This document shows, piece after piece, positions 1 to 64,000 of a stretch of DNA of 64,000 nucleotides. The position numbers and the translations under genes are program-made. The DNA comes from Arenicola marina (Eukaryota; Annelida; Polychaeta; Arenicolidae): the NCBI GenBank assembly GCA_964019135.1, contig OZ025248.1, positions 29,629,670 to 29,693,669 on the forward strand, in the 5' to 3' direction. Position 1 is the first letter of the stretch; the number at the start of each line of letters is the position of its first letter. The notes under the pieces are model-generated. The model saw only the letters and a program-made list of their open reading frames with translations, did no database searches and was not told the origin of the DNA.

Positions 1-1612
1 GTGCGTGACTCTGCGAATCAGTGTTTAGCACTAAGGCAAGGCATGCCAGTCGCCATCATAGAAACCATCAAACAACCAGAGGGAAGTGAGGAAATCCGTT
101 TTTGTTCTCGTACGGTTTGCAGCCAGACTATATGATTTGGCGGCACGTTTAAGGGCGTGCCTGGGTGGGAGTGGGAGCTGCCATGGCCCAAAGTGGTTTA
201 CTTGAATGTAGATCAACTGGTATAACTGGTGCGTCAGCCCTGTGTCTGGGCCCGTTTCCTCCGTTCATATCAGCTCTCCAGGGTTCCTCTGCTCGGCTTG
301 GCCCAAGTGACATAAAACTCCTATTATTCCAATCTGAAGGTCATTCCCGACATGCCACTGAATGTTATATCATTTTTGCTTTTAATTACAACCGAACGTA
401 ATTACAATACTAATACTGAATGCCCAACTATCCTCCAAGGTTTGACAGGCTGGCAGAGTTAAACAGGTCTTAAAGCGGGTGTCCAAACTAATCTTGTCGT
501 GATCTGCATCGAAAGTTTGCATCTTAAAATTAAATTGGCGAGTGTTAACTCTTCGCCCCCATCAATGTCGATCAGCGCCATTTTTCCCCTAGCAAGTGAC
601 GTATATTGTGACCTTCATGTCGCGCCGCCTTACGCTAGAACTGGAAGTTATTTCGCGGAGGGAACTCTTCACAGTGGAGGTATACGCGTGATTTACGCGA
701 TTTACGGATTTGCAGTAGTTCGAAGCCGCGCAGTAGACCATGATGTTAGTGTTTCATGGAAAAATAGCATACTGACATATTGATATATCTCTTGGAACGA
801 TTTTCTCCGTAAATAAGCCATGATTGGAGTTAGAATCGCAGCTATTTATATTAGTGATGATCACGCGCTCTTGCTTTGCTCACACAGTAGGCGTACCATG
901 TCCGGTTTTAATATAACTAGAGTATCGCCTGCTGATTGTTCAATCGCTGACACGACCTCCAAAAAGGGCTGCCTCCTGGTTAAGCGGCGAAATCGTGGCT
1001 GGCGGTCACTTCTAAATTTTATTGTGAGCTACAAACAGGACGGAAAATTCTGTAATGTGGATGATAGACACTTGGATATTAAATGAATCGGTTTCCTTTA
1101 AACCCAGTGCCTCCATACTTACCAGGCAGCGGCGGGGGATGAAAATATTGCAGCTTATCCTTACTTGTACTATGCATACTAATGTAATATTCAATAAATT
1201 GAAATATATTCACTGGACCATTTATACAATGTAATATCATACATGTATATATTATACGTTATATCTATATATCACATATATCTATATATTTATGCACGTT
1301 TCGTGCGGGACACTTCACCACGATTAGGAGAGTCATGGGTATAACGTTCAGGACGAAACGACAGGACATCGATGTGATGAATGGGAAGCTCTCAGATATG
1401 GGTATTCAGTCATAAGCACGACTGCCACGATATAAATAGAAATTCGTAAATCACAATAAATAAACTGCGAATCCATCGTCTTACGTAGACATACGGATGG
1501 CAACAGATACAACAGATTACATATGTATATCCAGATCTTTTTTTAAAATTTATAACCTGACTGTATAGGCTCTTTCGCCCCAAACTTCAAGACTGTTCGT
1601 ATTTTGTTTCAG
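1..1612. other. Upstream intron or flank of the kinesin gene, no exon seen
   Basis: I see no exon of the kinesin gene or of any other gene here. The stretch holds a degenerate SINE tail near 279-330 and AT-rich simple sequence around 1200-1290 (repeated tatat/atctatatat). The first recognisable exon starts at 1613 in the middle of a codon, so this stretch is most simply an intron whose upstream exon lies before the window. Confidence 0.5.
230..332 (+). repeat. SINE tail remnant
   Basis: The sequence agggttcctctgctcgg followed by cttggcccaagtgacataaaac resembles the 3' part of the SINE family found at 9183 and 17899. The tRNA-like head is not recognisable. Confidence 0.35.
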
Positions 1613-4600
1613 TGGATGGGCTGTCGGTGGTGCCGGTCGGCAGCTACCATGACATCAAGCTGAGGATGAATGAGGGCGACAGGCAGCGAACCATCGCCGC
1701 CACCAAGATGAACGAGACGAGCAGGTAGGTGGGCTAACACGCTAAGAAGCCAAGCTAGGTTTAAACGGTTCCTCGTACTCTGGTGTCTCTCATGGGAAAA
1801 ACTCAGTCAGTAGGACTGAGTTTTAGACCATCCGTCGCGGGTTCGAATCTCGATCATGTTTGGCATCCAATTCTGGGAGTTTTTTTTCATATATCATATA
1901 TAACATTTATATCAAACATATATATAGTTTATTGCCTCAGCTCTCTTGGCCTAGGTAAACAGGTAAACAAAGGTGGTATTAAAAACCGATTCATTAAAAT
2001 GTTTACTCATCTTTTGGTTCCAGTCGTGCTCACACTATTGTGACCATCAACTTTGTGCAGAACGCCATCAAGTCGAAGACCAGCAAGGTGTCCTCCATCA
2101 ATCTGGTGGATCTGGCCGGCAGGTGCGCGTGCAGTGACCATCTAATAACAGACCGAAGTGGACTTTCGAAGCTATTTCAGAGCTATTCTGATTGCCGCTT
2201 TGAAGCTATGATCCACATCAGTATGATCTGACGATCTTGGCTGATCATTTTAGTATGCGTTTCACATTAATGATCATTTTATAGCAACGTCGAAGGAATT
2301 TACATCTTATTATGCACCTTAAGTTGTTTTAGAATATTTTAATTAGAACCCCGTCCGTTGATGTCTTTGTTGAATATCTCGATATGTATGTAAATATTAT
2401 ATTAATTATTAAGTTTTTATGGACCTTGACAGGCTGTGATCCGAATCTGTCCTTCCTTTAACTCTATCATAAAGCCAGCCATGTTACTGCATGAGCTATT
2501 TCAGTGTTACGCTGTCCGACATTATGCGATAAACATTATAACGTTATCTCAGAGACGTCACAATGCATTAAATTGAAACCTCCATTCAGCGAGAGCGAGA
2601 GATAGTCCCTAGCTCGTTTGGTAAGCTAGCTGAGTTGCAGATCAACTTCAACTTCAGATCACGGCTTCACGTCCTGTCACCTACATCTGTGGCATGTTAA
2701 TCCAATGCCATTGCTCAGGACCTAAAATACAGACACTCCATTGCATCCGTTTCCTTGCAGTGAGCGCGCCAAACAGACAGAAGCCGTTGGCGATCGCTTC
2801 CAAGAAGCCAAGAACATCAATAAATCTTTGATGACCTTGGGACAGGTCATTAAATGTACGTATGACCTTAGAAGTGACGTGACCTTGCAACTCTGGGTTT
2901 GGATCATAAATTCACATGACATGAGAATACCTTATAAGTCTGACACATAAATCACCACGACGTGACGCCATTTTGAGTATGACGTCACCAGATAGTTCTT
3001 ATTGTGTTGCTATGTTTCCGACAACGGAATTGTATCAGTGTTGTCATTTTTGATGAGTTTGAAGTGCAAATATTCAAGTAATTATTTATTAATCTGAACG
3101 TGTGTTAATTTATTTTTAATTGATTGTTTTAGCCTTGTGTGACCAGGCGCGCAGCAAATCCACCAGCCACAGTAAGCACTTCTTCATTTGTAACAGCCTA
3201 GTATGCAATTAGGGGCTAGATTTCTAGATACAATGATATTTATTTCGTCTGTATGAAACAAATGTCAGAGGGCTATTGTATATCAAGCACATTACTAAAG
3301 ATGCGAGACGGTTGTGACGCCACCTTATGTAATATCTAACTGTTAGATTTGAATTCAGGCCGCAGCCCAAGTTGCCTGCATCACTCCATATCGAGAGTGA
3401 CGGAGATCCGCCTAGAAGTGATCTAAGCGACTTATTGATGATGATAGAGATCTATGATATTCGGTCGCACTCTATTACTAGTTGATTTGAATTGGACGAT
3501 ATTTATGAATTGATCTGCATGTGGTGGCAATATGAACGAGCTCACGTTATAACCCGTGATGTATCATTTCTTAAACAGTTAATTACAGAGATGCCGTACT
3601 GACCAAACTGCTGAAGAACGCCCTGGGCGGAAACAGTAAAACTGTCATGGTGCGTGTTCGCCTTGTCATGGTCGTCATAACTCAAAGCGAGGTTATAGGA
3701 ATAATCATGTGATGGGGATTGTGATATTGATTTATTGCGTTTCCATGGTCATTGGGCCCATAATTCATAATGCATGAATACACATAAATTGTACAGCAGG
3801 ACACATGGTTATGAACAATAATTAAATATTATGTAACTTAATGTGTGAACACCGCTTTCTGCTCTCCTTGTATAGACAAACCTGGCTAAATTCGGTTGAA
3901 GTACGCGTTCGGTGCAATAACATTAACGTTATAACGTTATCAGAAGTGGGTGGACCCCAAAAGACGTGGCCAGTGTACAGATAATGATCTAAGACGTAAC
4001 CACTTACTTGTCTTTACGTTATTCATTGGTTTATACCAAATGCATGTAATATCTAAGCCGCTTTCCGGTACATGAACGTGGTTTGGTGTAGTAATGTGTG
4101 CCATTGCTGCGGTCATAGACGCCGTCATACATGAAATCGGTGACTATTCGATGTCATATTATAGGATATTTTAATTGATTCGAATATTTTGTTCGAATAA
4201 ATTGAATATTCAAATGTTAAAGTACATCTTCAATGATATGGGGTAATTTTTTTAGTTTTTAACTTAGTTCAGTGATACATGTAGCAGTAACATTCATTTT
4301 GTTGAGAATTGTTTGCATGTGTTGCCATGATATACACTCTGACTTAAAGTCACTTGTGAGCCCTAAGAGCTCAATACGATGTGCATTTGTGTAAATGTTT
4401 ATATGACAAAAATTGTATATGTGACTATCATAAATGAATCAAACCAATCAGATAGCTGCGATCAGTCCTGATGCTGAGAACTATGAGCAGACGTTGTCTA
4501 CGCTACGATACGGTATGACACCGCCATCTACCGGGATACGATGGAATCATGACGGAATTAGCGATATAATCAAATAACTAAAGTCGTGCAACGAAATAGC

Positions 4601-4962
4601 TTAATAGCCTACCGAAATATACTAATGTTCAACTGGTTGTGCGGTTGCAACCTTCACCTAAATAGTTAGCAGGCCGGTATCTTCTTCTGGAAACAAAATG
4701 TGTTTTTATGGTAAAGACTACAGGATAAAAGTGATAATGGTTTAATTGTATGGATACTTATATACATTAGACCATGTTTACTTTAAAGTAAGCAAAATAT
4801 GGCTTAACTTTGTGTTTTAATCAGCTGACCGAGCTAAGGCGATCAAGACCACTGCCAAGGTTAACCAAGAGGCTACGGACAAAATGATCAAACAGCTCAT
4901 CGCCGAGAAAGAAAATTTACTACGGGAGCTGGAAAAAACCAAGGGACGTTACAATGACGAAG
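1613..4962 (+). CDS. KIF28P: KIF28-like exons 1-7: second half of the motor domain
   Basis: Exons are 1613-1724, 2024-2122, 2761-2855, 3133-3171, 3579-3649, 4452-4512 and 4825-4962. Exon 1 ends inside the switch I motif; joined to exon 2 it reads NETSSRAHTIV. The switch II motif is split between exons 2 and 3 (LVDLAG, then SERAKQTEAVGD), followed by NINKSLMTLGQVI. Exon 4 is only 39 bases (LCDQARSKSTSH). Exon 5 gives YRDAVLTKLLKNALGG, exon 6 ISPDAENYEQTLSTLRYA, and exon 7 the neck and first coiled coil (MIKQLIAEKENLLRELEK). Residues needed for nucleotide sensing in switches I and II are all present. All junction phases agree. Confidence 0.9.
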
Positions 4963-7900
4963 GTCAGATGCTACTTTTCTCACGTGTCTGTACACGTGTC
5001 TGTACATGTGTCTATGTACACGTGTCTCTGTACACGTGTCTCTGCACACGTGTCTCTGTACACGTGTCTCTGCACACGTGTCTGTACACGTGTCTTTGTA
5101 CACGTGTCTCTGCACACGTGTCTCTGTACACGTGTCTCTGTATACGTGTCTCTGTACACGTGTCTCTGCACACGTGTCTCTGTACACGTGTCTCTGCACA
5201 CGTGTCTGTACACGTGTCTTTGTACACGTGTCTCTGCACACGTGTCTCTGCACACGTGTCTCTGTACACGTGTCTCTGCACACGTGTCTGTACACGTGTC
5301 TTTGTACACGTGTCTCTGCACACGTGTCTCTGTACACGTGTCTTTGTGCACGTGTCTCTGCACACGTGTCTCTGTACACGTGTCTGTACACGTGTCTATG
5401 TATACGTATCTCTGCGCACGTGTCTCTGTACACGTGTCTGTGTACACGGGCCTCTGTACACGTGTCTCTGTACACGTGTCTCTGTACACGGGCCTCTGTA
5501 CACGTGTCCCTGTACACGTGTCTCTGTACACGTGTCTGTATACACGGGCCTCTGTACACGTGTCTCTGTACACGTGTCTCTGTACACGTGTCTCTGCACA
5601 CGTGTCTCTGTACACGTGTCTGTGTACACGGGCCTCTGTACACGTGTCTCTGCACACGTGTCTCTGTACACGTGTCCCTGTACACGTGTCTCTGCACACG
5701 TGTCTCTGTACACGTGTCTGTGTACACGGGCCTCTGCACACGTGTCTCTGCACACGTGTCTCTGTACACGTGTCTGTGTACACGGGCCTCTGTACACGTG
5801 TCTCTGTACACGTGTCTCTGTACACGGGCCTCTGTACACGTGTCTCTGTACACGTGTCTCTGTACACGGGCCACTGTACATGGGCCTATGTACATGTTCG
5901 TTTGAACACATATATAGCATACCTATGTGGAGACACGTAGTCTTTAGTTGTCGAAATGACTTTTACAGCTTGGGTTTGACAAGCTTTTATAAAGTTTTAT
6001 CAAGTTATTCATTATGAAAAACATATTATTTAATGTCTGGCCAAGAGACACCTGTCCACACCCCATTGTCCGTTCGTGTTTAAATACCGTGTACACTTCA
6101 TTGCAGATCTCCAGAAGCTAAAACAAGAACAGGAGGAGGAGGTACTTTTTATGCTCGAGTCTGCTTTATGTGCCTTGTCTTTCTTTATTTAACAAAGTCA
6201 AGGGTGGAGATTAAAATAAATTCCTAGTTGCATCAGTATTGATATCGAACGTGTTACCAAAGGCGATACCATTTTGTATGTGTTCATCGTATTAACAGAT
6301 CTGGTATAAATGTTCATGGCATAATTAAACATTCACTCAATGTTACATTCTGCCTATGATGGCGAAAATATAAGGAAGTATATAGAAATTATTCATATAT
6401 ACTCCTTTAATGCTTTTAACACAATGAATATATAGATGACTTGAATGTATAGCACGCATGTTTGTACTTATATTTATTATTTATGACATCATAGAAGTAA
6501 AGAATTAAAACAAGAAAAAAAGATGGCAATAGTGGCACCATTGACAATGGGTGTAACACAATCACTATTAGGCCACTCTTCAATTGAGTTGGCAGCATAT
6601 AATTAAAAAAAAACGTCAGAGCGTGGCCGCTGTGGTGATTTCGAAGATTGTGAAGATGTCTCTGTATATGACCCTGCTGCTTATGTATCACCCTGTCCCG
6701 TGGCCCCTCCCCCTACAGATCCGGCGTTACCGGGAACAGATGAACGATGCCGAGAAGTCCTGGGAGCAGCGACTGGCCGACGCCAGGAAGGACATGGAGG
6801 TACGTACGCCGAGTAACTTCCCGTGCACGTGGTCAGGTGGGGTGGCAGGACTTGGGACACAGCGACAATAGCCGGCGGGGGCGGGGTGGGGGGGGGGAGT
6901 ACGAGTTGGTGAAGGATTCTTATCTGAATTCGAAAAGGCCCATTGGCCCATATTTGCCCACCACTAAACGGTGATGGGAGGGGGCGCCTTTCCCCGATGC
7001 TCCCACCCCAGACCGCTCGATAAGTATACCGAAATAAATACTATGGGGGTCTTTCTCAGAGTACGGGTCACTCCCGTATCCGCATCAATTTCTTTGTACC
7101 GTTAACCACAACAAACAAACTGTGGTGCACGTTCTACGGTCGACGGAAGACTATTCGAAGGCACAATATGAATTGGGATGTATTTATTGTGCCTTCCCAA
7201 TTGGTCCCAAAACACCGGCAGAACGCTGGAATTCATTCACATTTTTACTTCGATGATATACTTATGCAAAATATGACACTAAGTAAGTTCTTAGATATCA
7301 TGATGAAGATTTTTTTTTTCTATTATTTACTGTACAGCGCTCCTAATATTAAAGTTGACTCATAAAGTCACCTAAATATTAAAATTTAGTCAAGTAGCCA
7401 TAAATGTGGTGCCCTAAAGACCTTGGTGCATATACCTGTAGATCTGAAGCTTATATTAAAGATGCGACCTTAAATCGACCCAATAATAGATACTATTTAT
7501 GACCATAACGTTCGCGGTGTACCCGATATGCACAAATCCCTCTCTCCTATGTAGGCCATGTATGCCAAGGAGAAGCAGCAAGAAGAGGTGGAGAAGAAAC
7601 AGCCTCACTTCAGTAACCTAAACGAGGACCCGGCGCTGATGGGAAAGCTGGTTCACATGCTCAAAGCAGGTCAGTGCGCCAAGTAACAATAGACCGATCC
7701 AGGCTGTCAATCATTCAGTGACGTCACTGATGCTAGTATCCAATCATGTGGTGAAAAAGGTCTTACACGTGCGTTATGTCGGACAAACAAAGCAGCATGT
7801 CACTTTCTTGTCAGTTTCAGCGATGAGTACTTCTCACTTTCACGATTAGCAAAAAGGACTCCAGCGTGGGCGAGGCTTATTGTCGGAGTATAGATCGATC

Positions 7901-10900
7901 AATTTACGTCACCCCAGCCCATCATGCTCTTCGACATCTGGCTCGGTGCATGTCAGCGGCCGAACTATTCAAGCTTCCAGCAAACATGACTCACTCAAAC
8001 CCGTGACAGATGCGGTGATCCGTATAGAGAGATGTGATTTCATATACAGGACTAGTTCTAATAGTAGTGACTGTGACTCTGATAAGCTATCAGGATGCAC
8101 GTCCATATATGCCTCACGCAATTCATATTTTAGTTAGTCCGTCATTAACTGGTTCCTTGCATATACCTCCTGGACTTCCATATATGAGCGATAGTTCGCT
8201 GATAAGCTGTATAGTTCCAGTTCATTTCCTACACGACTCACAGTACCTTGGACAAGGTAGTTCATTAACTGGTTGAATGCATACTTGACGTATGTCCGAC
8301 ACAGCCATAAGCCCGCAGGTTTCCACCAGTCGTTCATTTTTTTAATAATTCACCCAACCGCTCGTGTACCACGCTATTCTATGATACCATGATACCAGAG
8401 GTACTAAATTATATTACCTTGCATAAGGAAATAACTGTGCGGCTTACGTCAGTTTTTGTTTTCCATATTTGTCTAGCTAATTGTGTGCTGGTGTTCGGCT
8501 GTCTTCTTTGTCATAGGTCGAAATATAATAGGAAACGGGAAAGAGAACTCCAAACCGGAAGTCCCCATCAATGGACCTCGGTAAGCACAATTAAATACAT
8601 TCCCATCGGGCTTTGATCTTTATGCATTACAGTAATAATCGTAATGATTCGACTTTTCTGAATTTCGTATCGCATTCACCTTGAAGTAGGATAACACTCT
8701 CGACTTTTAGAGCTGCGAGGGAGATCCGCCGTGGTCATAGTAATTAATACGTGGATACAGAGTCCTTAACATTGAAATATCTCCACGCCTTCTGGTTCCT
8801 TTCACATCCGGAGAGCACATATCTCTAGGTTTATAATGTAATGTAACGTGCCGCGGTCATATCTGAAACCTAATTAGGTTGTCTGTATCTGTGTTTCTCG
8901 TTTTGTGTCATTATGTGAGAAGAAAAGGTGTATGTTGGTAAGTTTGTAAGTTTGTAACTCGCCTGGCGGGGCAGATTCATTAGATTGAGTTCTATCACCT
9001 CTGATATCCAACGTTTGGAAGCCAACTACATTCGTCAAAACCAATATGTTCTCAAATCCTCATTGCAATTATCGCTTCGGCAACATGAAGAAAGCGATGC
9101 TTCAGGTTGATAATTGGAATAGACGGTTCAACCAGACCGCCACTACCATTGACTTTCAGGATCGCCTTGGAGGGGAGGGGGGCTTCCAGGTGTAGTGATC
9201 AACGCACTGGACCGCAGATCATTAGGTCCTGGGTTCGAATCCGGGCCTGGGCACCTAGTCTTTCATCCATTCATCATGCATGATCCAAGAAGGTTCCTTG
9301 GCCCAGTCTAGACATTGTGTGCACCAAGGTGGCATAAAACACCAACTTATGACATGTCATTTCAGGATCGCCATAGACCACGCTGAACTAACCTGGGATA
9401 AGGGGGAGGCCGTTCTGACCCCAAAGCAAGGGGTCGTGCTTCTCAATGGGCAGGAAATGACCAAGGCTGAGACGCTTTCTCACCAGGACAGGTAGGCTTT
9501 ACCGGGCTCTCTGGGGTCACCCCGTGACCTAGTTGGTAGTGCGTTCAATTATTGTATATACTCCGCAAGACAAACCCCACCTGTGCAAATGTATATGTTT
9601 GTGCAGGACCAAGAGCGTATGTCTTTCTTCGAGCAGGCAGTTACTCCCAGAGACATGGCTCCTCGGCCCCTTCCCATTGTCGCCATACGGCCTCCAAAGG
9701 TTAAAGCGCCCTACTTAAATCATTGCCAACCAACCAACTGGGCTTTGTAATTATAGAGAAAAGAGACTTTTTTTCCTTGGGAGTTTAATACGGTTTAGCT
9801 TGTTGCTATCAAAAAGCTATTCATATCTGATATATGATATATAATATATATATCTGCGTAAGCCATTTCGGTATGTTTACTTCCAAAAGTGTCTTTCAAA
9901 AGCCGTGTATCGTGTATACGCTTGATAGTACGAAACTGCGTGTATTTAATTATGTGAAAGGGTACCCCCCAATATGTTTTCGTTGTGGATCCAATAACCA
10001 CGTGGCATATGACTGGCCAGTTAGAGTGTCTGATATACCACCGGATCAGCATTGTTAGTCTATATGTATGTTCATAATGTTATTAATGATGTGTATTGTC
10101 CAATGTACTATGGGCCTGAGGCCATACGGTACAATAAACTGTTCTGTTCTTTTCGGAGCATATCACAAATTGTCTAAGACGCATCGTATCCTGCCATACA
10201 CATTGTATAATATTACCAAGCTCGTCTGTTACCCGTAATGGTTTCCTCCGTGGATTGTTGACCTGCACAGAGTACGGTTCGGCTCCAACAACTTGTTCGT
10301 CTTCCTCAACCCGCTCGAAGCGGAGAAACTGAAGAAAAAGGGTCGTGTCTTCAAGGACATCACATATGAATTTGCCCAAAGTGAAATCATAAAGCACTCT
10401 GGACTGAACATCGGTGACGGTGAGTTGTTGTATATGTTTCAGGTAAAGTGTGTATCGATCATGCATATAGTATAGGGCTAACAATGTCGCATTATGATGA
10501 TGTAGATCAATGTAAATGTGTCTGGCTCACACGAGGATCGAACGTTAAGATCTTGGTTGGTATGTCTATGTGGTATTGTGGATTGTTGTTTCCTTCCTTT
10601 TACTAGTTATTTAAACTGTTCAGTTATACATAGGGCTTTTACGGGTAACATAATATTAAAGCCAGCTAAACACTGATGATTTCTAGACGTCAGTTACATT
10701 TTGTTGGCCGTTATGAATTTATTTCTTACGGTCAAATTAGCGATAATATGAGTAATATAGTGGTATTATCGCTCGACGGTGTGTTGCTGCTCTCCGCCGC
10801 CAGATGACGCCCTGCTGCAGGAGGAGGTGGCCAGCATGATGCAGATGGTCAATGACGTCAACGCTATGGCGGAGGATCTGGAGCGGCCAGTCGGATTCTC

Positions 10901-13900
10901 CATCCTGCTTCTGTCTCCAGAGGCCAGGGGGCTGGATACCGGCAGAACTGAGGTCAGTGTAGGGCAGCCATGGTGACCAGCGTGAGGCCTTGTGTCTCCA
11001 GAGGCCAGGGGGCTGGATGCCGGCAGGACTGGGGTCAGTGTAGGGCGGCCATAGTGACCAGCGTGGGGCCTTGTGTCTCCAGAGGCCAGGGGGCTGGATG
11101 CCGGCAGGACTGAGGTCCATGTAGGGCAGCCATAGTGACAAGCGTGGGGTCTTGTGTCTCCAGAGGCCAGGGGGCTGGATACCGGCAGAACTGAGGTCAG
11201 TGTAGGGCAGCCATAGTGACCAGCGTGGGACCTTGTGTCTCCAGAGGCCAGGGGGCTGGATGCCGGCAGGACTGAGGTCCATGTAGGGCAGCCATAGTGA
11301 CCAGCGTGGGACCTTGTGTCTCCAGAGGCCAGGGGGCTGGATGCCGGCAGGACTGAGGTCAGTGTAGGGCAGCCATAGTGACAAGCGTGGGGTCTTGTGT
11401 CTCCAGAGGTCAGGGGGCTGGATGCCGGGAGGACTGAGGTCAGTGTAGGACAGCCATAGTGACCAGCGTGGGACTTGTGTCTCCAGAGGCCAAGGGGCTG
11501 GATGCCGGCAGGACTGAGGTCAGTGTAGGGCAGCCATAGTGACCAGCGTGGGGCCTTGTGTCTCCAGAGGTCAGGGGGATGGATGCCAACAGTACTGAGG
11601 TCAGTGTAGGGCAGCCATAGTGACCAGCGTGAGGCCTTGTGTCTCCAGAGGCCAGGGGGCTGGATGTCGGCAGGACTGGTCAGTGTAGGGCAGCCATAGT
11701 AACCATCGTTGGATCTTGTTTCGCCTGCGCCCTACCGCATCGTAGTATCAATAAATGAATGACTTCTGTTATATGCCAGGTGTATGCACACGTGGGCTAA
11801 ACCGGGCCCCGAGACCTCCTGGAAGAAGACTATTTTTTATATTATTTGGATTAACGTCGTTAATAAAGGAACGGCGTGCCATATCAGCTGAAAGTACATT
11901 TAAAGCTAAATCAATGTTTGTAATAAAAATTGGTGGGCTGCTACAGATTGATGTCAGACTGATAAAATTGCCTCGCGCCATTTAAATATAGAATTATTAT
12001 TTATAATTATAATTATCGAACGTAGAACGGGACTTACCTGACTGCTATCACACCAAGGTGACCAGTTTGTATCCGGTGTCATGTTGTGTACGTGTCACCT
12101 TCGTCCTGCACAGGTCTTCGTGAAGGTGCACGACCATGACAACGACAATGAGTATCTCTGGGCAAAGAACCACTTCCTCAACCGCCAGGTCCACATGCAG
12201 GAGATGTACCAGCGCTTTGACGAGACTGGGGACCTCCCGGATGTTGCCAAGGTAACCCACACGAGGTAGCTCGCAGGTGTTCATGGAGACGATAAAAGCG
12301 CTCGTGACCAATACATTGACATCCGAAGTTAATGCTACATTGTCTACGCCATGCAGTCTATTTGAATGTCGTGTTGGAGAGCAAACATGTCAGCATGCAA
12401 TATCAACGAATATTTAAATTTTTACTTGTACATGCATTAACTTTTAACTTTGGGATGATCCGAATTTATTTTTCAAATGCGGGCGGTGCATGGCTTGAAT
12501 CCCACCTCTGTAAATGTCTATGTTGGTGCAGGATAAAGCGCTATGTTAACATGTCCTACATTAACTAACCAACCATCCAACCTTTCAGGACCAGGATCCG
12601 TTCTGGGAGCTTCCGGACACTGAAGTGTTCATCGGGATAGCGACGATGCCGCTGAACTACCTGTCCCACATGCTGCCCTTCGAGGACGAGCCTCTGACAG
12701 TGATCGACTACAAGGCCCGGCAGAGCGGCTTCCTCAAGGCAGAGCTCCAGCCCTGCAACAGCTCAGGTCGCGAGGACGTCGATCTCACTGTCAACGATCC
12801 CATGGATCTGGTAGGTCCCGGATGGTACTTTACAGTTGGCGCACCCACGTGGTATCCTCATTATATCAATCGAGTTGCATTTTGTATATAAATTATTATG
12901 TACAGGTTTCCTATTATCTCATTAAACGTGGTATTTTATCCTTCATCCTTAACTACAATTACACTTGATATTATCTAGTAGTAAGAGTAGAGAAGGAGCT
13001 ATTATTTTCATTTGTTAAGTTTTGTCTTGACCATTAAATATCAGGCAAAGAATCTGTAACATTCGGCGATTGCTCTAATAATTGCACTATTACATTATAT
13101 GTAAATCTTTTCTGGATTTTTCTTACAGATATCCAAGACAATGTGTTTCAAGATAAAGATTATTAGTGGGATGAATTTGCCGCAGAAATTTGTGAAGGTA
13201 CGCCAACGTCGTTGCATTTTTAAGCTCGTTTTTACTGACGGACACTTGCCGACTAGCAATACTTAAGCCTTCGTTTAATGTTTAACTAAATTATGTAACT
13301 CATGTGATGTGTATTGGTTTTTGAATTATTTTAATAATGGATATCTCTGTTTCTTGGCGTTCTTATATTTCAGTAAGTAAAAGTAACTCTTTAAGACGTT
13401 AATCAACATTCAATGGCTCCTATACCTTTATGTTTATTTATTTAATTATTTACTTTTGACTGTTCTCTTCTCGCTTTCTTTCTTTGTTAGCTTGCTGGCA
13501 AATCAATTTCAACTCTAACCACGTTCACCATATACGAGCGAATAAGCCTTTGGCTTCTGCTCTTGCCACTATAAATGTATTGTAAAGATGTACTAAATGA
13601 ATGTAATTTGTGTGTTCTTTTGGCAATAAACTGATTATTATTATTATTATTATTATTATAAGTAAACGAGTGAGAATGTATGTGTGGCAATTAGAGATGG
13701 GAAGCTTAGCGCTGGAGTCCACATAGCAGGGATGAGGATGGTTGTTGTGATTGGTCGAATAATGGAAAGAAAAAACCGGGCTGTGATTGGACGAATCCAG
13801 CACTCATATTAGAGCCGAAATCATTGGGTCACAACCGACAGCCAGCCATATTTCTCATTTGTTGCTGCCACCGGTTAACGTACTATTTAAACAAAACATG

Positions 13901-16517
13901 GAACGACTTAATCTCCCCTATGCTGGTCTCTTTTGAAGAACAAACAGACTGATCAACATATATAGTTCATGCGGCCCCCCCGATGCGCTTGTTTACATCA
14001 TTTTGTTGAAATGGTGAGTATAACCGGCTTGTTAACGTGTCCGGCAGACTTGGTGCCGCTACAGGCTGTACCACGAAGCGTCCTACACCACCACCGAGGC
14101 CGGGACCGGCAGGAACCCTACCTTCAACCACGAGAGGATGATTCGCTTCAACAAGGACAATGTCGACCACAAGGTATCGTTCTCCTGCTCATATATATTA
14201 CACTCATATGGCTAAGATACGTCTACTTTATTCCATATCAACGATACTGTTGTTTGGTGGATTTTGGGAATAGGCTGGAGGGGAGTGCGGAGGGCGTATC
14301 TTGCAACAGCCGTAGATATCGGATTACGTATCGCGCGGAAGATTGCATTCCCCTGAATTAATACGTTCTTCTTAACTTATTCGTCAGCAGTATTGATTGT
14401 ATTGGGAATACATCACTTCACTAATGTCGCGAAAATGTAAGAACTTACATGATCCGCCATATACTGCTCTTCGCTGTATGACTGTCTGTTTCCTTCCTTT
14501 TCATCTTCATGGCTGAAGTTGAAGTATTTAATGTGTGTTAAATATTAGTGTCTTGGTCCTTGGTATGTATGAACCGCGACTGTACCATCCAGTTGGCAAA
14601 CTTTGGACCGATATGACGGTGACTGGCTGTTACAGATTGATATCAACTTGCTTAGGCGCCCTATTCTTGCAATATATCGAGTTATCATAGCGTCCACTGC
14701 GGTTAGAGTACAATTTATCAGACGGTCCAGATATATGCAGATGTGTATGGTGTAAATCATAATGACAATATGAATTCTTTAAAGACGCAAACACTATATC
14801 TAGTAAGCACTTTAAAATTAAGGATGTCACTATCTAGGAGGAACGGAAACCCATCATTATCCTATTATTTTTCTATTATGTTCTAATATGCATCGAGCGA
14901 GCAATGATCAAGTATGTAAGCATGAAAGACATTGGAAAACATCTTCTGCGACAGCTCATCGAGTACCTGCGTGAAGCGGATTTGATCATCGAGGTCTTGG
15001 GTTGCCAAGGCGACAATGGTGGATCGGCTGCGGTACCCAAGGCCAGGAGGGTGAGTTGTCTCATCCAGGGAAGAAATTCTTTCGAATGGAAAGTCCATTA
15101 TATATTGGAATTTTTTATTGTATTACAAATGGCTCAGAAGACACAGTGATGACGTTTTTTTGCACAATGTGGCAAATATATACGGCACAAATTATATTTG
15201 TGTTCAGTACGTTTTCAAGCAGCTCACTGATAAACTATAGCCACTAAATACGTCAACATTAGGAAGGTAAGTATTTAATTTAGGAGGAATATTTCTCTGA
15301 AGGAAACCTTCAGGTGGGTCGTTAAGAACAAAACAGCAGTACAGTTTATAACAGACCTATTATTGGCTATTTATTGGTTTTCCCAAAATAAGTGCATGTG
15401 GTGTACAATGGTCTGTATATCGCTCTCCCCTTGCAGGAAGACAAAAACAGACAGTTGGAGGAGTACAAATCAAGGGCCGAAACTTTGCAGAACAAACTGG
15501 TGAGAGGCGTACCTCTGTGTATATATGGACGTGTCAGCGTGTAAGACCCTTTGTATGACCCGATGCCGTTATAACGCTTTCCCGACGGTCCGCCCATTTT
15601 TTTTTGCTTTCAACTGATGTTAGTACTTTACTTTCAATTGATGTTACGCACTTTGCTTTCAATTGATGTTAAGCACTTTGCTTTCTATTGATGTTACGCA
15701 CTTTGCTTGCAATTGATGTTACGCACTTTGGTTGATATTACGCAGAAACACTGTTCTGCACTATTTAATCAAGTTAGAAGCACCACGCGTGATATGTATG
15801 GACCATGTAAGTGTATAGCTTGGTTCAGGAGGAGTATAGAGATGATGACTCGTGCACTCCCGTGGCTATGGCTGACGGTGACATCGGGTGCCGTCCTGGC
15901 TACTGCTGAACACCTGTTGCACTTGGTGTAATATCTACTGATGTTCGTCCGAGAAAATGATAGGGCGTTGCTTCTCGGACCGGATGGGTTTATCTCAGCA
16001 CTGACCCTCTATCAGGGAGAGAATTGAAATCGTTATTTTGTTGAGTAATTCTTTCGATGCACCAACTGTTATCGTCAAGAATATTAAGCCAACGACATGG
16101 CGACGATCTACTGGGAGCACCATATGTAAGCGTCTCTATACCAATCTAATATGTATGTGCACGTGATTGCAGGATCGGATACGCTCTGTGGTCAAGAAGA
16201 TGCCAAGCCAAAATGCTGAGGTGGGCCATATTTGGGATTTTCGTAAACTGTCCGTCTTAAATTCCTAGTTTGGGTTTATTTCTTGCCAATGCTGCACTGC
16301 AATGTAGCGACGTAATAACGATGGGAAACGCGTTATTTGTACAAGGAGGATATACATTGCCAATGGAAAGCAATTTGATAACATGGGTCTGTCAGGAATA
16401 CTGCCATATATTTGCATATATTTTTTGCACTTTTATTCATTTTGTTATTCTATCGCTGTAATTGATTTTAATTTCAAGGCGAAGAAGATCTTACAAATTG
16501 TGGACGAGAAGGTGTAA
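1613..16517 (+). CDS. KIF28P: Kinesin-3 family motor protein, KIF28P/KLP-6 type (5' partial)
   Basis: This is a microtubule plus-end motor of the kinesin-3 family; the KIF28/KLP-6 branch has been linked to ciliary and mitochondrial cargo in animals. I placed 22 exons with GT-AG borders that keep one reading frame, about 729 residues to the stop at 16515-16517. In order they give switch I (NETSSRAH), switch II (LVDLAGSE), the motor end (YRDAVLTKLLKNALGG), a short coiled coil, an FHA domain, a KIF1B-like segment (SPEARGLDTGRTE), a C2-like segment and a coiled-coil tail. There is no C-terminal PH domain, which fits KIF28/KLP-6 rather than KIF1A/UNC-104. The P-loop and N-terminal motor exons are missing because the gene begins before the window. 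The first exon begins two bases into a codon triplet. The neighbouring sulfotransferase gene runs in the opposite direction (tail to tail). Confidence 0.9.
1780..1992 (+). repeat. tRNA-derived SINE, degenerate copy in kinesin intron 1
   Basis: A B-box-like element (gcgggttcgaatctcg near 1839-1854) is followed by a tail, ctcttggcctagg ... ggtggtattaaaaacc (1940-1990). That tail matches in order the clearer copies at 9183-9352 and 17899-18080. The body is interrupted by T-rich and AT-rich sequence. No target-site duplication was resolved. Confidence 0.5.
4980..5902. repeat. 14-bp minisatellite with a CACGTG site in most units
   Basis: About 65 tandem copies of a 14-base unit, tgtacacgtgtctc, lie in the kinesin intron between exons 7 and 8. 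Variants are tgcacacgtgtctc, tgtacacgggcctc and shortened units (tgtacacgtgtc). Most units contain ACACGTGT, a palindrome with the E-box CACGTG at its core. The ggg variant, which loses the E-box, clusters in the second half. Because the unit lacks stop codons, several frames on both strands stay open for about 900 bases; these are not genes. Confidence 0.97.
6107..10419 (+). CDS. KIF28P: KIF28-like exons 8-13: coiled coil and FHA domain
   Basis: Exons are 6107-6141, 6719-6799, 7555-7669, 8517-8580, 9366-9491 and 10271-10419. Exons 8 and 9 are acidic and basic heptad-like sequence (LKQEQEEE, RRYREQMNDAEKSWEQRL). Exon 10 begins the FHA domain with FSNLNEDPALMGKLVHMLK, matching the kinesin-3 pattern NLNEDP. 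Exon 11 (GRNIIGNG) and exon 12 (ending GQEMTKAETLSHQDR) continue it. Exon 13 has the FHA end GSNNLFVFLNP. FHA domains bind phosphothreonine peptides and, in kinesin-3 motors, take part in dimer control. Exon 8 is a 35-base micro-exon. Confidence 0.88.
6142..6718. other. Intron 8, AT-rich, nothing recognised
   Basis: A plain AT-rich intron between exons 8 and 9 with a weak run of A near 6604. No repeat or gene was identified. Confidence 0.6.
7670..8516. other. Intron 10, nothing recognised
   Basis: The 847-base intron between the two FHA exons contains short open frames only. The phrase cattaactggtt occurs twice (near 8143 and 8261), but I see no defined repeat. Confidence 0.5.
9183..9352 (+). 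repeat. tRNA-derived SINE, clear copy
   Basis: The head carries a B-box-like cctgggttcgaatccggg (9227-9244). The tail reads ggttccttggcccag, then ggcataaaacaccaactt. The same tail occurs at 18017-18078, which defines the family. It lies in the intron just upstream of kinesin exon 12, whose acceptor follows at 9364-9365. The copy is not autonomous and would need a partner LINE. Confidence 0.7.
9518..9732 (+). repeat. Second SINE-like repeat ending in ccaaccaaccaac
   Basis: It starts with an A-box-like tgacctagttggtagtgcg and ends in a short ccaac tandem (near 9727-9739). A shorter relative at 12480-12582 shares the central cccacct..gtaaatgt and gtgcagga words and also ends in ccaaccatccaacc. 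Both copies lie in kinesin introns on the same strand. Confidence 0.5.
9834..10058 (+). mobile_element. Fossil fragment with a zinc-knuckle-like motif (retroelement gag- or ORF1-like)
   Basis: A short open stretch in the kinesin intron before exon 13 includes YPPICFRCGSNNHVAYD, similar to the CCHC zinc knuckle of retroelement nucleocapsid-like proteins. It is a small broken relic; neither family nor ends could be assigned. The AT-rich sequence before it (9825-9855) is simple repeat. Confidence 0.35.
10804..14173 (+). CDS. KIF28P: KIF28-like exons 14-18: KIF1B-like and C2-like segments
   Basis: Exons are 10804-10952, 12114-12251, 12589-12810, 13129-13197 and 14048-14173. Exon 14 reads DDALLQEEVASMMQMVNDVN and then SILLLSPEARGLDTGRTE, which is the kinesin-3 KIF1B-like region. 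Exon 15 continues VFVKVHDHDNDNEYLW. Exon 16 (DQDPFWELPDTEVFIGIA) is typical of kinesin-3 stalks. Exons 17 and 18 (CFKIKIISGMNLPQKFVK, then TWCRYRLYHEASYTTTEA and NPTFNHERMIRFN) resemble a C2 beta-sandwich repeat. From exon 14 onward every junction lies between codons, so these exons could be skipped without a frame change. Confidence 0.88.
10908..11712. repeat. 81-bp minisatellite derived from the end of kinesin exon 14 and its splice donor
   Basis: Ten tandem units, nine spaced at 81 bases and one at 80, judged by the word tctccag ending at 10920, 11001, 11082, 11163, 11244, 11325, 11406, 11486, 11567 and 11648. The first unit is the 3' end of coding exon 14 plus the first bases of the intron. 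The later nine are intronic copies. Most copies keep the donor-like ctgag|gtcagtg. The fourth unit matches the coding unit through the donor, including the words gataccggcagaactgag. Confidence 0.95.
12480..12585 (+). repeat. Partial copy of the second SINE-like repeat
   Basis: It shares the words tgaatcccacctctg, tctatgttggtgcagg and a final aaccaaccatcc with the repeat at 9518-9732. It ends against the acceptor of kinesin exon 16 (AG at 12587-12588), so the splice site may lie within or beside repeat-derived sequence. Confidence 0.42.
13628..13662. repeat. Microsatellite (tta)n
   Basis: About nine uninterrupted att/tta triplets in the long intron between exons 17 and 18. Confidence 0.9.
14898..16517 (+). 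CDS. KIF28P: KIF28-like exons 19-22: C-terminal end and stop
   Basis: Exons are 14898-15050 (start uncertain), 15437-15499, 16173-16220 and 16479-16517. Exon 19 ends the C2-like region (LIEYLREADLIIEVLG). Its acceptor could be the AG at 14896-14897 or the one at 14911-14912; both keep the frame. Exons 20-22 give a short coiled coil (EDKNRQLEEYKSRAETLQNK, DRIRSVVKKMPSQ, AKKILQIVDEKV) and the stop TAA. No PH domain follows. A clear polyadenylation signal close by was not found; AATAAA near 19116 is the first convincing one but is 2.6 kb away. Confidence 0.82.
15600..15740. repeat. 25-bp tandem repeat, about five copies
   Basis: The unit, roughly ctttcaattgatgttacgcactttg, recurs with starts of its cRattg word at 15611, 15635, 15660, 15685 and 15710. 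It lies in the intron between exons 20 and 21. Confidence 0.88.
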
Positions 16518-17898
16518 GCACTTCGCTTGGGCCCTGACAACGTTCATTGGTCATGGACTGATCGGCGAGCCCCGCATTTCTATTGGTGGAAACGACCTTG
16601 CCATCCGGAAATGACGTCATTAGATCCTCAGCGGGAGGCCATTCAATGCGCAATCTACCAATTTCCTAACGTAAATGTGATGACGGGTTTTGAGGACTGA
16701 TCGATTTGTCGACTAATTGATTTATTGTTAAACAAATTGTTAAACTTTTTGTATGGAATGTTTGATCGAAGAGCGTCAATGGTTTTATCGATTTGATCGA
16801 TCGCTTCGCGTGGCCAATAGTCACAATGTGTGGCGATGATCAATCACATGGGTGAGAGATAGTCACGTTTCCAGATACCGAGCGGTCTGTCGGGTGTCCC
16901 TTCACTCGTATCTGTGTGTGTGTGCCTATGTCCACCTTCTCCGTGAGGTTACCTCCGGTAGAGACCACCTCCTCCTATGCCTGTCAGCTCACCTGAATCT
17001 TCTTGTCTGTCTACCCGTAGATCTATCTGTCTATGTGCATGTTTACATACTGATCAATCTCCTAATGAACGGGTCTATCGTGTTGTGCGCCAGTCTCTTT
17101 ATGTTTTGTGTCCAATTATATAACTTATTCCGTCCGCGAAGCCGCTTGCTTATATATGTGCATCCATTGTCTCCGCAAGGTGAGGGTGCTAATAAGCCCA
17201 CCTCTGTGTGTTATATATATATGTAAATATACAACATACAAGTTATACAACGATGTTTTGCTTGTCTTAAACGTCAGCTCTATACTTAATATCACGTCAG
17301 CCGTCCAGACCATAAGCGACTTTTGTCCCCTTGTTGGTTTCAGCTTATTTATTCAATTTAATTGAAGACTTGCGTGTTATCTTTTAAGAAATTACATGTT
17401 TTGATCTATATTACCCAAGAAGGCACGTATGAAGTAGAATTTGAAAAATATATATTGCATGTTTGCAGCCATGAATGTGCAAGGGTTAACTAATGTAGTT
17501 TGTTTGTGATTTATGTACACTGATGGTTATATCATGTAAAAAATATATCAAATGCATTCCGTGATATCGAGTCGAGTGAACGATATTCAAATTTAGTGTT
17601 GAAATGATATGTTCACAATTTCATATGAGTGTTTTATTTGCTGATGTTAATGAAATATCTGCCGCGTTACGTAATCTACATCGATAAATTAAGGCAACCT
17701 ATATATAGTCACTCGATGACGATTTGTTCATGTGCTGTGACTTATCCACGAGATAAGGGTTTGGTCGAATAGATAAGAAAGATGAGAAGAGAACAAACAA
17801 AATAATGTATTGACCACATTTATATTGGGAGGTGACTGTATGCTGTTGGCCTACATGGTGATCATACAGTTATTTTTCAGAATTAATCCACCACATAT
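16518..17898. other. Intergenic or kinesin 3' untranslated region
   Basis: No open frame with recognisable content. It includes AT-rich microsatellite near 17212-17228. It may contain the kinesin 3' untranslated region, but I found no nearby AATAAA that I would rely on. Confidence 0.45.
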
Positions 17899-18080
17899 CG
17901 GAGGTTCCCTCGCTCAAGTGGTGAGCAGGCTCTGCTGTATATCTATAGGTTACGGGTTCGCGCCCTGGCTCCCATATCTCGGACATGATCCATCCAACCT
18001 CATTTCATTGTTCCGGTAGATTCCTTGGCCCAGGTTAACCTTCACGTGGAAAGAAATGGCATAAAACACCAACTTTTCAT
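17899..18080 (+). repeat. tRNA-derived SINE, clear copy downstream of the kinesin gene
   Basis: The head has gctcaagtggtgagcagg and a B-box-like ggttacgggttcgcgcc. The tail reads ttccttggcccagg and then ggcataaaacaccaactttt, the same as in the copy at 9183-9352. The order head, spacer, tail is complete. Confidence 0.7.
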
Positions 18081-20690
18081 TTCCAAGCGTATATGTAACG
18101 AAACTATAGGGCCGATAACGTTACTGTGTAGCAAATCAACACATTTATCGCTTTATCAAGTACAACATGAGGAAGGCATGGCTAGAAAAGACCATCGGGC
18201 CATGGGCGATAATTCCGAGCCCATCAGCCACGACCTGCTGGAAGCCAGGCTGTGATAGGTCACTTCGTCTTCAATGTTAATTCACCTATTATCGCGCAAT
18301 CCAAACACTTAAATCCGCCCGGCGGCTTGCTGTTTAGTCACCTTCCAGCTGTTGAACTTTGGGTGTATCTTTACTATATTTTCAACATGTACTCTAATAT
18401 ATCCTAGTCGGTTGAAACTGTTGCTTAATGTAGTAGTGAAACTGTTGACATAGATCACCGCAAGTGTACAGTTGCGGACTCATTGTTGGTGTTGCATCGT
18501 GCTTTTTGTTAACGTTGATGATGATTTCTGGTGATATATTGGAGAATTTCACCATTTAGTTTTATTCCAGATATTCATGTGATATATGTATGCGCGATGT
18601 TCTGTGTAGAACAGGCTGAGATTGTTGGTAACGACGATGAGCGATAATGAGGGCAGACATCCGGACAACGTTTAACGTCGTGCCGTCTCACAATCGCTTG
18701 GGTCCGATAAATAGAAGATAGACGTTGAGTGTGTTTCGTCATCTAATTACATCTTACTGGCTAAGGGTGTGTTTGTGTCATTATGTTCTTTGTTGAATAT
18801 CCCAGATGTTGCGGTGTTCACCAGCGGTCACATCTATACCGGGGGTACAGTGTATCACCTAACGTGTTAATATGGGTGTTTGTGTCACATGACACAGGAC
18901 AATCTAGTGTTTATGCCATGCGATAATAAGTCTTACACGTAAACATAATTGGTCCATGCCAACCCTATAATTCATTGATCATCAGATGTATGGGGATAAT
19001 TTAATCCGGTAATTCGAATGCGTGACAAATATTTATTCAATCCAGCAATTGTTGTGTACATGTATCTGCACTTTGCTTGGTGAATGCATAATGCTTACAC
19101 AGTGCTAATCTATTGAATAAAGTTGTGGAAGTACAAAACTGTCCGACCAAATGTGAAAGTGACGCCCACGCAGCTTTCAGCAAACCGCTTAACAAATTCC
19201 CCTTCCCTGCTACAATAAAGCAGGAAGGAGCTGCTGTTTGCCTCAGTTTAAATGTTGGCTTTTAAATACGTCCCGGTTCTGGCCGTTATCAGTTGTTCAG
19301 TTACCTCCCAATCTCTTTGAGAACACACCCGGCTCAGTGGTCAGTATCATACGGGTATGTACGAATTTTGTTTAGATCCCAACGAGATTTTTCTAACACT
19401 TAACGAGACCATACACGCCATCTTTCCCGGGCAAACAAATGTTTTGCCCGGACAATGTTGCGACGAGTGGCTGCTTGGCTGTCGCTTCATGCAACATTGG
19501 GTAAATATGGCAGTTTGTGCGTATCTAGGCCGTAGAGTATATATTATTGACCCAGGAACGACAACTGGGCGACCGACCTTCTTCTGCCATGCCGCCATCC
19601 ATGCCAATACAGCAGAAATAATCTTCACTGCACAAATAATGAGTGTAAATACGACCCTTGGGGTCTTACCATTGAAGTGTCATGGTCACCAAAAGGTAAC
19701 GCTGGTTGTGGCCCGGCTCTCTTCACCCAATCGAACTAATCAAATTTATTGATTCATCGTGAGTTGGGACTTGCTCACATATTATCCATCAATCGGTCCG
19801 ATTCGGCTATAAAGGTCAGTCTAGAGCGAAGGTCAAACAACGGATAGCGCTTAAAATTATGTTCAATTATCGGGCATGGATCAAATCTAGCGTTCTAAAC
19901 CAGGAGCAATTATGGAAGGTCCTGTCTTTAGCGACCGTCTATGGTTGCAATGATGTGGCTGCTTATAAATGAAGATGGTGATTTACCCATATCAAATTAT
20001 AGATTTGATTGAACATTGATCAGCTTGGATACATTAAGGATTCCGAAAAAGAGCATTTTAATTTAAATTCTGACGGTTTCGTTCTCTTCCGCCCCATGCA
20101 GACTGTACCTTGCCTTCGCACGGAAAAATCCGAGAACCGATTGGATGATTCAACCGTACAATTGCGGCATGTCGCACCAGGTGGAGCCACTGCCACTGCT
20201 CGCTGACCTTTCAATTGGCAGATTGCAGAAATACGAATTACGCAGCATCCACGAGTATGTGATGAGCGACCAGCCTTGTTGGCAATGCTATGAATGCTCT
20301 CAACTAAAATGCAAGCGGTGCTTTAACCTTCTCTACTCATGAGGGTCGCTTTATTGAACATCGATGAGCCTAATCATATGAAGGTTGGAAATGAGAAATT
20401 GTATCGGGTCCCGTCACAAGGCCATTCATACCATTCATGTACAAGGTTACCGTCTGTTAACATTTTCGGAAGTGGGATAACGTGTATATACTTTTGACAG
20501 TCTATTATCCCGACAGAAACAGAATTTGCAATACATACATTGTGCCTCTATATTACAATGCCAACCCCCTTTCATTAATTTCTAAGCTATGAGCCGAGCA
20601 CCTCACCCTGGCTATATATAGTGGCTGGTTTGAATGCGGCACCAATTAGCAGGGTGCATCATCGTGTGCAGAGCTTGGAGTTTTTATTAT
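18081..20690. other. Intergenic region, nothing assigned
   Basis: There are short open frames, the longest being 131 codons at 19357-19752, none with recognisable domains. A near-perfect hairpin, ccgggcaaac/ttttgcccgg, lies at 19427-19451 inside that frame. AATAAA occurs at 19116 and 19213. On the minus strand, AATAAA (20683-20688) could serve the sulfotransferase gene, about 410 bases after its stop. Confidence 0.45.
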
Positions 20691-20699
20691 AGGGTTCAA

Positions 20700-21005
20700 T
20701 TGACTCAAATTGGACCCATTACCGCCCCCTCCCCCACCTCCCCCAGCCTACATTTCAAAATCGTTGATCAACCGCAAGACTTGAGCGCCTACATTTTTCA
20801 AAAGTGATCAAATTCCCTGTGGGTGGCAATGTTAATCTGACAAAATGACGACCAGCTACTAGGTCCGGCGGAGGTGGAGGGTGGGTGGGGGGCGGGGGGA
20901 GGCAGGTTCAGAGTTTATACAGATGATTAACGAAAATGGGGGGTGGAGAGGGGGGCTCCAAAATGGGGTGCAGGACAGGTTGTGGCGGCGGCAGCGGGTG
21001 TGGAA
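20700..21005. repeat. C-rich then G-rich low-complexity sequence
   Basis: C-runs at about 20727-20750 are followed by G-runs at about 20865-20990. The two are loosely complementary, so the stretch could fold back or, on the G-rich strand, form G-quadruplexes. It lies downstream of the sulfotransferase stop. Confidence 0.55.
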
Positions 21006-21100
21006 GAGACGTTTTGTCGGCTTTACAATTTAGTTTGTTATCCTAACATAAAAGTTATATAAAGTTATAACATCCCATTACAGCGATAGATATAAACCCC

Positions 21101-23938
21101 TCAGATGTCCACCATGCCGCTTTTGTGATTGGTCCAAGTATAGCCAAACATCTCCATGTCTAGTTGGTATCTATTAAGGAGACGCTGAAACAACTCTGGC
21201 TGGGTCTTCTCCAGGTTAGCCAGCATGCCGTCGTACTTAAACAATCCGGGGACGTTGCTGAACTTGGGGTTTTCGTGTGTGTGAACAAACGACCTATTGG
21301 GAGCGAAGCCGAGATCGGCACTGAGCCTGGGAAACTCCTGGTCGACGGTTTCGGTGCGTAAGATGAAGTCGTAATGCATGACGCAGGGGAAGCATGCGTC
21401 TTGGTAAGGCACCCAGTGTGTGTTGTACCAGTCCGGGTTCAGAACGCGTTCCCTAACGAACTGAACCAAGTTAGTGATGCCTTTACCCACTATGGTCGGA
21501 ATCACGACTAGTTGGTAATAGGCCGAGACCATTCTTTGCAAGGGATGACGGACAATCAACATTTTCTTATAGTCGCCGAAGCGAGCGATGATTTCGTGCA
21601 GTGGAGAATCCTGCAGGTAACTGAAGGTCGGCTGTTCGTGCCGGCGTCTGGCCGCCTCAAAGCGCGCCAAAGATGTGAAGCTCCGCAGACGACCATTGGG
21701 GTTAAAATGCGCGAAAAAACCGCTGGACGCGAACATGCCAGCCTTGTTAATCTGGCAAAACAGCAGCGACATGTTGACGCTGACGATGGCGTGTCCGAAG
21801 GTGGCCGTGCTCCGCCTGTGTGCCACCTGGGCACGTATCCCGCGGGTGTAGCTGGGCTTGACGTAGTCCTCAGCCCGGCGCAGTGTGTCTTGGCGCGCTT
21901 CACATAGGCGGTCCTGTCTGGCCCTGCGTGTCCGGAGAATGGCACCCATCAGCTGTCGGCGGGGGGTGACCTTCGACAGTTTTGGATCAGGCGATTTATC
22001 TGCCAAAGCAAGAAAAAAAATCGGTGTTTGGCTGATAGCAGCGACAGCGGTTACATATGACACTATAGTGTATTGCGGGGCATTTGCACGTGTGAAAAAC
22101 TGACACTGCTCCATTTATCCTTTGGGCAAAGGTCGGGAGCTATCTGAGCGCATTATTTGATGGCTGCGGGGTTGGCGTTTTTGGAACGTTACAAGTATTG
22201 CGCTTGCTTAACACCACCATACCGGAGGACCCACCAGGGAACATTGATTTGGTTGATTTGCTCTAAGGCAATAAACATCACCAAGGTTCAGCAAATGATT
22301 TATGGGCTTAATATGTTAATTATGTGTCATCATATGCTTACATGAACGCAGGTTATTGCTGAACGGGAAACGGCGTGAGTGTGTGGTTAATATATGGGGG
22401 GCGGGGGGGGGGGGGGGTGGGGGGCAAGGAGTATTTATGTTCCTCGGGATTGGGCTTTTTATTTCACCGTGAACTGGGAATGAGGACAATAATTCTTCGA
22501 GAATTGGGAATGGGGTATTAGCCGACCGCCGTGATCAAGGATTTCCCAAAATCGTGAACTGGGAATTTTAATATTGAATGACCGTTAACCGGGAAACCGT
22601 CAATTTAGTATTGTGTATCCGCCCTTCCATTGCAATTTCTTCTTCGTGATATGGAAACACGACCCCCCTTTGCCCACCCCCCCCCCCAATATATGAGTGT
22701 GTGGTTGATATATCGCTAGTATATTCATCATTCAACGTTACAAAAACGCCCCATGGAATAAATGATGATGAACATGTCTAAATGGATAAATCACATTACA
22801 GCCGCCAGCTTTGCTATATGTCAGCCCGATAAGTCAGGAGTCGTTTCTCAGGGGAAAATGTGTTCTCTGAACACCTTTGTCTACAACGGCTGATATACAT
22901 CATAACGAATGTTAAACGGCCTTAAATCATATCGCGTAATTTATACCATGAGGTTTTGTGACTGTTTGGATATTAAACCGTCCTGAAAAGTTAGTTTGGT
23001 CAACGTAATCATAATATAACCGTAAACCAACATTCCAACCAACATTTGCTGATCACCGCGCTGACCCCCCGGGGTCGGCCTCGCCGTCACCTTCACGGTC
23101 ATCCTCACTGTCAGCCTCCCCACAACCCTCACCAGGCGCGCGTGTATAGGAATTCTTAAATAGGGGGGGGAGCACAATGGAGGAGGGGGGAGGCACAAAA
23201 GAGGGGGGGGGGGTGGCACAACAACATAAAAAAATGCGTGTAAAAGCCTGAGACGTAGGTGACTGTAGTGCACATAAGTTTAAAGTGGGAAGTGGGTAAG
23301 GTATATCATAGCGGTATAGCGTCTGAAAAGGAAGGGTGGGGGGGAGCACATGTCATCTGGGCCCTCTACCCTTAACCAGGAGGCACATAATTTGAAAAGG
23401 GGGGGGGGGGGGCGGGCACAGATATATCCTGGAGTCTGAAAGGGAGAGTATGTCCCCCCATGTACCCCCCCCCCCCTCCCCCCCGGACACGCCCATGCTC
23501 ACTGTCACCCTCACCTTCACGTGTACGTTGTGTGGTTCCAGGAATGTTGCCTCCCAAGACGTCTTTAACGCTCTCTGATGAACCGTATGTCATCTCATCA
23601 CCTCCGCTTTGTCGCGCCTCATTGTGTCCAGGTGGTCCTAGATACCGGCCTGCCGTATTGTCAACAGTTTTAGTCACTTCAGTCTCACTTTCAACAGTAG
23701 TAGTTTCATCAGTGCCTACCGTGTCGATTGTACTTCCGTCAGATTTAGGGCTGCTTTCATAATCCCCCAAGCGACTTGTGCTGTGAAGAGGCTGGTAAAA
23801 AGCTATTTCGCTTTTGCGATCCGACGATTCATTTTGATCGTATCCAATGGCCGAAGTATAAAATACGATAAGGGTAAGGAGACAGATACCCAACAGCGAC
23901 CCGAGGATCAATCTCCTACAGTCGCACCTTGCGGCCAT
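21101..23938 (-). CDS. Carbohydrate sulfotransferase, HNK-1/CHST8-14 type (Sulfotransfer_2 family), two exons
   Basis: This is probably a Golgi enzyme that moves sulfate from PAPS to a glycan. The exons on the minus strand are 23938-23515 and 21999-21101; the donor gaag|gtgagg and the acceptor tttggcag|at join in phase and give 440 residues. The ATG at 23936-23938 is followed by a type II membrane anchor (about residues 9-32, LILGSLLGICLLTLIVFY) and a Ser/Thr/acid-rich stem to about residue 150. In the catalytic domain, RHPLQRMVSAYY (about 292-303) fits the 3'-phosphate-binding motif, and HWVPYQDACFPC followed by YDFILRTET is typical of the family. The 5'-sulfate-binding loop reads INKAGMFASS (about 225-234) instead of the usual PKxGxTxW, so activity is uncertain. 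N-glycosylation sequons NES, NMS and NRS are present. The exact acceptor sugar cannot be told. Confidence 0.87.
22376..22713. mobile_element. Candidate small element with G/C-tract inverted ends and 20-base flanking direct repeats
   Basis: The 20-base word tgagtgtgtggttRatatat occurs at 22376-22395 and 22694-22713 with one mismatch. Just inside lie a G-tract ending gtggggggcaagga (22396-22430) and its near complement cctttgcccacccccc (22668-22688). The interior repeats the phrase gtgaactgggaat. No coding capacity. It lies in the sulfotransferase intron. Confidence 0.4.
23155..23490. repeat. G-tracts and C-tracts in the sulfotransferase intron
   Basis: G-runs at about 23163-23170, 23206-23213 and 23398-23412, and a long C-run at about 23463-23484 on the + strand. 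The last pair are inverted, about 50 bases apart, next to the exon 1 donor at 23514. On one strand or the other this is strong G-quadruplex sequence. Confidence 0.65.
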
Positions 23939-24074
23939 GCTGGTGTCAGTAACAGGGGCCAATGGCGCTCTGCTGCACACAGACCACACCACCGTTGACA
24001 AATGGAAGCCGCTATCGACGGACGTAGATCAGCCGACATCATTGATCGCAACTAAATGAAAAATACTATAGTGC

Positions 24075-24778
24075 GGCTTTGCTCTTTGATCTTTGCCTTA
24101 GCCGTACTGCTGCCTGAAGCTTTGCGCGTGCGGAAACAAGTCCAGGCTGGAAACTATCACTAGCCTCAGCTCACAACAGACTAGTCGATGGAGCGGCAGT
24201 TTGATACATGAAGCCAGCAGCCATAAGTACATCAACCGGATGCCGAGTTCTAAGTGGGAATCCTCCGAAGGTGGTGACAACTTGTTCGACAGTCTTCATT
24301 CCTGCCTCTCTTGCGCTGAAGAATTTGTTAGAGAGGATGGAAGAAAAGGCTGGGAGGATTTCCCTGCATTTCAAATTCCCTCCATAGACTTCGGAGACAG
24401 CGACATGATATAGTCCCGAACGAGCCTGAGGAACATGTCTACAACCTCGGACACAAGCCTCCCTTGCGAAAGAAGAACTCGTGGCCACTGTTGCGAAGAA
24501 CCAGCAGATGTACCAACAACAAGGCGGCACCCATCAAACGCAACAAATCTTTTGTCGACCTTCAGACTCAGTCAATAGCATTCAGACGATGTGGATCTGG
24601 ACGTAGCAGCCGCGCTCGTTATGCAGACCAAATGGAGGATGGACAGTCACATAACCCACGGCCGTCTATGTCACCAAGGAAGAAGCGATTATTGTCGCGA
24701 AGACTGAAACGCATGAACCGTCATTTACAACAGAATGGCGTTTCATCGCTTCAGCTACAAACCTTGGGTCTTCTGTGA
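24075..24778 (+). pseudogene. Array unit 1: broken left-edge copy of the 233-codon ORF
   Basis: Homology to the unit begins around 24080, within the start of the ORF, so there is no promoter and no ATG. It has TAG at codon 9, a second TAG in place of the serine codon at residue 113 (atatag for atatcg), a 3-base insertion and one net lost base near 24540, after which the remaining frame reads on to the usual stop at 24778. Confidence 0.8.
24098..24301 (-). other. Possible decayed BIR (IAP-repeat) sequence antisense to the unit ORF
   Basis: On the minus strand the pieces read MKTVEQVVTTFGGFP, then HPVDVLMAAGFMYQT, then in a second frame VCCELR and FPHAQSFRQQYG. By eye this follows the order of a BIR domain: RL.TF..WP, then LA.AGF.YTG, then C..C, then FP.C.F...G. 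The zinc ligands are not preserved and the frame is interrupted, so it would be non-functional. The same stretch recurs antisense in every unit, about 20 to 230 bases after the ORF start. The match is unverified. Confidence 0.33.
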
Positions 24779-25047
24779 CACAGCTTGACTACCCTAATTT
24801 ATTTCTGTATACCTTTTGTTTTAGCTGCATTGCTTATTTAAACCAATAAACCGGTCAAAATTACTTTTTCGTGCTTGGTGTTTATCCTGGTCATACAAAA
24901 TACAATACTACCATCGAAAGTGTCGAGATATGAGCCGCACACATGGTTAGTTAGCTTTAAAAATTGCCAAATACATGCAGAGTAGTCATATTGACAATAT
25001 ACTCGGAACGTACAATCAACTGTTAGGCGCTGTAGGGCAAGATACAC

Positions 25048-25521
25048 ATGCATAATTTTACACCATTGAATCAGCTCAGGAAAAATGCCATATACAAGGT
25101 GCAGCAAGAAACTATTCCAGATTTGCTTGAGCGTTATAGTTATTTGAAACGTTACGCATGCTCTACAAAAGGTGTATCATACAATTTGTTCTGCTTGACT
25201 ATAGCTAACTGCGTCTCAGATCCGTCTCCCGCGACACCATTTGTACCGAATTTCAATGAAACTTGTCGGCAATTGAGGAAAGTAGTGACATTTTTCATAT
25301 GTAATAGGCTTGACGCTAAAAAGAAGACAAAATGTTACGACACATGCACAGGGATGTTTTGTGATATAGAAAATAGCAGTGAAGGATTCCACAAAAGGTT
25401 TCTTAAAGTGACGCATGTCAAAAATAGTGAGGCGATAGAACTAACACACGCGGTGACGCTCAATCTCCGAAATCGATTATTTGCTGTTGAGCTAAAATTG
25501 CAATTAGTTCGAACTAATTGA
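25048..25521 (+). CDS. Unit 1 spacer ORF, 157 codons, unknown
   Basis: Only in the left-edge unit does the spacer hold one long open frame, starting at an ATG at 25048 (MHNFTPLNQLRKNAIYKV) and ending at the palindrome near 25501-25520. It is Cys-, Lys- and Phe-rich (FFICNRLDAKKKTKCYDTC). Interior units lack 17 bases at this point, which splits the frame into pieces of 64 and 69 codons. I do not recognise the product. It may be the remains of an older coding segment of the unit, or chance. Confidence 0.25.
   Translation: MHNFTPLNQLRKNAIYKVQQETIPDLLERYSYLKRYACSTKGVSYNLFCLTIANCVSDPSPATPFVPNFNETCRQLRKVVTFFICNRLDAKKKTKCYDTCTGMFCDIENSSEGFHKRFLKVTHVKNSEAIELTHAVTLNLRNRLFAVELKLQLVRTN
25501..25520. 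promoter_or_regulatory. Perfect 20-base palindrome in the unit spacer
   Basis: caattagttcgaactaattg equals its own reverse complement. It is also perfect in unit 2 (27167-27186). In unit 3 it has one mismatch (28833-28852), and in most interior units the centre is atcgaa. It contains two inverted TAATT cores of the kind homeodomain proteins bind. It lies about 200-240 bases upstream of the TATA-like box of the next unit. Function is unknown. Confidence 0.5.
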
Positions 25522-25759
25522 ATAACAATTCGAATCTCGGTGGTGGCATTTAGAGTAGTACTGTCTCTTTCCCGGGATTGTTGAAAGTCAACGGAACTGC
25601 TCCTGACACTGACATACCTCTATTTATGGCAGATAGAAACCACCATACTTCATTCTATACTCCTAGGACTCTTACAGAAACAACGACGAGTACAGTACTA
25701 AAGCAGACACGCCATGAATACTATTATTCAATATCAGCTGAGCTTGGTGTAAGGCAAAG

Positions 25760-26461
25760 ATGGCACTGCTTCGATCTTTGCCTTAGCCGTACTGCTGCCT
25801 GAAGCTTTGCGCGTGCGGAAACAAGTCCAGGCTGGAAACTATCAGTAACCTTAGCTCACAACAGACTAGTCGATGGAGCGGCAGTTTGATACATGAAGCC
25901 AGCAGCCATAAGTACATCAACCGGATGCCGAGTTCTAAGTGGGAATCCTCCGAAGGTGGTGACAACTTGTTCGACAGTCTTCATTCCTGCCTCTCTTGCG
26001 CTGAAGAATTTGTCAGAGGGGATGGAAGAAAAGGCTGGGGGGATTTCCCTGCATTTCAAATTCCCTCCATAGACTTCGGAGACAGCGACATGATATCGTC
26101 CCGAACGAGCCTGAGGAACATGTCTACAACCTCGAACACAAGCCTCCCGCGCGAAGGGAGAACTCGTGGCGACGGTTGCGAAGAACCAGCAGATGTACCA
26201 ACAAGGCGGCACCCATCAAACACAAACAATTCTTTTGTCGACCTTCAGACTCAGTCTATAGCATTCAGACGATGTGGATCTGGACGTAGCCGCCGCGCTC
26301 GTTATGCAGATCAAATGGAGGATGGACAGTCACATAACCCACGGCCGTCTCTGTCACCAAGGAAGAAGCGATTATTGTCGCGAAGACTGAAACGCATGAA
26401 CCGTCATTTACAACAGAATGGCGTTTCATCGCTTCAGCTACAAACCTTGGCTCTTCTGTGA
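25760..26461 (+). pseudogene. Array unit 2: ORF with stop at codon 9
   Basis: The ATG (25760-25762) and context gcaaagATGg are intact but codon 9 is TAG where interior copies have CAG; unit 1 has TAG too. From codon 10 the frame is open to the usual TGA at 26459-26461. Compared with unit 16 I count about 12 amino-acid-changing and 5 silent differences, among them M51K, E87G, E94G and S178R. Confidence 0.75.
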
Positions 26462-27286
26462 TACAGCTTGACTACCCTAATTTATTTCTATATAGCTTTT
26501 GTTTTAGCTGCATTGTTTACTTAAACCAATAAACAGGTCAAAATTACCTTATCGTGCTTGGTGTTTTTTCTGGCCAAACAAAATACAATACTACCATTGA
26601 AAGTGTCGAGATATGAGCCGCACACATGGTTAGTTAGCTTTACAAATTGCCAAATACATGCAGAGTAGTCATATTGACAATATACTCGGAACGTACAATC
26701 AACTGTTAAGCGCTGTAGAGCAAGATACACATGCATAATTTTACACCATTGAATCAGCTCAGGAAAAACGCTGTATACATGGTGCATCAAGAAACTATTC
26801 CAGATTTGTTTGAGCGTTATAGTTATTTGAAACGTTACGCATGCTCTATAAAAGGTGTATCATACAATTTGCTCTTCTTGCTCAGATCCATCTCCTGCGA
26901 CACCATTTGTGCCGAATTACTATGAAACTTGTCGGAAATTGAGTAAAGTATTGATATTCTTTATATGTAATAGCCTTGACGGTAAAAAGAAGACAAAATG
27001 TTACGTCACATTCACACTGATGTTTTGTAATAGAGAAAATAGCAGTAACAGATTCCACAAATGAATCCTTAAAGTGACACATGTTAAAAATAGTGAGGCG
27101 ATAGAGATAACAAACGCGGTGACGCTCAATCTCTGAAATCGATTATTTGCTGTTGAGCTAAAATTGCAATTAGTTCGAACTAATTGAATAACAATTCGAA
27201 TCTCGGTGGTGGCATTTAGAGAAGTACTGCCTCTTTCCCGGGATTGTTGACAGTCAACGGAACTGCTCCTGACACTGACATACCTC

Positions 27287-27294
27287 TATTTAAG
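27287..27294 (+). promoter_or_regulatory. TATA-like box of unit 3 (tatttaag), repeated in other units
   Basis: tatttaag lies 132-139 bases before the ATG at 27426, in the context cctctatttaaggcagac. The same place in most units is identical, but upstream of units 5, 7, 9, 11 and 13 it reads tattgaag, which should weaken it. Confidence 0.5.
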
Positions 27295-27425
27295 GCAGAC
27301 AGACCACCACAATACTTCATTGTATACTCCTAGGACTCTTTGAGAAACAACGGCGAGTACAGTACTAAAGCAGACACGCCATAATACTATTGTTCAATAT
27401 CAGCTGAGCTTGGTGCAAGGCAAAG

Positions 27426-28127
27426 ATGGCACTGCTTCGACCTTTGCCTCAGCCGTACTGCTGCCTGAAGCTTTGCGCATGCGGAAACAAGTCCAGGCTG
27501 GAAACTGTCACTAGCCTCAGCTCACCACAGACTAGTCGATGGAGCGGCAGTTTGATACATGAAGCCAGCAGCCAGATGTACATCAACCGGATGCCGAGTT
27601 CTAAGTGGGAATCCTCCGAAGGTGGTGACAACTTGTTCGACAGTCTTCATTCCTGCCTCTCTTGCGCTGAAGAATTTGTCAGAGAGGATGGAAGAAAAGG
27701 CTGGGAGGACTTCCCTGCATTTCAAATTCCCTCCATAGACTTCGGAGACAGCGACATGATATCGTCCCGAACGAGCCTGATGAACATGTCTACAACCTCG
27801 GACACAAGCCTCCCGCGCGAAGGAAGAACTCGTGGTGACGGTTGCGAAGAACCAGCAGATGTACCAACAAGGCGGCACCCATCAAACACAAACAATTCTT
27901 TTGTCGACCTTCAGACTCAGTCTATAGCATTCAGACGATGTGGATCTGGACGTAGCAGCCGCGCTCGTTATGCAGACCAAATGGAGGATAGACAGTTACA
28001 TAACCCACGGCCGTCTCTGTCACCAAGGAAGAAGCGATTATTGTCGCGAAGACTGAAACGCATGAACCGTCATTTACAACAGAATGGCGTTTCATCGCTT
28101 CAGCTACAAACCTTGGCTCTTCTGTGA
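27426..28127 (+). CDS. Array unit 3 ORF, 233 codons (type A)
   Basis: First intact copy from the left. The start context gcaaagATGg is good (A at -3, G at +4). Type A marks are Q50 and M119; it also has L191. Followed by AATAAA at 28194. Confidence 0.45.
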   Translation: MALLRPLPQPYCCLKLCACGNKSRLETVTSLSSPQTSRWSGSLIHEASSQMYINRMPSSKWESSEGGDNLFDSLHSCLSCAEEFVREDGRKGWEDFPAFQIPSIDFGDSDMISSRTSLMNMSTTSDTSLPREGRTRGDGCEEPADVPTRRHPSNTNNSFVDLQTQSIAFRRCGSGRSSRARYADQMEDRQLHNPRPSLSPRKKRLLSRRLKRMNRHLQQNGVSSLQLQTLALL

Positions 28128-28193
28128 TACAGCTTGACTACCCTAATTTATTTCTGTATAGCTTTTGTTTTAGCTGCATTGTTTATTTAAACC

Positions 28194-28199
28194 AATAAA
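28194..28199 (+). terminator. Polyadenylation signal of unit 3, repeated in other units
   Basis: AATAAA in accaataaacagg, 67 bases after the stop codon. About 25 bases downstream is a GT-rich stretch (gtgcttggtgttt), as expected for a real cleavage site. Both are kept in all copies, for example 63179-63184 in unit 24. Confidence 0.6.
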
Positions 28200-29091
28200 C
28201 AGGTCAAAATTACTTTATCGTGCTTGGTGTTTATTCTGGCCAAACAAAATACAATACTACCATTGAAAGTGTCGAGATATGAGCCGCACACATGGTTAGT
28301 TAGCTTTACAAATTGCCAAATACATACAGAGTAGTCATATTGACAATATACTCGGAACGTACAATCAACTGTTAAGCGCTGTAGGGCAAGATACACATGC
28401 ATAATTTTACACCATTGAATCAGCTCAGGAAAAACGCTGTATACATGGTGCATCAAGAAACTATTCCAGATTTGTTTGAGCGTTATAGTTATTTGAAACG
28501 TTACGCATGCTCTACAAAAGGTGTATCATACAATTTGCTCTTCTTGCTCAGATCCATCTCCTGCGACACCATTTGTGCCGAATTACTATGAAACTTGTCG
28601 GAAATTGAGTAAAGTATTGATATTCTTTATATGTAATAGGCTTGACGGTAAAAAGAAGACAAAATGTTACGTCACATTCACACTGATGTTTTGTAATAGA
28701 GAAAATAGCAGTAAAAGATTCCACAAATGAATCCTTGAAGTGACACATGTTAAAAATAGTGAGGCGATAGAAATAACGAACTCGGTGACGCTCAATCTCT
28801 GAAATCGATTATTTGCTGTTGAGCTAAAGTTGCAATTAGTTCGAAGTAATTGAATAACAATTCGAATCTCGGTGGTGGCATTTAGAGTAGTACTGTCTCT
28901 TTCCCGGGATTGTTGAAAGTCAACGGAACTGCTCCTGACACTGACATACCTCTATTTAAGGCAGACCGACCACCACAATACGTCATTGTATACTCCTAGG
29001 ACTCTTTGAGAAACAACGGCGAGTACAGTACTAAAGCAGACACGCCATAATACTATTGTTCAATATCAGCTGAGCTTGGTGCAAGGCAAAG

Positions 29092-29768
29092 ATGGCACTG
29101 CTTCGACCTTTGCCTCAGCCGTACTGCTGCCTGAAGCTTTGCGCATGTGGAAACAAGTCCAGGCTGGAAACTGTCACTAGCCTCAGCTCACCACAGACTA
29201 GTCGATGGAGCGGCAGTTTGATACATGAAGCCAGCAGCCATATGTACATCAACCGGATGCCGAGTTCTAAGTGGGAATCCTCCGAAGGTGGTGACAACTT
29301 GTTTGACAGTCTTCATTCCTGCCTCTCTTGCGCTGAAGAATTTGTCAGAGAGGATGGAAGAAAGGCTGGGAGGACTTCCCTGCAATTCAAATTCCCTCCA
29401 TAGACTTCGGAGACAGCGACATGATATCGTCCCGAACGAGCCTGAGGAACATGTCTACAACCTCGGACACAAGCCTCCCGCGCGAAGGAAGAACTCGTGG
29501 CGACGGTTGCGAAGAACCAGCAGATGTACCAACAAGGCGGCACCCATCAAACACAAACAATTGTTTTGTCGACCTTCAGACTCAGTCTATAGCATTCAGA
29601 CGATGTGGATCTGGACGTAGCAACCGCGCTCGTTATGCAGACCAAATGGAGGATGGACAGTCACATAACCCACGGCCGTCTCTGTCACCAAGGAAGAAGC
29701 GATTATTGTCGCGAAGACTGAAACGCATGAACCGTCATTTACAACAGAATGGCGTTTCATCGCTTTAG
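29092..29768 (+). pseudogene. Array unit 4: ORF with a one-base deletion
   Basis: Type B (H50). One A is lost from the gaagaaaagg run near 29363, giving a 103-codon product ending at 29403. The rest is almost the same as unit 6. It also carries the early TAG at codon 226. The deletion may be real or an assembly error in an A-run. Confidence 0.65.
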
Positions 29769-30756
29769 CTACAAACCTTGGCTCTTCTGTGATACAGCTT
29801 GACTACCCTAATTTATTTCTATATAGCTTTTGTTTTAGCTGCATTGTTTACTTAAACCAATAAACAGGTCAAAATTACCTTATCGTGCTTGGTGTTTATT
29901 CTGGCCAAACGAAATACAATACGACCATTGAAAGTGTCGAGATATGAGCCGCACACATGGTTAGTTAGCTTTACAAATTGCCAAATACATGCAGAGTAGT
30001 CATATTGACAATATACTCGGAACGTACAATCAACTGTTAAGCGCTGTAAGGCAAGATACACATGCATATTTTTACACCATTGAATCAGCTCAGGAAAAAC
30101 GCTGTATACATGGTGCATCAAGAAACTATTCCAGATTTGCTTGAGCGTTGTATTTATTTGAAACGTTACGCATGCTCTACAAAAGGTGTATCATACAATC
30201 TGCTCTTCTTGCTCAGATTCATCTCCTGCGACACCATTTGTGCCGAACTTCTATGAAACTTGTCGGAAATTAAGTAAAGTATTGATATTCGTTATATGTA
30301 ATAGGCTTGACGGTAAAAAGAAGACAAAATGTTACGTCACATTCACACTGATGTTTTGTAATAGAGAAAATAGCAGTAACAGATTCCACAAATAAATTCT
30401 TAAAGTGACACATGTTAAAAATAGTGAGGCGATAGAAATAACAAACGCGGTGACGCTCAATCTCCGAAATCGATTATTTGCTGTTGAGCTAAAATTGCAA
30501 TTAGATCGAACTAATTGAATAACAATTCGAATCTCAGTGGTGGCAGTTAGAATAGTACTGTCTCTTTCCCGGGATTGTTGAGTGTCAACGGAACTGCTCC
30601 TGACACTGACATACCTCTATTGAAGGCAGACAGACCACCACCATACTTCATTGTATACTCCTAGGACTCTTTGAGAAACAACGGCGAGTACAGTACTAAA
30701 GCAGACACGCCATAATACTATTGTTCAATATCAGCTGAGCTTGGTGCAAGGCAAAG

Positions 30757-31458
30757 ATGGCACTGCTTCGACCTTTGCCTCAGCCGTACTGCTGCCTGAA
30801 GCTTTGCGCATGCGGAAACAAGTCCAGGCTGGAAACTGTCACTAGCCTCAGCTCACCACAGACTAGTCGATGGAGCGGCAGTTTGATACATGAAGCCAGC
30901 AGCCAGATGTACATCAACCGGATGCCGAGTTCTAAGTGGGAATCCTCCGAAGGTGGTGACAACTTGTTCGACAGTTTTCATTCCTGCCTCTCTTGCGCTG
31001 AAGAATTTGTCAGAGAGGATGGAAGAAAAGGCTGGGAGGACTTCCCTGCATTTCAAATTCCCTCCATAGACTTCGGAGACAGCGACATGATATCGTCCCG
31101 AACGAGCCTGATGAACATGTCTACAACCTCGGACACAAGCCTCCCGCGCGAAGGAAGAACTCGTGGTGACGGTTGCGAAGAACCAGCAGATGTACCAACA
31201 AGGCGGCACCCATCAAACACAAACAATTCTTTTGTCGACCTTCAGACTCAGTCTATAGCATTCAGACGATGTGGATCTGGACGTAGCAGCCGCGCTCGTT
31301 ATGCAGACCAAATGGAGGATAGACAGTTACATAACCCACGGCCGTCTCTGTCACCAAGGAAGAAGCGATTATTGTCGCGAAGACTGAAACGCATGAACCG
31401 TCATTTACAACAGAATGGCGTTTCATCGCTTCAGCTACAAACCTTGGCTCTTCTGTGA
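30757..31458 (+). CDS. Array unit 5 ORF, 233 codons (type A)
   Basis: Q50, M119, L191 and a private L74F. Upstream TATA-like box is the tattgaag variant. Units 5-6 closely repeat units 3-4. Confidence 0.42.
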   Translation: MALLRPLPQPYCCLKLCACGNKSRLETVTSLSSPQTSRWSGSLIHEASSQMYINRMPSSKWESSEGGDNLFDSFHSCLSCAEEFVREDGRKGWEDFPAFQIPSIDFGDSDMISSRTSLMNMSTTSDTSLPREGRTRGDGCEEPADVPTRRHPSNTNNSFVDLQTQSIAFRRCGSGRSSRARYADQMEDRQLHNPRPSLSPRKKRLLSRRLKRMNRHLQQNGVSSLQLQTLALL

Positions 31459-32422
31459 TACAGCTTGACTACCCTAATTTATTTCTGTATAGCTTTTGTT
31501 TTAGCTGCATTGTTTATTTAAACCAATAAACAGGTCAAAATTACTTTATCGTGCTTGGTGTTTATTCTGGCCAAACAAAATACAATACTACCATTGAAAG
31601 TGTCGAGATATGAGCCGCACACATGGTTAGTTAGCTTTACAAATTGCCAAATACATACAGAGTAGTCATATTGACAATATACTCGGAACGTACAATCAAC
31701 TGTTAAGCGCTGTAGGGCAAGATACACATGCATAATTTTACACCATTGAATCAGCTCAGGAAAAACGCTGTATACATGGTGCATCAAGAAACTATTCCAG
31801 ATTTGTTTGAGCGTTATAGTTATTTGAAACGTTACGCATGCTCTACAAAAGGTGTATCATACAATTTGCTCTTCTTGCTCAGATCCATCTCCTGCGACAC
31901 CATTTGTGCCGAATTACTATGAAACTTGTCGGAAATTGAGTAAAGTATTGATATTCTTTATATGTAATAGGCTTGACGGTAAAAAGAAGACAAAATGTTA
32001 CGTCACATTCACACTGATGTTTTGTAATAGAGAAAATAGCAGTAAAAGATTCCACAAATGAATCCTTGAAGTGACACATGTTAAAAATAGTGAGGCGATA
32101 GAAATAACGAACTCGGTGACGCTCAATCTCTGAAATCGATTATTTGCTGTTGAGCTAAAGTTGCAATTAGTTCGAAGTAATTGAATAACAATTCGAATCT
32201 CGGTGGTGGCATTTAGAGTAGTACTGTCTCTTTCCCGGGATTGTTGAAAGTCAACGGAACTGCTCCTGACACTGACATACCTCTATTTAAGGCAGACCGA
32301 CCACCACAATACGTCATTGTATACTCCTAGGACTCTTTGAGAAACAACGGCGAGTACAGTACTAAAGCAGACACGCCATAATACTATTGTTCAATATCAG
32401 CTGAGCTTGGTGCAAGGCAAAG

Positions 32423-33100
32423 ATGGCACTGCTTCGACCTTTGCCTCAGCCGTACTGCTGCCTGAAGCTTTGCGCATGTGGAAACAAGTCCAGGCTGGAA
32501 ACTGTCACTAGCCTCAGCTCACCACAGACTAGTCGATGGAGCGGCAGTTTGATACATGAAGCCAGCAGCCATATGTACATCAACCGGATGCCGAGTTCTA
32601 AGTGGGAATCCTCCGAAGGTGGTGACAACTTGTTTGACAGTCTTCATTCCTGCCTCTCTTGCGCTGAAGAATTTGTCAGAGAGGATGGAAGAAAAGGCTG
32701 GGAGGACTTCCCTGCAATTCAAATTCCCTCCATAGACTTCGGAGACAGCGACATGATATCGTCCCGAACGAGCCTGAGGAACATGTCTACAACCTCGGAC
32801 ACAAGCCTCCCGCGCGAAGGAAGAACTCGTGGCGACGGTTGCGAAGAACCAGCAGATGTACCAACAAGGCGGCACCCATCAAACACAAACAATTGTTTTG
32901 TCGACCTTCAGACTCAGTCTATAGCATTCAGACGATGTGGATCTGGACGTAGCAACCGCGCTCGTTATGCAGACCAAATGGAGGATGGACAGTCACATAA
33001 CCCACGGCCGTCTCTGTCACCAAGGAAGAAGCGATTATTGTCGCGAAGACTGAAACGCATGAACCGTCATTTACAACAGAATGGCGTTTCATCGCTTTAG
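32423..33100 (+). CDS. Array unit 6 ORF, 225 codons (type B)
   Basis: H50, I99, C158, N178, G189. Codon 226 is TAG instead of CAG, removing the last eight residues. Its promoter box is the intact tatttaag. Confidence 0.42.
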   Translation: MALLRPLPQPYCCLKLCACGNKSRLETVTSLSSPQTSRWSGSLIHEASSHMYINRMPSSKWESSEGGDNLFDSLHSCLSCAEEFVREDGRKGWEDFPAIQIPSIDFGDSDMISSRTSLRNMSTTSDTSLPREGRTRGDGCEEPADVPTRRHPSNTNNCFVDLQTQSIAFRRCGSGRSNRARYADQMEDGQSHNPRPSLSPRKKRLLSRRLKRMNRHLQQNGVSSL

Positions 33101-34088
33101 CTACAAACCTTGGCTCTTCTGTGATACAGCTTGACTACCCTAATTTATTTCTATATAGCTTTTGTTTTAGCTGCATTGTTTACTTAAACCAATAAACAGG
33201 TCAAAATTACCTTATCGTGCTTGGTGTTTATTCTGGCCAAACGAAATACAATACGACCATTGAAAGTGTCGAGATATGAGCCGCACACATGGTTAGTTAG
33301 CTTTACAAATTGCCAAATACATGCAGAGTAGTCATATTGACAATATACTCGGAACGTACAATCAACTGTTAAGCGCTGTAAGGCAAGATACACATGCATA
33401 TTTTTACACCATTGAATCAGCTCAGGAAAAACGCTGTATACATGGTGCATCAAGAAACTATTCCAGATTTGCTTGAGCGTTGTATTTATTTGAAACGTTA
33501 CGCATGCTCTACAAAAGGTGTATCATACAATCTGCTCTTCTTGCTCAGATTCATCTCCTGCGACACCATTTGTGCCGAACTTCTATGAAACTTGTCGGAA
33601 ATTAAGTAAAGTATTGATATTCGTTATATGTAATAGGCTTGACGGTAAAAAGAAGACAAAATGTTACGTCACATTCACACTGATGTTTTGTAATAGAGAA
33701 AATAGCAGTAACAGATTCCACAAATAAATTCTTAAAGTGACACATGTTAAAAATAGTGAGGCGATAGAAATAACAAACGCGGTGACGCTCAAACTCCGAA
33801 ATCGATTATTTGCTGTTGAGCTAAAATTGCAATTAGATCGAACTAATTGAATAACAATTCGAATCTCAGTGGTGGCAGTTAGAATAGTACTGTCTCTTTC
33901 CCGGGATTGTTGAGTGTCAACGGAACTGCTCCTGACACTGACATACCTCTATTGAAGGCAGACAGACCACCACCATACTTCATTGTATACTCCTAGGACT
34001 CTTTGAGAAACAACGGCGAGTACAGTACTAAAGCAGACACGCCATAATACTATTGTTCAATATCAGCTGAGCTTGGTGCAAGGCAACG

Positions 34089-34790
34089 ATGGCACTGCTT
34101 CGACCTTTGCCTCAGCCGTACTGCTGCCTGAAGCTTTGCGCATGCGGAAACAAGTCCAGGCTGGAAACTGTCACTAGCCTCAGCTCACCACAGACTAGTC
34201 GATGGAGCGGCAGTTTGATACATGAAGCCAGCAGCCAGATGTACATCAACCGGATGCCGAGTTCTAAGTGGGAATCCTCCGAAGGTGGTGACAACTTGTT
34301 CGACAGTCTTCATTCCTGCCTCTCATGCGCTGAAGAATTTGTCAGAGAGGATGAAAGAAAAGGCTGGGAGGACTTCCCTGCATTTCAAATTCCCTCCATA
34401 GACTTCGGAGACAGCGACATGATATCGTCCCGAACGAGCCTGATGAACATGTCTACAACCTCGGACACAAGCCTCCCGCGCGAAGGAAGAACTCGTGGTG
34501 ACGGTTGCGAAGAACCAGCAGATGTACCAACAAGGCGGCACCCATCAAACACAAACAATTCTTTTGTCGACCTTCAGACTCAGTCTATAGCATTCAGACG
34601 ATGTGGATCTGGACGTAGCAGCCGCGCTCGTTATGCAGACCAAATGGAGGATAGACAGTCACATAACCCACGGCCGTCTCTGTCACCAAGGAAGAAGCGA
34701 TTATTGTCGCGAAGACTGAAACGCATGAACCGTCATTTACAACAGAATGGCGTTTCATCGCTTCAGCTACAAACCTTGGCTCTTCTGTGA
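34089..34790 (+). CDS. Array unit 7 ORF, 233 codons (type A)
   Basis: Q50, M119, private to units 7 and 11: E89 and the start context gcaacgATGg, which puts C at -2. TATA-like box is the tattgaag variant. Confidence 0.42.
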   Translation: MALLRPLPQPYCCLKLCACGNKSRLETVTSLSSPQTSRWSGSLIHEASSQMYINRMPSSKWESSEGGDNLFDSLHSCLSCAEEFVREDERKGWEDFPAFQIPSIDFGDSDMISSRTSLMNMSTTSDTSLPREGRTRGDGCEEPADVPTRRHPSNTNNSFVDLQTQSIAFRRCGSGRSSRARYADQMEDRQSHNPRPSLSPRKKRLLSRRLKRMNRHLQQNGVSSLQLQTLALL

Positions 34791-35754
34791 TACAGCTTGA
34801 CTACCCTAATTTATTTCTATATAGCTTTTGTTTTAGCTGCATTGTTTACTTAAACCAATAAACAGGTCAAAATTACCTTATCGTGCTTGGTGTTTATTCT
34901 GGCCAAACGAAATACAATACTACCATTGAAAGTGTCGAGATATGAGCCGCACACATGGTTAGTTAGCTTTACAAATTGCCAAATACATGCAGAGTAGTCA
35001 TATTGACAATATACTCGGAACGTACAATCAACTGTTAAGCGCTGTAGGGCAAGATACACATGCATAATTTTACACCATTGAATCAGCTCAGGAAAAACGC
35101 TGTATACATGGTGCATGAAGAAACTATTCCAGATTTGCTTGAGCGTTATAGTTATTTGAAACGTTACGCATGCTCTACAAAAGGTTTATCATACAATTTG
35201 CTCTTCTTGCTCAGATCCATCTCCTGCGACACCATTTGTGCCGAATTACTATGAAACTTGTCGGAAATTGAGTAAAGTATTGATATTCTTTATATGTAAT
35301 AGGCTTGACGGTAAAAAGAGAACAAAATGTTACGTCACATTCACACTGATGTTTTGTAATAGAGAAAATAGCAGTAAAAGATTCCACAAATGAATCCTTA
35401 AAGTGACACATGTTAAAAATAGTGAGGCGATAGAAATAACAAACGCGGTGACGCTCAATCTCCGAAATCGATTATTTGCTGTTGAGCTAAAATTGCAATT
35501 AGATCGAACTAATTGAATAACAATTCGAATCTCAGTGGTGGCAGTTAGAATAGTACTGTCTCTTTCCCGGGATAGTTGGGTGTCAACGGAACTGCTCCTG
35601 ACACTGACATACCTCTATTTAAGGCAGACAGACCACCACCATACTTCATTGTATACTCCTAGGACTCTTTGAGAAACAACGGCGAGTACAGTACTAAAGG
35701 AGACACGTCATAATAATATTATTCAATATCAGCTGAGCTTGGTGCAAGGCAAAG

Positions 35755-36432
35755 ATGGCACTGCTTCGACCTTTGCCTCAGCCGTACTGCTGCCTGAAGC
35801 TTTGCGCATGCGGAAACAAGTCCAGGCTGGAAACTGTCACTAGCCTCAGCTCACCACAGACTAGTCGATGGAGCGGCAGTTTGATACATGAAGCCAGCAG
35901 CCATATGTACATCAACCGGATGCCGAGTTCTAAGTGGGAATCCTCCGAAGGTGGTGACAACTTGTTTGACAGTCTTCATTCCTGCCTCTCTTGCGCTGAA
36001 GAATTTGTCAGAGAGGATGGAAGAAAAGGCTGGGAGGACTTCCCTGCAATTCAAATTCCCTCCATAGACTTCGGAGACAGCGACATGATATCGTCCCGAA
36101 CGAGCCTGAGGAACATGTCTACAACCTCGGACACAAGCCTCCCGCGCGAAGGAAGAACTCGTGGCGACGGTTGCGAAGAACCAGCAGATGTACCAACAAG
36201 GCGGCACCCATCAAACACAAACAATTCTTTTGTCGACCTTCAGACTCAGTCTATAGCATTCAGACGATGTGGATCTGGACGTAGCAACCGCGCTCGTTAT
36301 GCAGACCAAATGGAGGATGGACAGTCACATAACCCACGGCCGTCTCTGTCACCAAGGAAGAAGCGATTATTGTCGCGAAGACTGAAACGCATGAACCGTC
36401 ATTTACAACAGAATGGCGTTTCATCGCTTTAG
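35755..36432 (+). CDS. Array unit 8 ORF, 225 codons (type B)
   Basis: H50, I99, S158, N178, G189, early TAG at codon 226. The leader before the ATG has the ggagacacgtcataataatatt form shared with units 12, 14-17, 20, 23 and 24. Confidence 0.42.
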   Translation: MALLRPLPQPYCCLKLCACGNKSRLETVTSLSSPQTSRWSGSLIHEASSHMYINRMPSSKWESSEGGDNLFDSLHSCLSCAEEFVREDGRKGWEDFPAIQIPSIDFGDSDMISSRTSLRNMSTTSDTSLPREGRTRGDGCEEPADVPTRRHPSNTNNSFVDLQTQSIAFRRCGSGRSNRARYADQMEDGQSHNPRPSLSPRKKRLLSRRLKRMNRHLQQNGVSSL

Positions 36433-37420
36433 CTACAAACCTTGGCTCTTCTGTGATACAGCTTGACTACCCTAATTTATTTCTATATAGCTTTTGTTTT
36501 AGCTGCATTGTTTACTTAAACCAATAAACAGGTCAAAATTACCTTATCGTGCTTGGTGTTTATTCTGGCCAAACGAAATACAATACGACCATTGAAAGTG
36601 TCGAGATATGAGCCGCACACATGGTTAGTTAGCTTTACAAATTGCCAAATACATGCAGAGTAGTCATATTGACAATATACTCGGAACGTACAATCAACTG
36701 TTAAGCGCTGTAAGGCAAGATACACATGCATATTTTTACACCATTGAATCAGCTCAGGAAAAACGCTGTATACATGGTGCATCAAGAAACTATTCCAGAT
36801 TTGCTTGAGCGTTGTATTTATTTGAAACGTTACGCATGCTCTACAAAAGGTGTATCATACAATCTGCTCTTCTTGCTCAGATTCATCTCCTGCGACACCA
36901 TTTGTGCCGAACTTCTATGAAACTTGTCGGAAATTAAGTAAAGTATTGATATTCGTTATATGTAATAGGCTTGACGGTAAAAAGAAGACAAAATGTTACG
37001 TCACATTCACACTGATGTTTTGTAATAGAGAAAATAGCAGTAACAGATTCCACAAATAAATTCTTAAAGTGACACATGTTAAAAATAGTGAGGCGATAGA
37101 AATAACAAACGCGGTGACGCTCAAACTCCGAAATCGATTATTTGCTGTTGAGCTAAAATTGCAATTAGATCGAACTAATTGAATAACAATTCGAATCTCA
37201 GTGGTGGCAGTTAGAATAGTACTGTCTCTTTCCCGGGATTGTTGAGTGTCAACGGAACTGCTCCTGACACTGACATACCTCTATTGAAGGCAGACAGACC
37301 ACCACCATACTTCATTGTATACTCCTAGGACTCTTTGAGAAACAACGGCGAGTACAGTACTAAAGCAGACACGCCATAATACTATTGTTCAATATCAGCT
37401 GAGCTTGGTGCAAGGCAAAG

Positions 37421-38122
37421 ATGGCACTGCTTCGACCTTTGCCTCAGCCGTACTGCTGCCTGAAGCTTTGCGCATGCGGAAACAAGTCCAGGCTGGAAAC
37501 TGTCACTAGCCTCAGCTCACCACAGACTAGTCGATGGAGCGGCAGTTTGATACATGAAGCCAGCAGCCAGATGTACATCAACCGGATGCCGAGTTCTAAG
37601 TGGGAATCCTCCGAAGGTGGTGACAACTTGTTCGACAGTCTTCATTCCTGCCTCTCATGCGCTGAAGAATTTGTCAGAGAGGATGGAAGAAAAGGCTGGG
37701 AGGACTTCCCTGCATTTCAAATTCCCTCCATAGACTTCGGAGACAGCGACATGATATCGTCCCGAACGAGCCTGATGAACATGTCTACAACCTCGGACAC
37801 AAGCCTCCCGCGCGAAGGAAGAACTCGTGGTGACGGTTGCGAAGAACCAGCAGATGTACCAACAAGGCGGCACCCATCAAACACAAACAATTCTTTTGTC
37901 GACCTTCAGACTCAGTCTATAGCATTCAGACGATGTGGATCTGGACGTAGCAGCCGCGCTCGTTATGCAGACCAAATGGAGGATAGACAGTTACATAACC
38001 CACGGCCGTCTCTGTCACCAAGGAAGAAGCGATTATTGTCGCGAAGACTGAAACGCATGAACCGTCATTTACAACAGAATGGCGTTTCATCGCTTCAGCT
38101 ACAAACCTTGGCTCTTCTGTGA
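37421..38122 (+). CDS. Array unit 9 ORF, 233 codons (type A)
   Basis: Q50, M119, L191, like units 3 and 5, but with the silent tcatgc change of units 7, 11 and 13. It opens the second copy of the four-unit block (units 9-12). TATA-like box is the tattgaag variant. Confidence 0.42.
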   Translation: MALLRPLPQPYCCLKLCACGNKSRLETVTSLSSPQTSRWSGSLIHEASSQMYINRMPSSKWESSEGGDNLFDSLHSCLSCAEEFVREDGRKGWEDFPAFQIPSIDFGDSDMISSRTSLMNMSTTSDTSLPREGRTRGDGCEEPADVPTRRHPSNTNNSFVDLQTQSIAFRRCGSGRSSRARYADQMEDRQLHNPRPSLSPRKKRLLSRRLKRMNRHLQQNGVSSLQLQTLALL

Positions 38123-39086
38123 TACAGCTTGACTACCCTAATTTATTTCTGTATAGCTTTTGTTTTAGCTGCATTGTTTATTTAAACCAATAAACAGGTC
38201 AAAATTACTTTATCGTGCTTGGTGTTTATTCTGGCCAAACAAAATACAATACTACCATTGAAAGTGTCGAGATATGAGCCGCACACATGGTTAGTTAGCT
38301 TTACAAATTGCCAAATACATACAGAGTAGTCATATTGACAATATACTCGGAACGTACAATCAACTGTTAAGCGCTGTAGGGCAAGATACACATGCATAAT
38401 TTTACACCATTGAATCAGCTCAGGAAAAACGCTGTATACATGGTGCATCAAGAAACTATTCCAGATTTGTTTGAGCGTTATAGTTATTTGAAACGTTACG
38501 CATGCTCTACAAAAGGTGTATCATACAATTTGCTCTTCTTGCTCAGATCCATCTCCTGCGACACCATTTGTGCCGAATTACTATGAAACTTGTCGGAAAT
38601 TGAGTAAAGTATTGATATTCTTTATATGTAATAGGCTTGACGGTAAAAAGAAGACAAAATGTTACGTCACATTCACACTGATGTTTTGTAATAGAGAAAA
38701 TAGCAGTAAAAGATTCCACAAATGAATCCTTGAAGTGACACATGTTAAAAATAGTGAGGCGATAGAAATAACGAACTCGGTGACGCTCAATCTCTGAAAT
38801 CGATTATTTGCTGTTGAGCTAAAGTTGCAATTAGTTCGAAGTAATTGAATAACAATTCGAATCTCGGTGGTGGCATTTAGAGTAGTACTGTCTCTTTCCC
38901 GGGATTGTTGAAAGTCAACGGAACTGCTCCTGACACTGACATACCTCTATTTAAGGCAGACCGACCACCACAATACGTCATTGTATACTCCTAGGACTCT
39001 TTGAGAAACAACGGCGAGTACAGTACTAAAGCAGACACGCCATAATACTATTGTTCAATATCAGCTGAGCTTGGTGCAAGGCAAAG

Positions 39087-39764
39087 ATGGCACTGCTTCG
39101 ACCTTTGCCTCAGCCGTACTGCTGCCTGAAGCTTTGCGCATGTGGAAACAAGTCCAGGCTGGAAACTGTCACTAGCCTCAGCTCACCACAGACTAGTCGA
39201 TGGAGCGGCAGTTTGATACATGAAGCCAGCAGCCATATGTACATCAACCGGATGCCGAGTTCTAAGTGGGAATCCTCCGAAGGTGGTGACAACTTGTTTG
39301 ACAGTCTTCATTCCTGCCTCTCTTGCGCTGAAGAATTTGTCAGAGAGGATGGAAGAAAAGGCTGGGAGGACTTCCCTGCAATTCAAATTCCCTCCATAGA
39401 CTTCGGAGACAGCGACATGATATCGTCCCGAACGAGCCTGAGGAACATGTCTACAACCTCGGACACAAGCCTCCCGCGCGAAGGAAGAACTCGTGGCGAC
39501 GGTTGCGAAGAACCAGCAGATGTACCAACAAGGCGGCACCCATCAAACACAAACAATTGTTTTGTCGACCTTCAGACTCAGTCTATAGCATTCAGACGAT
39601 GTGGATCTGGACGTAGCAACCGCGCTCGTTATGCAGACCAAATGGAGGATGGACAGTCACATAACCCACGGCCGTCTCTGTCACCAAGGAAGAAGCGATT
39701 ATTGTCGCGAAGACTGAAACGCATGAACCGTCATTTACAACAGAATGGCGTTTCATCGCTTTAG
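39087..39764 (+). CDS. Array unit 10 ORF, 225 codons (type B)
   Basis: Protein-identical to unit 6 (H50, I99, C158, N178, G189, stop at codon 226), as expected from the four-unit block. Confidence 0.42.
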   Translation: MALLRPLPQPYCCLKLCACGNKSRLETVTSLSSPQTSRWSGSLIHEASSHMYINRMPSSKWESSEGGDNLFDSLHSCLSCAEEFVREDGRKGWEDFPAIQIPSIDFGDSDMISSRTSLRNMSTTSDTSLPREGRTRGDGCEEPADVPTRRHPSNTNNCFVDLQTQSIAFRRCGSGRSNRARYADQMEDGQSHNPRPSLSPRKKRLLSRRLKRMNRHLQQNGVSSL

Positions 39765-40752
39765 CTACAAACCTTGGCTCTTCTGTGATACAGCTTGACT
39801 ACCCTAATTTATTTCTATATAGCTTTTGTTTTAGCTGCATTGTTTACTTAAACCAATAAACAGGTCAAAATTACCTTATCGTGCTTGGTGTTTATTCTGG
39901 CCAAACGAAATACAATACGACCATTGAAAGTGTCGAGATATGAGCCGCACACATGGTTAGTTAGCTTTACAAATTGCCAAATACATGCAGAGTAGTCATA
40001 TTGACAATATACTCGGAACGTACAATCAACTGTTAAGCGCTGTAAGGCAAGATACACATGCATATTTTTACACCATTGAATCAGCTCAGGAAAAACGCTG
40101 TATACATGGTGCATCAAGAAACTATTCCAGATTTGCTTGAGCGTTGTATTTATTTGAAACGTTACGCATGCTCTACAAAAGGTGTATCATACAATCTGCT
40201 CTTCTTGCTCAGATTCATCTCCTGCGACACCATTTGTGCCGAACTTCTATGAAACTTGTCGGAAATTAAGTAAAGTATTGATATTCGTTATATGTAATAG
40301 GCTTGACGGTAAAAAGAAGACAAAATGTTACGTCACATTCACACTGATGTTTTGTAATAGAGAAAATAGCAGTAACAGATTCCACAAATAAATTCTTAAA
40401 GTGACACATGTTAAAAATAGTGAGGCGATAGAAATAACAAACGCGGTGACGCTCAAACTCCGAAATCGATTATTTGCTGTTGAGCTAAAATTGCAATTAG
40501 ATCGAACTAATTGAATAACAATTCGAATCTCAGTGGTGGCAGTTAGAATAGTACTGTCTCTTTCCCGGGATTGTTGAGTGTCAACGGAACTGCTCCTGAC
40601 ACTGACATACCTCTATTGAAGGCAGACAGACCACCACCATACTTCATTGTATACTCCTAGGACTCTTTGAGAAACAACGGCGAGTACAGTACTAAAGCAG
40701 ACACGCCATAATACTATTGTTCAATATCAGCTGAGCTTGGTGCAAGGCAACG

Positions 40753-41454
40753 ATGGCACTGCTTCGACCTTTGCCTCAGCCGTACTGCTGCCTGAAGCTT
40801 TGCGCATGCGGAAACAAGTCCAGGCTGGAAACTGTCACTAGCCTCAGCTCACCACAGACTAGTCGATGGAGCGGCAGTTTGATACATGAAGCCAGCAGCC
40901 AGATGTACATCAACCGGATGCCGAGTTCTAAGTGGGAATCCTCCGAAGGTGGTGACAACTTGTTCGACAGTCTTCATTCCTGCCTCTCATGCGCTGAAGA
41001 ATTTGTCAGAGAGGATGAAAGAAAAGGCTGGGAGGACTTCCCTGCATTTCAAATTCCCTCCATAGACTTCGGAGACAGCGACATGATATCGTCCCGAACG
41101 AGCCTGATGAACATGTCTACAACCTCGGACACAAGCCTCCCGCGCGAAGGAAGAACTCGTGGTGACGGTTGCGAAGAACCAGCAGATGTACCAACAAGGC
41201 GGCACCCATCAAACACAAACAATTCTTTTGTCGACCTTCAGACTCAGTCTATAGCATTCAGACGATGTGGATCTGGACGTAGCAGCCGCGCTCGTTATGC
41301 AGACCAAATGGAGGATAGACAGTCACATAACCCACGGCCGTCTCTGTCACCAAGGAAGAAGCGATTATTGTCGCGAAGACTGAAACGCATGAACCGTCAT
41401 TTACAACAGAATGGCGTTTCATCGCTTCAGCTACAAACCTTGGCTCTTCTGTGA
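40753..41454 (+). CDS. Array unit 11 ORF, 233 codons (type A)
   Basis: Shares E89 and the gcaacgATGg start context only with unit 7, four units away. Confidence 0.42.
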   Translation: MALLRPLPQPYCCLKLCACGNKSRLETVTSLSSPQTSRWSGSLIHEASSQMYINRMPSSKWESSEGGDNLFDSLHSCLSCAEEFVREDERKGWEDFPAFQIPSIDFGDSDMISSRTSLMNMSTTSDTSLPREGRTRGDGCEEPADVPTRRHPSNTNNSFVDLQTQSIAFRRCGSGRSSRARYADQMEDRQSHNPRPSLSPRKKRLLSRRLKRMNRHLQQNGVSSLQLQTLALL

Positions 41455-42418
41455 TACAGCTTGACTACCCTAATTTATTTCTATATAGCTTTTGTTTTAG
41501 CTGCATTGTTTACTTAAACCAATAAACAGGTCAAAATTACCTTATCGTGCTTGGTGTTTATTCTGGCCAAACGAAATACAATACTACCATTGAAAGTGTC
41601 GAGATATGAGCCGCACACATGGTTAGTTAGCTTTACAAATTGCCAAATACATGCAGAGTAGTCATATTGACAATATACTCGGAACGTACAATCAACTGTT
41701 AAGCGCTGTAGGGCAAGATACACATGCATAATTTTACACCATTGAATCAGCTCAGGAAAAACGCTGTATACATGGTGCATGAAGAAACTATTCCAGATTT
41801 GCTTGAGCGTTATAGTTATTTGAAACGTTACGCATGCTCTACAAAAGGTTTATCATACAATTTGCTCTTCTTGCTCAGATCCATCTCCTGCGACACCATT
41901 TGTGCCGAATTACTATGAAACTTGTCGGAAATTGAGTAAAGTATTGATATTCTTTATATGTAATAGGCTTGACGGTAAAAAGAGAACAAAATGTTACGTC
42001 ACATTCACACTGATGTTTTGTAATAGAGAAAATAGCAGTAAAAGATTCCACAAATGAATCCTTAAAGTGACACATGTTAAAAATAGTGAGGCGATAGAAA
42101 TAACAAACGCGGTGACGCTCAATCTCCGAAATCGATTATTTGCTGTTGAGCTAAAATTGCAATTAGATCGAACTAATTGAATAACAATTCGAATCTCAGT
42201 GGTGGCAGTTAGAATAGTACTGTCTCTTTCCCGGGATAGTTGGGTGTCAACGGAACTGCTCCTGACACTGACATACCTCTATTTAAGGCAGACAGACCAC
42301 CACCATACTTCATTGTATACTCCTAGGACTCTTTGAGAAACAACGGCGAGTACAGTACTAAAGGAGACACGTCATAATAATATTATTCAATATCAGCTGA
42401 GCTTGGTGCAAGGCAAAG

Positions 42419-43096
42419 ATGGCACTGCTTCGACCTTTGCCTCAGCCGTACTGCTGCCTGAAGCTTTGCGCATGCGGAAACAAGTCCAGGCTGGAAACTG
42501 TCACTAGCCTCAGCTCACCACAGACTAGTCGATGGAGCGGCAGTTTGATACATGAAGCCAGCAGCCATATGTACATCAACCGGATGCCGAGTTCTAAGTG
42601 GGAATCCTCCGAAGGTGGTGACAACTTGTTTGACAGTCTTCATTCCTGCCTCTCTTGCGCTGAAGAATTTGTCAGAGAGGATGGAAGAAAAGGCTGGGAG
42701 GACTTCCCTGCAATTCAAATTCCCTCCATAGACTTCGGAGACAGCGACATGATATCGTCCCGAACGAGCCTGAGGAACATGTCTACAACCTCGGACACAA
42801 GCCTCCCGCGCGAAGGAAGAACTCGTGGCGACGGTTGCGAAGAACCAGCAGATGTACCAACAAGGCGGCACCCATCAAACACAAACAATTGTTTTGTCGA
42901 CCTTCAGACTCAGTCTATAGCATTCAGACGATGTGGATCTGGACGTAGCAACCGCGCTCGTTATGCAGACCAAATGGAGGATGGACAGTCACATAACCCA
43001 CGGCCGTCTCTGTCACCAAGGAAGAAGCGATTATTGTCGCGAAGACTGAAACGCATGAACCGTCATTTACAACAGAATGGCGTTTCATCGCTTTAG
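42419..43096 (+). CDS. Array unit 12 ORF, 225 codons (type B)
   Basis: Matches unit 8 except C158 in place of S158; stop at codon 226. Its 3' end has a private change, atagtatttg for atagcttttg. Confidence 0.42.
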   Translation: MALLRPLPQPYCCLKLCACGNKSRLETVTSLSSPQTSRWSGSLIHEASSHMYINRMPSSKWESSEGGDNLFDSLHSCLSCAEEFVREDGRKGWEDFPAIQIPSIDFGDSDMISSRTSLRNMSTTSDTSLPREGRTRGDGCEEPADVPTRRHPSNTNNCFVDLQTQSIAFRRCGSGRSNRARYADQMEDGQSHNPRPSLSPRKKRLLSRRLKRMNRHLQQNGVSSL

Positions 43097-44084
43097 CTAC
43101 AAACCTTGGCTCTTCTGTGATACAGCTTGACTACCCTAATTTATTTCTATATAGTATTTGTTTTAGCTGCATTGTTTACTTAAACCAATAAACAGGTCAA
43201 AATTACCTTATCGTGCTTGGTGTTTATTCTGGCCAAACGAAATACAATACGACCATTGAAAGTGTCGAGATATGAGCCGCACACATGGTTAGTTAGCTTT
43301 ACAAATTGCCAAATACATGCAGAGTAGTCATATTGACAATATACTCGGAACGTACAATCAACTGTTAAGCGCTGTAAGGCAAGATACACATGCATATTTT
43401 TACACCATTGAATCAGCTCAGGAAAAACGCTGTATACATGGTGCATCAAGAAACTATTCCAGATTTGCTTGAGCGTTGTATTTATTTGAAACGTTACGCA
43501 TGCTCTACAAAAGGTGTATCATACAATCTGCTCTTCTTGCTCAGATTCATCTCCTGCGACACCATTTGTGCCGAACTTCTATGAAACTTGTCGGAAATTA
43601 AGTAAAGTATTGATATTCGTTATATGTAATAGGCTTGACGGTAAAAAGAAGACAAAATGTTACGTCACATTCACACTGATGTTTTGTAATAGAGAAAATA
43701 GCAGTAACAGATTCCACAAATAAATTCTTAAAGTGACACATGTTAAAAATAGTGAGGCGATAGAAATAACAAACGCGGTGACGCTCAAACTCCGAAATCG
43801 ATTATTTGCTGTTGAGCTAAAATTGCAATTAGATCGAACTAATTGAATAACAATTCGAATCTCAGTGGTGGCAGTTAGAATAGTACTGTCTCTTTCCCGG
43901 GATTGTTGAGTGTCAACGGAACTGCTCCTGACACTGACATACCTCTATTGAAGGCAGACAGACCACCACCATACCTCATTGTATACTCCTAGGACTCTTT
44001 GAGAAACAACGGCGAGTACAGTACTAAAGCAGACACGCCATAATACTATTGTTCAATATCAGCTGAGCTTGGTGCAAGGCAAAG

Positions 44085-44786
44085 ATGGCACTGCTTCGAC
44101 CTTTGCCTCAGCCGTACTGCTGCCTGAAGCTTTGCGCATGCGGAAACAAGTCCAGGCTGGAAACTGTCACTAGCCTCAGCTCACCACAGACTAGTCGATG
44201 GAGCGGCAGTTTGATACATGAAGCCAGCAGCCAGATGTACATCAACCGGATGCCGAGTTCTAAGTGGGAATCCTCCGAAGGTGGTGACAACTTGTTCGAC
44301 AGTCTTCATTCCTGCCTCTCATGCGCTGAAGAATTTGTCAGAGAGGATGGAAGAAAAGGCTGGGAGGACTTCCCTGCATTTCAAATTCCCTCCATAGACT
44401 TCGGAGACAGCGACATGATATCGTCCCGAACGAGCCTGATGAACATGTCTACAACCTCGGACACAAGCCTCCCGCGCGAAGGAAGAACTCGTGGTGACGG
44501 TTGCGAAGAACCAGCAGATGTACCAACAAGGCGGCACCCATCAAACACAAACAATTCTTTTGTCGACCTTCAGACTCAGTCTATAGCATTCAGACGATGT
44601 GGATCTGGACGTAGCAGCCGCGCTCGTTATGCAGACCAAATGGAGGATAGACAGTCACATAACCCACGGCCGTCTCTGTCACCAAGGAAGAAGCGATTAT
44701 TGTCGCGAAGACTGAAACGCATGAACCGTCATTTACAACAGAATGGCGTTTCATCGCTTCAGCTACAAACCTTGGCTCTTCTGTGA
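44085..44786 (+). CDS. Array unit 13 ORF, 233 codons (type A)
   Basis: Q50, M119, S191 with G89. Last of the regular A-B alternation; last unit with the tattgaag promoter variant. Confidence 0.42.
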   Translation: MALLRPLPQPYCCLKLCACGNKSRLETVTSLSSPQTSRWSGSLIHEASSQMYINRMPSSKWESSEGGDNLFDSLHSCLSCAEEFVREDGRKGWEDFPAFQIPSIDFGDSDMISSRTSLMNMSTTSDTSLPREGRTRGDGCEEPADVPTRRHPSNTNNSFVDLQTQSIAFRRCGSGRSSRARYADQMEDRQSHNPRPSLSPRKKRLLSRRLKRMNRHLQQNGVSSLQLQTLALL

Positions 44787-45750
44787 TACAGCTTGACTAC
44801 CCTAATTTATTTCTATATAGCTTTTGTTTTAGCTGCATTGTTTACTTAAACCAATAAACAGGTCAAAATTACTTTATCGTGCTTGGTGTTTATTCTGGCC
44901 AAACAAAATACAATACTACCATTGAAAGTGTCGAGATATGAGCCGCACACATGGTTAGTTAGCTTTACAAATTGCCAAATACATGCAGAGTAGTCATATT
45001 GACAATATACTCGGAACGTACAATCAACTGTTAAGCGCTGTAGGGCAAGATACACATGCATAATTTTACACCATTGAATCAGCTCAGGAAAAACGCTGTA
45101 TACATGGTGCATGAAGAAACTATTCCAGATTTGCTTGAGCGTTATAGTTATTTGAAACGTTACGCATGCTCTACAAAAGGTTTATCATACAATTTGCTCT
45201 TCTTGCTCAGATCCATCTCCTGCGACACCATTTGTGCCGAATTACTATGAAACTTGTCGGAAATTGAGTAAAGTATTGATATTCTTTATATGTAATAGGC
45301 TTGACGGTAAAAAGAAGACAAAATGTTACGTCACATTCACACTGATGTTTTGTAATAGAGAAAATAGCAGTAACAGATTCCACAAATGAATCCTTAAAGT
45401 GACACATGTTAAAAATAGTGAGGCGATAGAAATAACAAACGCGGTGACGCTCAATCTCCGAAATCGATTATTTGCTGTTGAGCTAAAATTGCAATTAGAT
45501 CGAACTAATTGAATAACAATTCGAATCTCAGTGGTGGCAGTTAGAATAGTACTGTCTCTTTCCCGGGATAGTTGGGTGTCAACGGAACTGCTCCTGACAC
45601 TGACATACCTCTATTTAAGGCAGACAGACCACCACCATACTTCATTGTATACTCCTAGGACTCTTTGAGAAACAACGGCGAGTACAGTACTAAAGGAGAC
45701 ACGTCATAATAATATTATTCAATATCAGCTGAGCTTGGTGCAAGGCAAAG

Positions 45751-46452
45751 ATGGCACTGCTTCGACCTTTGCCTCAGCCGTACTGCTGCCTGAAGCTTTG
45801 CGCATGCGGAAACAAGTCCAGGCTGGAAACTGTCACTAGCCTCAGCTCACCACAGACTAGTCGATGGAGCGGCAGTTTGATACATGAAGCCAGCAGCCAT
45901 ATGTACATCAACCGGATGCCGAGTTCTAAGTGGGAATCCTCCGAAGGTGGTGACAACTTGTTCGACAGTCTTCATTCCTGCCTCTCTTGCGCTGAAGAAT
46001 TTGTCAGAGAGGATGGAAGAAAAGGCTGGGAGGACTTCCCTGCATTTCAAATTCCCTCCATAGACTTCGGAGACAGCGACATGATATCGTCCCGAACGAG
46101 CCTGAGGAACATGTCTACAACCTCGGACACAAGCCTCCCGCGCGAAGGAAGAACTCGTGGCGACGGTTGCGAAGAACCAGCAGATGTACCAACAAGGCGG
46201 CACCCATCAAACACAAACAATTGTTTTGTCGACCTTCAGACTCAGTCTATAGCATTCAGACGATGTGGATCTGGACGTAGCAGCCGCGCTCGTTATGCAG
46301 ACCAAATGGAGGATAGACAGTCACATAACCCACGGCCGTCTCTGTCACCAAGGAAGAAGCGATTATTGTCGCGAAGACTGAAACGCATGAACCGTCATTT
46401 ACAACAGAATGGCGTTTCATCGCTTCAGCTACAAACCTTGGCTCTTCTGTGA
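45751..46452 (+). CDS. Array unit 14 ORF, 233 codons (type B, full length)
   Basis: H50, F99, R119, C158, S178, R189. From here type B copies have CAG at codon 226 and are full length. First of four type B copies in a row. Confidence 0.42.
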   Translation: MALLRPLPQPYCCLKLCACGNKSRLETVTSLSSPQTSRWSGSLIHEASSHMYINRMPSSKWESSEGGDNLFDSLHSCLSCAEEFVREDGRKGWEDFPAFQIPSIDFGDSDMISSRTSLRNMSTTSDTSLPREGRTRGDGCEEPADVPTRRHPSNTNNCFVDLQTQSIAFRRCGSGRSSRARYADQMEDRQSHNPRPSLSPRKKRLLSRRLKRMNRHLQQNGVSSLQLQTLALL

Positions 46453-47416
46453 TACAGCTTGACTACCCTAATTTATTTCTGTATAGCTTTTGTTTTAGCT
46501 GCATTGTTTATTTAAACCAATAAACAGGTCAAAATTACTTTATCGTGCTTGGTGTTTATTCTGGCCAAACAAAATACAATACGACCATTGAAAGTGTCGA
46601 TATATGAGCCGCACACATGGTTAGTTAGCTTTACAAATTGCCAAATACATGCAGAGTAGTCATATTGACAATATATTCGGAACGTACAATCAACTGTTAA
46701 GCGCTGTAGGGCAAGATACACATGCATAATTTTACACCATTGAATCAGCTCAGGAAAAACGCTGTATACATGGTGCATCAAGAAACTATTCCAGATTTGT
46801 TTGAGCGTTATAGTTATTTGAAACGTTACGCATGCTCTATAAAAGGTTTATCATACAATTTGCTCTTCTTGCTCAGATCCATCTCCTGCGACACCATTTG
46901 TGCCGAATTACTATGAAACTTGTCGGAAATTGAGTAAAGTATTGATATTCTTTATATGTAATAGTCTTGACGGTAAAAAGAAGACAAAATGTTACGTCAC
47001 ATTCACACTGATGTTTTGTAATAGAGAAAATAGCAGTAACAGATTCCACAAATGAATCCTTAAAGTGACACATGTTAAAAATAGTGAGGCGATAGAAATA
47101 ACAAACGCGGTGACGCTCAATCTCCGAAATCGATTATTTGCTGTTGAGCTAAAATTGCAATTAGATCGAACTAATTGAATAACAATTCGAATCTCAGTGG
47201 TGGCAGTTAGAATAGTACTGTCTCTTTCCCGGGATAGTTGGGTGTCAACGGAACTGCTCCTGACACTGACATACCTCTATTTAAGGCAGACAGACCACCA
47301 CCATACTTCATTGTATACTCCTAGGACTCTTTGAGAAACAACGGCGAGTACAGTACTAAAGGAGACACGTCATAATAATATTATTCAATATCAGCTGAGC
47401 TTGGTGCAAGGCAAAG

Positions 47417-48118
47417 ATGGCACTGCTTCGACCTTTGCCTCAGCCGTACTGCTGCCTGAAGCTTTGCGCATGCGGAAACAAGTCCAGGCTGGAAACTGTC
47501 ACTAGCCTCAGCTCACCACAGACTAGTCGATGGAGCGGCAGTTTGATACATGAAGCCAGCAGCCATATGTACATCAACCGGATGCCGAGTTCTAAGTGGG
47601 AATCCTCCGAAGGTGGTGACAACTTGTTCGACAGTCTTCATTCCTGCCTCTCTTGCGCTGAAGAATTTGTCAGAGAGGATGGAAGAAAAGGCTGGGAGGA
47701 CTTCCCTGCATTTCAAATTCCCTCCATAGACTTCAGAGACAGCGACATGATATCGTCCCGAACGAGCCTGAGGAACATGTCTACAACCTCGGACACAAGC
47801 CTCCCGCGCGAAGGAAGAACTCGTGGCGACGGTTGCGAAGAACCAGCAGATGTACCAACAAGGCGGCACCCATCAAACACAAACAATTGTTTTGTCGACC
47901 TTCAGACTCAGTCTATAGCATTCAGACGATGTGGATCTGGACGTAGCAGCCGCGCTCGTTATGCAGACCAAATGGAGGATAGACAGTCACATAACCCACG
48001 GCCGTCTCTGTCACCAAGGAAGAAGCGATTATTGTCGCGAAGACTGAAACGCATGAACCGTCATTTACAACAGAATGGCGTTTCATCGCTTCAGCTACAA
48101 ACCTTGGCTCTTCTGTGA
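47417..48118 (+). CDS. Array unit 15 ORF, 233 codons (type B)
   Basis: As unit 14 with a private G107R (DFRDSD). Confidence 0.42.
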   Translation: MALLRPLPQPYCCLKLCACGNKSRLETVTSLSSPQTSRWSGSLIHEASSHMYINRMPSSKWESSEGGDNLFDSLHSCLSCAEEFVREDGRKGWEDFPAFQIPSIDFRDSDMISSRTSLRNMSTTSDTSLPREGRTRGDGCEEPADVPTRRHPSNTNNCFVDLQTQSIAFRRCGSGRSSRARYADQMEDRQSHNPRPSLSPRKKRLLSRRLKRMNRHLQQNGVSSLQLQTLALL

Positions 48119-49082
48119 TACAGCTTGACTACCCTAATTTATTTCTGTATAGCTTTTGTTTTAGCTGCATTGTTTATTTAAACCAATAAACAGGTCAAAA
48201 TTACTTTATCGTGCTTGGTGTTTATTCTGGCCAAACAAAATACAATACGACCATTGAAAGTGTCGATATATGAGCCGCACACATGGTTAGTTAGCTTTAC
48301 AAATTGCCAAATACATGCAGAGTAGTCATATTGACAATATACTCGGAACGTACAATCAACTGTTAAGCGCTGTAGGGCAAGATACACATGCATAATTTTA
48401 CACCATTGAATCAGCTCAGGAAAAACGCTGTATACATGGTGCATCAAGAAACTATTCCAGATTTGTTTGAGCGTTATAGTTATTTGAAACGTTACGCATG
48501 CTCTATAAAAGGTTTATCATACAATTTGCTCTTCTTGCTCAGATCCATCTCCTGCGACACCATTTGTGCCGAATTACTATGAAACTTGTCGGAAATTGAG
48601 TAAAGTATTGATATTCTTTATATGTAATAGTCTTGACGGTAAAAAGAAGACAAAATGTTACGTCACATTCACACTGATGTTTTGTAATAGAGAAAATAGC
48701 AGTAACAGATTCCACAAATGAATCCTTAAAGTGACACATGTTAAAAATAGTGAGGCGATAGAAATAACAAACGCGGTGACGCTCAATCTCCGAAATCGAT
48801 TATTTGCTGTTGAGCTAAAATTGCAATTAGATCGAACTAATTGAATAACAATTCGAATCTCAGTGGTGGCAGTTAGAATAGTACTGTCTCTTTCCCGGGA
48901 TAGTTGGGTGTCAACGGAACTGCTCCTGACACTGACATACCTCTATTTAAGGCAGACAGACCACCACCATACTTCATTGTATACTCCTAGGACTCTTTGA
49001 GAAACAACGGCGAGTACAGTACTAAAGGAGACACGTCATAATAATATTATTCAATATCAGCTGAGCTTGGTGCAAGGCAAAG

Positions 49083-49784
49083 ATGGCACTGCTTCGACCT
49101 TTGCCTCAGCCGTACTGCTGCCTGAAGCTTTGCGCATGCGGAAACAAGTCCAGGCTGGAAACTGTCACTAGCCTCAGCTCACCACAGACTAGTCGATGGA
49201 GCGGCAGTTTGATACATGAAGCCAGCAGCCATATGTACATCAACCGGATGCCGAGTTCTAAGTGGGAATCCTCCGAAGGTGGTGACAACTTGTTCGACAG
49301 TCTTCATTCCTGCCTCTCTTGCGCTGAAGAATTTGTCAGAGAGGATGGAAGAAAAGGCTGGGAGGACTTCCCTGCATTTCAAATTCCCTCCATAGACTTC
49401 GGAGACAGCGACATGATATCGTCCCGAACGAGCCTGAGGAACATGTCTACAACCTCGGACACAAGCCTCCCGCGCGAAGGAAGAACTCGTGGCGACGGTT
49501 GCGAAGAGCCAGCAGATGTACCAACAAGGCGGCACCCATCAAACACAAACAATTCTTTTGTCGACCTTCAGACTCAGTCTATAGCATTCAGACGATGTGG
49601 ATCTGGACGTAGCAGCCGCGCTCGTTATGCAGACCAAATGGAGGATAGACAGTCACATAACCCACGGCCGTCTCTGTCACCAAGGAAGAAGCGATTATTG
49701 TCGCGAAGACTGAAACGCATGAACCGTCATTTACAACAGAATGGCGTTTCATCGCTTCAGCTACAAACCTTGGCTCTTCTGTGA
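49083..49784 (+). CDS. Array unit 16 ORF, 233 codons, taken as reference copy (type B)
   Basis: I do not recognise this protein. It is hydrophilic, with no signal peptide or membrane span. Residues 11-19 form a Cys cluster (YCCLKLCAC). Residues 65-110 are acidic and aromatic with CLSC at 77-80 and GWEDFPAF at 92-99. Residues 111-160 are Ser/Thr-rich. Residues 168-182 are Arg-rich, and 199-216 are strongly basic (SPRKKRLLSRRLKRMNRH), like a nuclear localisation signal with an SPxK-type DNA-binding motif. The start has a good context (gcaaagATGg), a TATA-like box about 135 bases upstream and AATAAA 67 bases after the stop. Units 16, 17, 20, 23 and 24 encode the same protein. Against it being a true gene: edge copies show no excess of silent changes and the antisense strand may carry an older BIR sequence. 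Confidence 0.45.
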   Translation: MALLRPLPQPYCCLKLCACGNKSRLETVTSLSSPQTSRWSGSLIHEASSHMYINRMPSSKWESSEGGDNLFDSLHSCLSCAEEFVREDGRKGWEDFPAFQIPSIDFGDSDMISSRTSLRNMSTTSDTSLPREGRTRGDGCEEPADVPTRRHPSNTNNSFVDLQTQSIAFRRCGSGRSSRARYADQMEDRQSHNPRPSLSPRKKRLLSRRLKRMNRHLQQNGVSSLQLQTLALL

Positions 49785-50748
49785 TACAGCTTGACTACCC
49801 TAATTTATTTCTGTATAGCTTTTGTTTTAGCTGCATTGTTTATTTAAACCAATAAACAGGTCAAAATTACTTTATCGTGCTTGGTGTTTATTCTGGCCAA
49901 ACAAAATACAATACGACCATTGAAAGTGTCGATATATGAGCCGCACACATGGTTAGTTAGCTTTACAAATTGCCAAATACATGCAGAGTAGTCATATTGA
50001 CAATATACTCGGAACGTACAATCAACTGTTAAGCGCTGTAGGGCAAGATACACATGCATAATTTTACACCATTGAATCAGCTCAGGAAAAACGCTGTATA
50101 CATGGTGCATCAAGAAACTATTCCAGATTTGTTTGAGCGTTATAGTTATTTGAAACGTTACGCATGCTCTATAAAAGGTTTATCATACAATTTGCTCTTC
50201 TTGCTCAGATCCATCTCCTGCGACACCATTTGTGCCGAATTACTATGAAACTTGTCGGAAATTGAGTAAAGTATTGATATTCTTTATATGTAATAGTCTT
50301 GACGGTAAAAAGAAGACAAAATGTTACGTCACATTCACACTGATGTTTTGTAATAGAGAAAATAGCAGTAACAGATTCCACAAATGAATCCTTAAAGTGA
50401 CACATGTTAAAAATAGTGAGGCGATAGAAATAACAAACGCGGTGACGCTCAATCTCCGAAATCGATTATTTGCTGTTGAGCTAAAATTGCAATTAGATCG
50501 AACTAATTGAATAACAATTCGAATCTCAGTGGTGGCAGTTAGAATAGTACTGTCTCTTTCCCGGGATAGTTGGGTGTCAACGGAACTGCTCCTGACACTG
50601 ACATACCTCTATTTAAGGCAGACAGACCACCACCATACTTCATTGTATACTCCTAGGACTCTTTGAGAAACAACGGCGAGTACAGTACTAAAGGAGACAC
50701 GTCATAATAATATTATTCAATATCAGCTGAGCTTGGTGCAAGGCAAAG

Positions 50749-51450
50749 ATGGCACTGCTTCGACCTTTGCCTCAGCCGTACTGCTGCCTGAAGCTTTGCG
50801 CATGCGGAAACAAGTCCAGGCTGGAAACTGTCACTAGCCTCAGCTCACCACAGACTAGTCGATGGAGCGGCAGTTTGATACATGAAGCCAGCAGCCATAT
50901 GTACATCAACCGGATGCCGAGTTCTAAGTGGGAATCCTCCGAAGGTGGTGACAACTTGTTCGACAGTCTTCATTCCTGCCTCTCTTGCGCTGAAGAATTT
51001 GTCAGAGAGGATGGAAGAAAAGGCTGGGAGGACTTCCCTGCATTTCAAATTCCCTCCATAGACTTCGGAGACAGCGACATGATATCGTCCCGAACGAGCC
51101 TGAGGAACATGTCTACAACCTCGGACACAAGCCTCCCGCGCGAAGGAAGAACTCGTGGCGACGGTTGCGAAGAACCAGCAGATGTACCAACAAGGCGGCA
51201 CCCATCAAACACAAACAATTCTTTTGTCGACCTTCAGACTCAGTCTATAGCATTCAGACGATGTGGATCTGGACGTAGCAGCCGCGCTCGTTATGCAGAC
51301 CAAATGGAGGATAGACAGTCACATAACCCACGGCCGTCTCTGTCACCAAGGAAGAAGCGATTATTGTCGCGAAGACTGAAACGCATGAACCGTCATTTAC
51401 AACAGAATGGCGTTTCATCGCTTCAGCTACAAACCTTGGCTCTTCTGTGA
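50749..51450 (+). CDS. Array unit 17 ORF, 233 codons (type B)
   Basis: Encodes the same protein as unit 16; one silent change separates them at codon 141-142 (gagcca in unit 16, gaacca here). Confidence 0.42.
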   Translation: MALLRPLPQPYCCLKLCACGNKSRLETVTSLSSPQTSRWSGSLIHEASSHMYINRMPSSKWESSEGGDNLFDSLHSCLSCAEEFVREDGRKGWEDFPAFQIPSIDFGDSDMISSRTSLRNMSTTSDTSLPREGRTRGDGCEEPADVPTRRHPSNTNNSFVDLQTQSIAFRRCGSGRSSRARYADQMEDRQSHNPRPSLSPRKKRLLSRRLKRMNRHLQQNGVSSLQLQTLALL

Positions 51451-52414
51451 TACAGCTTGACTACCCTAATTTATTTCTGTATAGCTTTTGTTTTAGCTGC
51501 ATTGTTTATTTAAACCAATAAACAGGTCAAAATTACTTTATCGTGCTTGGTGTTTATTCTGGCCAAACAAAATACAATACGACCATTGAAAGTGTCGATA
51601 TATGAGCCGCACACATGGTTAGTTAGCTTTACAAATTGCCAAATACATGCAGAGTAGTCATATTGACAATATACTCGGAACGTACAATCAACTGTTAAGC
51701 GCTGTAGGGCAAGATACACATGCATAATTTTACACCATTGAATCAGCTCAGGAAAAACGCTGTATACATGGTGCATCAAGAAACTATTCCAGATTTGTTT
51801 GAGCGTTATAGTTATTTGAAACGTTACGCATGCTCTATAAAAGGTGTATCATACAATTTGCTCTTCTTGCTCAGATCCATCTCCTGCGACACCATTTGTG
51901 CCGAATTACTATGAAACTTGTCGGAAATTGAGTAAAGGATTGATATTCTTTATATGTAATAGTCTTGACGGTAAAAAGAAGACAAAATGTTACGTCACAT
52001 TCACACTGATGTTTTGTAATAGAGAAAAAAGCAGTAACAGATTCCACAAATGAATCCTTAAAGTGACACATGTTAAAAATAGTGAGGCGATAGAAATAAC
52101 AAACGCGGTGACGCTCAATCTCCGAAATCGATTATTTGCTGTTGAGCTAAAATTGCAATTAGATCGAACTAATTGAATAACAATTCGAATCTCAGTGGTG
52201 GCAGTTAGAATAGTACTGTCTCTTTCCCGGGATTGTTGAGTGTCAACGGAACGGCTCCTGACACTGACATACCTCTATTTAAGGCAGACAGACCACCACC
52301 ATACTTCATTGTATACTCCTAGGACTCTTTGAGAAACAACGGCGAGTACAGTACTAAAGCAGACACGCCATAATACTATTGTTCAATATCAGCTGAGCTT
52401 GGTGCAAGGCAAAG

Positions 52415-53116
52415 ATGGCACTGCTTCGACCTTTGCCTCAGCCGTACTGCTGCCTGAAGCTTTGCGCATGCGGAAACAAGTCCAGGCTGGAAACTGTCAC
52501 TAGCCTCAGCTCACCACAGACTAGTCGATGGAGCGGCAGTTTGATACATGAAGCCAGCAGCCAGATGTACATCAACCGGATGCCGAGTTCTAAGTGGGAA
52601 TCCTCCGAAGGTGGTGACAACTTGTTCGACAGTCTTCATTCCTGCCTCTCTTGCGCTGAAGAATTTGTCAGAGAGGATGGAAGAAAAGGCTGGGAGGACT
52701 TCCCTGCATTTCAAATTCCCTCCATAGACTTCGGAGACAGCGACATGATATCGTCCCGAACGAGCCTGATGAACATGTCTACAACCTCGGACACAAGCCT
52801 CCCGCGCGAAGGAAGAACTCGTGGCGACGGTTGCGAAGAACCAGCAGATGTACCAACAAGGCGGCACCCATCAAACACAAACAATTGTTTTGTCGACCTT
52901 CAGACTCAGTCTATAGCATTCAGACGATGTGGATCTGGACGTAGCAACCGCGCTCGTTATGCAGACCAAATGGAGGATGGACAGTCACATAACCCACGGC
53001 CGTCTCTGTCACCAAGGAAGAAGCGATTATTGTCGCGAAGACTGAAACGCATGAACCGTCATTTACAACAGAATGGCGTTTCATCGCTTCAGCTACAAAC
53101 CTTGGCTCTTCTGTGA
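52415..53116 (+). CDS. Array unit 18 ORF, 233 codons (type A variant)
   Basis: Q50 and M119 as type A, but C158, N178 and G189 as in type B units 6 and 10: a mosaic. Its leader has ggaacggctcctg, shared only with unit 21. TATA-like box intact. Confidence 0.42.
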   Translation: MALLRPLPQPYCCLKLCACGNKSRLETVTSLSSPQTSRWSGSLIHEASSQMYINRMPSSKWESSEGGDNLFDSLHSCLSCAEEFVREDGRKGWEDFPAFQIPSIDFGDSDMISSRTSLMNMSTTSDTSLPREGRTRGDGCEEPADVPTRRHPSNTNNCFVDLQTQSIAFRRCGSGRSNRARYADQMEDGQSHNPRPSLSPRKKRLLSRRLKRMNRHLQQNGVSSLQLQTLALL

Positions 53117-54080
53117 TACAGCTTGACTACCCTAATTTATTTCTATATAGCTTTTGTTTTAGCTGCATTGTTTACTTAAACCAATAAACAGGTCAAAATT
53201 ACCTTATCGTGCTTGGTGTTTATTCTGGCCAAACAAAATACAATACGACCATTGAAAGTGTCGAGATATGAGCCGCACACATGGTTAGTTAGCTTTACAA
53301 ATTGCCAAATACATGCAGAGTAGTCATATTGACAATATACTCGGAACGTACAATCAACTGTTAAGCGCTGTAAGGCAAGATACACATGCATATTTTTACA
53401 CCATTGAATCAGCTCAGGAAAAACGCTGTATACATGGTGCATCAAGAAACTATTCCAGATTTGCTTGAGCGTTGTATTTATTTGAAACGTTACGCATGCT
53501 CTACAAAAGGTGTATCATACAATCTGCTCTTCTTGCTCAGATTCATCTCCTGCGACACCATTTGTGCCGAACTTCTATGAAACTTGTCGGAAATTAAGTA
53601 AAGTATTGATATTCGTTATATGTAATAGGCTTGACGGTAAAAAGAAGACAAAATGTTACGTCACATTCACACTGATGTTTTGTAATAGAGAAAATAGCAG
53701 TAACAGATTCCACAAATAAATTCTTAAAGTGACACATGTTAAAAATAGTGAGGCGATAGAAATAACAAACGCGGTGACGCTCAATCTACGAAATCGATTA
53801 TTTGCTGTTGAGCTAAAATTGCAATTAGATCGAACTAATTGAATAACAATTCGAATCTCAGTGGTGGCAGTTAGAATAGTACTGTCTCTTTCCCGGGATT
53901 GTTGAGTGTCAACGGAACTGCTCCTGACACTGACATACCTCTATTTAAGGCAGACAGACCACCACCATACTTCATTGTATACTCCTAGGACTCTTTGAGA
54001 AACAACGGCGAGTACAGTACTAAAGCAGACACGCCATAATACTATTGTTCAATATCAGCTGAGCTTGGTGCAAGGCAAAG

Positions 54081-54782
54081 ATGGCACTGCTTCGACCTTT
54101 GCCTCAGCCGTACTGCTGCCTGAAGCTTTGCGCATGCGGAAACAAGTCCAGGCTGGAAACTGTCACTAGCCTCAGCTCACCACAGACTAGTCGATGGAGC
54201 GGCAGTTTGATACATGAAGCCAGCAGCCATATGTACATCAACCGGATGCCGAGTTCTAAGTGGGAATCCTCTGAAGGTGGTGACAACTTGTTGGACAGTC
54301 TTCATTCCTGCCTCTCTTGCGCTGAAGAATTTGTCAGAGAGGATGGAAGAAAAGGCTGGGAGGACTTCCCTGCATTTCAAATTCCCTCCATACACTTCGG
54401 AGACAGCGACATGATATCGTCCCGAACGAGCCTGAGGAACATGTCTACAACCTCGGACACAAGCCTCCCGCGCGAAGGAAGAACTCGTGGCGACGGTTGC
54501 GAAGAACCAGCAGATGTACCAACAAGGCGGCACCCATCAAACACAAACAATTCTTTTGTCGACCTTCAGACTCAGTCTATAGCATTCAGACGATGTGGAT
54601 CTGGACGTAGCAGCCGCGCTCGTTATGCAGACCAAATGGAGGATGGACAGTCACATAACCCACGGCCGTCTCTGTCACCAAGGAAGAAGCGATTATTGTC
54701 GCGAAGACTGAAACGCATGAACCGTCATTTACAACAGAATGGCGTTTCATCGCTTCAGCTACAAACCTTGGCTCTTCTGTGA
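54081..54782 (+). CDS. Array unit 19 ORF, 233 codons (type B variant)
   Basis: F71L (shared only with unit 22), private D105H, G189. Confidence 0.42.
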   Translation: MALLRPLPQPYCCLKLCACGNKSRLETVTSLSSPQTSRWSGSLIHEASSHMYINRMPSSKWESSEGGDNLLDSLHSCLSCAEEFVREDGRKGWEDFPAFQIPSIHFGDSDMISSRTSLRNMSTTSDTSLPREGRTRGDGCEEPADVPTRRHPSNTNNSFVDLQTQSIAFRRCGSGRSSRARYADQMEDGQSHNPRPSLSPRKKRLLSRRLKRMNRHLQQNGVSSLQLQTLALL

Positions 54783-55746
54783 TACAGCTTGACTACCCTA
54801 ATTTATTTCTGTATAGCTTTTGTTTTAGCTGCATTGTTTATTTAAACCAATAAACAGGTCAAAATTACTTTATCGTGCTTGGTGTTTATTCTGGCCAAAC
54901 AAAATACAATACGACCATTGAAAGTGTCGATATATGAGCCGCACACATGGTTAGTTAGCTTTACAAATTGCCAAATACATGCAGAGTAGTCATATTGACA
55001 ATATACTCGGAACGTACAATCAACTGTTAAGCGCTGTAGGGCAAGATACACATGCATAATTTTACACCATTGAATCAGCTCAGGAAAAACGCTGTATACA
55101 TGGTGCATCAAGAAACTATTCCAGATTTGCTTGAGCGTTATAGTTATTTGAAACGTTACGCATGCTCTACAAAAGGTTTATCATACAATTTGCTCTTCTT
55201 GCTCAGATCCATCTCCGGCGACACCATTTGTGCCGAATTACTATGAAACTTGTCGGAAATTGAGTAAAGTATTGATATTCTTTTTATGTAATAGGCTTGA
55301 CGGTAAAAAGAAGACAAAATGTTACGTCACATTCACACTGATGTTTTGTAATAGAGAAAATAGCAGTAAAAGATTCCACAAATGAATCCTTAAAGTGACA
55401 CATGTTAAAAATAGTGAGGCGATAGAAATAACAAACGCGGTGACGCTCAATCTCCGAAATCGATTATTTGCTGTTGAGCTAAAATTGCAATTAGATCGAA
55501 CTAATTGAATAACAATTCGAATCTCAGTGGTGGCAGTTAGAATAGTACTGTCTCTTTCCCGGGATAGTTGGGTGTCAACGGAACTGCTCCTGACACTGAC
55601 ATACCTCTATTTAAGGCAGAGAGACCACCACCATACTTCATTGTATACTCCTAGGACTCTTTGAGAAACAACGGCGAGTACAGTACTAAAGGAGACACGT
55701 CATAATAATATTATTCAATATCAGCTGAGCTTGGTGCAAGGCAAAG

Positions 55747-56448
55747 ATGGCACTGCTTCGACCTTTGCCTCAGCCGTACTGCTGCCTGAAGCTTTGCGCA
55801 TGCGGAAACAAGTCCAGGCTGGAAACTGTCACTAGCCTCAGCTCACCACAGACTAGTCGATGGAGCGGCAGTTTGATACATGAAGCCAGCAGCCATATGT
55901 ACATCAACCGGATGCCGAGTTCTAAGTGGGAATCCTCCGAAGGTGGTGACAACTTGTTCGACAGTCTTCATTCCTGCCTCTCTTGCGCTGAAGAATTTGT
56001 CAGAGAGGATGGAAGAAAAGGCTGGGAGGACTTCCCTGCATTTCAAATTCCCTCCATAGACTTCGGAGACAGCGACATGATATCGTCCCGAACGAGCCTG
56101 AGGAACATGTCTACAACCTCGGACACAAGCCTCCCGCGCGAAGGAAGAACTCGTGGCGACGGTTGCGAAGAACCAGCAGATGTACCAACAAGGCGGCACC
56201 CATCAAACACAAACAATTCTTTTGTCGACCTTCAGACTCAGTCTATAGCATTCAGACGATGTGGATCTGGACGTAGCAGCCGCGCTCGTTATGCAGACCA
56301 AATGGAGGATAGACAGTCACATAACCCACGGCCGTCTCTGTCACCAAGGAAGAAGCGATTATTGTCGCGAAGACTGAAACGCATGAACCGTCATTTACAA
56401 CAGAATGGCGTTTCATCGCTTCAGCTACAAACCTTGGCTCTTCTGTGA
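55747..56448 (+). CDS. Array unit 20 ORF, 233 codons (type B)
   Basis: Same protein as unit 16. Third member of the trimer block 18-20. Leader has a private gagagacc change. Confidence 0.42.
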   Translation: MALLRPLPQPYCCLKLCACGNKSRLETVTSLSSPQTSRWSGSLIHEASSHMYINRMPSSKWESSEGGDNLFDSLHSCLSCAEEFVREDGRKGWEDFPAFQIPSIDFGDSDMISSRTSLRNMSTTSDTSLPREGRTRGDGCEEPADVPTRRHPSNTNNSFVDLQTQSIAFRRCGSGRSSRARYADQMEDRQSHNPRPSLSPRKKRLLSRRLKRMNRHLQQNGVSSLQLQTLALL

Positions 56449-57412
56449 TACAGCTTGACTACCCTAATTTATTTCTGTATAGCTTTTGTTTTAGCTGCAT
56501 TGTTTATTTAAACCAATAAACAGGTCAAAATTACTTTATCGTGCTTGGTGTTTATTCTGGCCAAACAAAATACAATACGACCATTGAAAGTGTCGATATA
56601 TGAGCCGCACACATGGTTAGTTAGCTTTACAAATTGCCAAATACATGCAGAGTAGTCATATTGACAATATACTCGGAACGTACAATCAACTGTTAAGCGC
56701 TGTAGGGCAAGATACACATGCATAATTTTACACCATTGAATCAGCTCAGGAAAAACGCTGTATACATGGTGCATCAAGAAACTATTCCAGATTTGTTTGA
56801 GCGTTATAGTTATTTGAAACGTTACGCATGCTCTATAAAAGGTGTATCATACAATTTGCTCTTCTTGCTCAGATCCATCTCCTGCGACACCATTTGTGCC
56901 GAATTACTATGAAACTTGTCGGAAATTGAGTAAAGTATTGATATTCTTTATATGTAATAGTCTTGACGGTAAAAAGAAGACAAAATGTTACGTCACATTC
57001 ACACTGATGTTTTGTAATAGAGAAAATAGCAGTAACAGATTCCACAAATGAATCCTTAAAGTGACACATGTTAAAAATAGTGAGGCGATAGAAATAACAA
57101 ACGCGGTGACGCTCAATCTCCGAAATCGATTATTTGCTGTTGAGCTAAAATTGCAATTAGATCGAACTAATTGAATAACAATTCGAATCTCAGTGGTGGC
57201 AGTTAGAATAGTACTGTCTCTTTCCCGGGATTGTTGAGTGTCAACGGAACGGCTCCTGACACTGACATACCTCTATTTAAGGCAGACAGACCACCACCAT
57301 ACTTCATTGTATACTCCTAGGACTCTTTGAGAAACAACGGCGAGTACAGTACTAAAGCAGACACGCCATAATACTATTGTTCAATATCAGCTGAGCTTGG
57401 TGCAAGGCAAAG

Positions 57413-58114
57413 ATGGCACTGCTTCGACCTTTGCCTCAGCCGTACTGCTGCCTGAAGCTTTGCGCATGCGGAAACAAGTCCAGGCTGGAAACTGTCACTA
57501 GCCTCAGCTCACCACAGACTAGTCGATGGAGCGGCAGTTTGATACATGAAGCCAGCAGCCAGATGTACATCAACCGGATGCCGAGTTCTAAGTGGGAATC
57601 CTCCGAAGGTGGTGACAACTTGTTCGACAGTCTTCATTCCTGCCTCTCTTGCGCTGAAGAATTTGTCAGAGAGGATGGAAGAAAAGGCTGGGAGGACTTC
57701 CCTGCATTTCAAATTCCCTCCATAGACTTCGGAGACAGCGACATGATATCGTCCCGAACGAGCCTGATGAACATGTCTACAACCTCGGACACAAGCCTCC
57801 CGCGCGAAGGAAGAACTCGTGGCGACGGTTGCGAAGAACCAGCAGATGTACCAACAAGGCGGCACCCATCAAACACAAACAATTGTTTTGTCGACCCTCA
57901 GACTCAGTCTATAGCATTCAGACGATGTGGATCTGGACGTAGCAACCGCGCTCGTTATGCAGACCAAATGGAGGATAGACAGTCACATAACCCACGGCCG
58001 TCTCTGTCACCAAGGAAGAAGCGATTATTGTCGCGAAGACTGAAACGCATGAACCGTCATTTACAACAGAATGGCGTTTCATCGCTTCAGCTACAAACCT
58101 TGGCTCTTCTGTGA
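57413..58114 (+). CDS. Array unit 21 ORF, 233 codons (type A variant)
   Basis: As unit 18 but R189 and a private L162P. Opens the second trimer block 21-23. Confidence 0.42.
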   Translation: MALLRPLPQPYCCLKLCACGNKSRLETVTSLSSPQTSRWSGSLIHEASSQMYINRMPSSKWESSEGGDNLFDSLHSCLSCAEEFVREDGRKGWEDFPAFQIPSIDFGDSDMISSRTSLMNMSTTSDTSLPREGRTRGDGCEEPADVPTRRHPSNTNNCFVDPQTQSIAFRRCGSGRSNRARYADQMEDRQSHNPRPSLSPRKKRLLSRRLKRMNRHLQQNGVSSLQLQTLALL

Positions 58115-59078
58115 TACAGCTTGACTACCCTAATTTATTTCTATATAGCTTTTGTTTTAGCTGCATTGTTTACTTAAACCAATAAACAGGTCAAAATTAC
58201 CTTATCGTGCTTGGTGTTTATTCTGGCCAAACAAAATACAATACGACCATTGAAAGTGTCGAGATATGAGCCGCACACATGGTTAGTTAGCTTTACAAAT
58301 TGCCAAATACATGCAGAGTAGTCATATTGACAATATACTCGGAACGTACAATCAACTGTTAAGCGCTGTAAGGCAAGATACACATGCATATTTTTACACC
58401 ATTGAATCAGCTCAGGAAAAACGCTGTATACATGGTGCATCATGAAACTATTCCAGATTTGCTTGAGCGTTGTATTTATTTGAAACGTTACGCATGCTCT
58501 ACAAAAGGTGTATCATACAATCTGCTCTTCTTGCTCAGATTCATCTCCTGCGACACCATTTGTGCCGAACTTCTATGAAACTTGTCGGAAATTAAGTAAA
58601 GTATTGATATTCGTTATATGTAATAGGCTTGACGGTAAAAAGAAGACAAAATGTTACGTCACATTCACACTGATGTTTTGTAATAGAGAAAATAGCAGTA
58701 ACAGATTCCACAAATAAATTCTTAAAGTGACACATGTTAAAAATAGTGAGGCGATAGAAATAACAAACGCGGTGACGCTCAATCTCCGAAATCGATTATT
58801 TGCTGTTGAGCTAAAATTGCAATTAGATCGAACTAATTGAATAACAATTCGAATCTCAGTGGTGGCAGTTAGAATAGTACTGTCTCTTTCCCGGGATTGT
58901 TGAGTGTCAACGGAACTGCTCCTGACACTGACATACCTCTATTTAAGGCAGACAGACCACCACCATACTTCATTGTATACTCCTAGGACTCTTTGAGAAA
59001 CAACGGCGAGTACAGTACTAAAGCAGACACGCCATAATACTATTGTTCAATATCAGCTGAGCTTGGTGCAAGGCAAAG

Positions 59079-59780
59079 ATGGCACTGCTTCGACCTTTGC
59101 CTCAGCCGTACTGCTGCCTGAAGCTTTGCGCATGCGGAAACAAGTCCAGGCTGGAAACTGTCACTAGCCTCAGCTCACCACAGACTAGTCGATGGAGCGG
59201 CAGTTTGATACATGAAGCCAGCAGCCATATGTACATCAACCGGATGCCGAGTTCTAAGTGGGAATCCTCTGAAGGTGGTGACAACTTGTTGGACAGTCTT
59301 CATTCCTGCCTCTCTTGCGCTGAAGAATTTGTCAGAGAGGATGGAAGAAAAGGCTGGGAGGACTTCCCTGCATTTCAAATTCCCTCCATAGACTTCGGAG
59401 ACAGCGACATGATATCGTCCCGAACGAGCCTGAGGAACATGTCTACAACCTCGGACACAAGCCTCCCGCGCGAAGGAAGAACTCGTGGCGACGGTTGCGA
59501 AGAACCAGCAGATGTACCAACAAGGCGGCACCCATCAAACACAAACAATTCTCTTGTCGACCTTCAGACTCAGTCTATAGCATTCAGACGATGTGGATCT
59601 GGACGTAGCAGCCGCGCTCGTTATGCAGACCAAATGGAGGATGGACAGTCACATAACCCACGGCCGTCTCTGTCACCAAGGAAGAAGCGATTATTGTCGC
59701 GAAGACTGAAACGCATGAACCGTCATTTACAACAGAATGGCGTTTCATCGCTTCAGCTACAAACCTTGGCTCTTCTGTGA
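59079..59780 (+). CDS. Array unit 22 ORF, 233 codons (type B variant)
   Basis: F71L like unit 19, private F159L, G189. Confidence 0.42.
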   Translation: MALLRPLPQPYCCLKLCACGNKSRLETVTSLSSPQTSRWSGSLIHEASSHMYINRMPSSKWESSEGGDNLLDSLHSCLSCAEEFVREDGRKGWEDFPAFQIPSIDFGDSDMISSRTSLRNMSTTSDTSLPREGRTRGDGCEEPADVPTRRHPSNTNNSLVDLQTQSIAFRRCGSGRSSRARYADQMEDGQSHNPRPSLSPRKKRLLSRRLKRMNRHLQQNGVSSLQLQTLALL

Positions 59781-60744
59781 TACAGCTTGACTACCCTAAT
59801 TTATTTCTGTATAGCTTTTGTTTTAGCTGCATTGTTTATTTAAACCAATAAACAGGTCAAAATTACTTTATCGTGCTTGGTGTTTATTCTGGCCAAACAA
59901 AATACAATACGACCATTGAAAGTGTCGATATATGAGCCGCACACATGGTTAGTTAGCTTTACAAATTGCCAAATACATGCAGAGTAGTCATATTGACAAT
60001 ATACTCGGAACGTACAATCAACTGTTAAGCGCTGTAGGGCAAGATACACATGCATAATTTTACACCATTGAATCAGCTCAGGAAAAACGCTGTATACATG
60101 GTGCATCAAGAAACTATTCCAGATTTGCTTGAGCGTTATAGTTATTTGAAACGTTACGCATGCTCTACAAAAGGTTTATCATACAATTTGCTCTTCTTGC
60201 TCAGATCCATCTCCTGCGACACCATTTGTGCCGAATTACTATGAAACTTGTCGGAAATTGAGTAAAGTATTGATATTCTTTTTATGTAATAGGCTTGACG
60301 GTAAAAAGAAGACAAAATGTTACGTCACATTCACACTGATGTTTTGTAATAGAGAAAATAGCAGTAAAAGATTCCACAAATGAATCCTTAAAGTGACACA
60401 TGTTAAAAATAGTGAGGCGATAGAAATAACAAACGCGGTGACGCTCAATCTCCGAAATCGATTATTTGCTGTTGAGCTAAAATTGCAATTAGATCGAACT
60501 AATTGAATAACAATTCGAATCTCAGTGGTGGCAGTTAGAATAGTACTGTCTCTTTCCCGGGATTGTTGGGTGTCAACGGAACTGCTCCTGACACTGACAT
60601 ACCTCTATTTAAGGCAGACAGACCACCACCATACTTCATTGTATACTCCTAGGACTCTTTGAGAAACAACGGCGAGTACAGTACTAAAGGAGACACGTCA
60701 TAATAATATTATTCAATATCAGCTGAGCTTGGTGCAAGGCAAAG

Positions 60745-61446
60745 ATGGCACTGCTTCGACCTTTGCCTCAGCCGTACTGCTGCCTGAAGCTTTGCGCATG
60801 CGGAAACAAGTCCAGGCTGGAAACTGTCACTAGCCTCAGCTCACCACAGACTAGTCGATGGAGCGGCAGTTTGATACATGAAGCCAGCAGCCATATGTAC
60901 ATCAACCGGATGCCGAGTTCTAAGTGGGAATCCTCCGAAGGTGGTGACAACTTGTTCGACAGTCTTCATTCCTGTCTCTCTTGCGCTGAAGAATTTGTCA
61001 GAGAGGATGGAAGAAAAGGCTGGGAGGACTTCCCTGCATTTCAAATTCCCTCCATAGACTTCGGAGACAGCGACATGATATCGTCCCGAACGAGCCTGAG
61101 GAACATGTCTACAACCTCGGACACAAGCCTCCCGCGCGAAGGAAGAACTCGTGGCGACGGTTGCGAAGAACCAGCAGATGTACCAACAAGGCGGCACCCA
61201 TCAAACACAAACAATTCTTTTGTCGACCTTCAGACTCAGTCTATAGCATTCAGACGATGTGGATCTGGACGTAGCAGCCGCGCTCGTTATGCAGACCAAA
61301 TGGAGGATAGACAGTCACACAACCCACGGCCGTCTCTGTCACCAAGGAAGAAGCGATTATTGTCGCGAAGACTGAAACGCATGAACCGTCATTTACAACA
61401 GAATGGCGTTTCATCGCTTCAGCTACAAACCTTGGCTCTTCTGTGA
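60745..61446 (+). CDS. Array unit 23 ORF, 233 codons (type B)
   Basis: Same protein as unit 16, with the silent tcctgtctc change at residue 77 shared with unit 24. Confidence 0.42.
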   Translation: MALLRPLPQPYCCLKLCACGNKSRLETVTSLSSPQTSRWSGSLIHEASSHMYINRMPSSKWESSEGGDNLFDSLHSCLSCAEEFVREDGRKGWEDFPAFQIPSIDFGDSDMISSRTSLRNMSTTSDTSLPREGRTRGDGCEEPADVPTRRHPSNTNNSFVDLQTQSIAFRRCGSGRSSRARYADQMEDRQSHNPRPSLSPRKKRLLSRRLKRMNRHLQQNGVSSLQLQTLALL

Positions 61447-62410
61447 TACAGCTTGACTACCCTAATTTATTTCTGTATAGCTTTTGTTTTAGCTGCATTG
61501 TTTATTTAAACCAATAAACAGGTCAAAATTACTTTATCGTGCTTGGTGTTTATTCTGGCCAAACAAAATACAATACGACCATTGAAAGTGTCGATATATG
61601 AGCCGCACACATGGTTAGTTAGCTTTACAAATTGCCAAATACATGCAGAGTAGTCATATTGACAATATACTCGGAACGTACAATCAACTGTTAAGCGCTG
61701 TAGGGCAAGATACACATGCATAATTTTACACCATTGAATCAGCTCAGGAAAAACGCTGTATACATGGTGCATCAAGAAACTATTCCAGATTTGTTTGAGC
61801 GTTATAGTTATTTGAAACGTTACGCATGCTCTATAAAAGGTTTATCATACAATTTGCTCTTCTTGCTCAGATCCATCTCCTGCGACACCATTTGTGCCGA
61901 ATTACTATGAAACTTGTCGGAAATTGAGTAAAGTATTGATATTCTTTATATGTAATAGTCTTGACGGTAAAAAGAAGACAAAATGTTACGTCACATTCAC
62001 ACTGATGTTTTGTAATAGAGAAAATAGCAGTAACAGATTCCACAAATGAATCCTTAAAGTGACACATGTTAAAAATAGTGAGGCGATAGAAATAACAAAC
62101 GCGGTGACGCTCAATCTCCGAAATCGATTATTTGCTGTTGAGCTAAAATTGCAATTAGATCGAACTAATTGAATAACAATTCGAATCTCAGTGGTGGCAG
62201 TTAGAATAGTACTGTCTCTTTCCCGGGATTGTTGGGTGTCAACGGAACTGCTCCTGACACTGACATACCTCTATTTAAGGCAGACAGACCACCACCATAC
62301 TTCATTGTATACTCCTAGGACTCTTTGAGAAACAACGGCGAGTACAGTACTAAAGGAGACACGTCATAATAATATTATTCAATATCAGCTGAGCTTGGTG
62401 CAAGGCAAAG

Positions 62411-63112
62411 ATGGCACTGCTTCGACCTTTGCCTCAGCCGTACTGCTGCCTGAAGCTTTGCGCATGCGGAAACAAGTCCAGGCTGGAAACTGTCACTAGC
62501 CTCAGCTCACCACAGACTAGTCGATGGAGCGGCAGTTTGATACATGAAGCCAGCAGCCATATGTACATCAACCGGATGCCGAGTTCTAAGTGGGAATCCT
62601 CCGAAGGTGGTGACAACTTGTTCGACAGTCTTCATTCCTGTCTCTCTTGCGCTGAAGAATTTGTCAGAGAGGATGGAAGAAAAGGCTGGGAGGACTTCCC
62701 TGCATTTCAAATTCCCTCCATAGACTTCGGAGACAGCGACATGATATCGTCCCGAACGAGCCTGAGGAACATGTCTACAACCTCGGACACAAGCCTCCCG
62801 CGCGAAGGAAGAACTCGTGGCGACGGTTGCGAAGAACCAGCAGATGTACCAACAAGGCGGCACCCATCAAACACAAACAATTCTTTTGTCGACCTTCAGA
62901 CTCAGTCTATAGCATTCAGACGATGTGGATCTGGACGTAGCAGCCGCGCTCGTTATGCAGACCAAATGGAGGATAGACAGTCACATAACCCACGGCCGTC
63001 TCTGTCACCAAGGAAGAAGCGATTATTGTCGCGAAGACTGAAACGCATGAACCGTCATTTACAACAGAATGGCGTTTCATCGCTTCAGCTACAAACCTTG
63101 GCTCTTCTGTGA
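62411..63112 (+). CDS. Array unit 24 ORF, 233 codons (type B)
   Basis: Same protein as unit 16. Its spacer switches midway (after about 63460) to the form that follows units 18 and 21, so this unit is a recombinant of two spacer types. Confidence 0.42.
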   Translation: MALLRPLPQPYCCLKLCACGNKSRLETVTSLSSPQTSRWSGSLIHEASSHMYINRMPSSKWESSEGGDNLFDSLHSCLSCAEEFVREDGRKGWEDFPAFQIPSIDFGDSDMISSRTSLRNMSTTSDTSLPREGRTRGDGCEEPADVPTRRHPSNTNNSFVDLQTQSIAFRRCGSGRSSRARYADQMEDRQSHNPRPSLSPRKKRLLSRRLKRMNRHLQQNGVSSLQLQTLALL

Positions 63113-64000
63113 TACAGCTTGACTACCCTAATTTATTTCTGTATAGCTTTTGTTTTAGCTGCATTGTTTATTTAAACCAATAAACAGGTCAAAATTACTT
63201 TATCGTGCTTGGTGTTTATTCTGGCCAAACAAAATACAATACGACCATTGAAAGTGTCGATATATGAGCCGCACACATGGTTAGTTAGCTTTACAAATGG
63301 CCAAATACATGCAGAGTAGTCATATTGACAATATACTCGGAACGTACAATCAACTGTTAAGCGCTGTAGGGCAAGATACACATGCATAATTTTACACCAT
63401 TGAATCAGCTCAGGAAAAACGCTGTATACATGGTGCATCAAGAAACTATTCCAGATTTGCTTGAGCGTTGTATTTATTTGAAACGTTACGCATGCTCTAC
63501 AAAAGGTGTATCATACAATCTGCTCTTCTTGCTCAGATTCATCTCCTGCGACACCATTTGTGCCGAACTTCTATGAAACTTGTCGGAAATTAAGTAAAGT
63601 ATTGATATTCGTTATATGTAATAGGCTTGACGGTAAAAAGAAGACAAAATGTTACGTCACATTCACACTGATGTTTTGTAATAGAGAAAATAGCAGTAAC
63701 AGATTCCACAAATAAATTCTTAAAGTGACACATGTTAAAAATAGTGAGGCGATAGAAATAACAAACGCGGTGACGCTCAATCTCCGAAATCGATTATTTG
63801 CTGTTGAGCTAAAATTGCAATTAGATCGAACTAATTGAATAACAATTCGAATCTCAGTGGTGGCAGTTAGAATAGTACTGTCTCTTTCCCGGGATTGTTG
63901 AGTGTCAACGGAACTGCTCCTGACACTGACATACCTCTATTTAAGGCAGACAGACCACCACCATACTTCATTGTATACTCCTAGGACTCTTTGAGAAACA
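63113..64000 (+). repeat. Spacer leading into a 25th unit cut by the window end
   Basis: Contains AATAAA (63179-63184), the usual spacer and the intact TATA-like ctctatttaag near 63936. The next ATG would be expected at about 64077, outside the window. As in other units, the spacer has the acceptor-like tctgctcttcttgctcag (about 63519-63536) of unknown meaning. Confidence 0.9.

What the first reader, a model, noticed from the sequence alone, without database searches (positions are those of the whole stretch)
24080..64000. Forty-kilobase array of a self-contained gene-like unit
At least 24 head-to-tail 1,666-bp units each carry a TATA-like box, an ATG in good context, an open frame of 225-233 codons (21 of 24 intact), AATAAA and a GT-rich element. 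That is the layout of amplified genes needed in bulk (such as histone or early embryonic genes), yet the product is unlike any family I know. The full array is longer, since it leaves the window.
Basis: partly seen in the sequence, partly recalled or inferred. Interest (0 to 1): 0.78.

Follow-up and report, generated by a model that had tools for sequence, protein, structure and literature searches.

The report
Hundreds of copies of unknown gene
A segmented-worm genome carries a long row of near-identical copies of a small gene of unknown function, and a second, distantly related row on another chromosome keeps only the protein's tail alike, so the copies look like real genes and not inert repeats.

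Summary
The array is real: 24 head-to-tail 1,666-bp units in the window. It runs on to C1:29835042, 181 kb in all; of 99 full-length units 87 have an open frame (83 complete; 4 stop at codon 226 and lose a conserved tail). The genome is annelid by mitochondrial gene order. The key find lies outside the window: a second array on C17 (unit about 1,634 bp; 172 units seen in 390 kb, about 242 if gaps are filled; 148 of 150 scored frames without a stop). The arrays show no clear spacer similarity, but their last 40 codons encode 22 identical residues, with codon positions 1/2/3 identical in 25/27/12 of 40: protein-level constraint, third positions at chance. Frame diversity is about 0.4 of spacer diversity in both. 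No Pfam, PDB or viral relative. Best reading: a short intronless gene for an acidic protein with a basic tail, amplified for bulk or burst expression, probably in germline or early embryo (inferred). A Stellate-like selfish system is the main rival. No expression data.

The parts
24084..64000 (+). 24 head-to-tail units, period 1,666 bp; continues to C1:29835042 outside the window
   Evidence: blastn of one unit against window and extension
24084..25759 (+). U01, edge unit: lacks its promoter and start codon, about 93% identical, stops inside the frame
25760..27425 (+). U02: frame stops after 8 codons
29092..30756 (+). U04: frame stops after 103 codons
60745..61446 (+). Open frame of a typical intact unit (U23), 233 codons plus TGA
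60605..60614 (+). TATA-like box CTATTTAAGG, 140 bp before the ATG of U23
60636..60641 (+). Initiator-like TCATTG 31 bp after the start of the TATA-like box; the 30 bp from here are the least variable of the 30-bp spacer stretches sampled
   Evidence: the role as initiator is inferred
60739..60748 (+). Start codon context GCAAAGATGG
61324..61443 (+). Last 40 codons: basic tail with S-P-R-K-K-R and the ending LQTLALL, conserved in the C17 array
61513..61518 (+). AATAAA
61542..61551 (+). GT-rich CTTGGTGTTT downstream of AATAAA
32423..33100 (+). Example (U06) of the four 225-codon frames (also at 35755, 39087, 42419): TAG at codon 226 removes the conserved tail
21101..24001 (-). Neighbouring gene on the other strand: Sulfotransfer_2 piece 21101-22114, and an open frame 23372-24001 that may hold its first exon (first ATG near 23938, about 145 bp from the array edge)
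   Evidence: Pfam E 6.4e-22 for 21101-22114; no significant Pfam match for 23372-24001; sequence; linking the two is inference

Best explanation
The unit is a complete, short, intronless protein-coding gene with its own Pol II promoter and poly(A) signal, amplified into two separate arrays, on C1 (about 107 units) and C17 (about 240, estimated). Each array is kept uniform by unequal exchange or gene conversion, while selection keeps the frame, above all a basic C-terminal tail of about 40 residues. The product has an acidic, fast-evolving body and the basic tail, with a conserved [S/T]-P-x-K-K-R (Cdk-site-like and NLS-like; recalled labels). I infer that it works in the nucleus, is made from many templates at once in a short window (germline or early cleavage embryo, as with amplified histone genes), and that high copy number serves dose. 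Shown: array anatomy, frame conservation between arrays, reduced frame diversity. Inferred: transcription, absence of introns outside the frame, timing, nuclear role.
For: Between arrays: blastp E 8e-14 over 73 alignment columns, 32 identical; last 40 codons 22 identical residues, codon positions 25/27/12 of 40 identical, Fisher P 0.0004, third position not above chance; no blastn hit, and nhmmer finds only a weak match (2.9 bits) from the frame's 3' end to 58 bp past it. Within C1: frame pi 0.0102 against spacer 0.0242, the last 100 bp of the frame only 0.0032; 82 nonsynonymous changes where the spacer rate predicts 123.8 (Poisson P 4e-5, ignoring relatedness of units), 45 synonymous where it predicts 47; in residues 1-55 pN/pS 0.33 (P 0.004, one of five regions tested). 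In C17 (9 units read of about 240): frame pi 0.0107 against 0.025, 9 of 9 frames open. 148 of 150 scored C17 frames have no stop, although neighbour spacing varies from 993 to 1,636 bp. Both arrays have a TATA-like box before the ATG (-140 and -52) and AATAAA after the stop. In both, the last 45 residues have pI 12.0 and the rest is acidic (pI 5.8 and 4.7). Yardstick: 44 frames share the top histone score (150 of 203 candidates scored, so a lower bound).
Against: No transcript evidence could be sought. Within C1, pN/pS over the whole frame is only 0.69 and not significant on its own (P 0.06); in C17 0.77 (P 0.5, 16 changes). One antisense frame, which shares third positions with the sense frame, gives 0.56. 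12 of 99 full-length C1 frames are broken and 4 more lack the tail. In the last 38 residues pN/pS within C1 is 1.57 on 9 changes, with one nonsense. The TATA and AATAAA windows are not unusually uniform (27% and 54% of spacer windows are as low or lower). Open frames among copies 1-2% apart are weak evidence, since homogenisation alone keeps them. Nothing here shows dose or timing.
Confidence: 0.5

Rival explanations
1. A selfish, dose-dependent amplified gene pair, as with Stellate/Su(Ste) or Slx/Sly: the two arrays are driver and counter-driver acting in gametogenesis, amplified by conflict over transmission.
For: Two co-amplified arrays of one fast-evolving family on two chromosomes; unit and frame sizes near those given for Stellate (about 1,250 bp, 750-nt ORF; PMC9741089, passages seen); co-amplified gene families with spermatogenesis functions are reviewed as a sign of conflict (PMC10618873, abstract seen).
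Against: Between the 99 C1 units and 9 C17 units compared, the longest shared run is 13 nt in the same sense and 11 nt antisense, so direct cross-silencing by antisense small RNA, as between Su(Ste) and Ste (about 90% identity), is unlikely. No data on whether C1 or C17 is a sex chromosome. The tail is conserved.
Confidence: 0.2
2. A gene-bearing macrosatellite kept mostly silent, from which a few copies fire in a burst in germline or cleavage embryo, as with DUX4 in D4Z4.
For: Gene-bearing kilobase arrays are a known kind (GAGE, CT47, TSPY in PMC2588610, passages; DUX4 papers in the listing). Broken copies are tolerated (12 of 99).
Against: The array shows no excess of CpG transitions (20 of 138 sites against 83 of 584 for other C-to-T or G-to-A) and CpG o/e 0.88, against 0.88 in the left and 0.76 in the right flank, so no sign of germline DNA methylation; but this genome may be little methylated overall. 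Frame diversity is low on average over the 99 units, which many silent copies would not need.
Confidence: 0.15
3. An inert satellite that captured a gene fragment; the frame is a leftover that homogenisation keeps open.
For: Satellite-like spread: near-identical units, duplicated blocks of four units, pN/pS within arrays 0.69 and 0.77, neither significant.
Against: The tail is conserved between arrays with third positions at chance, frame diversity is 0.4 of spacer diversity in both arrays, and nonsynonymous changes in C1 are fewer than the spacer rate predicts. The dispersed C5 copy, by contrast, is broken by inserted DNA.
Confidence: 0.1

Closest known systems
Stellate / Su(Ste) of Drosophila melanogaster
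   Same: Long tandem arrays of a short protein gene, unit about 1,250 bp with 750-nt ORF, clusters on different chromosomes, up to hundreds of copies (PMC9741089, passages).
   Different: No CK2-beta relation found (Pfam, PDB); no long nucleotide match between the arrays in the units compared; sex linkage and expression unknown.
Tandem histone gene repeats (including this genome's own)
   Same: Tandem clusters of short frames; bulk demand in embryo (general knowledge).
   Different: One gene per unit, no histone domain; copies outnumber the 44 top-scoring histone frames seen, probably one histone type (a lower bound).
Human gene-bearing macrosatellites (D4Z4/DUX4, RS447/USP17, GAGE, CT47, TSPY)
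   Same: Kilobase units carrying a gene in tandem (GAGE, CT47, TSPY rows and the title of a reference on USP17 seen in PMC2588610; DUX4 from the listing).
   Different: No homeobox or peptidase domain; the two arrays here have diverged so far that clearly only a protein tail is shared.
Sea urchin hbox12/pmar1/micro1 family
   Same: Multi-copy embryonic genes whose noncoding parts diverge more than the coding parts (PMC5370098, passages).
   Different: Those have a single intron, a homeobox and 6-22 copies per individual by qPCR; here no homeobox and about 350 copies.

Membership tests
Tandemly amplified protein-coding gene array | Head-to-tail units each with a complete frame | tested here: met
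   87 of 99 full-length C1 units open, 83 of them complete; 148 of 150 scored C17 units without a stop
Tandemly amplified protein-coding gene array | Frame under selection as protein | tested here: met
   Codon positions 25/27/12 of 40 identical between arrays; within-array pN/pS alone not significant
Tandemly amplified protein-coding gene array | Transcribed from each unit's own promoter | not testable with these tools
   TATA-like and AATAAA motifs only; no RNA data held
Stellate/Su(Ste) | CK2-beta-like product | tested here: not met
   No such Pfam or PDB match
Stellate/Su(Ste) | Nucleotide identity between arrays that lets antisense small RNA act | tested here: not met
   Longest antisense run shared 11 nt between 99 C1 and 9 C17 units; shuffled consensus (same-sense control) mostly gives 10-11
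Stellate/Su(Ste) | Sex-chromosome linkage | not testable with these tools
   One assembly, no sex data
Histone genes | Histone fold | tested here: not met
   No histone match in Pfam
DUX4/D4Z4 and USP17/RS447 macrosatellites | Homeobox or deubiquitinase domain | tested here: not met
   No such match in Pfam
Transposable element | Own enzyme or dispersed copies | tested here: not met
   No enzyme domain; one dispersed relict, on C5, among the 150 of 368 candidates scored; the 40 scored of 106 candidates for a 102-bp spacer probe all lie in the C1 array

The most novel reading that the evidence does not exclude
A new family of nuclear regulators, confined to some annelids, whose genes have become among the most numerous protein genes of the genome through two arrays, each evolving in concert within itself and apart from the other, either to flood the early embryo with one protein or as two sides of a transmission conflict fought through protein dose and not small RNA.
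Probability: 0.35. Interest if true: 0.8.

Novelty: new variant of a known kind. Interest (0 to 1): 0.62.

Why it matters
Few animal protein genes are known in hundreds of near-identical tandem copies, and the familiar cases are explained by bulk demand or by genetic conflict (general knowledge). Here is an unnamed family with two arrays that show no clear common spacer yet keep one protein tail. Expression timing, array copy number in the two sexes and sister-species arrays would decide directly between dose and conflict, and would give a function to a gene with more copies than were seen of the top-scoring histone frame in the same genome (44, a lower bound).

Tried and rejected
Satellite with chance frame: disfavoured by shuffles and by the between-array codon pattern. 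Transposon: no enzyme, one broken dispersed relict among the matches scored. Structural RNA or tRNA unit: no Rfam match at gathering scores and no tRNA in the window. Viral origin: no relative of the C1 protein in viral contigs (the C17 protein was not scanned there). Edc3_linker (Pfam E 0.075), villin (PDB E 0.65) and germ cell-less (PDB E 0.063, C17 protein) matches: chance level. Spacer homology between arrays: none by blastn; nhmmer at full sensitivity gives 2.9 bits around the frame's end only. Shared 11-13-nt run around TTGCAATTA: 11 nt between the consensus sequences, within shuffled controls; the 13 nt over all copies had no control of its own. Literature: of eight searches, four aimed at such arrays in annelids or embryos and four at comparators or gene order; I recognised no listed paper as describing these arrays, from titles and starts of abstracts only. 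Other paralogs: each whole-genome search scored the best 150 of about 370 candidates, so distant single-copy relatives are not excluded.
Full report
Observation. The window holds 24 head-to-tail units from 24084 to its end, period 1,666 bp; the edge unit is 93% and the other 22 are 97-99.9% identical to U03. The four shorter frames carry the same TAG at codon 226, which removes a tail that turns out to be the conserved part. In the genome the array runs from C1:29653753 to C1:29835042 (181 kb), all on one strand, about 107 units by my count of the rows: 99 full-length and 8 partial or interrupted. One unit holds a 4.9-kb insert with reverse transcriptase and RNase H domains. On the left lies a sulfotransferase gene, on the right reelin-like exons from about 15 kb beyond the array. 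Of the 99 full-length units, 83 have 233 codons, 4 have 225 and 12 are broken. The broken ones lie at both edges and in the middle. Units near each other are on average more alike than distant ones (22.9 mismatches at distance 1, 34.6 at distance 40), as unequal exchange would give.

Organism. The genome has 867 Mb in 762 contigs. A mitochondrial stretch reads nad3, nad2, cox1, cox2, atp8, cox3 (the naming of all but cox1 is my own reading of the translations). nad3 next to nad2 and atp6 away from atp8 fit the annelid order of protein genes described in PMC2639372 (passages seen). I did not identify the species.

The second array. A protein search of the genome (150 of 368 candidates scored) found, besides the C1 array and one broken relict on C5, a second array on C17 that matches residues 165-232 at 45% identity. 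Its own frame has 155 codons. Searching with it gave 150 scored matches of 371 candidates, all on C17, 148 without a stop. Both searches together show 172 distinct units from 10267929 to 10657554, about 242 if the gaps between listed units are filled. Neighbour spacing is mostly 1634-1636 bp but also 993, 1327, 1506, 1593, 1615, 1632 and 1633.

Is it coding? Open frames alone prove little in an array of near-identical copies. Three further tests. First, between arrays: the last 40 codons give 22 identical residues, while positions 1, 2 and 3 are identical in 25, 27 and 12 of 40 codons (Fisher P 0.0004, third position not above chance). No DNA similarity was found by blastn, and nhmmer gives only 2.9 bits from the frame's end to 58 bp past it. 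Second, diversity: in C1 the frame has pi 0.0102 against 0.0242 in the spacer, with the last 100 bp at 0.0032; in 9 C17 units, 0.0107 against 0.025. Third, the kinds of change in C1: 82 nonsynonymous where the spacer rate predicts 123.8, 45 synonymous where it predicts 47, 5 nonsense where it predicts 9.2 (Poisson P 4e-5 for the nonsynonymous deficit, which ignores that the units are related). By region pN/pS is 0.33 for residues 1-55 (P 0.004), 0.80 for 56-160 (P 0.33) and 0.88 for 161-233 (P 0.58). Against this reading, pN/pS over the whole C1 frame is only 0.69 (P 0.06), in C17 0.77 (P 0.5), in the last 38 residues of C1 1.57 on 9 changes, and one antisense frame that shares third positions reaches 0.56. 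In C17 synonymous changes are also fewer than the spacer rate predicts (5 against 10.4), so part of the low frame diversity there need not be protein selection. So the between-array comparison carries most weight.

Anatomy. Consensus signals of C1 are a TATA-like box at -140 (91 of 99 units), an initiator-like TCATTG 31 bp further in the least variable of the 30-bp spacer stretches sampled, GCAAAGATGG at the start, AATAAA 67 bp after the stop (98 of 99) and a GT-rich element (91 of 99). The diversity of the TATA and AATAAA windows is not unusually low (27% and 54% of spacer windows are as low or lower). In C17, the 9 units read have TATTAAATA at -52 and AATAAA at +579 from the ATG. Both proteins have an acidic body and a last 45 residues of pI 12.0, with [S/T]-P-x-K-K-R before a run that ends LQTLA-x-x. 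That this motif looks like a Cdk site and a nuclear localisation signal is recalled, not tested.

What it is. The best reading is a short intronless gene for a probably nuclear protein, kept in about 350 copies in two arrays. As a yardstick, 44 frames share the top histone score, probably one histone type; this is a lower bound because 150 of 203 candidates were scored. Bulk or burst expression in germline or early embryo is a usual reason for such arrays, but that step is inferred. The main rival is conflict, as with Stellate, whose units (about 1,250 bp, ORF 750 nt, up to 400 copies) are similar in layout (PMC9741089, passages). The Stellate type of silencing needs nucleotide identity between arrays, and in the units compared (99 of C1, 9 of C17) the longest antisense run is 11 nt, so a conflict by protein dose would fit better. 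A silent macrosatellite is less likely: no CpG-transition excess and frame constraint on average over the array.

Family. No convincing match in Pfam, PDB sequences or viral contigs. The eight literature searches, of which four aimed at such arrays, listed nothing that I recognised as these arrays; I saw listings, passages of PMC9741089, PMC2639372, PMC5370098 and PMC2588610, and the abstract of PMC10618873. I therefore call it a new variant of a known kind: a tandemly amplified gene array, with an undescribed product and two arrays diverged down to a protein tail.

Limits. One genome, no RNA, no sister species, only 9 of about 240 C17 units read, capped genome searches, and a structure prediction that failed.

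Noticed in passing
G000:C5:27411202-27412183 (L042): A single dispersed relict of the C1 unit (86-95% identical pieces), broken by inserted DNA; similarity extends past AATAAA into the spacer, which speaks against a retrocopy.
   Followed up: partly
C1:29730845-29735760 (loci L004-L005): A 4.9-kb insert inside one unit with two long open frames; the first part of the second carries reverse transcriptase and RNase H domains. Terminal repeats were not established.
   Followed up: partly
window 21101-24001, - strand: A sulfotransferase gene whose possible first exon lies next to the array edge; the first unit lacks its promoter there.
   Followed up: partly
L016-L017, - strand: Reelin-like exons beyond the right end of the array (Reelin_subrepeat-B, E 3.7e-19 and 2.6e-16 in L017; 0.00082, below the cut-off, in L016).
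   Followed up: partly
window 4987-5880, 10908-11709, 15603-15730: Minisatellites of 14, 81 and 25 bp in the left flank.
   Followed up: no
unit position 1408-1427 (C1 consensus): Perfect 20-bp palindrome CAATTAGTTCGAACTAATTG 259 bp before the ATG; the U23 copy at 62152-62171 differs by one base, so it is not strictly kept.
   Followed up: partly
unit position 1238-1267 (C1 consensus): A low-diversity spacer stretch with TTACGTCA, a CRE-like site (name recalled), possibly regulatory.
   Followed up: no
C5:30585399-30729487, C5:43525949-43580049, C5:44637512-44691375, C9:15552884-15564988: Tandem histone gene clusters with different repeat lengths (mostly about 5.2, about 6.0, about 5.0-5.5 and 4.3 kb).
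   Followed up: no
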